Shown: one piece after another, positions 1-64,000 of the stretch
Layout of the letters: each line of letters opens with the position of its first letter
Position numbering within the stretch: position 1 is the first letter of the stretch
Assembly (NCBI RefSeq): GCF_021535135.1
Contig: NZ_CP091036.1
Location: forward strand, 3,534,001 to 3,598,000
Origin: Antarcticibacterium sp. 1MA-6-2
GTDB taxonomy: Bacteria; Bacteroidota; Bacteroidia; Flavobacteriales; Flavobacteriaceae
Length of the DNA: 64,000 nt
Reading direction: 5' to 3'
Notes under the pieces: model-generated
Told to the model about the DNA's origin: nothing
The model's input: the letters and a program-made list of their open reading frames with translations, nothing else
Database searches by the model: none
Program-made: the position numbers and the translations under genes

Positions 1-1166
1 ACAATTCCCTCACAGGCAGATCTTACCAGGTGTGCGGGTTTATGTATGTTGAAGTTAAGATTTTCAATTCCGGAATTCACTTCTTTATTATTAAAAATTC
101 TTTCAACTCCATTTCCAAAAGGATAGAATCTTAAACCATCACTTCCGGGATCTACTTTTGAAGCCTCGGCATTTAATTTTTCATAAGAAACCATTTCCTC
201 CCGGCCATAGGATAGTAATTTTCTAAGCCATTGATAGGTGATTCCTGATCCATTAATACAAAGCAGGACACCGTTAGATTTTTGAAGTTCTGTGTCGTTA
301 ACGTGTAAAAAAGTATTAATTCTGTTTTGTGCATCGCCTGTATTTTCATCAGTAACAGCATACATTACTGCAGAAGTACCTGCCGTGGTGGCGATATCCC
401 CGCTTTTAAGAACATTCAGGGAAAAAGCATTATTTGGTTGATCTCCTGCGCGATAAGTAATTTTAACTTCGGAAGCAAGGCCTAATTCTGCAGCCATTTC
501 AGCACTAACTGTTGCCTGATGGCCAAAGTTGGGAACAACCTCAGGAATAAGATCTATGGAAATCTCCATTTGATCTAAAACCTGTGAGGCAATTTTACCT
601 TTAGAAAAATCCCATAATGCTGCTTCAGATAATCCTGAAGTACTTATTTGAGGAACTCCCGATAGTTTTGCGGCAATAAAGTCGCCGGGGAGCATCATAA
701 ATGAAGCCTTTTTAAAAACTTCCGGCTCGTTATCTTTTACCCATTTAAGCTTTGATGCTGTAAAATTTCCTGGGCTCCCTAAGATCTGGCTCTGGCAAAC
801 TTCAGCTCCTATAGCCTGGTATACCTTATTTCCAATTTCCACCGCCCTGCTATCGCACCAAATTATCGATGGACGTACCGGGTTTAGTTTATCATCAGTA
901 AGCACCAGTCCGTGCATTTGATAAGCTATTCCTATTCCCTTTATTTTTTTGAGATCTATATTGTTCTTTTCTTTAAGCAGTCCAAATCCCTGTTTCACAT
1001 ATTCCCACCACATGTTGGGATCCTGCTCTGCCCAACCAAACCTGGGGGCTTGAATTTCCATTTCATTTTCCGGAACTTTAACCGAACATATGCTTAAGCC
1101 CTTATCCCCATCTAAAATTGATAATTTAATTGAAGAGCTACCAAGATCTATCCCTAAGAAGTACAT
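1..1166 (-). CDS. xylB: Xylulokinase, C-terminus beyond window edge
   Basis: FGGY-family sugar kinase that phosphorylates D-xylulose to xylulose-5-phosphate in the cytoplasm. About 388 residues are visible; the C-terminal part lies outside the window. The N-terminus shows the ATP-binding phosphate-1 motif GIDLGSSSIK. The substrate region QMHGLVLTDD, followed by PSIIWCDSR, is typical of xylulokinase. The segment TTAGTSAVMYAV matches the second phosphate-binding motif. The frame is open to the edge without any break. It lies 15 nt downstream of the sugar transporter and is probably co-transcribed with it, so this pair completes xylose entry for the neighbouring glucuronoxylan genes. Another FGGY kinase is possible but less likely given the close match to Bacteroidota XylB. 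Confidence 0.9.
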   Translation of the reverse strand, partial: MYFLGIDLGSSSIKLSILDGDKGLSICSVKVPENEMEIQAPRFGWAEQDPNMWWEYVKQGFGLLKEKNNIDLKKIKGIGIAYQMHGLVLTDDKLNPVRPSIIWCDSRAVEIGNKVYQAIGAEVCQSQILGSPGNFTASKLKWVKDNEPEVFKKASFMMLPGDFIAAKLSGVPQISTSGLSEAALWDFSKGKIASQVLDQMEISIDLIPEVVPNFGHQATVSAEMAAELGLASEVKITYRAGDQPNNAFSLNVLKSGDIATTAGTSAVMYAVTDENTGDAQNRINTFLHVNDTELQKSNGVLLCINGSGITYQWLRKLLSYGREEMVSYEKLNAEASKVDPGSDGLRFYPFGNGVERIFNNKEVNSGIENLNFNIHKPAHLVRSACEGI

Positions 1167-1181
1167 AAAATTTAATTTTAA

Positions 1182-2801
1182 TTATTCAATTTCCTTATTA
1201 CCCCTCCAGATCTCTTCCATATCTTCCAGAGTTCTTCCTTTTGTCTCAGGAACAAATTTCCAGATAAATAATCCCGAGAGTACAGCCATGCCACCATAAA
1301 TCCAGTATGGAAATCCCTGGTTGAAGGTCTCTACAAGGAAGCTGTTGTTGTTCATCATAGGGAAGGTCCAGGAAACAAGTAAATTTGCCAGCCATTGTAC
1401 AGCTACTGCAACCGCCATTACCCCTTTAATGGAATTAGGGAAAATTTCTGAAAGTAAAACCCATACCACCGGGCCCCAGGACATAGCAAAAGCGGCGATA
1501 TATAACAGCATAAGCAATAATGCAAGCATACCAGTATTCCCGGTATATAAAGCAAAGCCAAGGCCAATCATACTAAAAGCCATTACAGCACTACCAATCA
1601 TCATCAATTTTTTACGGCCAAAATTGTCCACACTAAAAATGGCCACTACAGTAAAGATCATATTGATCGCCCCCACAATAATGGTTTGCAGCAAGGAAGC
1701 ATCGGTTTCCATTCCCATACCGCGGAATATTTCAGGCGCGTAATACAGTACTACATTAATACCTACAAACTGCTGAAAAACTGAAAGTAGCAGACCAATT
1801 ACAACTACTCCCCATCCAAATGCCAGCCAGTGTGCTTTTTTTACGCTGAAAGAGGCTTTTATATCCCTAAGTATATTCCGGGCATTTTCAGGAGGATTAA
1901 GTTTATTTAAAACCTTCATAGCTTCTTCATCCTTGCCCTTCATTACCTGAAATCTGGGAGTTTTTGGAACCAGAAGCAAGCATATAAAAAACAGAAAAGA
2001 TGGAATACTTTCTGAAAGGAACATTTGACGCCAGCCTGTCGCATCTATCCATTCCTCACTTTGCCCCTGCACAATAAAATAGTTAACGAAGTATACTACC
2101 ATCATACCTGTAACGATTGCGAGCTGATAAAAAGAAACAAGTTTTCCGCGAATTTTCGCAGGGGCCATTTCGGCAATGTATAAGGGGGCAAGCATACTGG
2201 CGAGTCCCACCCCAATTCCTCCAACAATTCTATACAGGATAAAGGAGGAGAGAGAACTTCCAAAGAAAAAATTCATCCCATCGGGATAGGCTGAACCAAC
2301 GGCTGATAATAGAAAAAGAAAGGCTGCAAGTAAAAGCCCGTTCCTCCTACCAATAGAGTTAGCTGTTTTATCACCTAATGCAGCTCCAATTATACACCCT
2401 ACCAGGGCACTGCTTACCATAAACCCTAAAATGGAATTTTTTAAATTTTCGGTTAGTACGCCTGGAAGTGTGAGGAACTGGAAATAATAAATTGCACCTC
2501 CAAGGAGTAGTATAAGAGCGATAATTCCTATAGCTGTTCCTCGTTTAAAGAATTTAAGAATGAAGGAAGCGAAAAGTATACCTATTGCCAGGATACAAAT
2601 ACTTATGATTATTTTAAATTCCAAAATTGCCTGAAGGGCCAGTTGAGGATCCTGTTCAAGGCTTCTTATAAAAAAATTATTAAGAGCCCCTACGGCGCCT
2701 GAGATTACCGCCGTATCATAGCCAAAAAGGAGGCCGCCAAGACTGGCAACAACGGTAATCAACACAATGTATTTACTGTTAAAAGTTTGAGGTTCTGCCA
2801 T
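1182..2801 (-). CDS. Sugar-porter family MFS transporter (probable D-xylose:H+ symporter)
   Basis: Inner-membrane sugar transporter of the MFS sugar-porter family, about 539 residues with roughly 12 or more membrane segments. Family signatures are all visible: GGLLFGYDTAVISG near the N-terminus, GRRNGLL after an extended second helix region, PLYIAEMAPAKIRGK, the QQFVGINVVLYYAPEIF stretch in the second half, and PETKGRTLEDME near the C-terminus. The start is placed at the ATG giving MAEPQTF, because an AAGGA-like sequence precedes it and the ten upstream in-frame residues are not family-like. It is followed at once by xylB, and a Nudix regulator is divergent to it, so xylose is the most likely substrate. 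Arabinose or another pentose or hexose cannot be excluded. Confidence 0.88.
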   Translation of the reverse strand: MAEPQTFNSKYIVLITVVASLGGLLFGYDTAVISGAVGALNNFFIRSLEQDPQLALQAILEFKIIISICILAIGILFASFILKFFKRGTAIGIIALILLLGGAIYYFQFLTLPGVLTENLKNSILGFMVSSALVGCIIGAALGDKTANSIGRRNGLLLAAFLFLLSAVGSAYPDGMNFFFGSSLSSFILYRIVGGIGVGLASMLAPLYIAEMAPAKIRGKLVSFYQLAIVTGMMVVYFVNYFIVQGQSEEWIDATGWRQMFLSESIPSFLFFICLLLVPKTPRFQVMKGKDEEAMKVLNKLNPPENARNILRDIKASFSVKKAHWLAFGWGVVVIGLLLSVFQQFVGINVVLYYAPEIFRGMGMETDASLLQTIIVGAINMIFTVVAIFSVDNFGRKKLMMIGSAVMAFSMIGLGFALYTGNTGMLALLLMLLYIAAFAMSWGPVVWVLLSEIFPNSIKGVMAVAVAVQWLANLLVSWTFPMMNNNSFLVETFNQGFPYWIYGGMAVLSGLFIWKFVPETKGRTLEDMEEIWRGNKEIE

Positions 2802-2974
2802 TATCAATATCCTTATGGTTACTATGACCACAAGTTTAAATATTTATTTTTAATTTAGCAATTAATTGATGCTAATATTAAAGGAATATTAAAATTAATC
2901 CTGTGGATTAGTTTTATCTTAAAAGATAGCGGAAGAAAAAATTTATCCTGAGTGTAAATTGGTTATAAACTGGA
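2802..2974. promoter_or_regulatory. Divergent control region between xylose genes and Nudix regulator
   Basis: AT-rich spacer between two divergent genes that must hold promoters for both. I could not resolve a convincing operator palindrome or a clean Bacteroidota TAnnTTTG element here. Confidence 0.4.
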
Positions 2975-3694
2975 ATGAACAGAGGTTATTTAAATATAGA
3001 ATCAGGTATGTTATTAAATCCTGAAGGAATGGGTTCAATAACTATAGATTGTACCATATTTGGGTTTGAAAATGGAGAGCTTGAGGTGCTTTTGGTGAAG
3101 CATGCACAGGGAATAAGTCAGGGAAAATGGGGACTTCCGGGAGGGTGGATACAGGAAAAAGAAGGGATTGATGCTGCTGCTCACAGGTTATTGCGGGAAG
3201 TCGCAGGACTTGAGAATATTTATTTAGAGCAGTTAAAAGCTTTTGGAGAGCCGGATCGTTTTCCTTTAGGGAGAGTAATTACCGTAGCCTACTATGCGCT
3301 GGTTAAGAGAGAGGAGTATCCCGCAAGGGCAGGTTTCACTGCTTCTGAAGCCAAATGGTTCAACATAAAAGATGCTCCTGAGTTGATTTATGATCACACT
3401 GAAATCCTGGAGTATAGTCTGGAAAATCTAAGGAAAAAAGTAAGACAGGCTCCAATTGGTTTTAGTCTTTTGCCCGAAAAATTTACTCTCCTGCAACTCA
3501 TGCAACTTTATGAACGTATTCTGGGCATAGAGATGGATAAGCCTAACTTTAGAAGGAAGTTTTTACGAATGAAATTACTCGTTGACGTAAATGAAAAGCA
3601 GAAAGATGTCTCACATCGGGCAGCAAAGCTTTATAAGTTTGATGAGGAGATCTATAAAAAATTAACTAAGCGAGGTTTTAACTTTGAGTTTTAA
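2975..3694 (+). CDS. Nudix-fold transcriptional regulator (AraR/XylR/NrtR type)
   Basis: Probable sugar-responsive DNA-binding regulator of 239 residues. The first ~150 residues form a Nudix domain (KWGLPGGWIQ followed by REVAGLENIY) and the last ~80 a winged-helix DNA-binding domain (FTLLQLMQLYERILG through FRRKFLRM). The Nudix box is degenerate: the catalytic Glu pair after REV is replaced by Gly-Leu. It therefore probably binds a sugar or phosphate effector without hydrolysing it, as known for NrtR-family regulators and the Bacteroides arabinose regulator AraR. It is divergent to the transporter-xylB unit, which fits a role as xylose regulator. A start 33 nt downstream (MLLNPEGMG) is possible because the ribosome-binding signal at the annotated ATG is weak. 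Confidence 0.8.
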   Translation: MNRGYLNIESGMLLNPEGMGSITIDCTIFGFENGELEVLLVKHAQGISQGKWGLPGGWIQEKEGIDAAAHRLLREVAGLENIYLEQLKAFGEPDRFPLGRVITVAYYALVKREEYPARAGFTASEAKWFNIKDAPELIYDHTEILEYSLENLRKKVRQAPIGFSLLPEKFTLLQLMQLYERILGIEMDKPNFRRKFLRMKLLVDVNEKQKDVSHRAAKLYKFDEEIYKKLTKRGFNFEF

Positions 3695-3816
3695 AAAAAT
3701 TTAGGAAAAGTGGAAGAAGTTAATTAAAAATAGTGCCCTACATTGATCGAAAATGTTTATTTTTAATCTTCTAATTTAATTTATCTCAGCCTAGAGCTAC
3801 TTTCAATAACTTTTCC

Positions 3817-4848
3817 ATGAAGAAAAAGGAAGTTACTATTTATGATTTGGCAAAAGAGCTGAATTTTTCTCCTTCTACAATTTCCCGGGCACTAAATAAT
3901 CACAAGAGTATTGGAAAAAAAACCACTAAAGAAGTGCAGAAAACGGCTGCACGTTTAGGATACCGTCCCAATACCCTTGCAGCTAGCCTGCGCAGCAACA
4001 AGAGCAAGACCATTGGAATAATGATCGCAAGGATCAATAGTCCCTTTATGTCTACTCTTATTAGCGGTATAGAGGATGCTGCAAGAAGGGGCAATTATAA
4101 CGTTCTTATAAGCCAGTCAAATGAGAGTTATGAAAATGAGGTAAATAATGCTAAAGCTCTATATGATAGTAGGGTAGGGGGGTTAATAGTTTCCTTAGCA
4201 ATGGAAACAAAAGACACAAGCCACTTTAAGCAGTTTTTAGAAAAGAATATTCCGGTTGTTTTTGTAGATAGGGTTCCTAAGGAATTTAATTCTTACCGGG
4301 TCATCATTGATAATTATGCTGCGGGATACCGGGCAGCAAAACACTTAATAGAACAAGGCTGTACCCGAATTGCTCATTTTGCCGGAGCCCAACACGTAGA
4401 GGTTTACAAACTCCGGAAAAAGGGATATGTAGATGCACTACAGGAGAGTGGTTTGGAAGTCGATGAGAGTTTAATTATCAAATTAAAGACTCTGAGTTTA
4501 GAAGAAGGCAGTGAAGCTATGGAAAATCTTTTAAATATGGAACGTCCACCTAACGGGCTCTTTTCAGCTAATGATACTGCTGCAGTTGGTGCTATCTTAT
4601 TGGCTAAACAAAAAGGGATTCGAATTCCACAGGATCTTGCAATTATTGGTTTTAATGATGATCCTGTCACCTCCATCGTAGAGCCTTCTCTTTCAACAGT
4701 TTCTCATCCTGCCCGTAAAATGGGAGAGCTCTCTGCTCAAAAAATATTAGAGCATTCAAGGGACAATTTAGGATCCAGTATTTCTGAAATTACAATGCTC
4801 GACACAGAAGTTATTGTTAGGGATTCCAGCAGAAGGAAACCTTCCTAA
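3817..4848 (+). CDS. LacI-family transcriptional regulator (glucuronate/xylan locus)
   Basis: DNA-binding regulator of 343 residues. The N-terminal helix-turn-helix is classic LacI (VTIYDLAKELNFSPSTISRAL, hinge region PNTLAASLRSNKSKTIGI). A periplasmic-binding-protein-like effector domain follows, with FVDRVPKE, GFNDDPVTSIVEPSLSTV and a C-terminal dimer segment. It lies between the xylose genes and the TRAP transporter gene, and its stop codon overlaps the convergent dctM stop by 4 nt. A LacI-type palindrome in the control region of the GH67 operon is a plausible target. The effector is not readable from sequence; glucuronate, fructuronate or a xylo-oligosaccharide product is inferred from context. 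Confidence 0.85.
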   Translation: MKKKEVTIYDLAKELNFSPSTISRALNNHKSIGKKTTKEVQKTAARLGYRPNTLAASLRSNKSKTIGIMIARINSPFMSTLISGIEDAARRGNYNVLISQSNESYENEVNNAKALYDSRVGGLIVSLAMETKDTSHFKQFLEKNIPVVFVDRVPKEFNSYRVIIDNYAAGYRAAKHLIEQGCTRIAHFAGAQHVEVYKLRKKGYVDALQESGLEVDESLIIKLKTLSLEEGSEAMENLLNMERPPNGLFSANDTAAVGAILLAKQKGIRIPQDLAIIGFNDDPVTSIVEPSLSTVSHPARKMGELSAQKILEHSRDNLGSSISEITMLDTEVIVRDSSRRKPS

Positions 4849-6135
4849 AACCCAAAAACTTTGGGTAACCACAAGCTTAGCGCAGGGAAAAGTATCACCA
4901 GAATTAACGAAACTAACATTCCTGCAAAAAGAGGTAATAAAGGTTTTACCACTTTTTGTATAGTTGTGCTTAAGCAACCCCAACTCCAATAAATAGTACT
5001 GCTCCCACAGGAGGAGTGCATAACCCAATGCATAAGTTTAACACCATTATTACTCCAAAATGTACCGGGTCAATTCCCATGGCTACAGCTACAGGTAGAA
5101 AAATGGGAGTAAAAATTAAAACAGCGGGGGTCATATCCATAAAAATCCCAATAAATAAAAGAATTAGATTTATAAGAATCATTACAACTATAGGATTGTC
5201 ACTAAAAGACAACAATGCAGAAGTGACTTCCTGCGGAATGTTTTCATAAGACATTACCCAGGACATAGCGATGGACATGGCGATTAAAAGCATTACCAGG
5301 GAAATGGTACCAACTGATTGAACCAAAACAACTTTTAGATTTTTCAGGTTCAATTCTTTATACAAAAATGCCAACAGGAGACAGTAAATTACTGCTACTG
5401 AAGAAGCTTCGGTAGCAGTGAAAATTCCGCCTACTATTCCTCCAATAATAATGATCAAAAGTAGCAAACTGGGAAGTGCATCAAGAAAAGACTTAAAAAT
5501 ATGTGCGGCTGAACTTCTTTTAGAAGTTGGAAATCCTTTTTTCGAGCCCAAATGAGAGCGATGATCATTAAAATTAATCCTGTTAATATTCCGGGTATAT
5601 ATCCAGCAAGAAATAAAGCTCCAATACTTACCCCACCACTGGCAAGGGAGTATATAATGAAGATATTACTTGGCGGAATTAATAAAGCCCGGTAGTTGCT
5701 GCTGTAACATTTACTGCTACCCCGTACTCCCTGGTATAGCCTTCTTTCTCCATTCTCTCAGACATAAAACTGCCTATTGCTGCGGCTGCCGCACCTGCAG
5801 AGCCTGCAATAGCTCCAAACATCATGGCTGCAACTATATTCACATGGGCCAGACCGCCAGGGAGGGAGCCTACCAGCGATTTCGCAAATTCTATAAGGCG
5901 TTTTGCAATTCCACCGCTGTTCATAATATGTCCAGCGAGAATGAAAAACGGAATAGCAAGAAGAGAAAAGCTGTCAAGGCTTAGTGACTACACGTTGGGA
6001 AATAGTCGTAAAAGCCGCAATTGAATCTATGCTGAACAAAATGGTAAACAGTGAGGCAATTCCTATACTCCAGGCAATTGGAACACGTATCCCTACTAGA
6101 ACAATGAAAATTACTATAAGCATAAAAATTTCCAT
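4845..6135 (-). CDS. dctM: TRAP transporter large permease DctM (four frame breaks)
   Basis: Large membrane subunit of a tripartite ATP-independent periplasmic transporter, the Na+-coupled channel for a uronate. Summed reading frames give about 428 residues, the normal DctM length. The start shares one base with the dctQ stop (TAATG). Family segments seen in order are SFSLLAIPFFILAGHIMN, IVAAMMFGAIAGSAG, IPPSNIFIIYS and CIGLCTPPVGAVLFIG. The frame is broken at a CTTAG string near 5980, near 5679-5690 in a TTG-x-IPPS motif, in an A6 run near 5537, and at CTTAAG 4969-4974. Two of these sites match the recurrent CTGG-to-CTAG-like pattern described in the findings, so the gene is probably intact in the organism. 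It is the last gene of the uxaC operon. Confidence 0.82.
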
Positions 6136-6611
6136 TAGTCAATAAGTTTTAGAGCTTTACGGGCATCCAGGATGGCCAAAATTTTAAAGTAAATAATTAA
6201 AGCTCCTGCAACAGGGAGTACGAGGTAAACATAACCCATAGGGATTTCAAGAGCAGCTGAAGTTTGTCCCAGCTTAAAAGAAATATATATATAACGCAGT
6301 CCTCCTACGAGAAAGGTTACAAAAACAAATACTGTGATAATAATACTGGTCATAATATCCAGTAAAAACTTTTTCTTTTTTGAAAAGGTTGCTGGTAAGA
6401 GATCAATTGCTATATGGGCATTTTTACCGGAAACATAGGCGGCTCCAAGGATACTTACCCAAATAAGCATAAACCTGGCAAGCTCATCTGTCCAGGTACT
6501 TTGGTCGTCGTAAATATAACGTGTCAATACGCCCCAAAGAACACTTAGCAACATTACGATTAATAGAATAACCACGATCCATTCCAGCAATAGATTTAGA
6601 TTCTTCCGCAT
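6135..6611 (-). CDS. dctQ: TRAP transporter small permease DctQ
   Basis: Small membrane subunit of the TRAP transporter, 158 residues with four hydrophobic segments. The motif WTDELARFMLIW, followed by GAAYVSGKNAHIAID, is diagnostic for the family. Its start overlaps the dctP stop by one base and its stop overlaps the dctM start, so translation is coupled. The frame is unbroken. Confidence 0.9.
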   Translation of the reverse strand: MRKNLNLLLEWIVVILLIVMLLSVLWGVLTRYIYDDQSTWTDELARFMLIWVSILGAAYVSGKNAHIAIDLLPATFSKKKKFLLDIMTSIIITVFVFVTFLVGGLRYIYISFKLGQTSAALEIPMGYVYLVLPVAGALIIYFKILAILDARKALKLID

Positions 6612-7585
6612 TAATTCAATTCTTTAATTTCCTGTACTAATTGATACAAAGCTTTGTCCCTGGTTTTGAGATCTTCTATAAGAACCAGACTTTTTTCCCT
6701 GAAAAGCCCCTTATTTGGATAGGTAATGTTCACTCCTGCTGCTGTAATTTCTTTTAAAGCTTCTGTCTCTGCTTCTTCCCAAAGTTCCCTTTGTTTTATA
6801 GCAGCTTCCCGGGCACTTTCCTGTAGCCACTTTTGTTCATCGGTGGTAAGGCTATCATATATTAGAGTACTTATTACAAGAATGTCAGGAATAGAGGTAT
6901 GTTCATCTACAGAAAATTCCTTGGCAATTTCGTAGTGCCTGGAGGAATAGAAACTCGGGAGATTGTTTTCAGCTCCATCAACCACTCCTTGTTGCAGGGA
7001 GGTGTAGAGTTCTCCCCAGGACACAGGGGTAGGTGAACCTCCCAATGTTTTCACAAGATTAATGGCAGTGGGACTCTCCATTACCCTAATTTTTAAACCT
7101 TCAAGATTTTCAGGTCTTGTGATCTTTGTGTTTTTAGTATAAAATGACCTGCTGCCTGCATCAAAATAAGTAAGACCTTTAAGCCAGTATTGTTTTCCTT
7201 CAGCTAACAGTTCCTGTCCAAGCTCGCTATCGTACAATTGGTATCTGTGTTCTTTGTCTCTGAACAAATAAGGATAACCAAAAACCTGTAGTTTAGGAGA
7301 AAAATTTTCCATTACGGCAGAAGAAACTTTGGTCATAGCCAGGCTGCCAATTTGTAAAAGTTCCAGGCTTTCTCTTTCTCCTCCCAATTGACCGCTGGGA
7401 TAAATTTCTATAATTAACTTTCCTCCCGACTTCTCACGCACCCTTTTTGCAAAAAATTCCATTGCTATGTGAACAGGGTGAGACAATCCCAGGCTATGCC
7501 CCAGTTTAAGGAATTTTGTCTCATTTTCCTTTTGACAGGAGAAGCAGGATAAAACAAGAAAGATAAGCGTCAGCCGTTTTTTCAT
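6611..7585 (-). CDS. dctP: TRAP transporter substrate-binding lipoprotein DctP (uronate)
   Basis: Extracytoplasmic solute-binding subunit, 324 residues. The N-terminus has a lipobox ending LSCFSC, so it is a membrane-anchored lipoprotein instead of the free periplasmic form seen in many proteobacteria. DctP-family segments include LGHSLGLSHPVH, SGGKLIIEIYPSGQLGGE and LEGLKIRVMESP, whose Arg normally binds the substrate carboxylate. SWGELYTSLQQGVVDGAENN is the family core. The gene overlaps eda by ATGA and sits in an operon with glucuronate catabolic genes, so glucuronate, methylglucuronate or an aldobiouronate are the likely ligands. Confidence 0.9.
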   Translation of the reverse strand: MKKRLTLIFLVLSCFSCQKENETKFLKLGHSLGLSHPVHIAMEFFAKRVREKSGGKLIIEIYPSGQLGGERESLELLQIGSLAMTKVSSAVMENFSPKLQVFGYPYLFRDKEHRYQLYDSELGQELLAEGKQYWLKGLTYFDAGSRSFYTKNTKITRPENLEGLKIRVMESPTAINLVKTLGGSPTPVSWGELYTSLQQGVVDGAENNLPSFYSSRHYEIAKEFSVDEHTSIPDILVISTLIYDSLTTDEQKWLQESAREAAIKQRELWEEAETEALKEITAAGVNITYPNKGLFREKSLVLIEDLKTRDKALYQLVQEIKELN

Positions 7586-8253
7586 TCGTTCCTAACTTCA
7601 GAAATTATCTTCAGAACATTTGACACGTTTTTTTCAAGAGCACTATAATCTCCCTGTTCAATTAAACTTTTGGTTATTAAAGAAGATCCCATTCCCACAC
7701 AAAATACTCCGGAATCAAACCAGTTTTTAAGATTCTCCCTGTCTGGAGATACACCCCCACTTGGCATAAGGGATGTCCAGGGTTGAGGTCCTTTCACTGC
7801 CTTCACGAATTGTGGTCCATATACGGCAGCGGGAAATAGTTTAATAATTTCACAACCTAATTCTTCAGCAATGGAAATTTCATTTAGCGAACCACAACCC
7901 GGCAGGTAATGTATTTTTCTGCGGTTACATACCTTTGCAACATCTTCCCTAAGTACCGGACTAACAACAAATTCTGCACCTAATGACATATACAAAGAAG
8001 CCGAAGCAGCATCTGTTACAGATCCTACTCCAAGGATCATTTCGGGGCAGTGTTTACGTGAATACCTTATTACTTCAGCAAAAACTTCGTGTGCAAATTC
8101 GCCTCTGTTGGTGAACTCAAAAAATCTTGCTCCCCCTTTATAGCAGGCAAGCACAACATCTTTTACAATTTGTGAATTGGCATGGTAAAAAAGTGGAACT
8201 AATCCCGTTTCTTTTAATTTTGTAGCTATCTCTGGTCTTGAATGTTTTCTCAT
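7582..8253 (-). CDS. eda: KDPG aldolase (2-dehydro-3-deoxyphosphogluconate aldolase)
   Basis: Cleaves 2-keto-3-deoxy-6-phosphogluconate into pyruvate and glyceraldehyde-3-phosphate, the last step of glucuronate breakdown. It is 223 residues, normal for Eda. FFEFTNRG carries the catalytic Glu region, GVGSVTD and LPGCGSLNEI the phosphate and substrate loops, and IIKLFPA the Schiff-base Lys. It overlaps the dctP start by 4 nt (ATGA) and lies 5 nt downstream of kdgK. Confidence 0.93.
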   Translation of the reverse strand: MRKHSRPEIATKLKETGLVPLFYHANSQIVKDVVLACYKGGARFFEFTNRGEFAHEVFAEVIRYSRKHCPEMILGVGSVTDAASASLYMSLGAEFVVSPVLREDVAKVCNRRKIHYLPGCGSLNEISIAEELGCEIIKLFPAAVYGPQFVKAVKGPQPWTSLMPSGGVSPDRENLKNWFDSGVFCVGMGSSLITKSLIEQGDYSALEKNVSNVLKIISEVRNE

Positions 8254-8258
8254 AATAT

Positions 8259-9258
8259 TTATCTACTAATTCTACCCGATCTTTCGCCTTTTACAACCCC
8301 AAGCACTTCATCCTTACTTACGCGATTGAAATCACCCTGGATTGTATGTTTAAGACTGGATGCGGCAGTGGCAAATTCTAGGGCTTTTTGCTCGTCAAAG
8401 CTTTGAAGACCATAAATAAGTGCACCCATGAAACTATCGCTTAGTGCCTACCCGGTCTACAATTGGGAAGATCTCATAAGTATCTGAAGTGTATCCTTTG
8501 GAATTACTAAATAGAAATGCTGACCAGGTATGGTGGGATGCATTGATTTCTTTTCTGTTGGTAACGACAATCTTTTCTAAATTCGGGAATTTGTCAATTA
8601 AAAGCTTAGTTAGTTCTTCGTTGTTTAACCCTTCTGTTTGAAGAGCAAAAAATTTCTCACAGGGAAAATTTCCTGCCAGGAGGATATGGCTCTGCTGCAC
8701 AAATTCTGTCATTATTTCCTGTGGATCTACATCATACTGCCAAAGGTTAGCACGATAGTTAAGATCTGCAGATATAGTGATTCCCATTTCGGCTGCAGTT
8801 TTTATAGCATCCCGGCAAACATCTGCTGCATTTTTAGAAACGGCAGGAGTAATGCCAGACCAATGAAACCAATCACAGTCCTTTAAAATTTCCCTCCAGT
8901 TAAACCATTCCCTTTGAATTTCAGAAAAGGCAGAATAGGCCCGGTCATAAATAATTTTTCCAGAGCGGTTAATTGCGCCCCTTTCCATAAAATAAGACCC
9001 AAGCTTTTCTCCTCTATAAATGATATTTGTAGTGCCAACATCATTGAGTATAAGGTCTGCGACTGCTGCTTTTCCAAGATCATTATTAGGAAGAACAGAT
9101 ACAAATTCACTGGGTTTTCCAAAATTTGCAGCTGAAATTAATACGTTTGCTTCACTGCCACCATAGCCAACTTCCAACTTTTCTGCTTGTGAAAACCTTA
9201 AATAATTTTCACAGGTTAACCGCATTAGAATTTCGCCAAGGCTTACAAGTTTTTGCAT
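8259..9258 (-). CDS. kdgK: 2-keto-3-deoxygluconate kinase (PfkB family; one frame break)
   Basis: Phosphorylates KDG to KDPG. The protein starts MQKLVSLGEILMRL and has the PfkB glycine motif VGYGGSEANV. It ends ...VVKGERSGRISR, about 332 residues when both frames are joined. The frame is broken at 8439-8445, exactly at the PfkB signature. The sequence reads VDRVG then a one-base-too-long string, then DSFMGALIYG. The expected motif is VG(T/A)GDSF, so ACTGGC appears to be written as ACTAAGC on the coding strand. Loss of the anion-hole Gly and catalytic Asp would kill the enzyme, yet every residue on either side is conserved, which favours a sequence error. It sits 1 nt from uxaC and 5 nt from eda. 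Confidence 0.88.
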
Positions 9259-9259
9259 A

Positions 9260-10687
9260 TTACTGTTGTTTTTCCAGTTTTACCAATTCAGGAAATTGAA
9301 AATATTCCTTAGCATTGTGATAGCATATATCCTGAATAATTTTGCCAATCCATTCAAAATTTGCAGGAAGTTCTTGCTTCTCTATATCATTCCCGAACAA
9401 ATTACACAAAATTCTTCTAAAGTATTCATGTCTGGGAACCGATAGAAAACTCCTGCTATCGGTTAACATTCCCACAAAACAACTTATCAATCCCATATTT
9501 GAAATCGTATTAAGATGTTTTTCAATACCATCTTTTTGATCCAAAAACCACCAGGCTGCACCGTGCTGGATCTTCCCCTTGGGAGTGTCTCCCATAAAAT
9601 TTCCTGCCATTGATGCCATTACTTCATTTTCTGCAGGGTTAACATTGTATAATATGGTTTTAGGAAGGGATTTTATTTGATCCAGAGAATTTAGAAATTT
9701 TGCCAGGGTCTTTGCCTGCGGGAAATCCCCAATGCTATCTACTCCGGCATTAGCACCCAGATCATTTAACATGCGGGAATTAGTATCCCTAATGGGTCCC
9801 AGGTGTAATTGCATTGACCAGTTCCTTAGAGCATAAAATTTACCCAAATGGAACATTAAACCAGATTTAAAAACCAGTACTTCTTCAGTATTAAGTTCAC
9901 TGTTATCTAATTTTTTCTGAAGGATGTCATTCAATTGTTCATCAGTAAAATCTTCAGCCGGAGTAAATTCAAGACCATGGTCAGAGAGTCTGCAGCCGTG
10001 CTCATGGAAATGTTCAACTCTGGCTTCTACTGCCTTCAGGAAAGATTGGATTGTTGTAATTGCTATTCCTGTCTTTTGCTCTATTTCTTTTAAATAATTA
10101 TTGAACTCTTTACTTTCAATGTTCAACAGCCCGTCCGGCCTAAAGGTGGGAAGGATTTGAATTTCAAAATTATCTTCAGCTATTTGGCGGTGGTATTCAA
10201 GATCATCTGCAGGGTCATCGGTCGTGCAAACCACCTTCACCTCCATTTTGCGGAGCAAATTTCGGGTGGAGTAAGCAGGAGTCGAGAGAAGGGAATTACA
10301 TTGATTAAATATTTTTCGGGCATTGGAAGGGCTCAGGATTTCTGTAATTCCAAAATACCGCTGAAGTTCCAGGTGTGTCCAATGATAGAGAGGATTTCTA
10401 AAGGTGTATGGTATGGTTTCAGCCCATTTCTCGAATTTTTCCTCAGCTGTGCTGTCGCCTGTAATATATTTTTCTGGAATCCCCAATGTTCTCATTGCCC
10501 GCCATTTATAATGATCACCCTCTATCCAAAGCTCAGTAAGGTTTTGAAAATTTCGATCAGTAGCTATATCTTTTACTGGTAAATGGCAGTGGTAATCAAT
10601 TATCGGGAGGTGTTTGGCATATTGGTGATACAGCGTTTTTGCAGCCTCAGTTTCCAAAAGGAAATCTTCATCTATAAAATTTTTCAT
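9260..10687 (-). CDS. uxaC: Glucuronate isomerase
   Basis: Converts D-glucuronate to D-fructuronate (and galacturonate to tagaturonate) in the cytoplasm. It has 475 residues, the usual length. Signatures are FIDEDFLLETEAAKTLYH at the N-terminus, IIDYHCHL (metal-binding His pair), YHWTHLELQRYFGI and the C-terminal DSRSFLSVPRHEYFRRILC. It is the first gene of the minus-strand operon; about 450 nt separate it from the divergent GH67 gene. The frame is unbroken. Confidence 0.95.
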   Translation of the reverse strand: MKNFIDEDFLLETEAAKTLYHQYAKHLPIIDYHCHLPVKDIATDRNFQNLTELWIEGDHYKWRAMRTLGIPEKYITGDSTAEEKFEKWAETIPYTFRNPLYHWTHLELQRYFGITEILSPSNARKIFNQCNSLLSTPAYSTRNLLRKMEVKVVCTTDDPADDLEYHRQIAEDNFEIQILPTFRPDGLLNIESKEFNNYLKEIEQKTGIAITTIQSFLKAVEARVEHFHEHGCRLSDHGLEFTPAEDFTDEQLNDILQKKLDNSELNTEEVLVFKSGLMFHLGKFYALRNWSMQLHLGPIRDTNSRMLNDLGANAGVDSIGDFPQAKTLAKFLNSLDQIKSLPKTILYNVNPAENEVMASMAGNFMGDTPKGKIQHGAAWWFLDQKDGIEKHLNTISNMGLISCFVGMLTDSRSFLSVPRHEYFRRILCNLFGNDIEKQELPANFEWIGKIIQDICYHNAKEYFQFPELVKLEKQQ

Positions 10688-11134
10688 TTATTCAGGTTTG
10701 GTTGGCTATTTTAAATGAGGTTATTTGGGAAAAAATTTCAGGAATAACAGGATTTTGGGGAAGTATTTTATTAATTAAAATTATAGGTAAAGTATAATTA
10801 AGACTCATAAATCTTTCTCCCGGGTAGAACCTCTGGTTAATATTTTTAAAATTTCTAACTAAAGTATTTTTTCGTGCATCTGGATAACCGTGTAATGTTA
10901 TAGGGATCATTTTAAAAACGACCCTGAATATAGCTCTTTTCATAAGACATAATAGGGTAAAGAGCATTTGTATTTTGATAATCATTTGGAGGAGATAAGC
11001 TTAACAAATTAAACATAAATTTAAATTAAACGCAACCGATTGCGCAATATATTTTGAAGCTATTTTATTTTTGCCTAATTTTCCTTCCGCAACATTTTAA
11101 ATGTAGATGCGTAACCTCTAATTAGTACCCTATT
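10688..11134. promoter_or_regulatory. Divergent control region between uxaC and GH67 operons
   Basis: About 450 nt without a convincing gene. It must carry promoters for both operons. A LacI-type palindrome lies near the GH67 side. Just downstream of it, TATTTTTG fits the Bacteroidota TAnnTTTG -7 element, with the TTG of the palindrome's right arm about 20 nt upstream as a possible -33 element. The part nearest uxaC is low-complexity AT-rich sequence in which I see nothing firm. Confidence 0.5.
11031..11044. promoter_or_regulatory. LacI-type operator palindrome CGCAACCGATTGCG
   Basis: Five-base perfect arms (CGCAA/TTGCG) around a CG-containing centre, the usual form of LacI-family operators. 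It lies 91 nt before the GH67 start and overlaps a candidate -33 element. The LacI regulator at 3817 is the obvious candidate to bind it; this is inference. Confidence 0.6.
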
Positions 11135-13309
11135 ATGATAAAAAAAATACTCCTTGCAGCCCTTATTATTTGTGGATCGCCAGGGATATTGCTTAAGCAC
11201 AGGAAGGATATGATCTCTGGTTGCAGTATGATAAAATTGAAGATTCTGGAACCAGGAAAGACTATTTAAAGGTCCTGCAGAACTTAAAAGTTTTTGGTGA
11301 CAGCCCAACTCTTGAAGTGGCATCCGGGGAGATAAGTAGAGCTTATATGGGTTTATTACAAAAGGACCTTAGATCCCTACCCGATATTAGGCCAAATTCT
11401 GTAGTACTGGGAACAAAAGAATTTCTACTTAAGCAGGAATTATAGATCTTCTCGAAAAAAGTTTTTCCGAAATAAATGAAGAAGGTTTTATAGTTAAAAG
11501 TATTTCCTACAGGGATTCGCCCATTACCGTAGTTACTCGTAATACTAATGTTGGAGTACTTTATGGTACCTTTAGGTTTATTAAGGAAATGCAGTTGCAA
11601 AATAGTATTACAGCATTAAATATACGGGACTCCCCAAAAATCCAATTAAGGGTTCTCAATCATTGGGATAACCTGGATAGGACTGTGGAAAGGGGTTATG
11701 CTTAGGTTTCTCAATTTGGGACTGGCACCACCTGCCTGATCTTATTAAACCGGAATATATTGACTATGCCCGGGCTAATGCATCCATTGGAATTAACGGG
11801 ACAGTACTAACAAACGTCAATGCCAATTCCCTAATTCTCACGCCTCATTATATCGAAAAAGTGAAAGCCCTGGCCGGGGTATTCAGGCCCTACGGTATTA
11901 AAGTCTACTTAACTGCTCGCTTTTCTTCGCCTATTGAGTCGGGAGATCTTGAAACTGCCGACCCTCTGGACCCGGAAGTAAGGAAATGGTGGAAAAAGAA
12001 AGCAGAGGAAATTTATGCTGAAATACCTGATTTTGGCGGATTCCTGGTAAAAGCAAATTCTGAAGGTCAACCCGGTCCTAATAACTATGGCAGATCTCAT
12101 GTTGATGGAGCCAATATGCTGGCTGAAGCTGTTGCCCCTCACAATGGGATCGTGATGTGGCGTGCATTCGTATATTCTCAACACGATCCTGAAGACAGGG
12201 CTAAACAGGCTTATTCCGAATTTGTTCCTTTTGATGGAAAGTTTCACGACAATGTGCTGGTACAGGTCAAAAACGGGCCAATAGATTTTCAGCCACGGGA
12301 GCCTTTTCATCCTATGTTTGGTGCAATGCCAGATACTCCTCTTATGATGGAATTTCAAATTACCCAGGAATATCTTGGGTTTAGTTCCCACCTGGTGTAT
12401 TTACCTGCCATGTTTAAAGAGGTTCTGGATGAAGATACTTTTGTAAATGGAGAAGGATCAACCGTGTCGAAAGTGGTTGACGGGACCTTGTCAAATAAAA
12501 AATTAACGGGAATTGCGGGAGTTGCCAATATTGGAACTGCAAAAAACTGGACAGGCCATCCTTTTGGGCAAGCTAACTGGTATGGTTTCGGTCGACTTGC
12601 CTGGGATCCTTATCTGGATTCTGAAGAGATTGCGAAAGAATGGTTACAAATGACCTTTTCTAATGAAGAAAAATTTGTGGAGGAGGTTAGCGAGATGATG
12701 ATGGCTTCCCGGGAAGCAGTGGTAAATTATATGACCCCGTTGGGGCTTCACCATATAATGGATACGGGGCATCATTACGGCCCCGGCCCCTGGATTGACA
12801 ATTTAGGTCGTCCTGAATGGAATCCTGTTTATTATCACAGGGCAGACTCTTTGGGAGTAGGTTTTGATCGCACGGCTACGGGGAGTAAAGCACTTTCACA
12901 GTATGCTGCTCCTATTGTGGAAAAATATAATTCCGTTGAAACCACTCCGGAAAAATACCTGCTTTGGTTCCATCACCTGCCCTGGGATTACCAAATGGGA
13001 AACGGTAATACCTTGTGGTATAATATGGCAGCAAAATACCAGGAGGGTGTGGAAGATGTAGAGGAGATGGTGAAGACCTGGAATTCCATGAAGGAGTATG
13101 TGGATGACCAAAGCTTTGAAAAGACTCAAATGCTGCTGCAAATTCAATTAAAAGAAGCGAAATGGTGGCGTAATGCAGTACTTCTGTACTTTCAGCAGTT
13201 TTCGGGCATGGAGTTACCCGATTTCATTCCTGAACCTGAACACGATCTAGAATATTATCAATCGCTGGAATTTCCTTATGCCCCTGGCATTAGTCCTTCC
13301 TGGCATTAA
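11135..13309 (+). CDS. GH67 alpha-glucuronidase (three frame breaks)
   Basis: Removes (4-O-methyl)glucuronic acid from the non-reducing end of aldouronic xylo-oligosaccharides. The joined protein is about 720 residues, as expected for GH67. A signal peptide (MIKKILLAALIICG) is followed by YDLWLQYDKI, the substrate region RVLNHWDNLDRTVERGYA, and SIWDWHHLPDLIKPEYIDYA. The C-terminal half, with GHPFGQANWYGFGRLAWDP, MDTGHHYGPGPWID and HHLPWDYQMGNGNTLW, is unbroken. Breaks fall at CTTAAG 11192-11197 (expected LLAQ), CTTAAG 11428-11433 (expected LLAG) and CTTAGG 11701-11706 (expected GYAGFS). All three are repaired by restoring CTGG. It is the first gene of the xylan operon and probably periplasmic. 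Confidence 0.9.
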
Positions 13310-13317
13310 AAACAAAT

Positions 13318-14061
13318 ATGAATAATAACTTAACAGCAATAGTTACTGGCGCCAATGCTGGTCTGGGCTTTGCAACCGCAAAGAAATTCTGTGACAACGG
13401 AATTAAAACTTTTGTAAATGGCAGAAATAAGGAGAAGACATTGGAAGCTTGTGAAGAGCTTGGACCCAATGCTCAACCTTTTATCCTCGATCTCAACAAT
13501 CTTGATGAAATACAAGCAGCAGTCGCAAATGTGACGGAGGAAGCGGGAAAAATTGATATCCTGGTGAACAATGCCGGGATCAATATGAAAAAGGAGTTTC
13601 TTGAAGTCACCAATGAAGAATTCCAATCTATACTTCATACTAATGTACTGGCACTTTTTGCTATAAGCAGGGAAGTCGCCAAAGTGATGAAGAAAAATAA
13701 TTCGGGGAGTATTATTAACATCAGTTCTATGGCTGCTCAATATGGGATTCCAAAAGTAATTGCTTACTCGGCCAGTAAAACGGCAATAGACGGGATGACC
13801 CGTGCCATGGCTGTAGATCTTGCTCAATTTGGAATTAGGGTAAACGCTGTCGCCCCTGGATTTATTAAAACGAATATGTCCAGTAAAGCGCTGGATAATG
13901 ATCCTGAACGTAAGAATAAGGTGCTGTCCAGAACACCTATGGGCAGGTTAGGGGAACCATCAGATGTGGCAGATGCAGTTTACTACTTCGCAACTTCAGA
14001 ATCAAAATTCACCACTGGTACTGTACTACGGGTTGATGGTGGAAACTCAATAGGTTTTTAA
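13318..14061 (+). CDS. SDR-family oxidoreductase (probable fructuronate reductase)
   Basis: Short-chain dehydrogenase of 247 residues. TGANAGLG is the NAD(P) Gly motif, NNAGIN follows, SSMAAQYG carries the catalytic Ser and YSASK the Tyr/Lys pair; the C-terminus ends VDGGNSIGF. The position between GH67 and uxuA and the lack of a classical uxuB in the operon suggest that it reduces D-fructuronate to D-mannonate, the only step of the pathway otherwise unassigned. The fold alone does not prove the substrate. It lies 8 nt after GH67, and its stop nearly touches uxuA. The frame is unbroken, and it contains an intact GCTGGT hexamer. Confidence 0.8.
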   Translation: MNNNLTAIVTGANAGLGFATAKKFCDNGIKTFVNGRNKEKTLEACEELGPNAQPFILDLNNLDEIQAAVANVTEEAGKIDILVNNAGINMKKEFLEVTNEEFQSILHTNVLALFAISREVAKVMKKNNSGSIINISSMAAQYGIPKVIAYSASKTAIDGMTRAMAVDLAQFGIRVNAVAPGFIKTNMSSKALDNDPERKNKVLSRTPMGRLGEPSDVADAVYYFATSESKFTTGTVLRVDGGNSIGF

Positions 14062-14071
14062 GATGTACAAA

Positions 14072-15237
14072 ATGACTCAAACCATGCGGTGGTACGGTCC
14101 TAACGACGTGCTCACGCTAAAGGAATTAAAACAAGCTAAGCATCACTGGTATTGTTACTGCCCTGCATGAAATTCCCGTTGGGGAAGTCTGGACTGAAAA
14201 GGCAATTTTGGAGAGGAAAAAAGAAATAGAAGATTCCGGTTTAAACTGGAGTGTGATCGAGAGCCTGCTTAGGTGCATGAGGATATAAAAAAAAGAGCCG
14301 GAAATTATGAAGAGTACATTGCCAATTACAAGTTAAGCCTCCAAAACATTGGAAAATCCGGGATTAATGTAGTGGCATATAATTTTATGCCTATCCTTGA
14401 TTGGGTGCGCACAGAGCACCATTTTGAGAATAAGGAGGGAGCTACTGTATTGCGATATGACCCCGTTACCTTCGCTTTTTTTGACCTTTTTTTACTTAAG
14501 AGGAAAAACGTAGAGAATGATTATTCCCCGGAGGCAATTGCCCAGGCAAAAGAGTTGGGGGAAAAACTATCTTCAGAAGAAAAAGAGCAGCTATTTAAAA
14601 ATATACTGTTGGGCCTTCCCGGGAGTAAAGAAAATTTTACCCCGGAAATTATAAAAGAGCAGCTGGAAACATATCAACACATTAATGACGAAAAATTGCG
14701 GGAGAATTTAGTTTCTTTCCTTTCAGAAGTTGCTCCTGTAGCGGCCGAAAATGGGGTGCAACTGGCAATCCATCCCGATGATCCACCTTTTTCAGTACTG
14801 GGATTGCCACGGGTGGTGAGTAAGCAGAAGGATCTGGAATACATTTTTCAGAATGTTGATATAACGGCAAATGGACTTTGCTATTGTACAGGCTCTTTGG
14901 GAGCAAACCCCGAAAACGATCTACTGGAGATCTTCGACAAATTCAGTGACAGAATTCATTTTTTGCATCTGCGGAATGTGAGGAAGGAAGCTTCAGGCGT
15001 CTTTATGGAATCAGACCATCTCGACGGTGACGTTCCAATGGCTGAAGTAATGAAGAAAATTTTAAAATTACAGCAGGAAAAACAAAAAAGCCTACCAATG
15101 CGGCCCGATCATGGTTACCTGCACTCCCTGGAAAATGATAAGAAATACTATGCTTAGGTTATTCCTTCATTGGAAGATTAAAAGGACTGGCTGAATTGCG
15201 GGGACTGGAACTTGGAATACTGGAAAACCTGAAGTGA
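14072..15237 (+). CDS. uxuA: D-mannonate dehydratase (three frame breaks)
   Basis: Dehydrates D-mannonate to 2-keto-3-deoxygluconate. The start is set at the ATG giving MTQTMRWYGPND, which aligns with E. coli UxuA; another ATG lies 9 nt upstream. Conserved parts are GIVTALHEIPVGEVW, LAIHPDDPP, LCYCTGSLGANP and a C-terminus ending RLKGLAELRGLELGIL. Breaks occur at CTAAG 14136-14140 (expected QAGITG), CTTAGG 14268-14273 (expected ESLPVHE) and CTTAGG 15153-15158 (expected an xGYSFIG segment). In the joined frame the protein is about 388 residues, close to family length. The stop overlaps the sequence just before the GH10 start, which suggests coupling. Confidence 0.9.
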
Positions 15238-15242
15238 AATAT

Positions 15243-16394
15243 ATGGAACCATTGCAACTTATTAAAAAATCTGCTTATCTACTGCTGCCTATTTTGCTTT
15301 TCACAGCTTGTAAAAATCAATCGGAAAAAGATGAACAGGATCCTATAGCTCAGGAGAAACAGCAGGAAAAGGGACTGAAAGATTATTTTTCAGAATATTT
15401 TCCCATGGGGGTAGCAGTTGCACCGCGAACTGTTGAAGGAAAATCTGCCGAACTTATTATGGCTGAATTTAACAGCATTACTCCTGAAAATGTGATGAAA
15501 ATGGGACCCATTCATCCTGAAAAAGATAGATTCTTTTGGGAGGATGCTGATAAGATTGCTGCTTTTGCAGAAGATAATGGTCTCAAAATGCGGGGACATG
15601 CTTTGGTATGGCACCAGCAAACCGGGGGATGGATATTTGAAGACGAAAATGGGAATGATGTAGACAGAGAAGAATTACTGAAAAGGATGAAAACTCATAT
15701 AGACTCTGTAGTGGGACGTTATAAAGGAATTATTTATGCCTGGGATGTGGTGAACGAAGCAATCTCTGACAATCCTGATGAGTTGCTTCGTAAATCAAAA
15801 TGGCTGGAGATCATTGGAGAAGATTTTATTGCAAAAGCTTTTGAATATGCACGTGCAGCTGATCCTGATGCCAGGATTTTTTATAACGACTATAACGCCA
15901 TTATTCCCGAAAAAAGAGATAGAATCTATAAAATGCTGAAGAACCTGGTTGATAATGATGTACCTATTGACGGAGTTGGAATTCAGGGCCACTGGTCTAT
16001 TCACGGACCCTCTGAAGAGGAACTGCGAAAAGCTATGGAAATGTATTCCTCTTTAGGGCTGTATGTACAGATCACGGAACTGGATGTTTCACTATACCCC
16101 TGGGAAAAGGAACAACGGGAATTAACAGTTGAGGATAATGATGACTTTACTCCCGAGCTTGAACAGCGTCAGGTAGAGGCGTATAAAATGTTTTTTGAAG
16201 TTTTTAGGGATTACAAAGATGGGTTGACGGGAGTGACCTTCTGGAACTTGTCCGATCAATATTCCTGGCTGGATCATTATCCAGTGGAAGGCAGAAAAAA
16301 TTATCCGCTTTTGTTTGATGAGAATATGCAGCGAAAGAAGGTGTATTATGAAGTCATAAATTTCGGGAATGAAGAAAATGTCGAAGAAGAATAG
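15243..16394 (+). CDS. GH10 endo-beta-1,4-xylanase lipoprotein
   Basis: Cleaves the xylan backbone. It has 383 residues and begins with a lipoprotein signal ending LLFTAC, so it is anchored to a membrane, probably facing out. The GH10 catalytic acid/base lies in WDVVNEAISD and the nucleophile in ITELDVS. RGHALVWHQQ and FYNDYNAI are further family markers, and TFWNLSDQYSWLD is the C-terminal substrate wall. An in-frame GTG lies 9 nt upstream, but the ATG is preferred because it leads directly into the lipoprotein signal. The frame is unbroken. It is co-transcribed with uxuA and GH115. Confidence 0.93.
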   Translation: MEPLQLIKKSAYLLLPILLFTACKNQSEKDEQDPIAQEKQQEKGLKDYFSEYFPMGVAVAPRTVEGKSAELIMAEFNSITPENVMKMGPIHPEKDRFFWEDADKIAAFAEDNGLKMRGHALVWHQQTGGWIFEDENGNDVDREELLKRMKTHIDSVVGRYKGIIYAWDVVNEAISDNPDELLRKSKWLEIIGEDFIAKAFEYARAADPDARIFYNDYNAIIPEKRDRIYKMLKNLVDNDVPIDGVGIQGHWSIHGPSEEELRKAMEMYSSLGLYVQITELDVSLYPWEKEQRELTVEDNDDFTPELEQRQVEAYKMFFEVFRDYKDGLTGVTFWNLSDQYSWLDHYPVEGRKNYPLLFDENMQRKKVYYEVINFGNEENVEEE

Positions 16395-16407
16395 TTAAAA
16401 TAACAGG

Positions 16408-19265
16408 ATGACAGCCCAATTTAAATACACGATAATCCTTTTTATGTTCCTGTCGGTTTTAGGAATGAACTCCGGGCTTTATGCACAGGAATCTTACATT
16501 ACTACTTCTGAAGAAACAGGATATTTCCCGCTGGTCTCTGTAAATGGAACTGCAGCTATTTACATTGATCAGGATGATTTTAAAGGGGTTCATCGTGTAG
16601 CTGAAGATCTTCAAAAAGATATTGAAAGGGTAACCGGGAAGCTACCCGAACTTAAAACAGTTGCTGAGGTATCTACAGGGATGCTTATTATTGTTGGAAC
16701 ACTGGGGAAAAGCAAATTAATTGATGAGCTTGTAAAAACCAGGAAGATCGGTGTATCAGAAATAGAAGGAAAATGGGAAACTTTTGCTATTCAGGTAGTA
16801 GAAAATCCATTTCCTGGAGTGAAACAAGCGTTTGTGATCGTGGGTAGTGATAAACGGGGTACTATTTTTGGGATGTATGACGTTTCCAGAGAAATTGGAG
16901 TCTCCCCCTGGTACTACTGGGCAGATGTTCCCCCAAATAAATCTGATGTTCTTTATGTCCAGCCAGGGTTACATACAAAAGGTACTCCAAAAGTAAAATA
17001 CCGGGGGATATTTATTAATGACGAAGCTCCGGCACTCGCGGGGTGGGCAACAGAAAACTTCGGTGGTTTCAACAGTAAATTTTACGAACATGTTTTTGAA
17101 TTGATACTGCGCATGCAGGGAAATTACCTGTGGCTAACCATGTGGGGAAGAGCTTTTTACGATGATGATCCCCGCAATCCTGAACTCGCAAATGAGTACG
17201 GAGTAGTTATTGGGACTTCTCACCATGAGCCTCTAATGCGGGCACACGACGAGTGGCGGCGATTTGGTGAAGGGGATTGGAATTATAATACAAATCCAAA
17301 AAATCTTCAGGAATTCTGGAGAGGTGGAATTGAAAGAATGGGAGACTACGAAAGTGTGGTGACTGTAGGCATGCGTGGTGATGGCGATGAACCTATGAGT
17401 GAAGGCACTGCCATTGAATTACTCGAAAAAATAGTTAATGACCAGCGGCAAATTATTTCGGAAGTAACCGGAAAGCTGAGCAGAGGAGACTCCTCAGGTT
17501 TGGGCATTATATAAAGAAGTACAGGATTATTATGACCAGGGAATGCGGGTTCCCGATGATGTAACTTTGCTTTTGGCAGATGATAACTGGGGAAATATTC
17601 GAAAGCTACCAAATCCTGAGGAAGCTTCCCGGAAAGGTGGGTATGGTATATACTATCATTTTGATTATGTAGGAGGTCCAAGAAATTATAAATGGCTCAA
17701 CACCACTCAAATTTCCAGAGTTTGGGAGCAAATGAACCTGGCATATAAATTTGGAGCAGACAAGCTGTGGATAGTAAATGTGGGAGATATTAAACCTATG
17801 GAATATCCCACAAGTTTCTTCCTGGATTTTGCCTGGGATCCTGAAAAAATAGGAGCAGGAGACCTGAAAGAATATACTCAAAACTGGGCTGCCCGGCAAT
17901 TAGGTAAAGAATTTTCTAAAGAAATAGCAGATATTCTTTTAACATATACGAAGTATAACAGCCGTAGAAAACCCGAATTGATTAGTCCCGGGACGTACAG
18001 CCTTTCTAATTTTAATGAAGCTGAGAGAGTTGTAAAAGAGTATAACGAGCTGGTAGAAAAAGCTGAAGCGATCTATAGACAGATTCAGAAAAAATATAGA
18101 GACGCCTATTTCCAACTGGTCCTGTTCCCGGTAAAGGCATCTGCGAACCTTAATGAGTTGTATGTATCTGCAGCAAAGAATAAATTGTATGCAGCGCAGG
18201 GGAGAGCCGCAGCAAATATATATGCCGCGAAAACGAAAGAACTTTTTGAAAAGGACGCGGAACTTACCAACCAGTACCACACTGAATTAGCTTAGCGGAA
18301 AATGGAATCACATGATGTCTCAAACTCACATTGGTTATACTTACTGGCAACAGCCAGACCAGAATAACATGCCGGAGGTTGGCGAGATTCCGCTTCAGGA
18401 AAATGCTGAAATGGGAGTAGGAGTCCAGGGTTTGGAAAGCGTGGTTACGGGGAATGGTTCTACCACAACTCTTCCCGCGTTTGATCCATTTAACGATCAG
18501 GAGTTTTACATAGAAATTTTTAATAAGGGGCAGAAGCCTTTTGAGCATCATATTCAGAAAAAACCATCCTGGTTAGAACTTTCCGAAGAAAAGGGTACTA
18601 TAGAGGATCAAAAGAGACTTAAGGTGCAGGTGAATTGGGGGAAAGCGCCAAAAGGAAGTAGTACCTGTTCTTTTCAGGTCAATGGAACCTATAAGCAAGT
18701 TACAATTAAAGTTCCCGTTCAAAATTTTAATAAAGGGAAAATTCAGGGTTTTGTAGAAAGCAATGGGTTTATATCGATGGAAGCTGATAATTTTTCAGAA
18801 AACGTACAGGTAGATGGAAAAGGATGGCAACTTATTCCAAATCTTGGAAGAACAGGCGCTGCAATGACTTCTTTTCCTCATGAGCCTACCCAACAGGAAG
18901 TATCTAAAGATAATCCTTACCTGGCGTATGATTTTTACAGCTTTACTCAGGGAAAGGCTGAGGTGGAGTTTTATTTATCCCCCACAATTGATTTCAGAAA
19001 TCAGGGGGGGCTGGAGTTTGCTTATTCTGTTGATGACGGAGCGCCTCAGGTAATTAATATGCAAGGGCAAACTAAGGATAATTGGGATACTTCAGTAGCG
19101 AATAATGTTACAAAAGTAAGTGTTACAGTTAATTTCAACCCAGGAAATCACACCCTAAAGGTATGGGCAATAGAAACGGGTATTGTGCTTCAAAAAATAG
19201 TTATTATAACCGGAGAAAAGAAAAATTCCTATTTAGGCCCCCCGGAAAGTGCGAAAGTGAAATAG
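16408..19265 (+). CDS. GH115 xylan alpha-1,2-glucuronidase (two frame breaks)
   Basis: Removes glucuronate side chains from polymeric xylan, complementing GH67, which needs terminal positions. The signal peptide ends near GLYAQES. The joined protein is about 950 residues, as usual. Conserved segments include DKRGTIFGMYDVSREIGVSP, KYRGIFINDEAPAL, NYLWLTMWGRAFYDDDP, GTSHHEPLMRAH, TVGMRGDGDEPM, LLADDNWGNIRKLP and GGYGIYYHFDYVGGPRNYKW. The break at CTGAG 17476-17480 falls in an expected GKPAEETPQVW context, and the break at CTTAG 18291-18295 in an expected LAGGKWNHMMSQ context. It is the last enzyme of the operon. Confidence 0.9.
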
Positions 19266-19481
19266 AAAAAATCAGATCTTAAACTTATTTGACAATCCTG
19301 ATCTTGGAATCAATGGAAAATGTGGAGAGGTACTTCGAGAAGTTTAGTATGATTTAGGGTTACTGTACTTCTTTTACTTTTGAAATCCTGCAAGACTTAT
19401 TAAATTCAAAGAATTAAACTTTGTAAGTATAGATCTTATTCTGGGACCACAACTATTAAATTGTATAAAGAGAAATAAAAA

Positions 19482-20469
19482 ATGAATTATAGAAAATTAG
19501 GAAAGACAGGATTCGAAATTTCAGAAATCTCACTTGGCACCTGGCAAATTGGAGGAAAATGGGGATCAGGTTTTAGCGATAAAATTGCTGAAAAAACCAT
19601 ACATACTGCAATAGACAAGGGAATTAATTTTATAGATACTGCAGATGTTTATGAAAACGGATTAAGTGAGGCTGCAGTTGGAAGAGTGGTTAAGTCGAGA
19701 TCAGAGAAAATTTATGTTGCTACCAAATGTGGACGTAAAATATCTCCTCATGAGACTGAAGGCTATACACCACAGATTCTAACCAAATTTGTAGAAGACA
19801 GTTTGAAAAATACTTAGTTTGGAGAGACTGGATCTTATCCAGCTTCATTGTCCTCCAACCGATGTTTATTACCTACCTGAAATTTTTGAAACTTTTGACC
19901 GCCTTCAACAGCAGGGAAAGATTGACAAATTTGGGGTAAGTGTTGAAAAAGTGGAAGAGGCTTTGAAAGCAATTGAATATGATATTGTAGATACTGTTCA
20001 AATTATTTTCAATCTTTTCAGGCAACGACCGTCAGAACTTTTCTTTCAGCAGGCAAGAGAGAAGAATATTGGAATTATTGCGCGTGTTCCTCTTGCCAGC
20101 GGTTTATTGACCGGGAAGTTCGATACGAATGCGAGCTTTGATAAAGAAGATCATCGTAATTTTAATCGCAATGGGGAAGCTTTTGATAAAGGGGAAACCT
20201 TTTCAGGTCTTGATTTTGATCATGGTTTGAGAGCTGTAGAGGAGCTTAAAAAATTATTTCCTGAAGTTCAAAACTTAGCTCCTATTGCTTTACAGTGGAT
20301 TTTAAAATATCCTGAAGTAAGCTGTACTATTCCCGGTGCATCCAAAGAAGAGCAATTGCTCTCTAATTTATCTATCTATGATTTGCCTGAGCTTAGCAAC
20401 AAAAAAGTGCAGGAGATGAATGAAATCTATGTAAATTTTTTAAAGGAAGAAGTTCACCAGAAATGGTAG
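19482..20469 (+). CDS. Aldo/keto reductase (one frame break)
   Basis: NAD(P)H-dependent oxidoreductase of the AKR family, about 328 residues when joined. MNYRKLGKTGFEISEISLGTW is truncated here to its key features: the GKTG start, FIDTADVYENG with the catalytic Asp and Tyr, ATKCGRK with the Lys region, and DLIQLHCPP. The C-terminus has IPGASKEEQL for cofactor binding. The break is at CTTAG 19813-19817, where KNT-G-LERLDLIQ is expected. It lies about 215 nt after GH115, so it may have its own promoter. A role in sugar or uronate reduction is possible, but the substrate is unknown. Confidence 0.82.
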
Positions 20470-20560
20470 GAAGAAGTAGATTTCTAAAGGCACAGTTTTA
20501 GACTTATGCTCTTAATAAATAGAGAAGCTATATCTCTAAATTTTTCAATTAAAAAAGAAA

Positions 20561-20590
20561 GCCCCCAATAAGCTCAAACTTTTTGGGGGC
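20561..20590. terminator. Bidirectional rho-independent terminator
   Basis: Stem GCCCCCAA/TTGGGGGC with A-rich and T-rich flanks, placed between convergent genes (aldo/keto reductase and the histone-H1-like gene). Confidence 0.8.
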
Positions 20591-20610
20591 ATTTATGTTT
20601 AGAAAGCTTC

Positions 20611-20787
20611 TTACTTCTTTGATTCGGCAATAGATACTTTACGAAACTCTTTTAGCAACTTTTCTAATTCCAAAGAAGATTTTCTTGCCCGGGTTCCTGC
20701 GCTTTTGTTGCCATCTTCTAATTGAGCAGTAGCTTCTGTTTGGAAAGATTCAAAGGTTGTCTGGATATTTTCAACAATTTTTTTCAT
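20611..20787 (-). CDS. Histone H1-like small protein
   Basis: A 58-residue, Lys/Glu-rich, helical protein that starts MKKIVENIQTTFESFQTEA and ends RKVSIAESKK. The core segment NKSAGTRARKSSLELEKLLK matches the family annotated in many Bacteroidota as histone H1-like (Hc1-like) proteins. It may bind DNA, but this is inferred from family naming and composition. It has its own transcription unit and shares a bidirectional terminator with the upstream convergent gene. Confidence 0.75.
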   Translation of the reverse strand: MKKIVENIQTTFESFQTEATAQLEDGNKSAGTRARKSSLELEKLLKEFRKVSIAESKK

Positions 20788-21117
20788 GATTTGGGTTTTA
20801 AAGTTAAGTAGGCTAAAATAGCAGAATATAATTGGTCTGCCTTAAAATTTAGAGTTTATTATGTTTCTGGATCTTCTTTAAAGGCCAGATTTAATAGCTT
20901 CTCTGCCTCAGGTATGGAAAAATACAATGAGTAGAGTTAATACTTGATTCCCGTAAATAAAGAATGAATGGTTATAACTAATTCTAGTGCTTTATAAATT
21001 AAAATTGAATTAATTTTTTAAAAAAATTTTGTTTTACAAAGTGACAGGTTGGTTAAATAGTGACCTCACCACTACAAGGAATAAGGTCTTGATTGTAAAT
21101 AATTGATTAATAGAATA

Positions 21118-21642
21118 TCAATTACTAAGAACATATTGAACAGATACTAATTCTACCTTCTCAATAAGAGCAATATCTAGTGAAGATTCCATGTCATATA
21201 TCAGGGTACAGGTGGAATTAGCGCCAATTTCATAGCAAGGGGATGTGGTATATCGGGAATAGCTGGCTGAAGTTTCAAGTCCATCTGTAATTAACGTCAA
21301 AACAGGTACGCCCTGAACTGGATAATTATTTTGATTTTGAAGTTCTATTTCAAATTGTAACCTGCTCGTATTATTACCTGTATCTGGAGTGAATACAAAG
21401 GATATTACCTCGTAAGAAAAATTTTCCATGGCAGCAATTTCCTGTATCTCTTCTACCTCAGGTGACGGAGCATCACAAGGAATGTCCTGTGTTTTTTCCG
21501 GAAAATGAACAGATCCCAAAGGCCCATTTACAGTGTGTTCATATTGGACAATAACGGTTTTCATGCAGTCATCATCAGAGGAACATCCATTTAGCAAAGT
21601 TGAACAAAAAAATAAGAGAGCAAGAGTTTGAAATTTTGTCAT
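21118..21642 (-). CDS. Hypothetical lipoprotein
   Basis: A 174-residue protein with a lipoprotein signal ending STLLNGC followed by SSDDDC, the acidic +2 to +5 residues typical of Bacteroidota surface lipoproteins. The remainder is beta-rich, with a FEIELQNQNNYPVQGVPVL segment that resembles an Ig-like or FxLYD-type sandwich. Three Cys in the mature part may form disulfides. No function can be named. The frame is unbroken. Confidence 0.6.
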   Translation of the reverse strand: MTKFQTLALLFFCSTLLNGCSSDDDCMKTVIVQYEHTVNGPLGSVHFPEKTQDIPCDAPSPEVEEIQEIAAMENFSYEVISFVFTPDTGNNTSRLQFEIELQNQNNYPVQGVPVLTLITDGLETSASYSRYTTSPCYEIGANSTCTLIYDMESSLDIALIEKVELVSVQYVLSN

Positions 21643-22041
21643 TATAGAGAATTGAGGTCTTTTATTGCGGAACCAAAATAGCTAAAAATCCGGATTTATA
21701 ATTAGCAACTGTAAAAATAGGAATAAAGGTTTTCAGGTTCTACCGGGACAAAATTCTGTGTCTCTAGTCCAGTTTGCAAGAGAGGATTCATGCGCTTTTT
21801 GCTCATCGGCCTGGGGAAAGTCTGTGTTTAATTGTGCAGGTTAGAGATATTTTCCCGAAAGCCACAACCTCAAACCCTGTAATGTGAATACTGTCTTAGA
21901 GGTGCAATTAATGGGAAGAAGATCTTTAATAGGTTGAATAACAGTGAATAAAATATTTTTAGAAAAAATTTTTAATATCTCCCGAAAAAAATTCTGAATA
22001 TTTTTTTGCGTATATAGATACGGCAGTTTACTTTAGCATTT
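21643..22041. other. Intergenic region, nothing coding seen
   Basis: About 400 nt between divergent genes. I find no convincing small gene. The PepSY promoter must lie at the right end next to the palindromic box. Confidence 0.4.
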
Positions 22042-22062
22042 TATTTAGAATTAGTCTAAATA
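22042..22062. promoter_or_regulatory. Palindromic box TATTTAGA-N5-TCTAAATA
   Basis: Perfect 8-bp inverted arms with a 5-nt spacer, just before the PepSY gene start. A near copy precedes the TonB receptor gene. Iron-dependent control by a Fur- or DtxR-type regulator is likely from the genes served, but the regulator is not in this window. Confidence 0.55.
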
Positions 22063-22070
22063 TAAGCGGA

Positions 22071-23257
22071 ATGAGCAAAAGCAAATCAGGGTATACAATT
22101 AAGAAATTTGTTAGACAGGCACATTTATACCTGGGCTTGGCCAGCGGTCTTGTTATTTTTATTGTCGCTATTACCGGATGTTTGTGGGCATTTCAGGAAG
22201 AAATTACTGCTCTCACTTATGATCTGCCGGAAGTTCAAAGCCAGGATACAGCAGTCATTTTGCCCACTGAAGCCAAAAGTATAGCAAAAAGCATTTATCC
22301 TGATAAACATGTTCACGGTACCCTTTACGAAGAAGAGACTGATCCAGTAAAAGTAATTTTTTACGAACCTGAACCTGAATTTTATCGTACAGTTTATTTA
22401 CAACCGTACACAGGAGAAGTGATGAAGGTAGAGAACAACCTTACTGCTTTTTTCCTATAGTTCTTGGAGGTCATCGATATCTTTGGTTGCCAAAACCAAT
22501 AGGAGAACAAATCGTGGCGTGGAGTACAGTAATTTTTGCTATTATGCTTATCACGGGAATTGTCCTGTGGTGGCCTAAAAATAAAAAAAGCAGGAAACAA
22601 CGCTTCTCTTTCGACTGGAAGAATTCTACAAAGTGGAAGAGAAAAAATTATGATCTTCATTCCGTGGCGGGGTTTTACATAAGCTTTTTGGCAGTCATTA
22701 TTGTGTTCACAGGTCTTATTATGGCCTTTGAGTGGTTCAATGGAGTAACCTATAAAACTTTGGGTGGTGAAAAGGAGGTGTTGTGGAGAGTGCCGGAGAA
22801 TCCTTCCGGTTCTGTTACCGAATATGCTGAAACTGCACCAATGGACAGGCTCTATTTTCAGCTTAAGGAAAAATACCCACAGGCAAAAGATCTGGAATTT
22901 CATTATCCTTATACGAGTTCAGAAAGTATTTACGTAGAAGTGGGTTATACAGAAGGTGTATATTATAATGCTGATTATCGCTTCTATGATCAAAATACCC
23001 TTGAGGAAGTAGCTTCACCAACCATCTACGGTGCTTACGAAGAAGCAGGATTTTCAGAGAAGGTGATGCGTATGAACTATGACATCCACGTAGGAGCTAT
23101 AGGAGGACTACCGGGAAAAATACTGGCATTTTTTGCAAGTCTTATTTGCGCCAGTTTACCTGTAACTGGTTTTATAATCTGGTATGGCCGAAACTTTAAG
23201 AGCAAATCCAAAGCTTCAGCCCGGCCCGTGAAGAAAAGAAAACTGGCTACTGCATAA
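22071..23257 (+). CDS. PepSY-associated TM protein (putative ferric-siderophore reductase; one frame break)
   Basis: Inner-membrane protein of about 395 residues, PepSY-TM family. The N-terminus FVRQAHLYLGLASGLVIF carries the first membrane helix with its conserved His. Later segments are WSTVIFAIMLITGIVLWWP, NYDLHSVAGFYISFLAVIIV and the last helix ending FIIWYGR. Such proteins sit beside siderophore receptors and are thought to reduce or process ferric-siderophores at the membrane. The frame breaks near 22454-22460, where an AFF-(P)-x-VLGGH segment is expected. It is followed by the TonB receptor gene and probably iron-regulated. Confidence 0.8.
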
Positions 23258-23330
23258 CTTCATAGTAGTATTAAGTCAATTTTCCCATAAATCGCTGATA
23301 CACTTAAATTAACACATTGCGTCTGCTTTT

Positions 23331-23353
23331 TTATTTATAATAATTATAAATAA
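23331..23353. repeat. 23-bp AT-only palindrome
   Basis: Arms TTATTTATAAT and ATTATAAATAA with one base between. It lies between the first PepSY gene and the TonB receptor gene, flanked by T-runs. It may be part of the receptor promoter or a weak terminator. Confidence 0.5.
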
Positions 23354-23392
23354 GCTTTTTTATTTTGTTCTTCTATTCTACATTTGCAGCTC

Positions 23393-23413
23393 TATTTATA
23401 TTTAATCTAAATA
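23393..23413. promoter_or_regulatory. Palindromic box TATTTATA-N5-TCTAAATA
   Basis: Same 8-N5-8 architecture as the box before the first PepSY gene, with one mismatch between arms. It lies 16 nt before the TonB receptor start and suggests shared control of the two genes. Confidence 0.5.
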
Positions 23414-23428
23414 AATTATATCCTCATT

Positions 23429-25906
23429 ATGATCAGGAAGCTTTTCTTCTTATGCTTATTTACACTGGCCACGACTATTGGCTTTAGTCAATCAAATGGA
23501 AATTTAACAGGAACCATTATTACAACCACCGGAGAACCGCTCGCGGATGTAAATATTAATATTAAGGGTACCACAATAGGTACTGAAACTACCAGAGATG
23601 GAAGGTTTAATTTATATGGCATTCCGGAAGGTGCATATCAACTCACAGTATCATATGTAGGTTACCAGACGAAAGAAGTGGCAGTTGCAGTTACTCCCGG
23701 CAAAACCATTTCCCTGCCTGCAATTGTTCTTAATCCTAACAATGAAAATCTTGGAGAGGTAGTTGTACGGGCTAATGGAAACATTAATAATTTTACCCGG
23801 GGGAAGAGTGAATTTGTAGCTAAACTTCCTCTAAAGGATATTGAAAATCCACAGGTTTATAACAATATTACAGCTGAATTACTGGAAGAGCAGGTTGTTA
23901 CTTCCTTTGATGATGCTATAAAAAATGCTCCCGGAATTTCTAAATTATGGGAGTCAACAGGACGCGGAAATGATGGAGCAGGATATTTTTCCTTAAGAGG
24001 TTTTCCTGTACAACCTACTCTGGTAAATGGCTTACCCGGCCTTACAAACGGTAGCCCCGATCCTGCTAATATTGATAGAATTGAAGTTATTAAAGGACCT
24101 TCAGGAACCCTTTATGGCAGTAGTCTTATCTCTTATGGCGGACTTATAAACATTGCAACGAAAAAACCTTATGAATACTTTGGAGGAAACGTCTCTTACA
24201 CTATGGGAAGTTTTGGACTTAATCGGGTTACTGCCGATGTAAATACACCATTGGATGAAGCAGGGAAGGTTGCCTTACGAGTAAATACTGCTTATCACAG
24301 GCAGAACAGCTTCCAGGATCTGGGTTTCCGGGAATCTTTCTTTATAGCACCTGCTCTATCTTATAAAGTGAATAACAGGCTATCATTCTTCATTAATACA
24401 GAAATTTTTGAAGGCGAAACTACTAATCCTACTATGCTTTTTGTGGATCGTGGGGCGCCGTTAAGAGCAACTAATATTGAGGAGTTGGGTTATGATCCTA
24501 ACCGTTCCTATACCAGCAACGACCTCACTCTTAGAAATCCCAATTTTAGCTTACAGGGACAAATGAACTACAAAATGGGGAATGGCTGGACTTCGCAAAC
24601 AGTATTCTCAAGAGGTGCTTCCCGGTCTTTAGGTTATTATTCTTATTTATATGAAACTACTCAATATTTACAGGGGAGGGAAGAGGTACCGGGAGAGATA
24701 ACTAATCTGGATGAAGGATTAGTGTTCACCAGATATATGAATAAGCAGAATTCCTCAACCCTTTCAACCGATATTCAACAGAATTTTATTGGAGATTTTC
24801 AATTGGGCAATATGAGAAACCGGGTAGTGATAGGGCTGGATTATTTTAACCGTAAGGTTATAGATAACGGTTCAGGATATGTAAAAAATGGTGACGTATA
24901 TATAGGAAATGCCAGTATTGAGAATATAAATGAAAGTGTCTTTGGCATTTATGATCCTTCACAATATATTTATAGTAATGACAGCGGCAGATTGTCGAGA
25001 GCAGCTTCAGACAATTTACTTGCAGGAACAGAACTTAATAACAATTCAACCAAAGAAGATGTCTATAGCGCTTACATTTCTAATGTTATCAATTTTACGC
25101 CTGCATTATCAGCTATGGCCAGTCTGCGTATAGATCAGTTCGAAAGTGAGAACAACAGCCAGACAGCTCTTTCTCCAAAATTTGGAATAGTATATCAGCC
25201 ACTACTTGACAGGGTATCCCTTTTTGCAAACTATATGGATGGATTTAGTAATGTAGCAGCTCAACAGGGAGATCCTGCTCAGGGAGTAACAACAACGGTA
25301 ACATTTGATCCTGAAAGAGCAAGACAGTTGGAAGTGGGAACAAAATTAAACCTGGTGCAGAATAAAGTTTCGGCCACTTTCAGTTATTACGATATTCAGG
25401 TTTCCAATATAGTTATGGAAGAAACCGGAAGGCCATTTTATTTTGTGCAGGACGGGGAACAGTATAGCCGCGGATTTGAAGCCAGTATTACAGCTACTCC
25501 TTTTGAAGGTTTTGATATCATTGCTGGTTACAGTCACAACGACAGTAAACTTACGGAATCTGACCAAACAGATTTCCTCGGAAGAAGACCAGAATCGGCA
25601 GGACCCGAAGATATGGCGAATATATGGGCCAGTTACAGGCTTACTTCTGGTAATATGCAAGGTTTGGGAATTGGTTTCGGCGGAAACTATGCCAGTGAAA
25701 ACATGATCTTTAACAGGCAATTAGGTGGCGTTTTCACCTTACCTTCTTATACAGTGCTAAATGCAGCTCTCTTTTATTCCGTGAAAAAGTTCTCTGTAAA
25801 TCTGAAGCTTAATAATCTTGCGAATAAAGAATATTACAATGGGTGGTCAACAATAAATCCCCAAACCCCACGAAATTTTGCAGCAAGCTTTACCTATAAC
25901 TTTTAA
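23429..25906 (+). CDS. TonB-dependent siderophore receptor with carboxypeptidase-regulatory-like domain
   Basis: Outer-membrane receptor of 825 residues. It has a signal peptide (residues 1-20), a CarboxypepD_reg-like domain (about 23-110; GTIITTTGEPLADVNI and DGRFNLYGIP), a plug domain (about 125-250; SLRGFPVQPTLVNG and RIEVIKGPSGTLYG) and a beta-barrel ending NFAASFTYNF. GPSGTLYGS and the C-terminal NKEYYNGW are typical of FhuA/FecA-like siderophore receptors. It is flanked on both sides by PepSY-TM proteins, which supports ferric-siderophore uptake. The ligand is unknown. The frame is unbroken. Confidence 0.9.
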   Translation: MIRKLFFLCLFTLATTIGFSQSNGNLTGTIITTTGEPLADVNINIKGTTIGTETTRDGRFNLYGIPEGAYQLTVSYVGYQTKEVAVAVTPGKTISLPAIVLNPNNENLGEVVVRANGNINNFTRGKSEFVAKLPLKDIENPQVYNNITAELLEEQVVTSFDDAIKNAPGISKLWESTGRGNDGAGYFSLRGFPVQPTLVNGLPGLTNGSPDPANIDRIEVIKGPSGTLYGSSLISYGGLINIATKKPYEYFGGNVSYTMGSFGLNRVTADVNTPLDEAGKVALRVNTAYHRQNSFQDLGFRESFFIAPALSYKVNNRLSFFINTEIFEGETTNPTMLFVDRGAPLRATNIEELGYDPNRSYTSNDLTLRNPNFSLQGQMNYKMGNGWTSQTVFSRGASRSLGYYSYLYETTQYLQGREEVPGEITNLDEGLVFTRYMNKQNSSTLSTDIQQNFIGDFQLGNMRNRVVIGLDYFNRKVIDNGSGYVKNGDVYIGNASIENINESVFGIYDPSQYIYSNDSGRLSRAASDNLLAGTELNNNSTKEDVYSAYISNVINFTPALSAMASLRIDQFESENNSQTALSPKFGIVYQPLLDRVSLFANYMDGFSNVAAQQGDPAQGVTTTVTFDPERARQLEVGTKLNLVQNKVSATFSYYDIQVSNIVMEETGRPFYFVQDGEQYSRGFEASITATPFEGFDIIAGYSHNDSKLTESDQTDFLGRRPESAGPEDMANIWASYRLTSGNMQGLGIGFGGNYASENMIFNRQLGGVFTLPSYTVLNAALFYSVKKFSVNLKLNNLANKEYYNGWSTINPQTPRNFAASFTYNF

Positions 25907-25923
25907 ATAATTTTGAGGCCATA

Positions 25924-25955
25924 CCGCCTGATGATCTTTGCGTCAGGCGGTTTTT
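25924..25955 (+). terminator. Strong hairpin and T-run abutting the next start codon
   Basis: Stem CCGCCTGA/TCAGGCGG followed by five T. It ends the TonB receptor unit, but the following PepSY ATG begins only 8 nt after the stem, so the hairpin may also act on expression of that gene. Confidence 0.75.
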
Positions 25956-25957
25956 AT

Positions 25958-27098
25958 ATGAAAAGTGAAAAGAGAAAATACAGTAAATTAAAAAAATGGG
26001 CAGGGAAATTACATCTCTGGCTGGGTTTAGCTTCCGGAATTATCGTTTTTATAGTAGCTGTGACCGGATGTATTTTTGTGTTTCACGATGAGATCAAGGA
26101 TATAACCCAGGATTGGCGTAAAATTCCGTCTCAGGAGTCTGCGTTTGTTCTTCCCTCTGTCATTCAGCAAAAGGTAAAAAAACGATTTCCTGATGCAGAT
26201 GTAAGTATGGTAATTTACCAGGACAGGGAAAGGCCAGGGCATATTTTTACTATTCTGAATGAAGTACCACATAATATTTACTTTAATCCCTATACTGGTG
26301 ATCTTCTGAAAATTCAAAATTTAAATAATGATTTTTTTACTATTATTCAGGATCTTCATATGCACCTTTTATTGCCTGAAAAAATAGGAAAACAGGTAGT
26401 CGGAGTCTCAACTCTTATTTTCATTGTAATGCTCTTTACCGGAATTATTTTATGGTGGCCAAAGCAGAAAAAGAGTTTTAGGAAGAATTTAAAGGTGAAA
26501 TGGGACGCAAGGTGGCGGCGCAAAAATTATGATCTGCACAAATCTACAGGAGTTTATCTCTCAATATTTGCAATGTTTCTTGCAATCACCCAGTCTTAGT
26601 TTTTCTTACGAGTGGATGCACGAAAGTTTTTATACGATAGGAAATCTTGGAAAGCATTACCCCGAGGATGAGCCCTCACCAATAATTGCTCCCACAGCTT
26701 CTCCTACAACGACTCCGGCTATAGATTTGGCCTTTATTCACACCCTGGAAATGCAACCCGGAAGCAATATGTCTTTTGTTTGGGAGCAGGGCCACGATGC
26801 TCCCATTGTTTCAGGTTCTTATCCGGATGCATTGGAATTTGATCATCAGTCTAATTTTTATTTTCATCCGCAAACTGGGGGACTTCTGGTTAAACATTTA
26901 TATGAAGATAAGAGTTTTGGACTGCAGCTACAGGAGATGAGCTATGGTTTGCATACCGGGCAATATTTGGGCTTAACAGGAAAAATATTAGCTTTTGTAG
27001 GTAGCTTGTTTGTCGCCACTCTTCCGGTTACGGGATTTGTAGTATGGTGGGGAAGGAGAAATAAATCAGGGAGAAGGAGATTGAATGAACTAAATTAA
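25958..27098 (+). CDS. PepSY-associated TM protein, second copy (one frame break)
   Basis: Paralogue of the PepSY protein before the receptor, about 380 residues. WAGKLHLWLGLASGIIVFIV is the first helix region, then LMHLLLPEKIGKQVVGVS-like and LFTGIILWWPKQKK segments; the C-terminus has GLTGKILAFVGSLFVATL and a WWGRR end. The start is set at MKSEKRKYS, since the upstream in-frame codons run through a terminator hairpin. The frame is disturbed at 26589-26599, where AITGLVFSYEWMHE is expected; one base pair change plus insertion does not fully explain it. Probable ferric-siderophore handling in the inner membrane. Confidence 0.78.
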
Positions 27099-27864
27099 AT
27101 TGAAATTATTTTTTTGGCTTTTAATTCAATTCCCGGAGAGGGTACCTTAACAGGTAATTTCTTCCAAAAGCAGCAGAATTAAAGAATCATTTTTTTCTTC
27201 AGCAAATGAAATTCTATATCTTTGTCCTTAGCTATTCCTTCAGGATGAAACTAAAATTGGTTCCTGATAAATTATTGAATCTAAATCTTAACTGGTTTGG
27301 GAGCAAAAGAGTTTTTTCTGACTCTTTTGTTATATAAGAAGTTGTGTTGTTCCCGACTTTTCGGGAGTGTGGTTGAAATACTGATTTTTAATTAGTGTTG
27401 CACCAATGAGAAGCTTTTTTCCATTTGATTGGAAAGAGGCTTTTTTGTTTTTTTATCTAAGCGTTTTCCCATTCTTTTTTATTGTGTTTGCTTTACTCCA
27501 GCTTATGCAATAATACAAGGTTCTCAATTTTTTCAGCCTTAATTTAGCAGTATAGGTTAGCACTTACTATCCATTTGCAATTTCATCTGAGGAAGCATAT
27601 TATATTGATTGCCAATAATGTAAGAAATTCTGTAAGTTTTATTCTAACCAATGCATCTTGACAAATAAGCAGGTATTTCATCTAAATCTTTTTTGAGGAG
27701 TTTCTTTTTTAAATAGATTTATTTCGTATTCAAGTCTCCCTAACTCCTGGTACAATTTTCTCCCCACATTTTTTTGAAGTAGTGGTATGTTTTATCGCTG
27801 CAATGCTCTCTAATGGAAAAAATTTATCAAACCACTTGTACGTATAAACCTTAATTCTCTTATT
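27099..27864. other. Non-coding region with several hairpins
   Basis: About 765 nt without a credible reading frame. Hairpins are present at 27304-27329 (CAAAAGAG/CTCTTTTG), 27351-27366 (TCCCGA/TCGGGA) and around 27411-27453 (AAGC...GCTT with T-runs); some are probably terminators of the PepSY unit. An untranslated RNA is possible but not shown. Confidence 0.45.
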
Positions 27865-28968
27865 ATGAAATCAATTAAATTATGTTCTGCATTAATCTTA
27901 TTTTTAGCCCTAACAGTAGGCTGTGAAAAAGAATCTATTGAATCACCTGAAATGGAACTAACAGAGAAGCAGAAGCCAAAAAATCTTTACGATTTTGTTC
28001 ATTCGGGTGTTGACCTTGAAGCTTATATTAATAAAGTTCAGAAAGTTGAGGCGAAATCAGCAAACTTAAACAAATCCCATGCTGAAAACTCTTCTTTAGA
28101 TAAAGGTGCAGTATTTTTTAATACTTTCTGTAATAATTTAACGGTGGAGGGTTTTGAAGATGGTCGTATAGCCCCGGATGATGCCGGAATTTTTTATGGA
28201 CCCTTAAATTCTCTATCCTGGGTGGGAAAATTTCAGCCAAATGAAATAGAAGTAGGTGTTGAGATTTCTTCTCTAAATCCCGATAGTGGAAAGGAATCCA
28301 TTATTGGACTTTACGGTCAGAAGGTGCGATCTTCTTATTCGAAAGTCATCTATGCTCAAACCGCGGGTGATGAACTTGTAATAAGATTTGTTCCTAATGT
28401 GCAAAGTGTGAGTCTTGAAATTTTAAGTTTTCCATATGCAATGGAAGCTGGAACAGACGGTACTGAACCTACTCCAGTTCCTATACCAGAAGCTTCACAA
28501 GAAGTAACTATTGAAGTGACATTTTCTACAGGTTTGGTACAAGAAATTGTGAAAGCTTCTTTTTCGGGTTTATTTTGGGGAACTACGGGGAAAGAAACCA
28601 TTTCTCAAATAGTCTTGTCATCCTCCCATAATGATGCCTGGGTGGGTGTTGACAACATTGCTTTTGGATTATGTGAAGATAATGACGCCGATGGCTGTGT
28701 AGATTATGAGGAAGATGTTTTAAATGATGGGTATCTTAATTCTAACCTTGAGGCAACAGTACACCTAGGAGCCTGTAATTCGGGAGTGCCGAATTTAGAG
28801 ACATTGGAATGCGGGGTATGGATGTCTGATTTATTTGATCAAGTTGAAGGAGGTTCTTATCTCACTGAAGGGCTAAGACGAAATGCCATTACAACAGTTG
28901 CTAATAATCTTGTCAAGGAGGGTCTCATCACTCAACAGCAAAAAGCAAGTATATTAGGGTGTAATTAG
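27865..28968 (+). CDS. Surface lipoprotein of unknown function with Ca-binding-like loop
   Basis: A 367-residue protein with a lipoprotein signal (LFLALTVGC followed by EKES). The mature part has an N-terminal linker rich in Glu and Lys, a central beta-rich domain (NLTVEGFEDG through WVGVDNIAFG) and a C-terminal part. The loop DNDADGCVDYEED resembles an EF-hand/thrombospondin-3-type calcium site. The tail LVKEGLITQQQKASILGC is helical. Five Cys may form disulfides. I do not recognise the family. It is a single-gene unit with a terminator of its own. Confidence 0.6.
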   Translation: MKSIKLCSALILFLALTVGCEKESIESPEMELTEKQKPKNLYDFVHSGVDLEAYINKVQKVEAKSANLNKSHAENSSLDKGAVFFNTFCNNLTVEGFEDGRIAPDDAGIFYGPLNSLSWVGKFQPNEIEVGVEISSLNPDSGKESIIGLYGQKVRSSYSKVIYAQTAGDELVIRFVPNVQSVSLEILSFPYAMEAGTDGTEPTPVPIPEASQEVTIEVTFSTGLVQEIVKASFSGLFWGTTGKETISQIVLSSSHNDAWVGVDNIAFGLCEDNDADGCVDYEEDVLNDGYLNSNLEATVHLGACNSGVPNLETLECGVWMSDLFDQVEGGSYLTEGLRRNAITTVANNLVKEGLITQQQKASILGCN

Positions 28969-29153
28969 GAAATATTAATGTTCTATACAAGAAGAGGCCC
29001 TTTTCTAAGGCAATTTTAAATGGCGTCTTAATGTTTTGGGTATTGGTTTAAATAACATCTTCTTTGTAGCTCCTTTTCGCAAATTATAGAATCCTTTACT
29101 TTTTTTTAACGCTCATTTTAAAGAAATTAATAAGTAGCTAAAATTATCAGCAG

Positions 29154-29183
29154 GAAGCTTCTCCATTTTTGGAGGAGCTTCTC
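29154..29183 (+). terminator. Rho-independent terminator
   Basis: Stem GAAGCTTCTCC/GGAGGAGCTTC with a T-rich tail, downstream of the unknown lipoprotein gene and before the SusC promoter. Confidence 0.75.
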
Positions 29184-29391
29184 TTTTTTGACCATTTAGT
29201 AATTTTAAGTTTATCAGGAAATTCGTTAAAATCTCCGGTTAATGTAACAAACAGTTTGTTTTTTACAATAATTATTAATTTCAAAAAAAACACATTTTTC
29301 CACTGTTAATAAGCCATGAGACTGCTATTATATCATTAAAGCATGAGGATTATTATATAATTAGTAAAAAAAGTCGAACAAAATTTTTATA

Positions 29392-29407
29392 ACTAAAACG
29401 ATTTAGT
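29392..29407. promoter_or_regulatory. LacI-type operator ACTAAAACGATTTAGT before SusC
   Basis: Six-base perfect arms (ACTAAA/TTTAGT) with a CG-containing centre, 50 nt before the SusC start. It matches sites before the GH92, ROK kinase and other units in this window. Confidence 0.7.
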
Positions 29408-29457
29408 ATATTAGCTAGTATTAAACTGGTGTTAAACTGACCAAAAAATTAACATTA

Positions 29458-32400
29458 ATGAAAGAAACAACTACTACTAAATTTTTCAGGAAAAAAACCT
29501 GTTCAAAAATGAGAAAAGGCAAAATGTCTCTGCTGGGTCTATTTCTAATTTTTCTTGGCTCGGTAGCTCAACCTACCTTCGCCTTTCAGCAGGATGATGG
29601 TTCAATTACTGTTAGCGGTACAGTCACAGATAGTAATGGCATGCCTCTGCCAAGTGTGAATGTTCAGGAATTAAACACCACAAATGGTGTTCTAACAGAC
29701 TTCGATGGGAATTATTCTATTAAAGTAAGAAATGCAAATGCAATTCTGGTTTTTAGTTATGTTGGTCTAAAGACCGCAGAGATACCTGTAAATGGAGAGT
29801 CAAACATCGATGTCCAAATGGCCAATGATGCGCAGTCTTTAGATGAGGTGGTTCTCGTGGGTTATGGAAGACAAAAGAAAATTAGCGTTGTTGGAGCTAC
29901 CTCTACTATTAAGGCTGAAGAACTTGAATTGCTGATTGCAAATTTAGGAACAATGTTAGCCGGACGTATAGCTGGTGTGACAGGGGTTCAAAGAGATGGT
30001 TTGCCAGGTTTTGATGGAGCCGATTTATGGATACGAGGAATTTCTACATTCGGAAATTCAGGGCCTCTAATTTTGGTAGATGGAGTTGAGCGTTCTCTGG
30101 ATAATATTAATCCCAGAGATATTGCTTCATTTTCAATTTTAAAAGATGCTTCTGCAACCGCTGTATATGGAGTGCGTGGTGCAAATGGAGTAATCTTAAT
30201 TGAAACAAAAAGAGGTAAAGAAGGCAAACCGAGCGTTACATTAGATTATTACGAAGGTTTAACATATTTCACACAAGTGCCTAAAATTGTTGATGGGGTT
30301 CAATATATGAATCTTGCCAATGAGGCTTTGACAACCCGTGGCGAAGTACCCAAGTATTCCCAGGAGTATATTGATCTTACAGAATCTGGTGTAAATCCAA
30401 TCCTATATCCTAATGTAGACTGGTTGGACGAACTTTTTAAAGATTATGGACGGAATAGGCAGGCTTTGCTTAACGTTAATGGTGGTGCTCAGGACGCACA
30501 GTATTATGTTTCATTGGGTTACTATGATGAAACAGGATTGTTTGTAACAGACGGGTTAGAGGATTATGATTCCGGTACCCGCTTTAAACGTTACAATTTC
30601 ACTTCTAATCTCACTATTGATATTACCAAAACTACCAAAATTAATGTGGGAATACAGGGTTACCTCTCAGAAGGTACTTATCCGGGAGCAACAGGTGGTG
30701 ATGCCAACAATGTTGATGTGAATGGTATATTTGGTGCAGCTCTGGAGGTACCACCTGTAGAATATCCTGTTTTATATCCAGGAGGTTTTGTACCGGGGAA
30801 AAGTGCAAATGGAGGATTAAGAAATCCTTATGCCGATGTTGCATTGAGAGGGTACAGAACTCTTACAAAGAACCAGTTAAATACGAACCTTAATATTGGT
30901 CAGGAGCTATCTTTCCTAACAGAGGGATTATCTTTAAATGGTTTGTTCGCATTTGATACCTATAGTGCGCAAAATTTAATTAGATCTAAAAGACAAAGTA
31001 CTTATTTTGTTGATCAGGATTTTCCTATTACAGAAGATGGTCAATATGTGTTAAATGAAACATATACATCTGGTAGTGAATTTCTTGGTTATTCTAATAA
31101 TAATGGAGGGAATAGAAGATTTTATTTGCAGATGTCCCTTAACTACGATAGAGCGTTTGGAAAGCATGCTGTTAGTGGATTGTTACTCGCCAATAGAACA
31201 GATTATGTAAATGCGTTTGCCGGAAATTTCACAGATGCTATTCCTTTTAGAAATCAAGGTCTTGCAGGTCGTGCTACTTATGCTTACGACGATAGATATT
31301 TCTTCGAAGTAAATGCTTAGTTACAATGGATCAGAAAACTTCGCGCCCAATAACCGTTATGGTTTTTTCCCTTCTGTAGCAGCTGGTTGGGTAATTTCCA
31401 ACGAAAAGTTTTTTGAACCTCTAAGCGGTACAATTGATTACCTAAAAATTAGATATTCCGATGGTCTTGTGGGATCAGATTCTGGAGCTGGAAGATTCTC
31501 TTATTTAAGCCGGGTTGAGGGAGCTGATGGTTATACTTACGGCTCTAATGGTGGTAACGGTATAGGTGGTATAGCAGAAACGTTTACAGGAGTAGACGTT
31601 CGTTGGGCCGAATCCAGGAAACGTGATTTAGGTATAGAAGTAAATGCTTTTAATAATGATTTAAGAATTATTGTTGATTTGTTTACAGAACGAACAGAAG
31701 GAGCATTTCTTAGAAGAAGTGATATCCCCAATTACATTGGTTTGAATTCTGATCCATTCGGAAACCTTGGGGTCATTGATAATAAAGGATTTGACGGAAC
31801 AATAGATTACAATACTATAATCGCACAGGAATTAAAACTTGGTTTTAGAGGTACTTTCTCTTATAATAAGAATAAGATTATTGAGAATGGAGTGCCTGTT
31901 CAGCCATTTCCCTGGTTAGATCGTAGAGGGACGGGATTGATAGCCAATGTGGGATATGTTGCTGAAAGATTATTTACCTTAGAAGATGACATTGATGGGG
32001 ACGGATTTATAACCCCAGATGATGGTTTTCCAACTCAATTTGGACAAATCCAGCCAGGTGATATCAAGTATCAGGATCTGAATGAAGATGGTCAAATTGA
32101 CGCTTTTGATAGAAAAGTTCTGGGAGATGGGGATGTGCCTGCATTAACTTATGGTTTTGGAATAACTGCACAAATCAAAGGTTTTGATTTTAGCGCATTT
32201 TTTCAGGGGCAAAACTTTTCAGATCGTTTTATTGGTGGCGCCGGAATACAACCCTTTCTTGGGGATGGAGGAGAAGGTACTTTTTATGAGGCCAGCTTAG
32301 ATAGATGGACACCAGAGAATAATGATCCTTATGCTACTTCACCTAGATTGTCTTTTGGATCGTCCAGTGCCGGATCAAATAATAACAGACAAAACAGTAC

Positions 32401-32635
32401 CTGGTGGCTAAGGGATATCGATTTTTTAAGACTTAAAACTGCGGAATTAGGATACACTCTTCCTGTAGAATTAACAGAGAAAGTGGGAATTAATAATTTC
32501 CGGATCTATGCGAGAGCTACTAACATTTTCACGATTAGCGACTTTAAAATATGGGATCCGGAATTGAATACTAATAATGGTAGTCGTTATCCAAATGTTT
32601 CTGTTGTAGCAGTGGGAGGAACCTTCCAATTTTAA
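29458..32635 (+). CDS. SusC/RagA-type TonB-dependent glycan importer (one frame break)
   Basis: Outer-membrane glycan transporter, about 1058 residues when joined. Order: signal peptide (to about 43), carboxypeptidase-regulatory-like domain (about 50-125; TVSGTVTDSNGMPLPSVNV), the SusC plug signature LDEVVLVGYGRQ, plug (AGRIAGVTGVQRDG, ILKDASATAVYGVRGANGVI) and barrel ending VGGTFQF. The break at CTTAG 31316-31320 is between FFEVNA and YNGSENFAP, a strongly conserved SusC segment that normally has a Gly there. The SusD partner follows. By context the substrate is an alpha-mannan oligosaccharide. Confidence 0.92.
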
Positions 32636-32674
32636 AAAATGACCGTGAGAAATAGATCAAAAAAAATAAATAAG

Positions 32675-34477
32675 ATGAAAAAATTATTCATTGCTATAAT
32701 TAGCACAATTTTTATCGTATCCTGTAATGATGATTTTCTAGATCAGGTGCCTGATGACAGGTTAACTTTTGAAGATACTTTTAAAACTGAAGTAAATGCA
32801 CAACGCTATCTTGCAAATGTGTATTCCCAAATTCCAAGTGAATATGCTCAACGATATACAACCTCAGACAATTCCGGTCCCTGGACAGGAGCTTCTGATG
32901 AGGCGGAATACGTATGGGGATTTCATATGGGGAATTACTTAAATGTAGCCGATTGGAATGCAACAACTCAAGAGGTAAGTAATTTGTGGTCCAACTTTTA
33001 CAGAGGAATTCGATCTGCTTCCACTTTCATTGCAAACATTGAAAATTGTGCAGATTGTACACAAGAGGATATTAAGCAATATACTTCCGAAGCCAGAATT
33101 TTAAGAGCTTTTTATTACTATAACTTAATGAGATCCTGGGGTCCGGTACTTCTTTTAGGTGATACACCAATTCCTCCTGATGCCGATTTGGAGGAGCTTG
33201 GATTGCAAAGAAATTCTATAGATGAAGTAACTCAATATATCACTTCTGAAATGGATATAGCTATTCAAGATCTTGAAAATGTTTCCTTTGAAGAGACCAG
33301 TGAGGCTGGAAGAGTGGGTGTTCCTTTTGCAATGTTTGTTAAGCAAAAAACGCTCTTGTTTGCAGCAAGTCCTTTATTCAATGGGAATACACAATATTCA
33401 GACTTTGTAAATTCAGAAGGTGAGAATTTAATTCCTCAAACTTATAATGAGCAAAAGTGGAAAGCAGCAGCAGATGTTTCCAAAGCTTTCATTGAAATGT
33501 TCGTTCCGAATAAATTTAGATTATATACCGAACAGAATTCTGACGGTTCTTTAAATCCCTATCTATCGGTTCGTAATGTCATGATTACCGATTTTAATGA
33601 AGAAATAATTTATGCGCGTCCACGAGGTGGAGATGCTTACACGTATGATATTACTCCTTATCATCTTGGTGCAGACGGTTGTAACAGAGGTGGCGGTGGC
33701 TTGAGTGCAACCCAGGCAGCAGTAGATGCTTTTTTTACGTCAAACGGTAGGTCCATAGATGACCCTCAGGCTAATTATACTGAAGATGGATTTTCAGAAT
33801 TTCAGGCACCCTTTGATTTTACTACCAGAACAACCTACAATCCCTGGACTAATCGAGAGCCTCGTTTTTACAATAGTATAACGTACAATGGAGCACTGTG
33901 GTTAAACCGTGGAGGTGGAGATATATTTACTAAAACCTGGTATGGTGGTAACTCAGGAAGAAGAGCTGGTACAAATGATTATCCTCCAACGGGATATGTT
34001 GTTAGAAAATCTTACCCTGTGGGAGAATGTTACCCCTCCAGAGCCTTACCTATGTTTAGGTTAGCAGAATTATATCTGGATTATGTTGAGGCCTTGAATG
34101 AGTATGATCCGGGAAATGCTGATATCCTGAAATACCTGAACCTCATAAGAGAACGAGCAGGCATTCCTCTTTACGGTTCTCCTGCTCTTGAAGCGCCATC
34201 ATCTCAGGCTGAGATGCGTGAAGCTATCCACAAAGAGCGTCGCGTTGAATTGTTCGTGGAAAGTGTAAGATATTTTGATGTAAGGCGTTGGTTAATTGCT
34301 GATGAAGTTTTGGATGGACCCGCTTATGGAATGGATATAAATGCCAGGGAGGAAGCCGATTTCTACAATATTGTAGAATTTGAGAATAGGGTATTTAGAC
34401 CTCAGGATTATTTATGGCCTATACCCCAGGATGAAATAAATGCTAATCCATCCCTAAACCAAAATCCAGGATGGTAA
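32675..34477 (+). CDS. SusD/RagB-type glycan-binding lipoprotein
   Basis: Surface glycan-binding partner that forms the lid of the SusC transporter; 600 residues. The start is set at MKKLFIAI, which leads into a lipoprotein signal ending TIFIVSC with NDDFLDQVP after it, the classic SusD beginning; 12 upstream in-frame residues are unlikely to be used. Family segments are SEARILRAFYYYNLMRSWGPV near residue 150 (given here only as its start), RERAGIP, EAIHKERRVELFVE and the C-terminal FRPQDYLWPIPQDEINANP. The frame is unbroken. Confidence 0.93.
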   Translation: MKKLFIAIISTIFIVSCNDDFLDQVPDDRLTFEDTFKTEVNAQRYLANVYSQIPSEYAQRYTTSDNSGPWTGASDEAEYVWGFHMGNYLNVADWNATTQEVSNLWSNFYRGIRSASTFIANIENCADCTQEDIKQYTSEARILRAFYYYNLMRSWGPVLLLGDTPIPPDADLEELGLQRNSIDEVTQYITSEMDIAIQDLENVSFEETSEAGRVGVPFAMFVKQKTLLFAASPLFNGNTQYSDFVNSEGENLIPQTYNEQKWKAAADVSKAFIEMFVPNKFRLYTEQNSDGSLNPYLSVRNVMITDFNEEIIYARPRGGDAYTYDITPYHLGADGCNRGGGGLSATQAAVDAFFTSNGRSIDDPQANYTEDGFSEFQAPFDFTTRTTYNPWTNREPRFYNSITYNGALWLNRGGGDIFTKTWYGGNSGRRAGTNDYPPTGYVVRKSYPVGECYPSRALPMFRLAELYLDYVEALNEYDPGNADILKYLNLIRERAGIPLYGSPALEAPSSQAEMREAIHKERRVELFVESVRYFDVRRWLIADEVLDGPAYGMDINAREEADFYNIVEFENRVFRPQDYLWPIPQDEINANPSLNQNPGW

Positions 34478-34496
34478 TTTTCAATTAGCCGGGGAA

Positions 34497-34524
34497 TTTG
34501 CCCCTCTTAATTGAGAGGGGCAAA
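34497..34524 (+). terminator. Hairpin terminator or attenuator after SusD
   Basis: Perfect 11-bp stem TTTGCCCCTCT/AGAGGGGCAAA after the SusD stop, with a weak T-tract (ATCTTTT). Downstream genes have the same orientation, so it may reduce rather than abolish read-through. Confidence 0.6.
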
Positions 34525-34597
34525 ATCTTTTAAAATAATTTAAAAATTTACAGATAGACATACCTTTTTTGATGAATACTAAAAAACATTATGTATT

Positions 34598-36409
34598 ATG
34601 AAAAGAATTACATCGCAAATACTTTTGGTGGGACTATTCTTATTTTTACAATCATGTGAAGAAGATAATAGCTCATTTATAGATGGCTTACCAGATTCAA
34701 TTGTAAACACAGATCCTGAGGGTTCGCCTCCCAGAGGCTTTACGGAAAATTATAACGGCCACGACGAAATACTAAACAGGCAAATTTTATCTGGTTCGGT
34801 AGGTGTTTATTATGATCCCGAAGTAGATCGCTCTATAGAATGGCCACTTGAGTTTTTTCCGAATGCCTGGAGTTATATAACCAATACGTATGGAAAAATT
34901 GGTTCAGTAAATAGTCTTTATGTTGTAGGACATGGTGAGGAAAAACCGAGTTTTTTCTCCACTTATTTCGACGAGGAAACAGGAAATAGAAATATTATCG
35001 ATTTTCCAATATTGAATTCTGAAATGACTCCGGAAACGACAGATGAGGCCATAATGTTGTTGGCTGATTTAGTTGAAAATGCGAATAATAATGTAAAAAC
35101 AGCGCCAGGCTCAGAAGTTTGGGGAGATGCATTTACAGAAATTTTTACTTATGATCTCTATGTGGGTCTTGGAATGGAAGCAGATGCTGAAAGAGTTAAG
35201 GCAGAGTACATGGAAACTACATTTAATGGAGTTAACTGGTTCCGCGATTTCTTCCTTCCATTGTATGAGACTTATGATGGTGCAACCACCTTCCGAAGAT
35301 TTTTTAATTTATTATCATCCAATTATCCAATTGACGGCGACCAATATGCTAGAAATTTAACTTTAGGTGAAATAGTACACTTTTTTAGTGGATCTACAGG
35401 TGACGATTTAGAAGACCTCGCACAAGCTGCATTTAATTTTGGTGATGTTAATCAACAGGAATTGTTGCAGGCACGAGGTGAGTTTCCTAGTTTGAATTAT
35501 CCGTTTGAACCTGCTTCAGAATTAATAGATGTGACGAGTGTAGGAAATGCCAGGATAGAGGTTAGCAGTGAAAATGGTTCTGGTCCAGAAGGTGGAGAAG
35601 GATCTACCAAATTAATAGATAACAATCTTTCGACCAAATTCCTTACATCAGGCTTTCCAAAGGAATTTTATATGCAACAAGTTTTTGAAACACCACAGGT
35701 TGTAAATCGTTATACTTTTACCTCTGGTAATGACGCCCCAGACAGGGATTATAAAACCTGGGTATTACTGGGTTCCAATGATGGTGGAAATTTTGAAGAA
35801 TTAGATTCGAGAACTGATATTACCTTCTCGGAAAGGAACCAAACAAAGGAGTTTATTTTTGAAAATGAACAGGCTTTTAGGTACTATAGAATTAGATTGG
35901 ATGCCAATAATGGAGGAGGTCTTATACAGCTCTCGGAGTGGAGATTAATAAATCTAAAGCTGCTTACTTTTGGACCACAGGATGTTACTGGTCTAGGAAT
36001 ATTAACAGTAAACCAAGAAAATAGAAGTGGTGCAGACTCTAATGAAGGTTCAACAAAATTAGTAGATAATGATCTTACTACAAAGTTCTTAACTTTTGAT
36101 GTTACTTTTCCATTGGACCTTACGCTAAACTTTTCACCAGGGGTGAGGGTAACTAAATACTCCTTAACCTCGGCGAATGACGCATCTGAAAGGGATCCGA
36201 AAAGCTGGACGCTGTACGGTTCGAATGATAATGAGAATTTTACTCAAATCGATCAAAGGACAGATATAGTTTTTGATGAAAGAGGACAAACTAAGGAGTT
36301 TTTGGTTGGTGATAATATGGATACATACACTTACTATAAACTGGAGATAAATGCTAATGGTGGAGCCAGTCTTTTCCAGGTTGCAGAATGGCGTCTATTT
36401 GCAGAATAA
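34598..36409 (+). CDS. Lipoprotein: degenerate BSP-peptidase-like domain plus two F5/8 type C (CBM32-like) domains
   Basis: Surface lipoprotein of 603 residues (signal ending FLFLQSC). Residues about 45-305 resemble the peptidase-like protein encoded at 41778: VGVYYDPEVDRSIEWPLEFF here against the DVDRTIEWPKTIL stretch there, and LTLGEIVHFFSGSTGDDLEDL against MGEFVHFWSGAAGEDLQPL. The zinc-binding HEVGH of the relative is replaced by ADLVENA, so it is probably not a protease and may bind substrate. Two similar discoidin-like domains follow (about 308-455 and 462-603), each with STKL(I/V)DN(N/D)L(S/T)TKFLT and a YY(R/K)(I/L) strand, typical carbohydrate-binding modules. Likely role: binding mannoprotein at the cell surface. 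Confidence 0.75.
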   Translation: MKRITSQILLVGLFLFLQSCEEDNSSFIDGLPDSIVNTDPEGSPPRGFTENYNGHDEILNRQILSGSVGVYYDPEVDRSIEWPLEFFPNAWSYITNTYGKIGSVNSLYVVGHGEEKPSFFSTYFDEETGNRNIIDFPILNSEMTPETTDEAIMLLADLVENANNNVKTAPGSEVWGDAFTEIFTYDLYVGLGMEADAERVKAEYMETTFNGVNWFRDFFLPLYETYDGATTFRRFFNLLSSNYPIDGDQYARNLTLGEIVHFFSGSTGDDLEDLAQAAFNFGDVNQQELLQARGEFPSLNYPFEPASELIDVTSVGNARIEVSSENGSGPEGGEGSTKLIDNNLSTKFLTSGFPKEFYMQQVFETPQVVNRYTFTSGNDAPDRDYKTWVLLGSNDGGNFEELDSRTDITFSERNQTKEFIFENEQAFRYYRIRLDANNGGGLIQLSEWRLINLKLLTFGPQDVTGLGILTVNQENRSGADSNEGSTKLVDNDLTTKFLTFDVTFPLDLTLNFSPGVRVTKYSLTSANDASERDPKSWTLYGSNDNENFTQIDQRTDIVFDERGQTKEFLVGDNMDTYTYYKLEINANGGASLFQVAEWRLFAE

Positions 36410-36461
36410 TATTTTTAAGATAGTTGTGCTTCTATAAATAAGTTCAATCAAATTATTAAAA

Positions 36462-36488
36462 AAAGCCGGGATAACGATTCCCGGCTTT
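36462..36488 (+). terminator. Strong rho-independent terminator
   Basis: Perfect stem AAAGCCGGGA/TCCCGGCTTT with a T-tail, ending the SusC-SusD-lipoprotein unit. Confidence 0.85.
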
Positions 36489-36718
36489 TTAATTCAATAT
36501 TTCCAGGTCCTGAAATAATAGTCCAACGTTAATTCAGTATAAGTAAAAATTATAGATTAGAAAATATTCGAGAGGTTCTTAGCTCGATCATTTACTTTTC
36601 TATTCGACTTTAAATGCACACCTGTAATACAACTCCGCACCAAATGTACTTACCAGGATATATTTTTTGGTTCAGACGTTTTCTTTATTCTGAAGTGTAT
36701 ATTTTATAGGCTACTTGA

Positions 36719-36938
36719 TTAATATGAATTAAGATGGCTTCGGTCCTGCTGCTCCCGAAATTTTACGTAAACCGGAAAACGAACTTCACTTTTCACAAGG
36801 TATCCAACGTTTAAATGGTTAACGTAAATTTCTTTATTATCGATTAGCACAATTGATATTTTATCAATTTCATCATTACCTATTGGAGAATTAAGAAAGA
36901 AAAAGAGCAATAAAAATGAATAGAGTGAAATTTTTCAT
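36719..36938 (-). pseudogene. Possible small secreted protein, frame-broken
   Basis: Reading MKNFTLFIFIALF on the minus strand looks like a signal peptide and runs into a stop. One frame over, the segment NSPIGNDEIDKISIVLIDN continues for about 60 residues to a stop, with FPVYVKFREQQ near its end. Removing one T from the T5 run in between would join them into a ~72-residue secreted protein. It may be a gene remnant or a homopolymer error. No family is recognised. The rest of 36500-37150 holds only AT-rich sequence and one operator-like site. Confidence 0.3.
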
Positions 36939-36958
36939 AAAATAAGTTTATATTTATA

Positions 36959-36974
36959 AATAAATCGTTTTAGC
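36959..36974. promoter_or_regulatory. LacI-type operator, degenerate copy before GH76
   Basis: TAAATCGTTTTAG core, matching 13 of 16 positions of ACTAAATCGTTTTAGT. It lies about 180 nt before the GH76 start. Confidence 0.5.
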
Positions 36975-37151
36975 TAACCTAATGTGATGTGAATCAGGTG
37001 ATAATTATTTGCAAAACAGATTTAAATTTTATCCTGATGGATTCTTAAATGTGGAAGAGCAGAAGAAATTGCTATTCTATAATCTTTTCACTTAAATGGG
37101 AATGGATCCTGAAGGAATTAAACTCAAATATAAATGGCAACAACTAACACA

Positions 37152-38658
37152 ATGACCTTTTCAAATCAATCCTTAACATTTTTCCTTCTCCTGTTTTTGG
37201 CCTTTACGCTGTTCAAAAGATGAAGAAGGGGTGGAGGAACCTTTAAATGCGACTTTAAATATTTCAAAAAGCGAATTGATTTTTACAGCACAGGACGATA
37301 AAAAGAGCTTTAACATCCAATCAAATTCTAAATGGGTGATAACTGTGGAGGATGATTCCTGGTTTAGCCTCAGTAAAACTGAAGGTGAGGGTAATGATGA
37401 GATATTTGTAGAACCCTTGGACCATACTGGTACAACAAGAAGATCTTCCAGTATAACGGTTAAAGCGGGGCAAAAGGTCAAAGCAGTGAGTATTGTTCAG
37501 GATGGAGTTGAAAGTGCTGAAAACAAATTTCTTAACCGTGCTAAAATTACTATGAACAGTATTTTTAGCAATATGTGGAATGATACCGAAAAGGTTTTTT
37601 ACGATAAATACCCTAACGAAAGTGCAGGACGCTCCTCTAACTTTTCTTCCAGGCTTCCCTACGATAGAGGCTTTACCTTTTTATGGGGCTTTTCATCTGT
37701 GTTTTCCGGTTATAATGCCCTTACCCATCATACAAAAACTGAAGGTGGCTATGAAGAGTATTATGATTTATACGGGGATGCTCTTTTTGACGGTCTTGCT
37801 GTTTATGACAATTCAGATAAGTCCCCTCCCGGTTATGCATCTTTTGGGAACAGTCATGACGACCGATATTATGATGATAACGTTTGGATTGGAATTGACT
37901 TTCTTGAATTATATGAACATACTCCGGAAGACTGGACCCTTCAGAAGGCAAAAATCGTTTGGAATTTTATTATGAGCGGCAGGGATGAAGTTCTTGGAGA
38001 CGGAGTTTATTGGAAAGAAGGTGACCACAGCACCAAAAACACCTGTTCTAATGCACCAGTCGTGGTTATGGGAGTTAAAATGTACCAGGTGACACAGGAT
38101 GAGCAATATCTGGTCGCGGCAAAAGAGTTGTATGCCTGGACAAAAGAAAATCTTCAGGATCCGGCGGATTATCTCTATTGGGATAATATCCGTACTGCCG
38201 ATGGTTCCATAGATGAAGCTAAATACCACTACAATTCGGGCCAAATGATGCAGGCTGCGGTTTTATTGTACAATGTCACCGGGGAGCAACAATACCTTAC
38301 AGATGCACGAACTCTTGCAGAAGCCTGTTATCAGCATTTCTTTGAAAATTACATTACTACGGGAGGTAACCAAATGAGAATAGTCAGGGATAGGCACATC
38401 TGGTTTTCAGCAATTATGTTTAGAGGTTTTGTTGAATTATATCAGGTAGATAATGAGCCAAAATATATAGACGCGTATGAGGATTCTCTTGACCTTGCCT
38501 GGCAAAATTCCCGTGATCCCGAAAGTGGACTTTTCATTGGAAGCTTTAAGGGAGCCAGTGAAAGTACTGTTATTAATACACAAAAAGAATTGCTGGATCA
38601 GGGCGGTTTTATTGAAATGTTTGCCAGAATGCACAATGTGAAAAATGGAATTGAATAA
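37152..38658 (+). CDS. GH76 endo-alpha-1,6-mannanase lipoprotein with BACON domain (break at signal peptide)
   Basis: Cleaves the alpha-1,6-mannan backbone of fungal mannan. The N-terminus MTFSNQSLTFFLLLFLAFT leads into a lipobox Cys (CSKDEEG), but the frame shifts at about 37207-37213, just at the lipobox; the indel size is not resolved. Residues about 30-105 are a BACON domain (SNSKWVITVEDDSWFSLS, VSIVQDG). The GH76 domain follows (LNRAKITMNSIFSNMWN; YYDDNVWIGI with the paired catalytic Asp; YHYNSGQMMQAAVLLY). Length, about 500 residues, is typical. It begins a unit that includes GH92 and peptidase genes. Confidence 0.88.
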
Positions 38659-38765
38659 TACTAAGCACTATATAAATTTTAGAAAAAATGACTTCTGATG
38701 ATTTATATACAATGCGTAATAGCCAGTCTTAAATCTTGTTTGAATAAAAAGTAAATTCTGATATA

Positions 38766-41068
38766 ATGAAATTATTTTATGTTACCCTTCTATTTATTTT
38801 TTCTACTTTTTGTAGTTGGTCTACCACAAAAGATCCATTAAAAAACCTTGTTGATTATGTAAATACATTACAGGGTACAAATTCAAAACATGAATTAACC
38901 AGGGGAAATACTTATCCTACTACAGCTTTACCTTTTGCCATGAACACCTGGACGCCACAAACTAGGTAGAAACGGTGATGGCTGGAAATATCAATACTTT
39001 AAAGATTCCATTAGAGGGTTTCAACAGGCGCATCAATGTAGTTCCTGGAGCAACGATTATGCAGTCTTCTCTTTGATGCTTAGGTTGTTGGAAAACTGGT
39101 GCTGGACGATGAGGCCAGGGCAGCAAAGTTTAGTCACGAAAAGGAAGTAGCCAAACCTTATTTCTACAAGGTAGAGCTTGAAAATAATATAACTACAGAA
39201 ATGTCGCCTACAGAAAGAGGTGTGCATATCCGTTTCTCTTTTCCCAAAAATCAGGATGCTTTTGTTGTCCTTGATGGATATACAGGAAGAAGTGAAGTTA
39301 ACATAGATGTAAAAAATAGAAGAATAACGGGCTATGTTCACAATGGAAGAGGGATGCAAAGATTTGAAAACTTCAAAAATTACTTTGTAATTCAATTTGA
39401 CAAACCTTTTGTAACAACTGGAATTTGGGAAAACAGGAATGGCAAAAAATGGGAGAACAAGACTTCAGAAGAAGGGGAAGGTATTGGTGCATATATTAGA
39501 TTTAAGGATGGGCAAACGGTCCAGGCTAAAATCGCTTCTTCCTACATCAGCGCCGAACAGGCTGAACTTAATCTTGAAACAGAATTAGGGAAACATCGAA
39601 AATTAGAAGACACCAGGGCGGCCGCTAAAGATATTTGGAACAGGCATCTAAACAAAATAGTTGTTGAAGGAGGTACTGAGGAGCAAATGAAAACCTTTTA
39701 CTCCTGCTTTTTTAGAGCCAGTTTATTTTCCCGGAAATTTTATGAAATAAACAAAGAAGGAGAACCCTACTACTATAGCCCTTACGATGGAAAGGTCCAT
39801 GACGGTTATATGTATACAGATACCTAGGCTTTTGGGATACTTTTAGAGCCCAGTTTCCTCTTAACGCTCTTTTATATCCAGAAATGCAGGGGAGGTATGT
39901 TGCAGCACTGCTTGATGCACAGGAACAATGCGGCTGGTTGCCATCATGGTCTTTCCCAAGTGAAGCCGGGAGTATGATAGGAAACCATGCAATATCCCTA
40001 CTTGCAGATGCCTGGGCGAAAGGAATTAGAACTTTTGATCCTGAACAGGCCCTTGATGCTTATTATCATGAAGCAACAAACAAAGGACCGTGGGGTCCCG
40101 CCAATGGAAGACATGGGTGGAAGGAATATTTCACTTTAGGTTATGTTCCTTATCCTGAAATTCGTGAAGCGACAGCTAAAACTTTAGAATATGCCTATGA
40201 CGACTGGTGTGGTTATACGCTTGCTGATATGACTAAGAATCAATTCTATAAGGATGTTTTTGGCCGTCAAATGTATAACTATAAAAATGTTTATGATCCC
40301 AAAACCGGCTTTATGAGAGGCAGGAAATCCAATGGAGATTGGGTAGAAAATTTTGACCCATATGAGTGGGGTGGGCCTTATACAGAGGGAAATGCATGGC
40401 ATTACCTCTGGTCAGTTTTTCAGGACCCACAGGGATTAATAGATTTAATGGGTGGAGAAGAGAATTTTAATAAAAAGCTGGATTCAGTTTTTACTGTTCC
40501 GAACACTATAAATGTAGGGACTTACGGAGGAAGGATTCATGAGATGACCGAAATGGAAATGGCCAATATGGGACAGTACGCTCACGGTAATCAACCCATT
40601 CAACACATGATCTATCTATACAACTATTCCCGTGCACCATGGAAGGCCCAAAGCAGAGCACGTGAGATAATGGAAAAAATGTATAATTCTACAGAAAATG
40701 GCTATCCAGGAGATGAAGACCAGGGGCAAACCTCGTCCTGGTATGTTTTAAGTGCGCTTGGATTTTATAGTGTTACACCCGGAACAGATCAATATGTTTT
40801 AGGAAGCCCTGTATTTGAAAAAACAACAATCACCCTTGAAGATGGTGAAAAGTTTGTGATCGATGCCAGAGACAATAACAAAGAAAATGTTTACATCCAA
40901 TCGGCTTCCCTTAATGGAGCTTCTTATTCTAAAAATTATATTAGATACCAGGATTTGACCGCCGGAGGAAATTTAATTTATCAAATGAGCAAAAATCCTA
41001 ATAAGGATAGGGGAACAGACATTGAAGACAAACCTTTCTCTTTAACAAAGGCAACTGCTCAAAATTAA
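38766..41068 (+). CDS. GH92 Ca2+-dependent alpha-mannosidase-type enzyme, copy 1 (three frame breaks)
   Basis: Secreted exo-acting enzyme on alpha-mannosyl linkages, about 765 residues joined. Signal peptide, then VDYVNTLQGTNS, RGNTYPTTALPFAMN, MYTDT-x-FWDTFRAQFPL, EYAYDDWCGYTLA, GEDQGQ-type DEDQGQTSSWYV and LGSPVFEKTTI. Breaks lie at CTAGG 38962-38966 (expected PQTGRNGDGW), CTTAGG 39079-39084 (expected SLMPVVGKL) and CCTAGG 39833-39838 (expected TDTGFWDTF). The acid/base loop reads HGNQP (40583-40597), with Gln where the catalytic Glu is usual. This may mean mannosyl-phosphate specificity. It lies between GH76 and two peptidase genes. Confidence 0.88.
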
Positions 41069-41090
41069 TAACAGGAATATAGTACGTCTT

Positions 41091-41756
41091 ATGGGTAAAC
41101 TATTTTTTTTCTTGCTAATAATTATCTCAATTTCAGCAAGGTCTCAACAGCAAGAAACCTTTAAAAGAGGAGATCTTACTCTTGTGTTTATTAATGAGGA
41201 TCCTCAATTTAAAGCAGAAGTAAAAAATGACCTCATCAATACATTTTTTGCTGTTTATCCAAAATTGGTACAAGCCTTTAATCCTGAAGCTATAAAAACA
41301 CTGGAGGTTAAAATTGATACCTCTTATAAAGAGGTGGCATATGCACACAATGGAAAAATTACAATAAGTTCTGAATGGTTGCGGAAGAAGCCGGAGGATA
41401 TTGATGTTATAACTCATGAAGTAATGCATATTGTACAATCTTATCCAAATCACAGTGGCCCCGGGTGGCTTACAGAAGGTATTGCAGATTACGCACGGCA
41501 CGTCTACGGTGTTGATAATGTTGGAGCAGGATGGTCTTTACCTGCGTACTCTTCTAAAAATCACTATACCCAAAGTTACCGTATAACCGCTCGATTCCTA
41601 CTATGGATTACTCAGCAGTACGATAAGGATTTCGTTTTTAAGCTGGACAAACATCTAAGGGAAAAAACTTATGACCAGGAACTTTGGGAAAAATACACCG
41701 GGAAATCTCTGGATGAGCTTTGGGCAGCATATCAAAAAGCTCCCGGGATCATTTAA
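41091..41756 (+). CDS. Secreted basic-secretory-protein (BSP) family peptidase
   Basis: A 221-residue protein with a signal peptide (LFFFLLIIISISARSQ). It carries a zinc-peptidase motif THEVMHIVQSYP followed by GPGWLTEGIADYARHVYG, the third ligand region of the plant-and-bacteria BSP family (DUF/peptidase of plants and bacteria). The C-terminus has YTGKSLDELWAAYQ, common in this family. Its position next to GH92 suggests attack on the protein part of mannoproteins or on peptide-linked glycans. Activity has not been shown from sequence alone. It lies 22 nt after GH92. Confidence 0.8.
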   Translation: MGKLFFFLLIIISISARSQQQETFKRGDLTLVFINEDPQFKAEVKNDLINTFFAVYPKLVQAFNPEAIKTLEVKIDTSYKEVAYAHNGKITISSEWLRKKPEDIDVITHEVMHIVQSYPNHSGPGWLTEGIADYARHVYGVDNVGAGWSLPAYSSKNHYTQSYRITARFLLWITQQYDKDFVFKLDKHLREKTYDQELWEKYTGKSLDELWAAYQKAPGII

Positions 41757-41777
41757 TAGTTATCAACAAATAAAGCT

Positions 41778-42731
41778 ATGAGTTTAAAAAGAGTAATTAT
41801 TTGTGTTATTGTGATGTGCAGCAGTTTTTTATCATCCTGCTCATCAAGTGATGCCTCCAGTGAGAATGTCGTTGATACACCAAAAGAGAACGAAACACCC
41901 GATGAAGGAGAAGCAGCAGATGCTCCTCCAAAATTGTGGAGAGAACATTGGTTTGAACATAATCAACTGGTAACAAGAGTTTATTATGACGATGACCTTG
42001 CGCTTTATTATGACAATGATGTAGATCGAACGATTGAGTGGCCAAAAACTATACTTTCAGATGTATGGGAGTATATTAAAAGTGTTTACGGAAATTTTGG
42101 AGAAGATCCAAGATTGTATGCCATTCTCCATACAGGCAGGTACAGTGGAGGTCATCCTTCGGTATATATGGATGCAAGTCACGATTATAGAAATGTAGTA
42201 GACTGTGGGCCCTATAGCTGGAGACAAGCTTTACCTCAGGAAGGATTAAACTTAATAATTCACGAAGTGGGCCATATAGTAGAGGGATCAACAAACGGAA
42301 TTAAAAATAATCCGGCGTGGGATATTTGGAAGGACAGTAAATGGGCAGAAATTTTTATCTATGATGTCTATAAAGGAATAGGAAAAGATAGCTTCGCTCA
42401 ACAATTTCACGATGAGATGTTGAATCAATATGATGATTTTCCGCGACCTGATACTCAATGGTTTAAAGATTGGTTTTATCCGGTTTATACTCAGTATGGT
42501 GAGTCTAAAGTTCTAAATAATTTTTATGATTTACTGGCTGAACATTTTCCCAAAAATAACCAGGGAACTGCTTTTTCACGAAGAATGGATATGGGCGAGT
42601 TTGTGCACTTTTGGAGTGGTGCAGCGGGTGAAGATTTGCAACCCCTGGCTAAGGAAGCTTTTGGCTGGCCTACTGAATGGGAAAACCAGTTAACAAAGGC
42701 GAAAGAGACTTTCCCCCAAATCCAGTATTAG
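41778..42731 (+). CDS. BSP-like zinc-peptidase lipoprotein
   Basis: Lipoprotein of 317 residues (signal ending SSFLSSC, then a Ser/Asp/Glu-rich linker to about residue 55). The domain has IIHEVGHIVEGSTNG, an intact HExxH, followed by an acidic ligand region KWAEIFIYDVYKGIG. The C-terminal part MGEFVHFWSGAAGEDLQPL is shared with the surface lipoprotein encoded at 34598, which lost the HExxH. Probably an exported metallopeptidase or peptidase-like adhesin acting with the mannan enzymes. It follows the other peptidase gene by 21 nt. Confidence 0.72.
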   Translation: MSLKRVIICVIVMCSSFLSSCSSSDASSENVVDTPKENETPDEGEAADAPPKLWREHWFEHNQLVTRVYYDDDLALYYDNDVDRTIEWPKTILSDVWEYIKSVYGNFGEDPRLYAILHTGRYSGGHPSVYMDASHDYRNVVDCGPYSWRQALPQEGLNLIIHEVGHIVEGSTNGIKNNPAWDIWKDSKWAEIFIYDVYKGIGKDSFAQQFHDEMLNQYDDFPRPDTQWFKDWFYPVYTQYGESKVLNNFYDLLAEHFPKNNQGTAFSRRMDMGEFVHFWSGAAGEDLQPLAKEAFGWPTEWENQLTKAKETFPQIQY

Positions 42732-42790
42732 TAAATCTAAAACCTGTACCAGAGAAAATTTTGCGCTGTAATAATCTAATTAGATAAAAA

Positions 42791-44704
42791 ATGAGAGGAA
42801 TTGTATTGTTAGTTCTTGTAGGATTCTTTTTTTTCTCTGCCCAATTGGAGGCTCAGGAAAGAATTGTAACTGTAGCTTCCCAATTAAAGGAATTAAGGGA
42901 AATTGATAAACTTCCCAATTATAAAAGCGGCACCCGAATCCTACAAGTTTCCTCTCATGATACAACAGGTGGTAATGACGATGGCTTTAGTGGCAAATAT
43001 TCCTTTATTAGGAGAAATCCCGACAGCTCCCTGGTAATATTTGAAGAAAAAGGCAAAGGGGTAATTAACCGCATTTGGACACCCACTCCTACAGAAGATA
43101 CTCTGGATTTTTACTTCGGAAAGTCAAAAGAACCTTCATTTTCGGTAAAGTTCTCTGATTTATTTTCGGGAAAAGTTTATCCTTTTATTAGTCCGCTCGC
43201 AGGGAATGAGATTGGCGGATATTATAATTATTTCCCTATTCCGTTTAAGGATGGTTGTAAAATTGTTTTCCGCGGGAAACACCTTCAGTTTTATCAAATC
43301 CAGCACCGTAGTCTTCCCCGCAATTACAATGTCACGAATTTTTCTGAAGAACTTTCCATAGAAGACCGGGAAGAACTGCAAAAATTAATTTTGAAATGGG
43401 AGCATATTGGTGTTTTTGATAAGGTAAAGGTCATAGAAACCGATACCCTGGTCCAACCCGGCGAGACGATCACACTTGGCGAAATTGCAGAAGGAGGGAG
43501 AATCGTTGGTTTGGAAATAGAGAATGCAGCAGTATTTGAAGGACTCAGGAAGTTAGTGGATATTAAAATTACCTGGAATGGGGAAAATAAGCTTAAGCAA
43601 TCTATGCCCCGCTGGCAGATTTTTTTGGATATGCCTTTGGTAAAATCTCAATGCAAAGTTTATTGTTAGGCACCAAAGACAATGTTAATTACAGTTATTT
43701 TCCTATGCCTTTTGATTCCGGAGCCAAAATTGAAATAGTATATCGCTCCCCAGATTCCTCTGCAGGGAATAATGCAATACCTGTTAAAGGAAAGATCTAT
43801 TTCAGGAAAGAAAAAAGGGATCGGGAAAAAGAAGGGAAATTTTACGTCTACTGGAATAGTAATTTTAATGCACCTACTGGTGAGCCTCATCTCTTGTTAA
43901 AAGGGAAAGGAAAAGGGCATTACGTGGGTACCGTATTACAGGCGCAGGGATTAGAACCCGGGATGACGCTATTTTTTGAAGGAGATGATGTAACTACTAT
44001 TGATGGAGAAGTGAGAGTACACGGTACAGGATCTGAAGATTACTTTAATGGAGGGTGGTATGCTCTTCTCGATAGATGGGATCGAAAAATTAGTTTGCCC
44101 TTACACGGTGCTCTTGATTATTCTCTTCCGTTTTCACGAACAGGCGGATACAGGTTATTTATTTCTGATAAGATGCCTTTTAATGAAGAAATACATCATA
44201 CTATAGAACATGGTCCTGAAGAGAATAATAAACCTAGTAGATTATACTTCAACAGCTTATTATTATGCTGATGCTCCTGTTCACCTGGAGCAACAAGAAC
44301 CGAGTAATCAAAACACTTTGGTTTATGTTCCAAATACTTTTGTGCTCTACCCTCAATTAATGAAATACAGTTTTGCGGGTAAGGTTGAGGTAGACAGAGA
44401 TATTCTTATTTCAACTACAGAAGGGCAGGTGAGAATTGATCTTAGCGATATTCCCAGTGGTTCTTATAAATTATATGCAGATATAGAAAAGTCACCTGAC
44501 GGTACAGAAATTAGTGTTTGGCAAAGGCAAAAAGAGTTGGCAAAATCTGTTTCATTTTATGCTGAAGAAAGGCAACTGGAAGATAAAAAATATATCTGTG
44601 ACCTGGTAATAGATGAATTTAAAGAAACCATTACTCTGCGTTTTCAGAACAACCCTGGGAAGTCAAAAATTAATATCAGAAGGTTAATTCTGGAGAGGGA
44701 ATAA
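42791..44704 (+). CDS. GH172 / DUF2961 glycosidase (two frame breaks)
   Basis: Secreted enzyme of about 635 residues joined. Signal peptide (LLVLVGFFFFSAQLEAQ), then SSHDTTGGNDDGFSG, GVINRIWTPTP, LLGTKDNVNYSYFPMPF, GSEDYFNGGWY and FSRTGGYRLFISD, all DUF2961 markers. Characterised GH172 members act on fructofuranosyl or arabinofuranosyl linkages, so the substrate in this mannan locus is open. Breaks fall at CTTAAG 43592-43597 (restoring CTGG gives KLAIYAPLADFFGYAFG) and CTAG 44234-44237 (expected NKPVDYTSTAYYY). Both follow the recurrent pattern. It ends the GH76-GH92-peptidase unit. Confidence 0.82.
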
Positions 44705-44906
44705 TTTCTTCCAGTTCCTTATTTTCAGCTCTCGTGGATTATACAGTAAATTGAGCATCCTCAGTAAAATTGATGTTGCACTATTTTTACTGAAGACTTT
44801 TCAGTAAAATAATAAATACAATTTTCTCAAAACAGTTTTAGAACAGTGTACCTCTCAACTGTAGAATATAGTGGAAGTTATATTCTTTCCCAATTCTAAA
44901 TAGAAA

Positions 44907-44947
44907 AACCGGAAAAAGGAGCTGTAGGGAACCCGCTTTTTCCGGTT
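44907..44947. terminator. Bidirectional terminator between convergent genes
   Basis: Perfect 12-bp stem AACCGGAAAAAG/CTTTTTCCGGTT between the GH172 gene and the convergent GH92 copy 2. Confidence 0.8.
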
Positions 44948-44973
44948 AATCACCGTCTAAACAAACCTAAAAC

Positions 44974-47270
44974 TTATTCGTTTGTAAGGGAGTAGGGGAA
45001 ATCTGCTTTTTTCGTTCCCCTGCTTTTGTTGGGTTTACTGGTCATATCAAAATCTATAGTAGCTCCCTTCATTAACTCCTTATGGCTTAACCAGTTTTTA
45101 GTATATGGTTTTCCATTTACCGTCATCTTCTGGATATAGATATTTTCAGCACTATTCTTAGGAGCAGTTATCACCACTTCATTTCCATTTTCCAGTTTAA
45201 GAGTTATTTTTTTGAACAAAGGTGCACCAAGCACATATTGATCTGTGGCAGGGGCTACTGGATAAAAACCTAATGCAGAGAAGACATACCAGGCAGAGGT
45301 TTGCCCATTATCTTCATCTCCAATATAACCATCAGGGGTAGGGTGATACATTCTGTTCATAGTCTCTCTTGCCCAGTATTGAGCTTTCCAGGGTTCACTA
45401 AGCATAATTGTACAGGTAAATCATATGCTGGATTGGTTGATTTCCATGGGCGTACTGTCCCATATTGGCAATTTGCATTTCCCTTATCTCATGAATGACG
45501 CCTCCGTAGTAACTTTCATCAAAAATGGGAGGAAGAGAGAAAACTCTGTCAAGTTGATCTGTAAATTCCTTATTTCCACCCATTAGATCTATAAGTCCCT
45601 GCATATCGTGAAAAACTGACCAGGAATAATGCCAGCTGTTTCCTTCAGTAAAAGCATCTCCCCATTTGAAAGGATTAAAAGGAGTCATAAACTCACCATT
45701 TTTATTTTTTCCTCTCATTAATTGAGTTTCCGGATCGTATAAATTCTTGTAATTCTGGCTGCGCTTCTTATAAAGTTCAATTTCCTCTTTGGGTTTATTA
45801 AGGGCTTTAGCAAGCTGGTAGATCGCGAAATCATCGTAAGCGTATTCAAGCGTTCTTGCGGCATTCTCGTTGATATCAACGTCATAGGGGACATATCCCA
45901 GTTCCTTATAATATTCAGCTCCTGCACGTCCCACAGCTGTCATAGGACCAGCGTTGTTAGCACCGTTTATTAAAGCCTTATATAGGTTTTCTATGTCGTA
46001 CTTATATGCATTACCGCTTTTGAGATAAGCCTCAGCCACTACAGAAGCAGAATTATTCCCAACCATAATATTTCTTAGACCAGGGCTTGCCCACTCCGGC
46101 AACCATCCACTTTCATCATAAGCATTAGAGAGACCTTCCTGCATTTTTCCGTTTAGCTCTGGGTACATTAAATTAAGGAATGGGAAGAGGGATCTAAAAG
46201 TATCCCAGAAGCTAGGTATCAGTAAACATATAGCCTGGTCTTACTTCTCCATTATAGGGGCTGTAGTGAACTACCTTTCCATTTTCATCGTATTCAAAAA
46301 ATTTCCTGGGGAAAAGTAACGAACGATATAAACAGGAATAGAAAACCGCAATTTGATCTGGAGTTCCTCCTTCAACTTTAATTCGGCTCAATTCTTTGTT
46401 CCAAATTTGTTTTCCTTCTTCCTTTAAAGCATCAAAATCTTTATTGCCAATCTCTTTGAGGTTTCGTTCTGCCTGCTCGTGACTTATAAAAGAGGAGGCA
46501 ACTTTGGCATTTACTATTTCTCCTTCTTTTGTTTTAAAACCTATTACAGCACCTACATGGTTTGCTTCGGCTTCCCGGGAAGCTGAAAGAACATCGTCTT
46601 TAAAGGTTGCGGTGTAGGTAAATTCTTTATCAAATTCAATTATGAAGTAATTTTTGAAATTTTCAGGAACTCCTCCGCTATTTTTCGAACTGTAACCAAT
46701 TATCCGGTTTTGCTCAGGCAGGATCTTCACATAGGAACCCTCGTCAGTCGCATCAATTACCACATAGGCACTATCAGCTTTGGGGAAGGTGAACCTAAAC
46801 CGTGCAGCTCTTTCTGTTGGAGTTATCTCTGTGGTGACATCGTGATCGGCTAAATAAACACTGTAATAGTGAGGTTTAACGACCTCTGCTTTATGAGAAA
46901 ACCAACTTTTTCTCTCGTCCTGCTTAAACTTTAGCTTTCCTGTTATAGGCATAATTGCGAACTGGCCGTAATCATTCATCCAGGGAGAGGGTTGGTGGGT
47001 TTGTTTAAAACCATTAATTTGATTAGCATCATATGTATATGCCCAACCATCACCCATTTTACCTGTTTGAGGTGTCCAGAAGTTCATGCCCCAGGGCATG
47101 GCAATTGCCGGATAGGTATTTCCTGTAGACAAGCCCGGGCTGGAGTCTGTTCCCATTAAAGGCTTAACCCAATCTACAGGGCTGCTAACATTGTCAATGA
47201 GCTCATTTTGTGCCTGTTGTACCTGAGTGCAGATAAAAAAGACAAATAAACTTGCCAGTAATTTTTTCAT
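44974..47270 (-). CDS. GH92 alpha-mannosidase-type enzyme, copy 2 (two frame breaks)
   Basis: Secreted GH92 enzyme of about 764 residues. Signal peptide (LLASLFVFFICTQVQQAQ), then SPVDWVKPLMGTDSSPGLS, GNTYPAIAMPWGMNFWTPQT, TEITPTERAARFRF, EYAYDDFAIYQLAKAL, GDEDNGQTSAWYVFSAL and a C-terminus ending FPYSLTNE. Breaks are at CTAG 46212-46215 (expected MFTDT-x-FWDTFR) and CTAAG 45398-45402 (coding strand CTTAG; expected LYNYAGEPWKAQ). The acid loop again reads HGNQP (45434-45448) instead of HGNEP. It has its own perfect operator and lies upstream, in transcription order, of nothing else on this strand before the terminator. Confidence 0.88.
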
Positions 47271-47363
47271 GAGGATTTCATTAGAAGTTTAATTTTTATG
47301 TTGAAGAGAGAGAATTTCCCCTACTTCTTAAGAGAAAGGGAAAGTTAAGAAATTTCTATAAAA

Positions 47364-47379
47364 ACTAAATCGATTTAGT
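47364..47379. promoter_or_regulatory. Perfect LacI-type operator ACTAAATCGATTTAGT
   Basis: A 16-bp perfect palindrome 94 nt before the GH92 copy 2 start. It is the best copy of the motif shared by the mannan units. Confidence 0.75.
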
Positions 47380-47441
47380 CAAAATTTTTTAAGAGCGTTG
47401 ATTTAATACTATTTCTAAAGGATACGAAAGGCTATAAAACA

Positions 47442-47466
47442 AAAGAGGCCCCTAAAGAACCTCTTT
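47442..47466 (-). terminator. Rho-independent terminator after the FucP-type gene
   Basis: Stem AAAGAGG/CCTCTTT with a T-rich tail on the minus strand, between the transporter stop and the GH92 operator. Confidence 0.65.
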
Positions 47467-47485
47467 AATTGTAGATTTTCTACTA

Positions 47486-48802
47486 TTAGATAATGGGAGC
47501 TACCTTTCGTTTCGCATTTTTAAATCCATAATAAAGGATATAGGCATAACATCCCATGACCAGGATTAAGGCGGTATGGAAATTAAAACTATCAGTTAGA
47601 AAACCAAAAGCAGGAGGAATCAAAGCACCTCCTACTATCATAGTGCATAATATTCCCGATCCCTGGGGCTTATCATCTCCAAGCCCATCCAGAGCAATAC
47701 TAAAAATGGTGGGAAACATTATAGAATTAAATAGTCCCACAGCGATTATAGACCACATGGCTGTAAGTCCTACAGAAAGGGTAGATATTATTATTAAAAT
47801 TATCGCACAGGAAGCAAAGAAACTTAGGATGAATGCAGGATTAAAAATTTTGGTAAAGTAGGATCCAATAAAACGACCTATCATTGCTCCCGTCCAGTAA
47901 AACGTAACGAAAACTCCAACCACCGCCATATCGCTTGATTCCGATACTCCTGATGTTAATATCCATTCAGCAACAGTTTTCATAAAGGGTGTATCTCTAA
48001 CTGTTGTTGCCAGGTCCAGACTAAGAAAATAATTTACCAGGTAACTTCCTATAGCAACCTCTGCTCCTACATAAAAGAATATCCCAAATGCCCCCATTAT
48101 TAAGTTTTTATTTTTTAGTACACGGGAATAGTCGTTGGATGATGCTGTGTCTCCAATCTTAGGAAGTTTAACGAAAGCGAAAATGATGGCTATTAATACG
48201 ATAAAGATGGCAATTCCTATAAATAGGTTTTGGACAGTGGAAGCTTCAGAAATGTAATATGCGTTTTTTTGAGCAGCATCCAGCAATTCAATTTCTTCTT
48301 TGGTTTTTACTTTATCCTTCAGAATAAATAAAGCACCAATTGCCGGAGCAATAGCAGTACCTAAGGAATTAAACGCCTGAGAAAGATTAAGCCTGCTCGA
48401 CGCAGTTTTTTCCGGGCCTAACAAGGTGACATATGGATTTGCTGCCACCTGCAAAATTGTTATTCCACCTGCGAGTATAAAATAACCTAACATAAATATT
48501 CCAAAGATCCTGTAGGAAGCTGCAGGATAAAATAAAAGACAGCCCACTGCCATTGTACCGAGTCCTAAAATAATTCCATTTTTGTAACCAATACGTGATA
48601 AGATATAACCTGCAGGAATTGAAAGTAAAAAATACGCACCAAAAAATGCGAACTGGACCATTCCTGCCTGAAAATAGCTAAGAGTAAAAACTTCACGAAG
48701 TCGTGGAATTAGAGAATCTACGAGTACCGTAATAAATCCCCATAAAAAAAACAAGATGGTTAAAAATATGAATGCTTTGCGGTAAGATTGTTTATTTTCC
48801 AT
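47486..48802 (-). CDS. FucP/FHS-family sugar:H+ symporter
   Basis: Inner-membrane MFS sugar transporter, 438 residues with about 12 helices. FLWGFITVLVDSLIPRLRE is the FHS-family start, then LQVAANPYVTLLGP with the conserved Asn-Pro, SSRLNLSQAFNSLGTAIAP and PTIFSIALDGLGD. Such transporters carry fucose, glucose, galactose or mannose. In this locus mannose released by GH92 is the likely cargo, inferred from context. The frame is unbroken. Confidence 0.85.
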   Translation of the reverse strand: MENKQSYRKAFIFLTILFFLWGFITVLVDSLIPRLREVFTLSYFQAGMVQFAFFGAYFLLSIPAGYILSRIGYKNGIILGLGTMAVGCLLFYPAASYRIFGIFMLGYFILAGGITILQVAANPYVTLLGPEKTASSRLNLSQAFNSLGTAIAPAIGALFILKDKVKTKEEIELLDAAQKNAYYISEASTVQNLFIGIAIFIVLIAIIFAFVKLPKIGDTASSNDYSRVLKNKNLIMGAFGIFFYVGAEVAIGSYLVNYFLSLDLATTVRDTPFMKTVAEWILTSGVSESSDMAVVGVFVTFYWTGAMIGRFIGSYFTKIFNPAFILSFFASCAIILIIISTLSVGLTAMWSIIAVGLFNSIMFPTIFSIALDGLGDDKPQGSGILCTMIVGGALIPPAFGFLTDSFNFHTALILVMGCYAYILYYGFKNAKRKVAPII

Positions 48803-49110
48803 TTTTCTCGGGAAATTTTTTGAATTACATTTTGGGATGGAAGTTAGAAAATATTATTTGCTATAACCTTTTAGCAGAGTATAAAAAATGCATTATGTAC
48901 ATTTTTTATATATTTATCATGTAAAAGAGGAATAATGGTGGCAAATATATAATTTTCCATTAATATTGAACAGGCATCTTTAACGGAGTAGGTAAAAGAT
49001 TTAAAAAATAGCAATCTATATCTGAATTTAAAATGCTTACTTTTAAAGTTCCCTTAACCTGAAGTGGTTTTACGCAAATAATAATTGTTCTGATATTACC
49101 TATTTAAAGT

Positions 49111-49126
49111 TCTAAAACGATTGGAA
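49111..49126. promoter_or_regulatory. LacI-type operator half-site before the LacI gene
   Basis: CTAAAACGATT matches the left arm and centre of ACTAAAACGATTTAGT, while the right arm is degraded. It lies 31 nt before the regulator start and suggests autoregulation. Confidence 0.4.
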
Positions 49127-49156
49127 CTATGGTACATAATTAATACTATCCGTTTA

Positions 49157-50188
49157 ATGAAAAATAAAAGGCACTCCATTAAAGATATAGCCTCAGAGTT
49201 AAAAGTTTCAATAACTACTGTCTCCTTTGTTCTAAATGGCAAAGCTAAAGAAAAAAGAATTTCAGACGAAGTAGCGGCAAAAATTCTAAAATATACAGAT
49301 GAGATAAATTACAAACCAAACCAGCTTGCTCAAAGCCTTCGTACTGGAAAAACGCATATCCTGGTATTTATGGTGGAGGACATAAGTAATTATTTCTTCT
49401 CTAAAATTGCGCGTATAATTGAGGATATTGCCTATAAAAAGGGCTATAAAGTGCTTTTTTGTAGTAACGAGAACAATGATGAACGTTCCCGTGAATTGAT
49501 CCAGCTTTTTTATGAAAGACAGGTCGATGGTTTTATAATTATTCCTTCACCCGGCATTAAAGATCAAATACAAATGCTCATTGAGAACAAAATTCCAGTT
49601 GTTTTGTTTGACAGATTTTTCCCTGATCTAGAAACCAACTATGTTATACTGGACAATCAAAATGCTACCTACAAAGGAACCTTACATTTAATGGAAAGTA
49701 ACTTTAAAAAGATAGGGTTTATTACTGTTGATGTTGCTCAAACTCAAATGGTTGACAGGTTAAAAGGATATCAAAAAGCTTTGAGAGAAAACGGCCTGGA
49801 GGAATATGTGTTGAAAATTCCTTTCAACGAAACAGGTTCAAAAAGTGGCAAAAAACTCTTTTTAGAATTCATCAAGGAGAATCCAGATTTAGACGCGGTT
49901 TTCTTTTCTACTAATTACCTTACTCAGGTAGGCCTGGAAGTGATCCAGGAAAAATTTCCGCAAAAAGTTTATGAATTTGGAATAATTACCTTTGACGATA
50001 ATGATCTCTTCAAAATATACACTCCCTCTATTTCTGCTGTGGCTCAACCCCTTGAAAAAATTGGGAAAGAACTTATGAATATCATGTTTGATCTCCTGGA
50101 GTCTGGTGCTGAAAAAAAACCTTTGCACAAAGTTGTCCTTGAGGCAAAATTAAAAGTGAGAAACTCTTCTAAAGCCGGGATTCTCTAA
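49157..50188 (+). CDS. LacI-family transcriptional regulator (mannan locus)
   Basis: DNA-binding regulator of 343 residues. The start is set at MKNKRHSIKDIASEL, since the upstream in-frame TTG would add 12 residues not seen in the family. Helix-turn-helix LKVSITTVSFVLNGKAKEK, hinge YKPNQLAQSLRTGKTH, then the effector domain (VVLFDRFFPD, GIITFDDNDLFKIYTPSISAV). It lies in the centre of the mannan genes and is the natural candidate to bind the shared ACTAAATCGATTTAGT sites. Effector unknown; mannose, a mannose phosphate or mannobiose would fit. Confidence 0.85.
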   Translation: MKNKRHSIKDIASELKVSITTVSFVLNGKAKEKRISDEVAAKILKYTDEINYKPNQLAQSLRTGKTHILVFMVEDISNYFFSKIARIIEDIAYKKGYKVLFCSNENNDERSRELIQLFYERQVDGFIIIPSPGIKDQIQMLIENKIPVVLFDRFFPDLETNYVILDNQNATYKGTLHLMESNFKKIGFITVDVAQTQMVDRLKGYQKALRENGLEEYVLKIPFNETGSKSGKKLFLEFIKENPDLDAVFFSTNYLTQVGLEVIQEKFPQKVYEFGIITFDDNDLFKIYTPSISAVAQPLEKIGKELMNIMFDLLESGAEKKPLHKVVLEAKLKVRNSSKAGIL

Positions 50189-50255
50189 ATATTTCATAAT
50201 AACTTCTTGAAAATTATAAAAAAAATATAATCATAAATAATTTTTCATTTGAATT

Positions 50256-50271
50256 ACTAAATCGTTTTAGT
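50256..50271. promoter_or_regulatory. LacI-type operator ACTAAATCGTTTTAGT before the ROK kinase
   Basis: Six-base perfect arms, the reverse complement of the SusC site, about 120 nt before the ROK gene. Confidence 0.7.
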
Positions 50272-50389
50272 ATATTGCCGAATATTTTATATTTGCAAAA
50301 ACTCAAATCAGTAAGCCCATCCCTATTCCTGCTCCTGCTTCTGAACAACCAGAAAGCCGTTCCAGGAGACATTAAATAAAATAAATGAA

Positions 50390-51315
50390 ATGCCAATAGC
50401 TATTGGAGTAGACATTGGGGGCAGCCACATTAGTAGTGCTGCAGTCAACTTACTAACCCATCAAACAATTCCCGGCACCTATCATCACGGTGAGGTTGAC
50501 AGTAAAGCATCAAAAGATGAAATTTTTAAACGGTGGGCTGCCGTCATTAATCTTACACTTCAGGAAGTAGAGGAAAATGAGCTGCTGGGAATTGGAGTGG
50601 CCATGCTCGGTCCCTTTGAATATCGAAAAGGAATAGCCCTTTTTGAGGAAAATGATAAATATGAAGCTTTGTTTCAGGTTCCGGTTGGAGAAGAATTTCC
50701 AAAATACCTTTTATATAAAGATTTGAAATTAAGATTCCTAAACGATGCTTCTTCATTCGGGATTGGGGGAGCCCTCAGTACTGAATTAAAAGATGCGAAA
50801 AATACAATAGCAGTTACTCTGGGCACTTAAGCTTTGGGGCCTCTTTCCTCAAAAAAGGAGTGCTAGTAGTAAATGGTAGTGATGTTCCTGAAGGGGGTTG
50901 TCTATGGGATAAAGAATTTAAAGAAAGTTTTGCTGATGATTATTTTTCTACGCGATGGTTCTTGCAACGTCATTATGATTTGACCGGATCAAATGGTATA
51001 AAAGGGGTTAGGGAGATTGTAAATGAAGATAGTATAAGTACTAAAAATATATTTGAAGAATTTTCTCAAAACTTAAGCAGGTTTATGCTGCCCTATCTGG
51101 AAAAATTTGATGCAGATCTTTTAGTCCTGGGCGGTAATATAGCTAAAGCTCATGCTCTCTTTTTGCCAAAGCTCAAAGAATACTGGGAGCAAAAAAATTG
51201 TACGGTTGCAACAAATATTATTGAAAATACAGAAGAAGCAAGTATTATTGGTTCCTCCTACCTCTTTAATGAAGAATTTTGGAAAAGCGTTAAAAAGGAG
51301 CTGCCAACTCGATAA
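50390..51315 (+). CDS. ROK-family sugar kinase (one frame break)
   Basis: Phosphorylates a hexose, by context mannose from mannan breakdown. About 308 residues joined. AIGVDIGGSHISSAAV is the ROK ATP-binding start, LRFLNDASSFGIGGAL follows, and DADLLVLGGNIAKAHALF is the C-terminal adenosine motif. The break at CTTAAG 50826-50831 falls in TLGT-x-FGASFL, where Gly is invariant; restoring CTGG gives TLGTGFGAS. A CTAGTA at 50863-50868 encodes Leu-Val where Pro-Val could be expected. The CxCGxxGC zinc motif of many ROK kinases is not evident. GH92 copy 3 follows 59 nt later. Confidence 0.8.
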
Positions 51316-51374
51316 TTAATTTTTTGTACCAGTCCTGCTACTTTAACTGGAAAATTTAAATTATAAAATATTCT

Positions 51375-53586
51375 ATGGAAAAAAAATTTTACATCCTCAA
51401 CAGCAATGGATTACGGGTTTTTACCCTTTTGGGAATTATCTTTTTTACTGGGTCTTGCAAATTCGAGGATACTACTCCACTGGAAAAAAATAACGAAGGA
51501 GAAAAAGATTATACAGCCTTTGTAAATCCCTTTATCGGGACTGCACCATTAACTGATACTAAAATTATTGGATATACTCCCCCTGAAGGTTGGAGAGTAT
51601 GGGCAGGCCTGGTTTATCCCGGCTCGGCCTTACCAAATGCCATGGTGCAGTTAAGCCCAATTACTGAATATGGAACAGGGGCAGGGTATGAATATGAAGA
51701 CACAGAAATCTTAGGATTTGCCCATACAAATAAAGGGCACTGGAACCTGGTAAATATTCCTGTTCTTCCGGTTTCTGGTGAGGGAACATACCCTTTTAAG
51801 TCATCTTTCCTTCACGAAAAAGAAGAAGCCTCCCCGGGTTACTATAGCGTTTATCTGGAAGATACAAAAGTAAATGTAAGGCTAAGCTCAACATTAAGAA
51901 GTGGAATACACGAATACACATTTGAAAATGGAAATAGCCGAAAGATACTTTTTGACCTCGGGAAAGCAAATAATAGGGTATCCAATTGGGAGATCAACCA
52001 AATTACAGATAAAACAGTTAGTGGTTACCAAAGAGTTGGCAGGGATAAGATTTACTTTTTTGCAACCCTAAGTCATCCTGTGACTGATATAGTTAAGGAA
52101 AAGCCTGGAGAAAGTGATGGCTATGCACTTGTAAATTTAAGGAATGGTGGAGCGGGTCCGGTAATTTTAAAAATAGGTCTTTCCTATGTGAGTACAGAGA
52201 ATGCTGCTGAAAATCTTGAAAAAGAAATTGGCTCCTCCACATTTGAGGATGTTCACCTGAATGCTAAATCTACCTGGAATTCTTTATTATCTAAAATAGA
52301 TGTGAAGGGCGGCAACAATAAACAAAATGAATTATTTTATACCTCTCTCTATCGGTCCTTTCTTTGGCTAAGCCTTGAGGAGTGATATTAACGGTCAATT
52401 TACAGATGTAAAGGGAGAGGTGCAAACGAAGGATTTTAATTATTATACAAATCCCTCCTTTTGGGACACTTATAGAAATAAACTGGTGCTGTTAACTATT
52501 GTTTCTCCAGATGTTACAACAGATGTGATTAAATCCCTGATAGATCAGGGTGAGAAAACAGGGTTTATACCAACATTTTTTCATGGTGATCATGCAGCGC
52601 CTTTCATCGCCGGAGCTTATGCGCGTGGAGTTGATGAATTTGATGCAAAAAAAGCTTATGAGTTCCTTCTTAATAATGCCACTAAAGAAGGAGGGCCACG
52701 TCCTCATATAACCGAGTATATTGAAAAAGGTTTTATATCTGATCCCGATGTGAAGAACCCAGTTGTGGAGACAAAAGCAAAAGCAGGAGTTTCCAAGACC
52801 CTGGAATACGCTTATGATGATTATTCCTTAGCCAAGTTGGCAAAGTCATTAGGAGATGAGCAACGATATGAAGAGCTGATGAAAAGATCTGGCAACTACA
52901 AAAATGTTTTTGATACCAATAAAAATTTTATGCGTGGAAGGTTGGAAAATGGTGACTGGATAACTCCTTTTAATGCTGAATATCCCTATTACGAATATAT
53001 GTACAGGGAAGCCAATGCCTGGCAGGTGTCTTTCTATGTTCCCCACGATATGCCGGGACTGGTGAGATTATATGGTGGAGAAGAAAAGTTCGAGGAAAAA
53101 CTGGATTCTCTGTTTACATTTCCCTGGAATCCTAAACATATTGCACGGAATGTATCAGGTTTTATGGGACAATATAGCCATGGAAATCAGCCAGATCACG
53201 AGGCGCCCTTTTCATATTATTTCGTGGGGAAACCCGAAAAATCACAAAAAATTATAGATCAGCTTCTGGAAAATTATTACGGAATAGGGGAGGATGGTTT
53301 GGCCCTTTCAGGAATGGATGATGCAGGAGAAATGTCATCCTGGTATGTCATGGCTGCATTAGGTTTATATCCATTATCGCCTGCAGATACTGAATACCTG
53401 GTTACCGTTCCAATTTTTGATCATATAGAATGGAAGGTAGGGAATAACACTCTCATAATTGAAAAGCCTGAAGGAGGAAGAAATTTAAAGAAAATTTTGG
53501 TAGATGGGATGGAGCATCATTCCTATTTTGTTCCTCATGAATTGTTTAAAAGAGGTGGGAAAATTGAAGTTATAACCGAAAAATAA
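51375..53586 (+). CDS. GH92 enzyme, copy 3, lipoprotein (one frame break)
   Basis: Lipoprotein of about 736 residues (signal ending FFTGSC). AFVNPFIGTAP, YPGSALPNAMVQLSP, GFAHTNKGHWNL, TEYIEKGFI, TLEYAYDDYSLAKLA and SGMDDAGEMSSWYVMAALG are GH92 markers. It belongs to a different branch from copies 1 and 2. The break at CTAAG 52368-52372 is in FLW-x-ALRSD, where the family has Pro (WPALRSD); restoring CCAG repairs it. The acid loop is HGNQPDHEAPF (53179-53193), with Gln for Glu again. Lipidation suggests a cell-surface or outer-membrane-facing location, unlike the other two copies. Confidence 0.87.
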
Positions 53587-53709
53587 CATAGGTTATTTAT
53601 TTTTAGATCAATTGAGGATCGAAGTTTTCTGAAAAATTGGTAGAAAAGGAAAATTGTTGCCGTTTAATTAAATAAAATATGATAAATTATTGCCAGTCAA
53701 TTTCCTTAT

Positions 53710-54278
53710 ATGAAAACAAACTATAATCCTATTCTCAATACTACCCTCATCTTATTTATAAGCATAGTTTTCAGTTTAAAAACTTCTGCACAAAGCAGTG
53801 CTTCAAATAAGTTTCAGGAAGAGATAATCCATCTGCACTTAAGCAAATTAATACAAGCTCCTGCATTCCATCAGGTGTTGAAATGATATTAAAATTAAAC
53901 TGTAAAGTTGAAACCGATTTCTATAACTATCAGCAAATATGGGGAAACAAAACAGATGGAACCTTCAAAAATTTTGATAATCTATTAATAAATGGTCTTC
54001 GATTCTCTCATAAATTTAATCTTAAACGCGACCTTAATTTCCCGTTAACAGATTTGTTTAAAGCTATAGATGAGGAGTTGTCTAATAATCGATACGTCCT
54101 CGTGTCTCTGGTTTCGGGACAAAATATGTGGCACATCTACGTAATTAGTGAAAAGTTGGATAATGGGGAGTATAAAGCCTATAGTAAAATTGACGAAAAA
54201 ACTTTGGTTGTCTCTAATGTTAGGGAGTATATAACCAATATGAAAGGGACAGATATAATGGTATATAGGGAAGAGTAG
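53710..54278 (+). CDS. Putative C39-like cysteine peptidase (one frame break)
   Basis: A secreted protein of about 189 residues; signal peptide MKTNYNPILNTTLILFISI through SLKTSAQSS. After the break, NTSSCIPSGVEMILK resembles the catalytic Cys region of C39-like peptidases, and QNMWHIYVISEK the catalytic His strand, with an Asp/Asn later. The break is at CTTAAG 53838-53843; restoring CTGG gives HLHWQINTSSC in frame with Trp encoded by TGG. This one site shows that the original bases were CTGG and not CTAG, because CTAG would encode a stop. It precedes the repeat lipoprotein gene. Peptidase assignment is moderate. Confidence 0.55.
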
Positions 54279-54328
54279 AGGTAAAGCAATTAGGGACAAT
54301 AAAATTAAACAATATAGAAATCCGCACT

Positions 54329-54859
54329 ATGAGAAGATATATTCTACTTTTATCAGGAACTTCGCTTCTTTTTTCCTGTACCACTTTTACTTATGAAGTA
54401 AAACATTCTTCAACTAAAACAGCTGTCACAGAGGGGTTTAAAGAAAACAAACAAGAGAGACCTCAAAATCAAAGTGCACTTTTTCATATTGCAAGTTTTG
54501 ACGAGGTTAGCGCAGTTAGAAAAGCAGCCGTAGAAAAATTAACAAAGCAATGTTCACTTTTTCATATCGCAAGTTTTGACCAGGATGTGGAAATCAGGAG
54601 AGCAGCCGTAGAAAGGTTGACAAAGCAAAGTTCACTTTTTCATATCGCAAGTTTTGACCAAAATGCGGAAATTAGAAAAGTAGCCGTAGAAAGGTTGACA
54701 AAGCAAAGTTCGCTTTTTCACATAGCAAATTTTGATCAGGACAGTGAAGTGAGAAAGGCTGCGGTTAATAGACTAACCAGTCAAAGTTCGCTGTCGCATT
54801 TTGCAAATTTTGATAATGATAGTGAAGTTAGAAAACTGGCTATAGAGCGGATGAATTAA
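54329..54859 (+). CDS. Lipoprotein with five tandem HEAT-like repeats
   Basis: A 176-residue lipoprotein (signal ending SLLFSC). After a ~30-residue linker it consists of five 26-residue repeats with consensus QSSLFHIASFDQD followed by xEIRKAAVERLTK. The pattern of Asp-x-x-x-hydrophobic-Arg-x-x-Ala-Val suggests HEAT-like or leucine-rich-variant helical pairs, a protein-binding solenoid. The middle repeats are nearly identical at DNA level. It follows the C39-like gene by about 50 nt and may be co-transcribed. Function unknown. Confidence 0.65.
   Translation: MRRYILLLSGTSLLFSCTTFTYEVKHSSTKTAVTEGFKENKQERPQNQSALFHIASFDEVSAVRKAAVEKLTKQCSLFHIASFDQDVEIRRAAVERLTKQSSLFHIASFDQNAEIRKVAVERLTKQSSLFHIANFDQDSEVRKAAVNRLTSQSSLSHFANFDNDSEVRKLAIERMN
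54470..54859 (+). repeat. Five tandem 78-bp coding repeats
   Basis: Units begin at 54470, 54548, 54626, 54704 and 54782 and stay in frame. Units 2 and 3 are the most alike; units 4 and 5 have diverged more, and the last ends in the stop codon. Confidence 0.9.
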
Positions 54860-55192
54860 TAGAGATTAATAAATAGAGTAGATTTACCTTTTACACTTTA
54901 TTATTTTATAATCTTTGGAAGAACGACAATTGATCTCCAGTTAGGTTAAAAATCTTTATATTTAAAAAACCACAATCTTAATTACTGAACTTCTCTGGTA
55001 TACCTCTATAACTTGTATAATGGTATCCTTTTAAATCTCTCTTTTCACAAAAAGATTATCTGTAAGAAAGGCCAAAGAAAATTTTGTACCGGAAATGCAG
55101 TACATTCCCACCCTGTGCAGTTCATCAGAAAGTTATTTTATTTTCCTGGTTGCCGTCCTTTATTTGCGGAATAAATCTATCATTCCACTATC
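54860..55192. other. Intergenic region, nothing identified
   Basis: About 330 nt of AT-rich sequence before the histidine kinase gene. It must hold that gene's promoter; no element could be assigned. Confidence 0.4.
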
Positions 55193-57140
55193 ATGAAAAA
55201 ATCTTACTATTTGCTGGCTATCTTAACTGCCATTATACTTTTTCCATTTCTGTTAAAACCAGATGTGGGTGATATGATGAGGCGGTCACCCAATGGTAAT
55301 TTTTCATTTAAGGAGTATAAATTCTCTTCTGATTCTAACGTGAAACATTTCGTTACTCATGGAATGGGATATGGGGCGTCATCGGATACAAATTGGAAGT
55401 ATGTGGAAAACCGCTTATTTGATGGTAAAACTTCCCGCGCACCTAAACTAGGACATTATATTTTACCTATTCTTTGGGGAGCTACAAAGGAAGATAGTCT
55501 TGTTATAGATGGATTAGTGAGTGATCTTAAGGATTTGATCTCAAACAACAATATTATATATGCAGGTGATTTCACAACATTATGGCCTAATGATAAGCCC
55601 CTTCCAAAGGGAGGCGCAACTTCTATACTTTTCAATTTTGAAAATAAACAACATGAATTTCTGAGAAAAGATTATTCCCAAAATGGGAATGAGGTAGCAT
55701 TTGAACATCATGCGGGGAAATTTATTTAGCTCCAACAATATCATTTAAATTAACTGATAGCATTTCACCTGAACAAAGAAAGGAACTTATTGCCTACTCC
55801 TTTTGGAGAAGTTTGTGTCTGGTGAAATTTGAACAGAAGGAAAGGCAGGAGAGCGAGCCCGAAATAAATCCCCTTTTTCATACTTCAGAATTTACACCTG
55901 AAAATTTTCCTCTTACCGAGAATGACAAATTTTTGATCCAAAAGTTATATTCTGATGATTTTCTGGAGCAATTCAAAGAATATCTATACAGTAGATATAG
56001 CTGGTGGTATGCTTTCCAGTTCCTGAACTATGATTTGATGATGTCACTGACCTTTACATTGTTCATTTTAATAATAGTATTGACATTAGTTTTTTCTATG
56101 GATGTTTTCTCCCGAAAAAAGTTCAGGTTCACTTATTTTAATTATTTATTTCCTTTTTTGATCGTTTCTTTCTTGACCATAAACCTGGTTTTTCTTTATA
56201 AAATACTTTTTACCCATTCATTTGTGCAAGATAAAGTGCTTCTCCTGGTGGATGCAGCGGGAATTTTACTGGCTATTGTTGTTTCTTTGATTTTGTGGCT
56301 CCTCGAAAAATTTGCCCTTAAGGGACAATCAAATTTTAAATTGGAATTGATCTTGAAAATGCTCTTTCTATTCTTGTCCATTCAAATCCCCATCATCATT
56401 TTAATTACTTTAGTAAAAGAATATTTTGCATATCAATTTGATTCTACTTTATTCACAAATATTGCATTGTTGTTGACCTTGGGTAGGGGAATATTGCTGT
56501 ACCTCAACCATTATTCAGAATCCCTGGTAAAGGAAAAAGAATTGGAATTAAGCCGGATCAAAGAGCTCAATTCGCAATCCCAGCTTCAATTGTTACAAGC
56601 TCAAATTAATCCCCATTTTCTTTACAACTCTTTGAATTCAATTGCCGGGTTGGCATCTATTGATGCGGTTAAGACAGAAAAGATGGCGCTAAGTCTATCT
56701 GATCTTTTTAGGTACACCATAAATCAGAAGAACAAGAAGACAGCAACAGTTGCAGATGAGGTGGAAATGGTGAAGAATTACCTGGAGATAGAAAAAATAC
56801 GATTTGGGGATCGTCTTGATTTTGAAATTGGAATAGATCCTTCTCTAAATTTAAAAGAAATTCCGAAGTTTATCATTCAGCCCCTTATTGAGAATGCCGT
56901 AAAACATGGAATTTCAAAAATTGAAGGACAAGGTAAGATTATTCTTGCTATTTATAAAGAAGACAAGTCAATGATTATTGCGGTAAGAGACAATGGTCCT
57001 GATTTCCCTAAAGGACTGGTTAGTGGCCATGGCTTGCAAACCATCTATGACCTGCTGCGCATTAGCTATGGCAATAAAGCAACTATTCAATGGAATAATA
57101 CGCTGTAAAGGAGATTAAAATTAAAATAGATCAACAGTAA
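55193..57140 (+). CDS. LytS-type membrane sensor histidine kinase (two frame breaks)
   Basis: Sensor of about 648 residues. An N-terminal membrane anchor (LLAILTAIILFPFLL) precedes an extracytoplasmic domain of about 250 residues of unknown type, then four membrane helices and a cytoplasmic His-kinase/ATPase part. The kinase shows QAQINPHFLYNSLNSIAG with the phospho-accepting His, LIENAVKHG as N-box and SGHGLQTIYDLL as G-box. Breaks: 55724-55730 (KFI then APTISFKL, where CCAGC or CTGGC is a plausible original) and 57101-57106 (CGCTGTAAAG, with a base missing before KEIKIKIDQQ). A LytTR response regulator follows. Confidence 0.82.
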
Positions 57141-57152
57141 TAAACGACCCTC

Positions 57153-57918
57153 ATGAATAACCGAGTTTATTCTACTCTCATTATAGATGATGAACCTCCT
57201 GCAAGGGAGAGATTATCACAACTATTGAAAAATTTTCCGGAGACATTTAATGTTATTAGTACTGCCGAAAACGGAAGTCAGGCGAGGGAACAAATTCAGC
57301 GACTACAACCTGATTTAATTTTTCTTGATATTCAAATGCCTGGACTTACAGGATTTGAAGTGTTAGAAAAACTTGATAAACTTCCTGTTGTAATTTTTTG
57401 TACTGCTTACGACCAATATGCCTTAAAAGCCTTTGAAACCAACTGTCTGGATTATCTCCTAAAACCTAGTTCGCCTTGAACGTTTAGAACAAACCGTAAA
57501 GAAATTACAGCATTTTGAGAGTAAGCTTTCACCTGCTGAAATCCTGTCTTTTTTAAAAAATATTGCGCTAAAGGAGAAAACAAAAGCCCTAACTTCTATA
57601 AGTGTCAAAAAAGGAGAGAGGCTTGTTTTTGTAAAGCTGGAAGAAGTCCTGTATTTCGAAGCCAGTGAAAAGTATGTCATTGTAAAGACAGCCAAAGAAA
57701 ATTTTTTGAGTAATATCTCACTTGCAGAATTAGATGCTAAACTCCCACCCAATTTTATAAGGGTACATAAATCTTTTATTTTAAATAAGGAGCACGTGAA
57801 GGATGTCCAAAAATATTTTAACAACAGGTACAGTATCGCGATGACTGATGCTGCTAAAACTGTAATTACTTCCGGAAGATCCTATAAAGATAAAATAAAG
57901 GAATGGCTTTTTATTTGA
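57153..57918 (+). CDS. LytTR-family response regulator (one frame break)
   Basis: Partner of the histidine kinase, about 255 residues. Receiver domain (residues 1-115; LIIDDEPPARERL, LIFLDIQMPGLTG with the phosphorylated Asp, FCTAYDQYALKAFE), then a LytTR DNA-binding domain (FVKLEEVLYFEASEKYV, FIRVHKSFILN). The break is at CTAG 57466-57469 in DYLLKP-x-RLERL, where the invariant Lys-Pro is followed by Val; CCAGTT read as CCTAGTT explains it. Targets unknown. Confidence 0.88.
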
Positions 57919-58053
57919 AGTTTACCTCACTTCTCGATAATTTATAATGAGTTTTGGGAAGTGATGCACAGGTGCTCTTATGATTTAGTGAAAAAAAATC
58001 TGCTTTTAATTTTGATGAAAAGTGGTAGTTACAGTAAACTAACAGATCTTTTT

Positions 58054-58494
58054 CTATTCAGCCCAAACTATTTCTTCTGAATTTTTTACGGGCACATTGA
58101 GTTTTCTCAATTCCTCACTGTAGAGTTCTTTATAGAACCTTAAAATTGCAGCGGCTTCTTCGGCTTTAGTTTTCTCATAATTCATCGAAAGGTCTACCGA
58201 CAGACTATAAGTCTCGCTTTTTTTTCCCGGAAGTTCAAAAGAAGTTTTTGTCTTTACGACCCTTGCCTGAATTACAGGTTTTGCGGAATTAGGAAATTTT
58301 TGTTGCACCTCCTGAAGAAGATGTTGCTCATTTACCTTATGGACCAACTCATTAAGAGTTTGATAGTTGTTGTCAATAGTTTCTTTAGTTGTAGAAACCT
58401 CAATTTTTTCTGATAAAGAAAAGTCTTTCTGGCAACTGAAGAAAAAAAGGCTAAAGACGGAAATAAAGTTTATTAAAAGGTTTCTACTTGTCAT
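58054..58494 (-). CDS. Hypothetical lipoprotein
   Basis: A 146-residue protein with a lipoprotein signal (VFSLFFFSC followed by QKDFS). The mature part is charged and mostly helical, with a beta segment VKTKTSFELPGKKSETYSLS. No family is recognised. It is convergent with the response regulator gene. The frame is unbroken. Confidence 0.55.
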   Translation of the reverse strand: MTSRNLLINFISVFSLFFFSCQKDFSLSEKIEVSTTKETIDNNYQTLNELVHKVNEQHLLQEVQQKFPNSAKPVIQARVVKTKTSFELPGKKSETYSLSVDLSMNYEKTKAEEAAAILRFYKELYSEELRKLNVPVKNSEEIVWAE

Positions 58495-58670
58495 GATCTA
58501 TTCTTATTTATGGAGGCCATACTCTTACTACCAGGTTTTTACCTAATAATCCTGTTAGTAATAAAACTCATTTTACCAAAGCTGAGGTAATTTCCATTAG
58601 CCCTATGTGCTGATTGACGACCTTATGATCTCTCACTCCTGTAAAATATTTTCAGTAAAAATATATAAAG

Positions 58671-59378
58671 TTATTTGCTCAGGGTTTGCCTGATTGCTTC
58701 TTTTGCCAATGGTTCCATAACTGAGTAGCCTTTCTCATTGGGGTGGACTCCGTCTTCAGAATATTCAGCTTTGAGGCCTTTTCTGTGATCTACCAGTGCT
58801 GAGTAAAGATCTAAATAAGTATGATTGTTTTCTTCTGCATATTCTTTTAACCACTCATTTATTTCTGTAATTTTTTCAATAGGTTTTATTTGGGTTCTCC
58901 AGGGGTAATTATAAGTAGGTAATATAGAGGCTAATATTACCTTTATCCCATTTGCCTGTGCAAGCTGTGCCATTGCTGTAATGTTATTTGTAATCATTTT
59001 CACTGTGGAAGCCCCGGTATTTCCTGCAATATCATTTGTGCCAGCCAGGATTACTACAGCTTCTGGATTTAAATCAATGACATCAGGAAAAAATCTAATG
59101 AGCATTTGAGGAGTTGTTTGCCCACTAATTCCTCTTCCCACAAAGTTATTATTAGAAAAAAACTGTGGATTTGCTCTTGCCCAACCTTCAGTTATGGAGT
59201 TGCCCATAAACACTACAGATGGTTTTACCTGTTCTTCCTGAAGCTTTTTATTGTCGCTGCTGTACTTCTGTAGATTTGCCCAATCCTGTTGCATAAGTTT
59301 ATCAAATTCCGAATCCTGTGAATAGAGATTAGTATTGTTGGAGAAAATTACCAGGAGTAATAAAAATAGTTTTTTCAT
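58671..59378 (-). CDS. SGNH/GDSL-family hydrolase
   Basis: Secreted esterase-like protein, 235 residues from the start MKKLFLLLLV, which begins a signal peptide; an upstream in-frame ATG adds five residues. Block I FMGNSITEGW has the catalytic Ser, block III AGTNDIAGN the oxyanion Asn, and block V SEDGVHPNEKGY the Asp and His. Such enzymes often remove acetyl groups from glycans, which would fit acetylated mannan or xylan, but the substrate is not shown. The frame is unbroken. Confidence 0.85.
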   Translation of the reverse strand: MKKLFLLLLVIFSNNTNLYSQDSEFDKLMQQDWANLQKYSSDNKKLQEEQVKPSVVFMGNSITEGWARANPQFFSNNNFVGRGISGQTTPQMLIRFFPDVIDLNPEAVVILAGTNDIAGNTGASTVKMITNNITAMAQLAQANGIKVILASILPTYNYPWRTQIKPIEKITEINEWLKEYAEENNHTYLDLYSALVDHRKGLKAEYSEDGVHPNEKGYSVMEPLAKEAIRQTLSK

Positions 59379-59632
59379 TTTCAAAAAATTCAAAGATTAA
59401 GCGGGAAGTGTTAATTTGATAAAGTAAATAAAAAAAAGTAAATGTAGGCCTAAAAATATTTAAGTTCCCTAATCCAGTGATCCTAAAGTGGTGGGAAACA
59501 TTTTCTTTATTCGCAGCAGTTCTATATTCCAGGAATAAATGTGCCCAAAGGTGGATCTAATTTGTAAAAACGAAAAAAGAATGTTTATTTTTGATATTTT
59601 TAAAAATAAGCGCAATCTTTACGATTCAAAGG

Positions 59633-59648
59633 CTCAAACGATTTAGCA
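59633..59648. promoter_or_regulatory. Possible LacI-type operator, degenerate copy before DUF1080 gene
   Basis: CAAACGATTTAGC resembles the right half and centre of ACTAAAACGATTTAGT and lies 46 nt before the DUF1080 gene start. It may link this unit to the mannan regulon. Confidence 0.45.
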
Positions 59649-59693
59649 ATTTACTTCAAGTTTAAATTTTTAATAAACCCATAGCAATTCAAT

Positions 59694-61547
59694 ATGAAAC
59701 ACACCTATTTTTGCCACCCTTTTAGGAGTGGAAGAACCATTCTTCTTCTGGCCCTTCTGGTCCTGGTACAGAATTCTTATAGCCAGGTGCAGAAATTTGA
59801 TTTTCAGGATCTTTCTGCATTTAAAAATCCAGGAAAGAGCTGGAAAATTGTTGGCAATGTTCATGCAGATCTGGATGAGACTAATGAACTGGAAACCTCC
59901 AGAGGTACAGGGATCCTCGTAAATGATCCCGAAAATAAGGCTGGCCAGGATCTTTACACTAAAGATCAATATGGTAACATAGATTTGAAAGTGGATTATA
60001 TGATGGCCAAAGGTTCAAATTCAGGAATTTATTTTCAGGGACAATATGAACTTCAGTTAAAAGATAGTTGGGGTCTTACAGCTATTACCTCTGGTGAGAA
60101 TGGAGGGGTTTACCAGCGTTGGGATGATAAAAAACCGGAAGGAGAGAAAGGATATCAGGGATATGCCCCCCGTCAAAATGTTAGCAGGGCTCCTGGTTTA
60201 TGGCAGCATCTCGAGGTTTCATTTCAGGCTCCCAGATTTAATGGGCAGGGAGAAAAAATAGAAAACGCGAAGTTTATATATGTGAGGTTGAATGGGGTAA
60301 CCATTCACGAAGATTTAGAACTTTCAGGACCTACCCGGGGAAGTATGGAAGCTGGGGATAAAGCCAAAGGACCTCTTCGTATCCAGGGAGATCACGGGGC
60401 GGTAGCATTTCGTAATATGGAAATCACAGGTTTTGATAAGCCACGTCCTGAATTGACAAATCTTAAATTTAAAGTATACGAAGGAAAATTTGATAAAGAA
60501 CCTAACTACAATAATCTTCCTCCTGAAGCTGAAGGTGAATCTGTGGTGTTAACTTCAGATTTAAGTACAAAATCAGAACAATTTTTAATTAGGTATACAA
60601 GCGATCTTCAGGTGGAAGAGGCAGGAGAATATACATTCAACCTGAATACTTCTGGTGGGGCAGGTTTGATAAGGATAAACGGAAATGAAGTTGTTCCTTT
60701 GTCTAACGGAAGAGGAAGAGCTACCGTGAATTTACAGCCGGGGAACTTCCTTTTGAACTACTGTATTCTAAATTCCAGGATTGGGCCGACCCAGGTTTAG
60801 GCTTAACCCTTTCAGGGGAAGGAATTAGAGAATACCTTATAAGTGAAGATGGGGGAAATCTTGAAGATCCCGTAGATCCTATTTTGGTAGAAGCAAATAC
60901 CCCGAAGGTGTTCCGCAGTTTTATGAACTTACCCGGAGGTGAGGATTCAAAAAATTATTTAATTACCCATGCAGTCTCTGTTGGTAATCCTAAACAGTTA
61001 CATTATACTTACGATCTTAACAGAGGCGCTATTGTGCAATTATGGCGTGGGGGATTTCTTGATGCTACTCCTATGTGGTATAGTCGTGGGAATGGTACCT
61101 CACGACCACAGGGAAGCATTTTACATCTTGGAGAACCAACAAGATCGTTAGGAAAACTTTCATCTCCACAACAGGAATGGGCAGCAGATACCACAGGTAG
61201 TAATTTTAGAAATCTTGGATATAAACTTGATGAAAATGATATGCCTACGTTTAGGTACAGTATCTACGGTGTAAAGGTGGAAGACGTCGCAAGATTATTG
61301 GACGGTGCGAACGGAATTCAAAGAAAGATTTCAGTTGATTCCCCGGTGGAAAACTTACACGTAAGACTTGCTTAGTGGGAAGAAAATAGAGAAGCTTTCA
61401 AATGAGTTATACCTGGTAGGTGATAAGGAATACTACATCCGCCTGGATAATATTGGCAAGGCAAAACCTGTTGTGAAAGGCAGTAACAATGTGCAGGAAC
61501 TTTTGGTGCCAGTAGACAGAGAGCTTACCTACACCCTTCTTTTTTAA
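59694..61547 (+). CDS. DUF1080 (3-keto-disaccharide hydrolase-like) protein (two frame breaks)
   Basis: Secreted protein of about 617 residues. A signal peptide (ILLLALLVLVQNSYSQ) is followed by a DUF1080 beta-sandwich (about 32-250; NSGIYFQGQYELQLKDSWG, GGVYQRWDDKKPEGEKGY, DHGAVAFRNMEI). A PA14-like segment follows (about 285-380; RYTSDLQVEEAGEYTFNL), then a C-terminal part with VENLHVRLA. Breaks lie at 60758-60765 (before KFQDWADPGL) and CTTAG 61372-61376. Recent work links DUF1080 to hydrolysis of 3-keto-glycosides. It sits 11 nt before the cytochrome gene and is probably co-transcribed with it. Confidence 0.75.
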
Positions 61548-61557
61548 TATTTATAAT

Positions 61558-63541
61558 ATGGCTTATAAAATGATACCAAACAAGCGTAAATTTTTTCTAC
61601 CAAAGTTGCATCTCCTTATTTTTGCAATATTGACTTCCGGGTTTTGTACGACTATCTCTGCCCAGGAATCGCCTATGGAGGAGGATTTTTTTAACATTAG
61701 AAATATAAGGACTCCTGAAGGAATACTTCTGGAGGTTGGAGGTCTTTGTGTTCTTCCCAATGGTAATCTAGGAATTGCTACACGCCGCGGGGAAATATAT
61801 ATTGTGGAAAATCCCACCAGCTCGCGACCTTTCTTCCGGCACTTTGCTTCCGGATTACATGAGCCTCTGGGCCTGGCTTATAAGGATGGCGCTTTTTATG
61901 CAGCACAACGGGGGGAATTAACTAAACTGGAAGATACAGATTACGACGGAAAGGCCGATGTCTATGAAACAGTTTATTCCTGGCCCCTGTCCGGTCATTA
62001 TCATGAATATAGTTTCGGACCTAAAATAGCACCAGATGGTTCCTTCTTTGTAACAGGTAATGTTGCTTTTGGGGATGAAGAATGGTGGAGAGGAGAGAGT
62101 CGTGTGCCATGGAGAGGGTGGACGATGAAGATTAGCGAAGATGGTAAAATGGAACCATGGGCTACAGGTATGAGATCTCCTGCAGGTCTTGGAATGATTG
62201 ATGGAGAATTTTTCTACGCTGAAAATCAGGGAGACTGGATGGGATCCGGTGGTGTGTGGAAAGTAGATAAAGGAACTTTTACCGGGCATCCTGCAGGTTT
62301 GCGCTGGTCTAATAAACCCGGTTCTCCAGTAAATATCACTACAGAACAATTGTATGCCCAGGTTGACCCAATGCAGGAAAAGAATGAGAATGGAAGATAT
62401 ATCAAACCAGAAAATTCTCAAAATACAGACTTCGTAAGTTTGTACGAGTTAAAAGATGAATTTCCACAACTTAAAACTCCTGTGGTATGGTTGCCTCACG
62501 GAATTCTGGGAATTTCTAATTCTGAAATTCTAAAGATACCTGAAGGAAATTTTGGTCCTTTTGAAGGTCAATTGCTGGTAGGTGATCAGGGAATGAGTAT
62601 GATCATGAGAGTTTTCATGGAGGAGATCAATGGAGTTCACCAGGGAGCTGCATTTGCTTTCCGAAGTGGTTTCCAGTCGGGAGTACTGCGATTGGCCTGG
62701 GCAAAGGACGGTTCTCTTTTTGTAGGTGAGACTAACCGTGGATGGGGATCTGCTTAGTGAGGCTAACCAGGGTTTACAGCGCCTGGTGTGGAATAAAAAA
62801 CTTCCTTTTGAAATGAAGGCCGTTCGGGCAATGCCTGATGGATTTGAAATAGAATTCACTATGCTAGTAGATCGCAAAACGGCAGAGGATCCGGCTTCCT
62901 ATTTTGTAAATAGCTTTATATATAAATATTATGCTGTTTATGGAAGTCCCCCGGTTAATCTTGAAGAAAATGAAATCCAGGGTGTAAAGGTTTCAGAAGA
63001 CGGAATGAAGGTGCGGATAGTAGTTGATAATCTTAGAGAGAATTTCGTTCATAACATTTCCCTTTTTGGAGTTAGGGCTAAAGAAAATTCTTATTCGTTA
63101 GTTCATCCTACTGCCTACTATACTTTAAATGTTATTCCAGATGGAGAGAAATTAAAGCTGGCTGACTTGAAAAAGACAAGTAGTGCAAAAGAAACTACGA
63201 CAGCGGCAAAAGCAAAAGCAGAAACTGCAAAATCAACTAAAACCACTGTAGCTACCTCAAAGCAGCAGGTGCCAGATTTTGAAACTATACAGCCAATTCT
63301 TCAGCGGAATACTTGTTTTGCCTGTCATGCTGTGGATAAAAAGCAAATTGGTCCTTCTTATATGGAAGTTGCCAAACGAAACTATAGCAATGAAAGGATC
63401 CTGGAGCTTATTCATAATCCGGAACCTCAGAACTGGCCCGATTATCCTGTTGCAATGCCTCCAATGCCTCAGGTCTCTAAAGAAGACGGTTTAAAAATAG
63501 CAGCCTATATAAACTCTTTGAATGATAAATCGAAGAAGTAA
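61558..63541 (+). CDS. Beta-propeller sugar-dehydrogenase-like protein with C-terminal cytochrome c (one frame break)
   Basis: Secreted protein of about 660 residues. After a signal peptide (LLIFAILTSGFCTTISAQ) comes a six-blade-type propeller (GGLCVLPNGNLGIATRRGEI, GLAYKDGAFYAAQRGELTKL, GMRSPAGLGMIDGEFFYAEN), a middle Ig-like part, a Lys/Ala/Thr-rich linker and a cytochrome c domain with the heme motif CFACH and a distal Met region MPPMPQVS. The break is at CTTAG 62753-62757, in WGSA-x-EANQGLQRL. An in-frame CTAGTA at 62864-62869 gives Leu where FTMPVDR is expected. It may pass electrons from oxidised sugars and work with the DUF1080 partner. Confidence 0.75.
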
Positions 63542-63563
63542 CAGGTAAAAAAAATATCCTGAG

Positions 63564-63591
63564 ATGCCATTCCATGATTACGGAATGGCAT
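63564..63591 (+). terminator. Rho-independent terminator
   Basis: Perfect 10-bp stem ATGCCATTCC/GGAATGGCAT with a T5 tail after the cytochrome gene. Confidence 0.85.
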
Positions 63592-63632
63592 TTTTAGGAT
63601 TAAGGTAAAATTCAAAATAGAGTGTATTTTTT

Positions 63633-64000
63633 ATGAAGGTTTCCCGTATCTTTTTTGCGATATGGAGCTTATTATTTCTTCTCTTCGCTTATTGGCAATG
63701 GAACGATCCTGATCCCGAAGTTTGGGTGAGTATCTACTTCTTCAGTGCACTAATGTGCGTACTTGCAGCCTTTGAACGGTTTTATCTACCGCTCCTAATA
63801 GTGGTAGCCATAGCAGCATTTTTTGGAGGGATATACCTATTTCCTTCTTCTGTGAGAGATTGGGTTCTTCAGGAGTGGCAACAGGCAGATCTTTCTATGA
63901 AAACTCCCGATATGGAAGTTGCCCGGGAGTCTTTTGGGCTATTTATAGTTTCGTTAATTATAGGCCTGGCAGCATTAAATGGATGGTTCATAAAACGTTC
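63633..64000 (+). CDS. TMEM220-family membrane protein, C-terminus beyond window edge
   Basis: A hydrophobic protein with about 122 residues visible. It starts MKVSRIFFAIWSLLFLLF and has AYWQWNDPDPEVWVSIYFF, the conserved segment of the transmembrane-220 family, whose function is unknown. Further helices include LLIVVAIAAFFGGIYLF and FIVSLIIGLAALNGWF. The frame is open to the window end without a break. Confidence 0.75.
   Translation, partial: MKVSRIFFAIWSLLFLLFAYWQWNDPDPEVWVSIYFFSALMCVLAAFERFYLPLLIVVAIAAFFGGIYLFPSSVRDWVLQEWQQADLSMKTPDMEVARESFGLFIVSLIIGLAALNGWFIKR

Follow-up and report, generated by a model that had tools for sequence, protein, structure and literature searches.

Consensus miscalls at a modified RCCGGY palindrome probably account for most broken genes in the Antarcticibacterium sp. 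1MA-6-2 assembly

The 64,000-nucleotide stretch of Antarcticibacterium sp. 1MA-6-2 analysed here (hereafter the window) raises the question of why so many of its reading frames are interrupted, and whether the interruptions belong to the genome or to its assembled sequence. A preliminary description had counted some 34 breaks in about 20 genes and proposed a motif-specific, strand-symmetric error on modified DNA, CTGG/CCAG being written as CTAG-like strings. These totals were not confirmed. All 16 strings that it had listed by coordinate are nonetheless present, and 16 out of 16 fit the pattern R-C(1-2)-T(1-2)-A(1-2)-G(1-2)-Y (hereafter P string), whose R...Y flanks had gone unmentioned.

At 11 of these 16 strings a frame break was also predicted by an ab initio decoder: CTAAG at 14135-14141, CTAG at 44232-44238, CTTAAG at 50825-50832, CTTAG at 62752-62758 and, under the looser setting only, CTAG at 57464-57470; and, with the concurrence of profile matches, at the end of a UxuA fragment (15152-15159), between ORFs matching GH115 and GH115_C (18290-18296), ahead of an aldo/keto reductase fragment (19812-19818), within a SusC-type gene whose profile is covered from 1 to 557 and then from 558 to 981 (31315-31321), adjoining a DUF2961 fragment (CTTAAG, 43591-43598) and between two GH92 fragments (CTAAG, 52367-52373). 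Homologues support the breaks at CTTAAG 11427-11434 and CTTAG 11700-11707 (listed as 11428 and 11701), and that at CTTAG 39078-39085 (listed as 39079) is supported indirectly by the GH92 fragment which follows it and starts mid-profile; the two CTTAAG strings at 11191-11198 and 53837-53844 (listed as 11192 and 53838) are string matches whose breaks stand without independent support. Further P strings coincide with breaks at 4968-4975 (homologue comparison, one protein), 5979-5985 (decoder, and homologues on the other strand, two proteins), 8439-8445 (decoder, and 39 homologues split there) and 61370-61376 (decoder), as well as, by decoder and profile match, where the UxuA fragment starts (14267-14274), within a GH92 gene (39822-39829), where a minus-strand GH92 fragment ends (45397-45403) and between two minus-strand GH92 fragments (46211-46217), the latter in the same protein stretch as 39822.

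The association extends beyond individual sites. Homology defined 83 frame breaks in about 215 kb of aligned sequence, 53 of which carry a P string, as against 2.3% of length-matched random regions. Another 24 breaks lack any C-T-A-G string; a long homopolymer is found in seven of them, and the remainder represent other strings, unexplained cases or noise of the method. Of the 41 breaks that the decoder, trained on relatives with the test stretches held out, predicts in the window, 18 have a P string no more than 20 nt away (2.7% by chance), as have none of 17 and none of 29, respectively, in 64 kb each of the closest relative compared (G002) and a second relative (G001); a stricter setting gave 17/35, 0/17 and 0/26. 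The decoder's penalties had been revised after the first settings, which yielded no breaks in the window or in G002, five in G001 and four in the rpoB stretch of this assembly, two of these near P strings. The other 23 window breaks have no P string nearby; a hand count puts 17 of them no more than about 22 nt from where an ORF begins or ends, a position which makes them probable gene junctions. Homologue comparison, covering part of the window, gave eight break clusters, five with a P string; a relative has RCCGGY at two of the eight, just one of which carries a P string. When the SusC/SusD stretch of the window was compared as DNA with relatives, all matches beyond this genome were short. 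P-string density as such was set aside as weak evidence, being little above that of relatives (0.64 per kb in the window, 0.59 in G002 and 0.39 in G001), and the eight RCTTAAGY in the window against 4.7 expected are not significant (12 of 100 shuffles reach eight).

Which motif is affected was decided by counting what is missing. RCCGGY occurs only 12 times in 864 kb sampled from this assembly (once in the window, six times in 400 kb around rpoB and five times in a dispersed 400 kb), compared with 359 occurrences in G002 and 419 in G001, over 400 kb each. Shuffles of the window predict 17.55 sites for the single one observed, the ACCGGC at 40304-40309. The flank-swapped control YCCGGR is present at normal levels, with 62 sites in the window (29.5 expected from shuffles) and 410 and 383 in the two 400-kb samples, versus 403 in G002 and 460 in G001. 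Across the whole 4.38 Mb there is a single GCCGGC, while each of the 15 congeners has 81-739; the control pattern for it (199 occurrences) falls within their range of 28-366. An unbiased k-mer comparison with G002 also returned ACCGGC as the most depleted 6-mer, a result which is supportive only, since composition and repeats set many further k-mers apart as well.

The fate of conserved sites points in the same direction. Not one of the 42 RCCGGY sites common to G002 and G001 is kept in this assembly, and TA-containing strings stand at 17 of them, a share matching the proportion of control YCCGGR sites that are kept (9/21, with TA-containing strings at 0/21). Other controls are also retained to a variable extent: RCCGGR plus YCCGGY at 23/76, RGGCCY at 11/22 and RGCGCY at 6/14, the three RCGCGY sites, none kept, being too few to judge. 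On this retention test the errors concentrate on a single sequence motif, RCCGGY. The preliminary description was thus right about the kind of error and wrong about the motif. That CTGG/CCAG, in the form RCTGGY/RCCAGY, is the modified site appears extremely unlikely to us: the Ala-Gly, Thr-Gly and Pro-Val junctions at the breaks fit CTGG as well as CCGG, and the available portion of PMC10687267 describes GCTGG errors in a Listeria strain, yet RCTGGY/RCCAGY shows no depletion in the sampled stretches (1.73, 1.53 and 1.55 per kb versus 1.72 in G002), and 74 of its 127 shared sites are kept, only seven being TA-containing. Two mirror-image groups of motifs become unnecessary because RCCGGY is a single palindrome. 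Neither is there need to invoke partial modification for the hexamers reported as intact at 13358, 14146 and 40307, two of which are of the RCTGGY type, the third falling in the sole surviving RCCGGY of the window.

Hosts of restriction-modification systems can under-represent their own sites, and RCCGGY might therefore be truly avoided, the strings being a separate matter. The excess of P strings in the window is indeed smaller than the deficit of RCCGGY, and a degree of genuine avoidance may compound the error. As a full account we regard avoidance as very unlikely, given the TA-containing strings at shared RCCGGY but not shared YCCGGR positions, in a share equal to control retention. Moreover, a relative with a related enzyme pair (G168; restriction enzyme 77%, methyltransferase 63%) has 114 RCCGGY versus 88 YCCGGR in 400 kb. 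Since that relative keeps RCCGGY despite its related pair, it was either sequenced on a different platform or basecalled differently, or its enzymes differ in specificity.

The strings are not confined to dispensable genes, nor to genes. The essential rpoB is split in this assembly and forms a single open frame in 11 out of 11 other genomes giving a match. A site that reads GCCGGT in all three 16S rRNA operons of G002 appears here in three spellings and two lengths across the three operons; the 16S identity of the altered site was checked, and coding and non-coding DNA are thus both affected. A broken rpoB and one 16S site written in three ways argue against both gene decay and recoding. True decay in a hypermutable lineage, with the indels real in the DNA, would suit the sheer number of frame breaks, but it is hardly credible for an essential gene, for rRNA operons that disagree at an RCCGGY-type site, and for breaks that mostly belong to one class of strings facing one palindrome; deamination of 5mC would, in addition, have produced RCTGGY or RCCAGY, neither of which is in excess. 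The earlier preference for a strand-symmetric consensus error far above gene decay is therefore upheld. Many strings place TAG or TAA at the break, as would be expected if real in-frame strings were bypassed by programmed frameshifting or hopping. We assign next to no probability to such recoding, as the strings occur in both orientations relative to genes (e.g. GCTTAGC and GCTAAGC), change the length by varying amounts, zero included, affect 16S rRNA in the same way and accompany a genome-wide loss of the palindrome.

A candidate for the enzyme responsible is encoded outside the window, at contig positions 3943900-3946934, where a methyltransferase gene lies together with those for a type II restriction enzyme and the repair nuclease Vsr. 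The search for methyltransferases retrieved one intact PF00145 (C5-cytosine methyltransferase) gene in the genome (5.9e-48), the one adjoining the restriction-enzyme and Vsr genes, and no PF01555 match, other N4-methylase families lying outside this search. The residues PC, ENV and QxRxR, which we take to be the C5 methyltransferase catalytic motifs, are invariant in a six-row alignment. Its best PADLOC profile is MTase_II (PDLC03355, 7e-161), followed by Druantia DruM (PDLC00030, 7e-142); judged by ORF size rather than Dru profiles, no long helicase-sized frame is among the ORFs listed at the locus. The restriction enzyme, whose gene overlaps that of the methyltransferase, corresponds to PADLOC REase_II (PDLC03534, 6.9e-132, residues 2-355). 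Searches of Pfam (to E 0.1), NCBIfam and PDB sequences returned nothing for it, and its predicted structure was uninformative (mean pLDDT 65.6, best PDB match E 0.033). Therefore, its predicted specificity rests on the methyltransferase.

Plasmid-borne relatives of the methyltransferase bear on this prediction. Among the 518 matching plasmid records four were examined. Those at 53%, 51% and 40% each adjoin a PF07832 (Cfr10I/Bse634I) gene, enzymes of RCCGGY specificity; in the fourth, from Rhizobium (48%), no restriction-type gene is present among the three downstream ORFs scanned. The RCCGGY methyltransferases of strain CPW16 (plasmid pBsrF30), Nostoc sp. HK-01 and Moraxella osloensis FDAARGOS_1202 are homologous to ours (40-53% over the aligned part) and share with it the second-half block KS.KRLHR.RYSPT..YGNNEVHLHP. 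The pairs differ in that the partner enzyme of our strain has no match to PF07832, whereas 3/3 plasmid enzymes do, and in the Vsr gene nearby; a PF07832 search across the genus returned nothing, as did its controls, and hence does not demonstrate absence. The accessible part of PMC8112702 lists m5C at RCCGGY for 'Bacillus stearothermophilus CPW16', an entry tied to the host of pBsrF30 by the strain name. VchM of Vibrio cholerae, according to the portion of PMC4654547 available, likewise makes 5mC at RCCGGY, a likeness of specificity.

We observed the loss of one site class, TA-containing strings at homologous positions, hits in essential and non-coding sequences and a suitable methyltransferase gene. 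Taken together, it is highly probable that most of the broken genes stem from long reads, probably nanopore, whose consensus was systematically miscalled at 5mC-modified RCCGGY, and that the genes themselves are probably intact in the cell. RCCGGY is very probably marked by one of the strain's own enzymes; the modified base would be 5mC and the methyltransferase beside the restriction enzyme and Vsr its likely source. Such a C5-cytosine methyltransferase would methylate RCCGGY, and native DNA would have been read on a platform, most likely nanopore, with a basecaller untrained on the mark. Nearly every RCCGGY would then be called as a CTAG-like string, its central CG read as TA and one or two bases frequently added, with sufficient regularity for the miscall to enter the consensus; strings that change the length would break the reading frame, and those that keep it would leave a silent false substitution. 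The single 4.38-Mb contig suggests long reads, and nanopore is a plausible platform.

Two reports (PMC6591954, PMC10687267), in their accessible text, document nanopore consensus errors at motifs that are methylated or otherwise modified. The Dcm case in the available part of PMC6591954 involves the same type of cytosine-methylation error with an untrained basecaller, at CCWGG and not at RCCGGY, where nearly every site is hit. In the Listeria case, as far as the obtainable text of PMC10687267 goes, motif-specific nanopore errors at GCAGC/GCTGG likewise exposed a lineage-specific modification; mismatches were counted there and checked by whole-genome amplification, whereas here many errors are indels, known from the assembly alone. 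The literature searched contained no account of nanopore errors at RCCGGY, which does not prove that none exists; the available part of PMC10333322 mentions nanopore frameshifts and RCCGGY 0 times. A failure at nearly all 5mC sites is severe, and no published per-site rate was found for comparison. A further-processed cytosine new to basecallers would account for the near-complete failure and the reading of the central CG as TA; that the mark is such a base and, in addition, that the partner enzyme is an RCCGGY nuclease unrelated to Cfr10I/Bse634I is an unlikely combination.

Miscalls at 5mC-modified RCCGGY are an artefact of a known kind. Extrapolated to the whole genome, the false breaks would involve about a thousand reading frames of this public assembly of a marine bacterium, affecting the gene catalogue, the pseudogene count and even the 16S sequence; the completeness figure may be affected too. 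The proposal that the error reveals the specificity of a modification enzyme is supported by the missing palindromic class and the matching methyltransferase gene: the errors are a readout of DNA modification in which the missing sites name the specificity of the methyltransferase. They further predict an RCCGGY restriction-modification system, and thereby an RCCGGY specificity for a restriction enzyme that no Pfam profile matches. Scanning assemblies for missing palindromes with normal flank-swapped controls could reveal further genomes of this kind and assign further enzymes.

The genome of strain 1MA-6-2 is a single contig of 4,383,004 bases, of which the window covers positions 3534001-3598000, and its nearest relative compared, G002, shows 89.8% DNA identity across 3.8 kb at rpoB. 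The preliminary description had noticed CTAG-like strings at frame breaks, and this observation is real: the named strings are present at 16/16 of its coordinates, and all 16 fit the pattern R-C(1-2)-T(1-2)-A(1-2)-G(1-2)-Y (P string). The distinctive feature of the window is not the density of its 41 P strings, which at 0.64 per kb is only slightly higher than in G002 (0.59) and in a second relative, G001 (0.39), with 0.86 and 0.91 per kb in two further samples of the same genome, but their association with frame breaks. A frame-break decoder using a codon model trained on G002 and G001 called 41 breaks in the window, 18 of them no more than 20 nt from a P string (expected, 2.7%), versus 0/17 and 0/29 in held-out test stretches of G002 and G001, respectively; a 64-kb stretch near rpoB in the same genome gave 9/34 (3.8% expected). 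With a stricter setting the figures were 17/35 for the window, 0/17 for G002, 0/26 for G001 and 9/26 for the near-rpoB stretch. Family profiles revealed a split SusC-type gene, whose first ORF covers profile positions 1-557 and whose following ORF covers 558-981, as well as three mannosidase-type GH92 genes (window 39099-53586), every one fragmented in the assembly into pieces matching consecutive parts of one profile; the breaks at 39822 and 46211 affect the equivalent protein stretch in two of these paralogues. Elsewhere in the window, grouped genes for glucuronate isomerase, mannonate dehydratase, GH10 and GH115 (9260-19265) look like a glucuronoxylan utilisation locus, the isomerase being nearest, among the loci returned, to that of Gillisia lutea (75%), a member of a genus of marine, non-pathogenic bacteria.

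Three results say that the strings are absent from the real DNA, and they bear out the type of explanation offered earlier, a modification-related error. Firstly, rpoB is split in this assembly, with an in-frame TAG, and forms a single open frame in 11/11 relatives giving a match. Secondly, a 16S site (identified with Rfam) reads GCCGGT in 3/3 operons of G002, with either GCCGGT or GCCAGT in the other aligned sequences, and the three operons of strain 1MA-6-2 give three different readings of two lengths; its rRNA operons also differ elsewhere, which makes the site telling rather than a clean replicate. Thirdly, among 83 frame breaks that homology defined over a G002 alignment of about 215 kb, a P string occurs at 53, versus 2.3% of random regions, and a C-T-A-G string with any flank at 59, versus 6.0%. 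Indels in homopolymers are typical of long-read assemblies, and long homopolymers occur in 7 of the 24 breaks without any such string, versus 10.8% of random regions. In another relative (G004, contig C2), 23S rRNA was matched only as several fragments at 1398869-1400985 and 2790270-2791890, perhaps reflecting a second assembly with systematic errors, or rRNA insertions.

The motif proposed at first, CTGG/CCAG within RCTGGY/RCCAGY, has to be corrected to RCCGGY, which stands opposite the strings in an alignment of this genome and G002 around rpoB (400 kb of each). Among sites common to G002 and G001 and aligned here, 0/42 RCCGGY are kept versus 74/127 RCTGGY+RCCAGY, and 17 and 7, respectively, read as TA-containing strings. 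The other motifs gave 9/21 kept and no TA reading (YCCGGR), 23/76 and 6 (RCCGGR+YCCGGY), 11/22 and 1 (RGGCCY), 6/14 and none (RGCGCY), and 0/3 kept (RCGCGY). Of all 200 aligned G002 RCCGGY sites, strain 1MA-6-2 keeps 3 and reads 50 as TA strings, the corresponding numbers for G001 being 47 and 14. RCCGGY occurs once in the window (17.6 expected from dinucleotide shuffles), 6 times in a 400-kb rpoB region and 5 in a dispersed 400-kb sample, that is, 12 times in 864 kb versus 359 and 419 in 400 kb each of G002 and G001. For the same three samples, YCCGGR counts were 62, 410 and 383 (G002, 403; G001, 460) and RCTGGY/RCCAGY counts 111, 613 and 618 (G002, 688). GCCGGC is found once in the whole genome versus 81 to 739 times in 15/15 congeners. 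The TA share at common RCCGGY sites (40%) nearly equals the kept share of the control YCCGGR (43%), as expected if true RCCGGY sites were conserved normally and nearly all misread. Part of the deficit may be true avoidance. On the reported strand, every one of the 12 surviving sites is ACCGGY, and two A/T bases precede 10 of them; this type accounts for 78/359 sites in G002 and 109/419 in G001. Correct reading may depend on adjacent sequence.

The C5-cytosine methyltransferase family has a single match in the genome, an open frame on the minus strand (3944957-3946141), and no PF01555 gene was found there. It belongs to a possibly mobile restriction-modification island (3943900-3947493; L151:7900-11493) in which its end overlaps the start of the gene for a 359-residue protein, matched over its whole length by the PADLOC REase_II profile; upstream, a gene for the mismatch endonuclease Vsr, a known companion of 5mC systems, adjoins an integrase-family gene. 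For the partner restriction enzyme, searches of Pfam, NCBIfam and PDB sequences gave no hit, and its predicted structure is of low confidence; relatives with 54-61% identity occur in three viral contigs and none in the phage collection. Among plasmids, 155 records were matched; in the 15 of them listed, the matches are partial (32-36%), and 10 of these carry the annotation type II restriction endonuclease. No close methyltransferase copy was found elsewhere among 16 genomes of the genus, four others matching at best at 39% (G014).

Plasmid relatives of the methyltransferase, whose alignment shows a common block in their second half, adjoin genes matching PF07832 (Cfr10I/Bse634I) in Nostoc sp. 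HK-01 (53%), Moraxella osloensis (51%) and Geobacillus subterraneus CPW16 (plasmid pBsrF30, 40%). Cfr10I and Bse634I cleave R^CCGGY (PMC4081073), and m5C at RCCGGY is listed for 'Bacillus stearothermophilus CPW16' (PMC8112702), to judge by its name the host strain of pBsrF30. Therefore, two independent lines, the error pattern and the specificity predicted from these relatives, agree on RCCGGY. In a fourth, unannotated plasmid relative from Rhizobium leguminosarum (48%), no restriction-type gene appeared among the three downstream ORFs scanned. A genome from another genus of the family (G168) carries a related pair (restriction enzyme 77%, methyltransferase 63%), and RCCGGY is present in it; the neighbours of this pair (L193:9967-19485) include genes that match the DruE and DruK profiles of Druantia, as if the methylase were shared or exchanged between the restriction-modification pair and a Druantia-type system.

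The best explanation, which we consider very probable, is that RCCGGY carries 5mC, that native DNA was sequenced and that a basecaller unprepared for this context would have produced misreads carried through to the consensus; we infer platform, base and enzyme activity, and the Rhizobium relative and a strong match of the strain's own methyltransferase to the Druantia DruM profile slightly reduce our confidence. Consensus errors at other modified motifs have precedents (PMC6591954, PMC10687267). The P-string breaks amount to about 0.25 per kb of aligned coding sequence, which, if extrapolated to the full 4.38 Mb, would mean roughly a thousand broken frames, plus in-frame errors. The strings are an artefact of a known kind, incidentally revealing a restriction-modification specificity.
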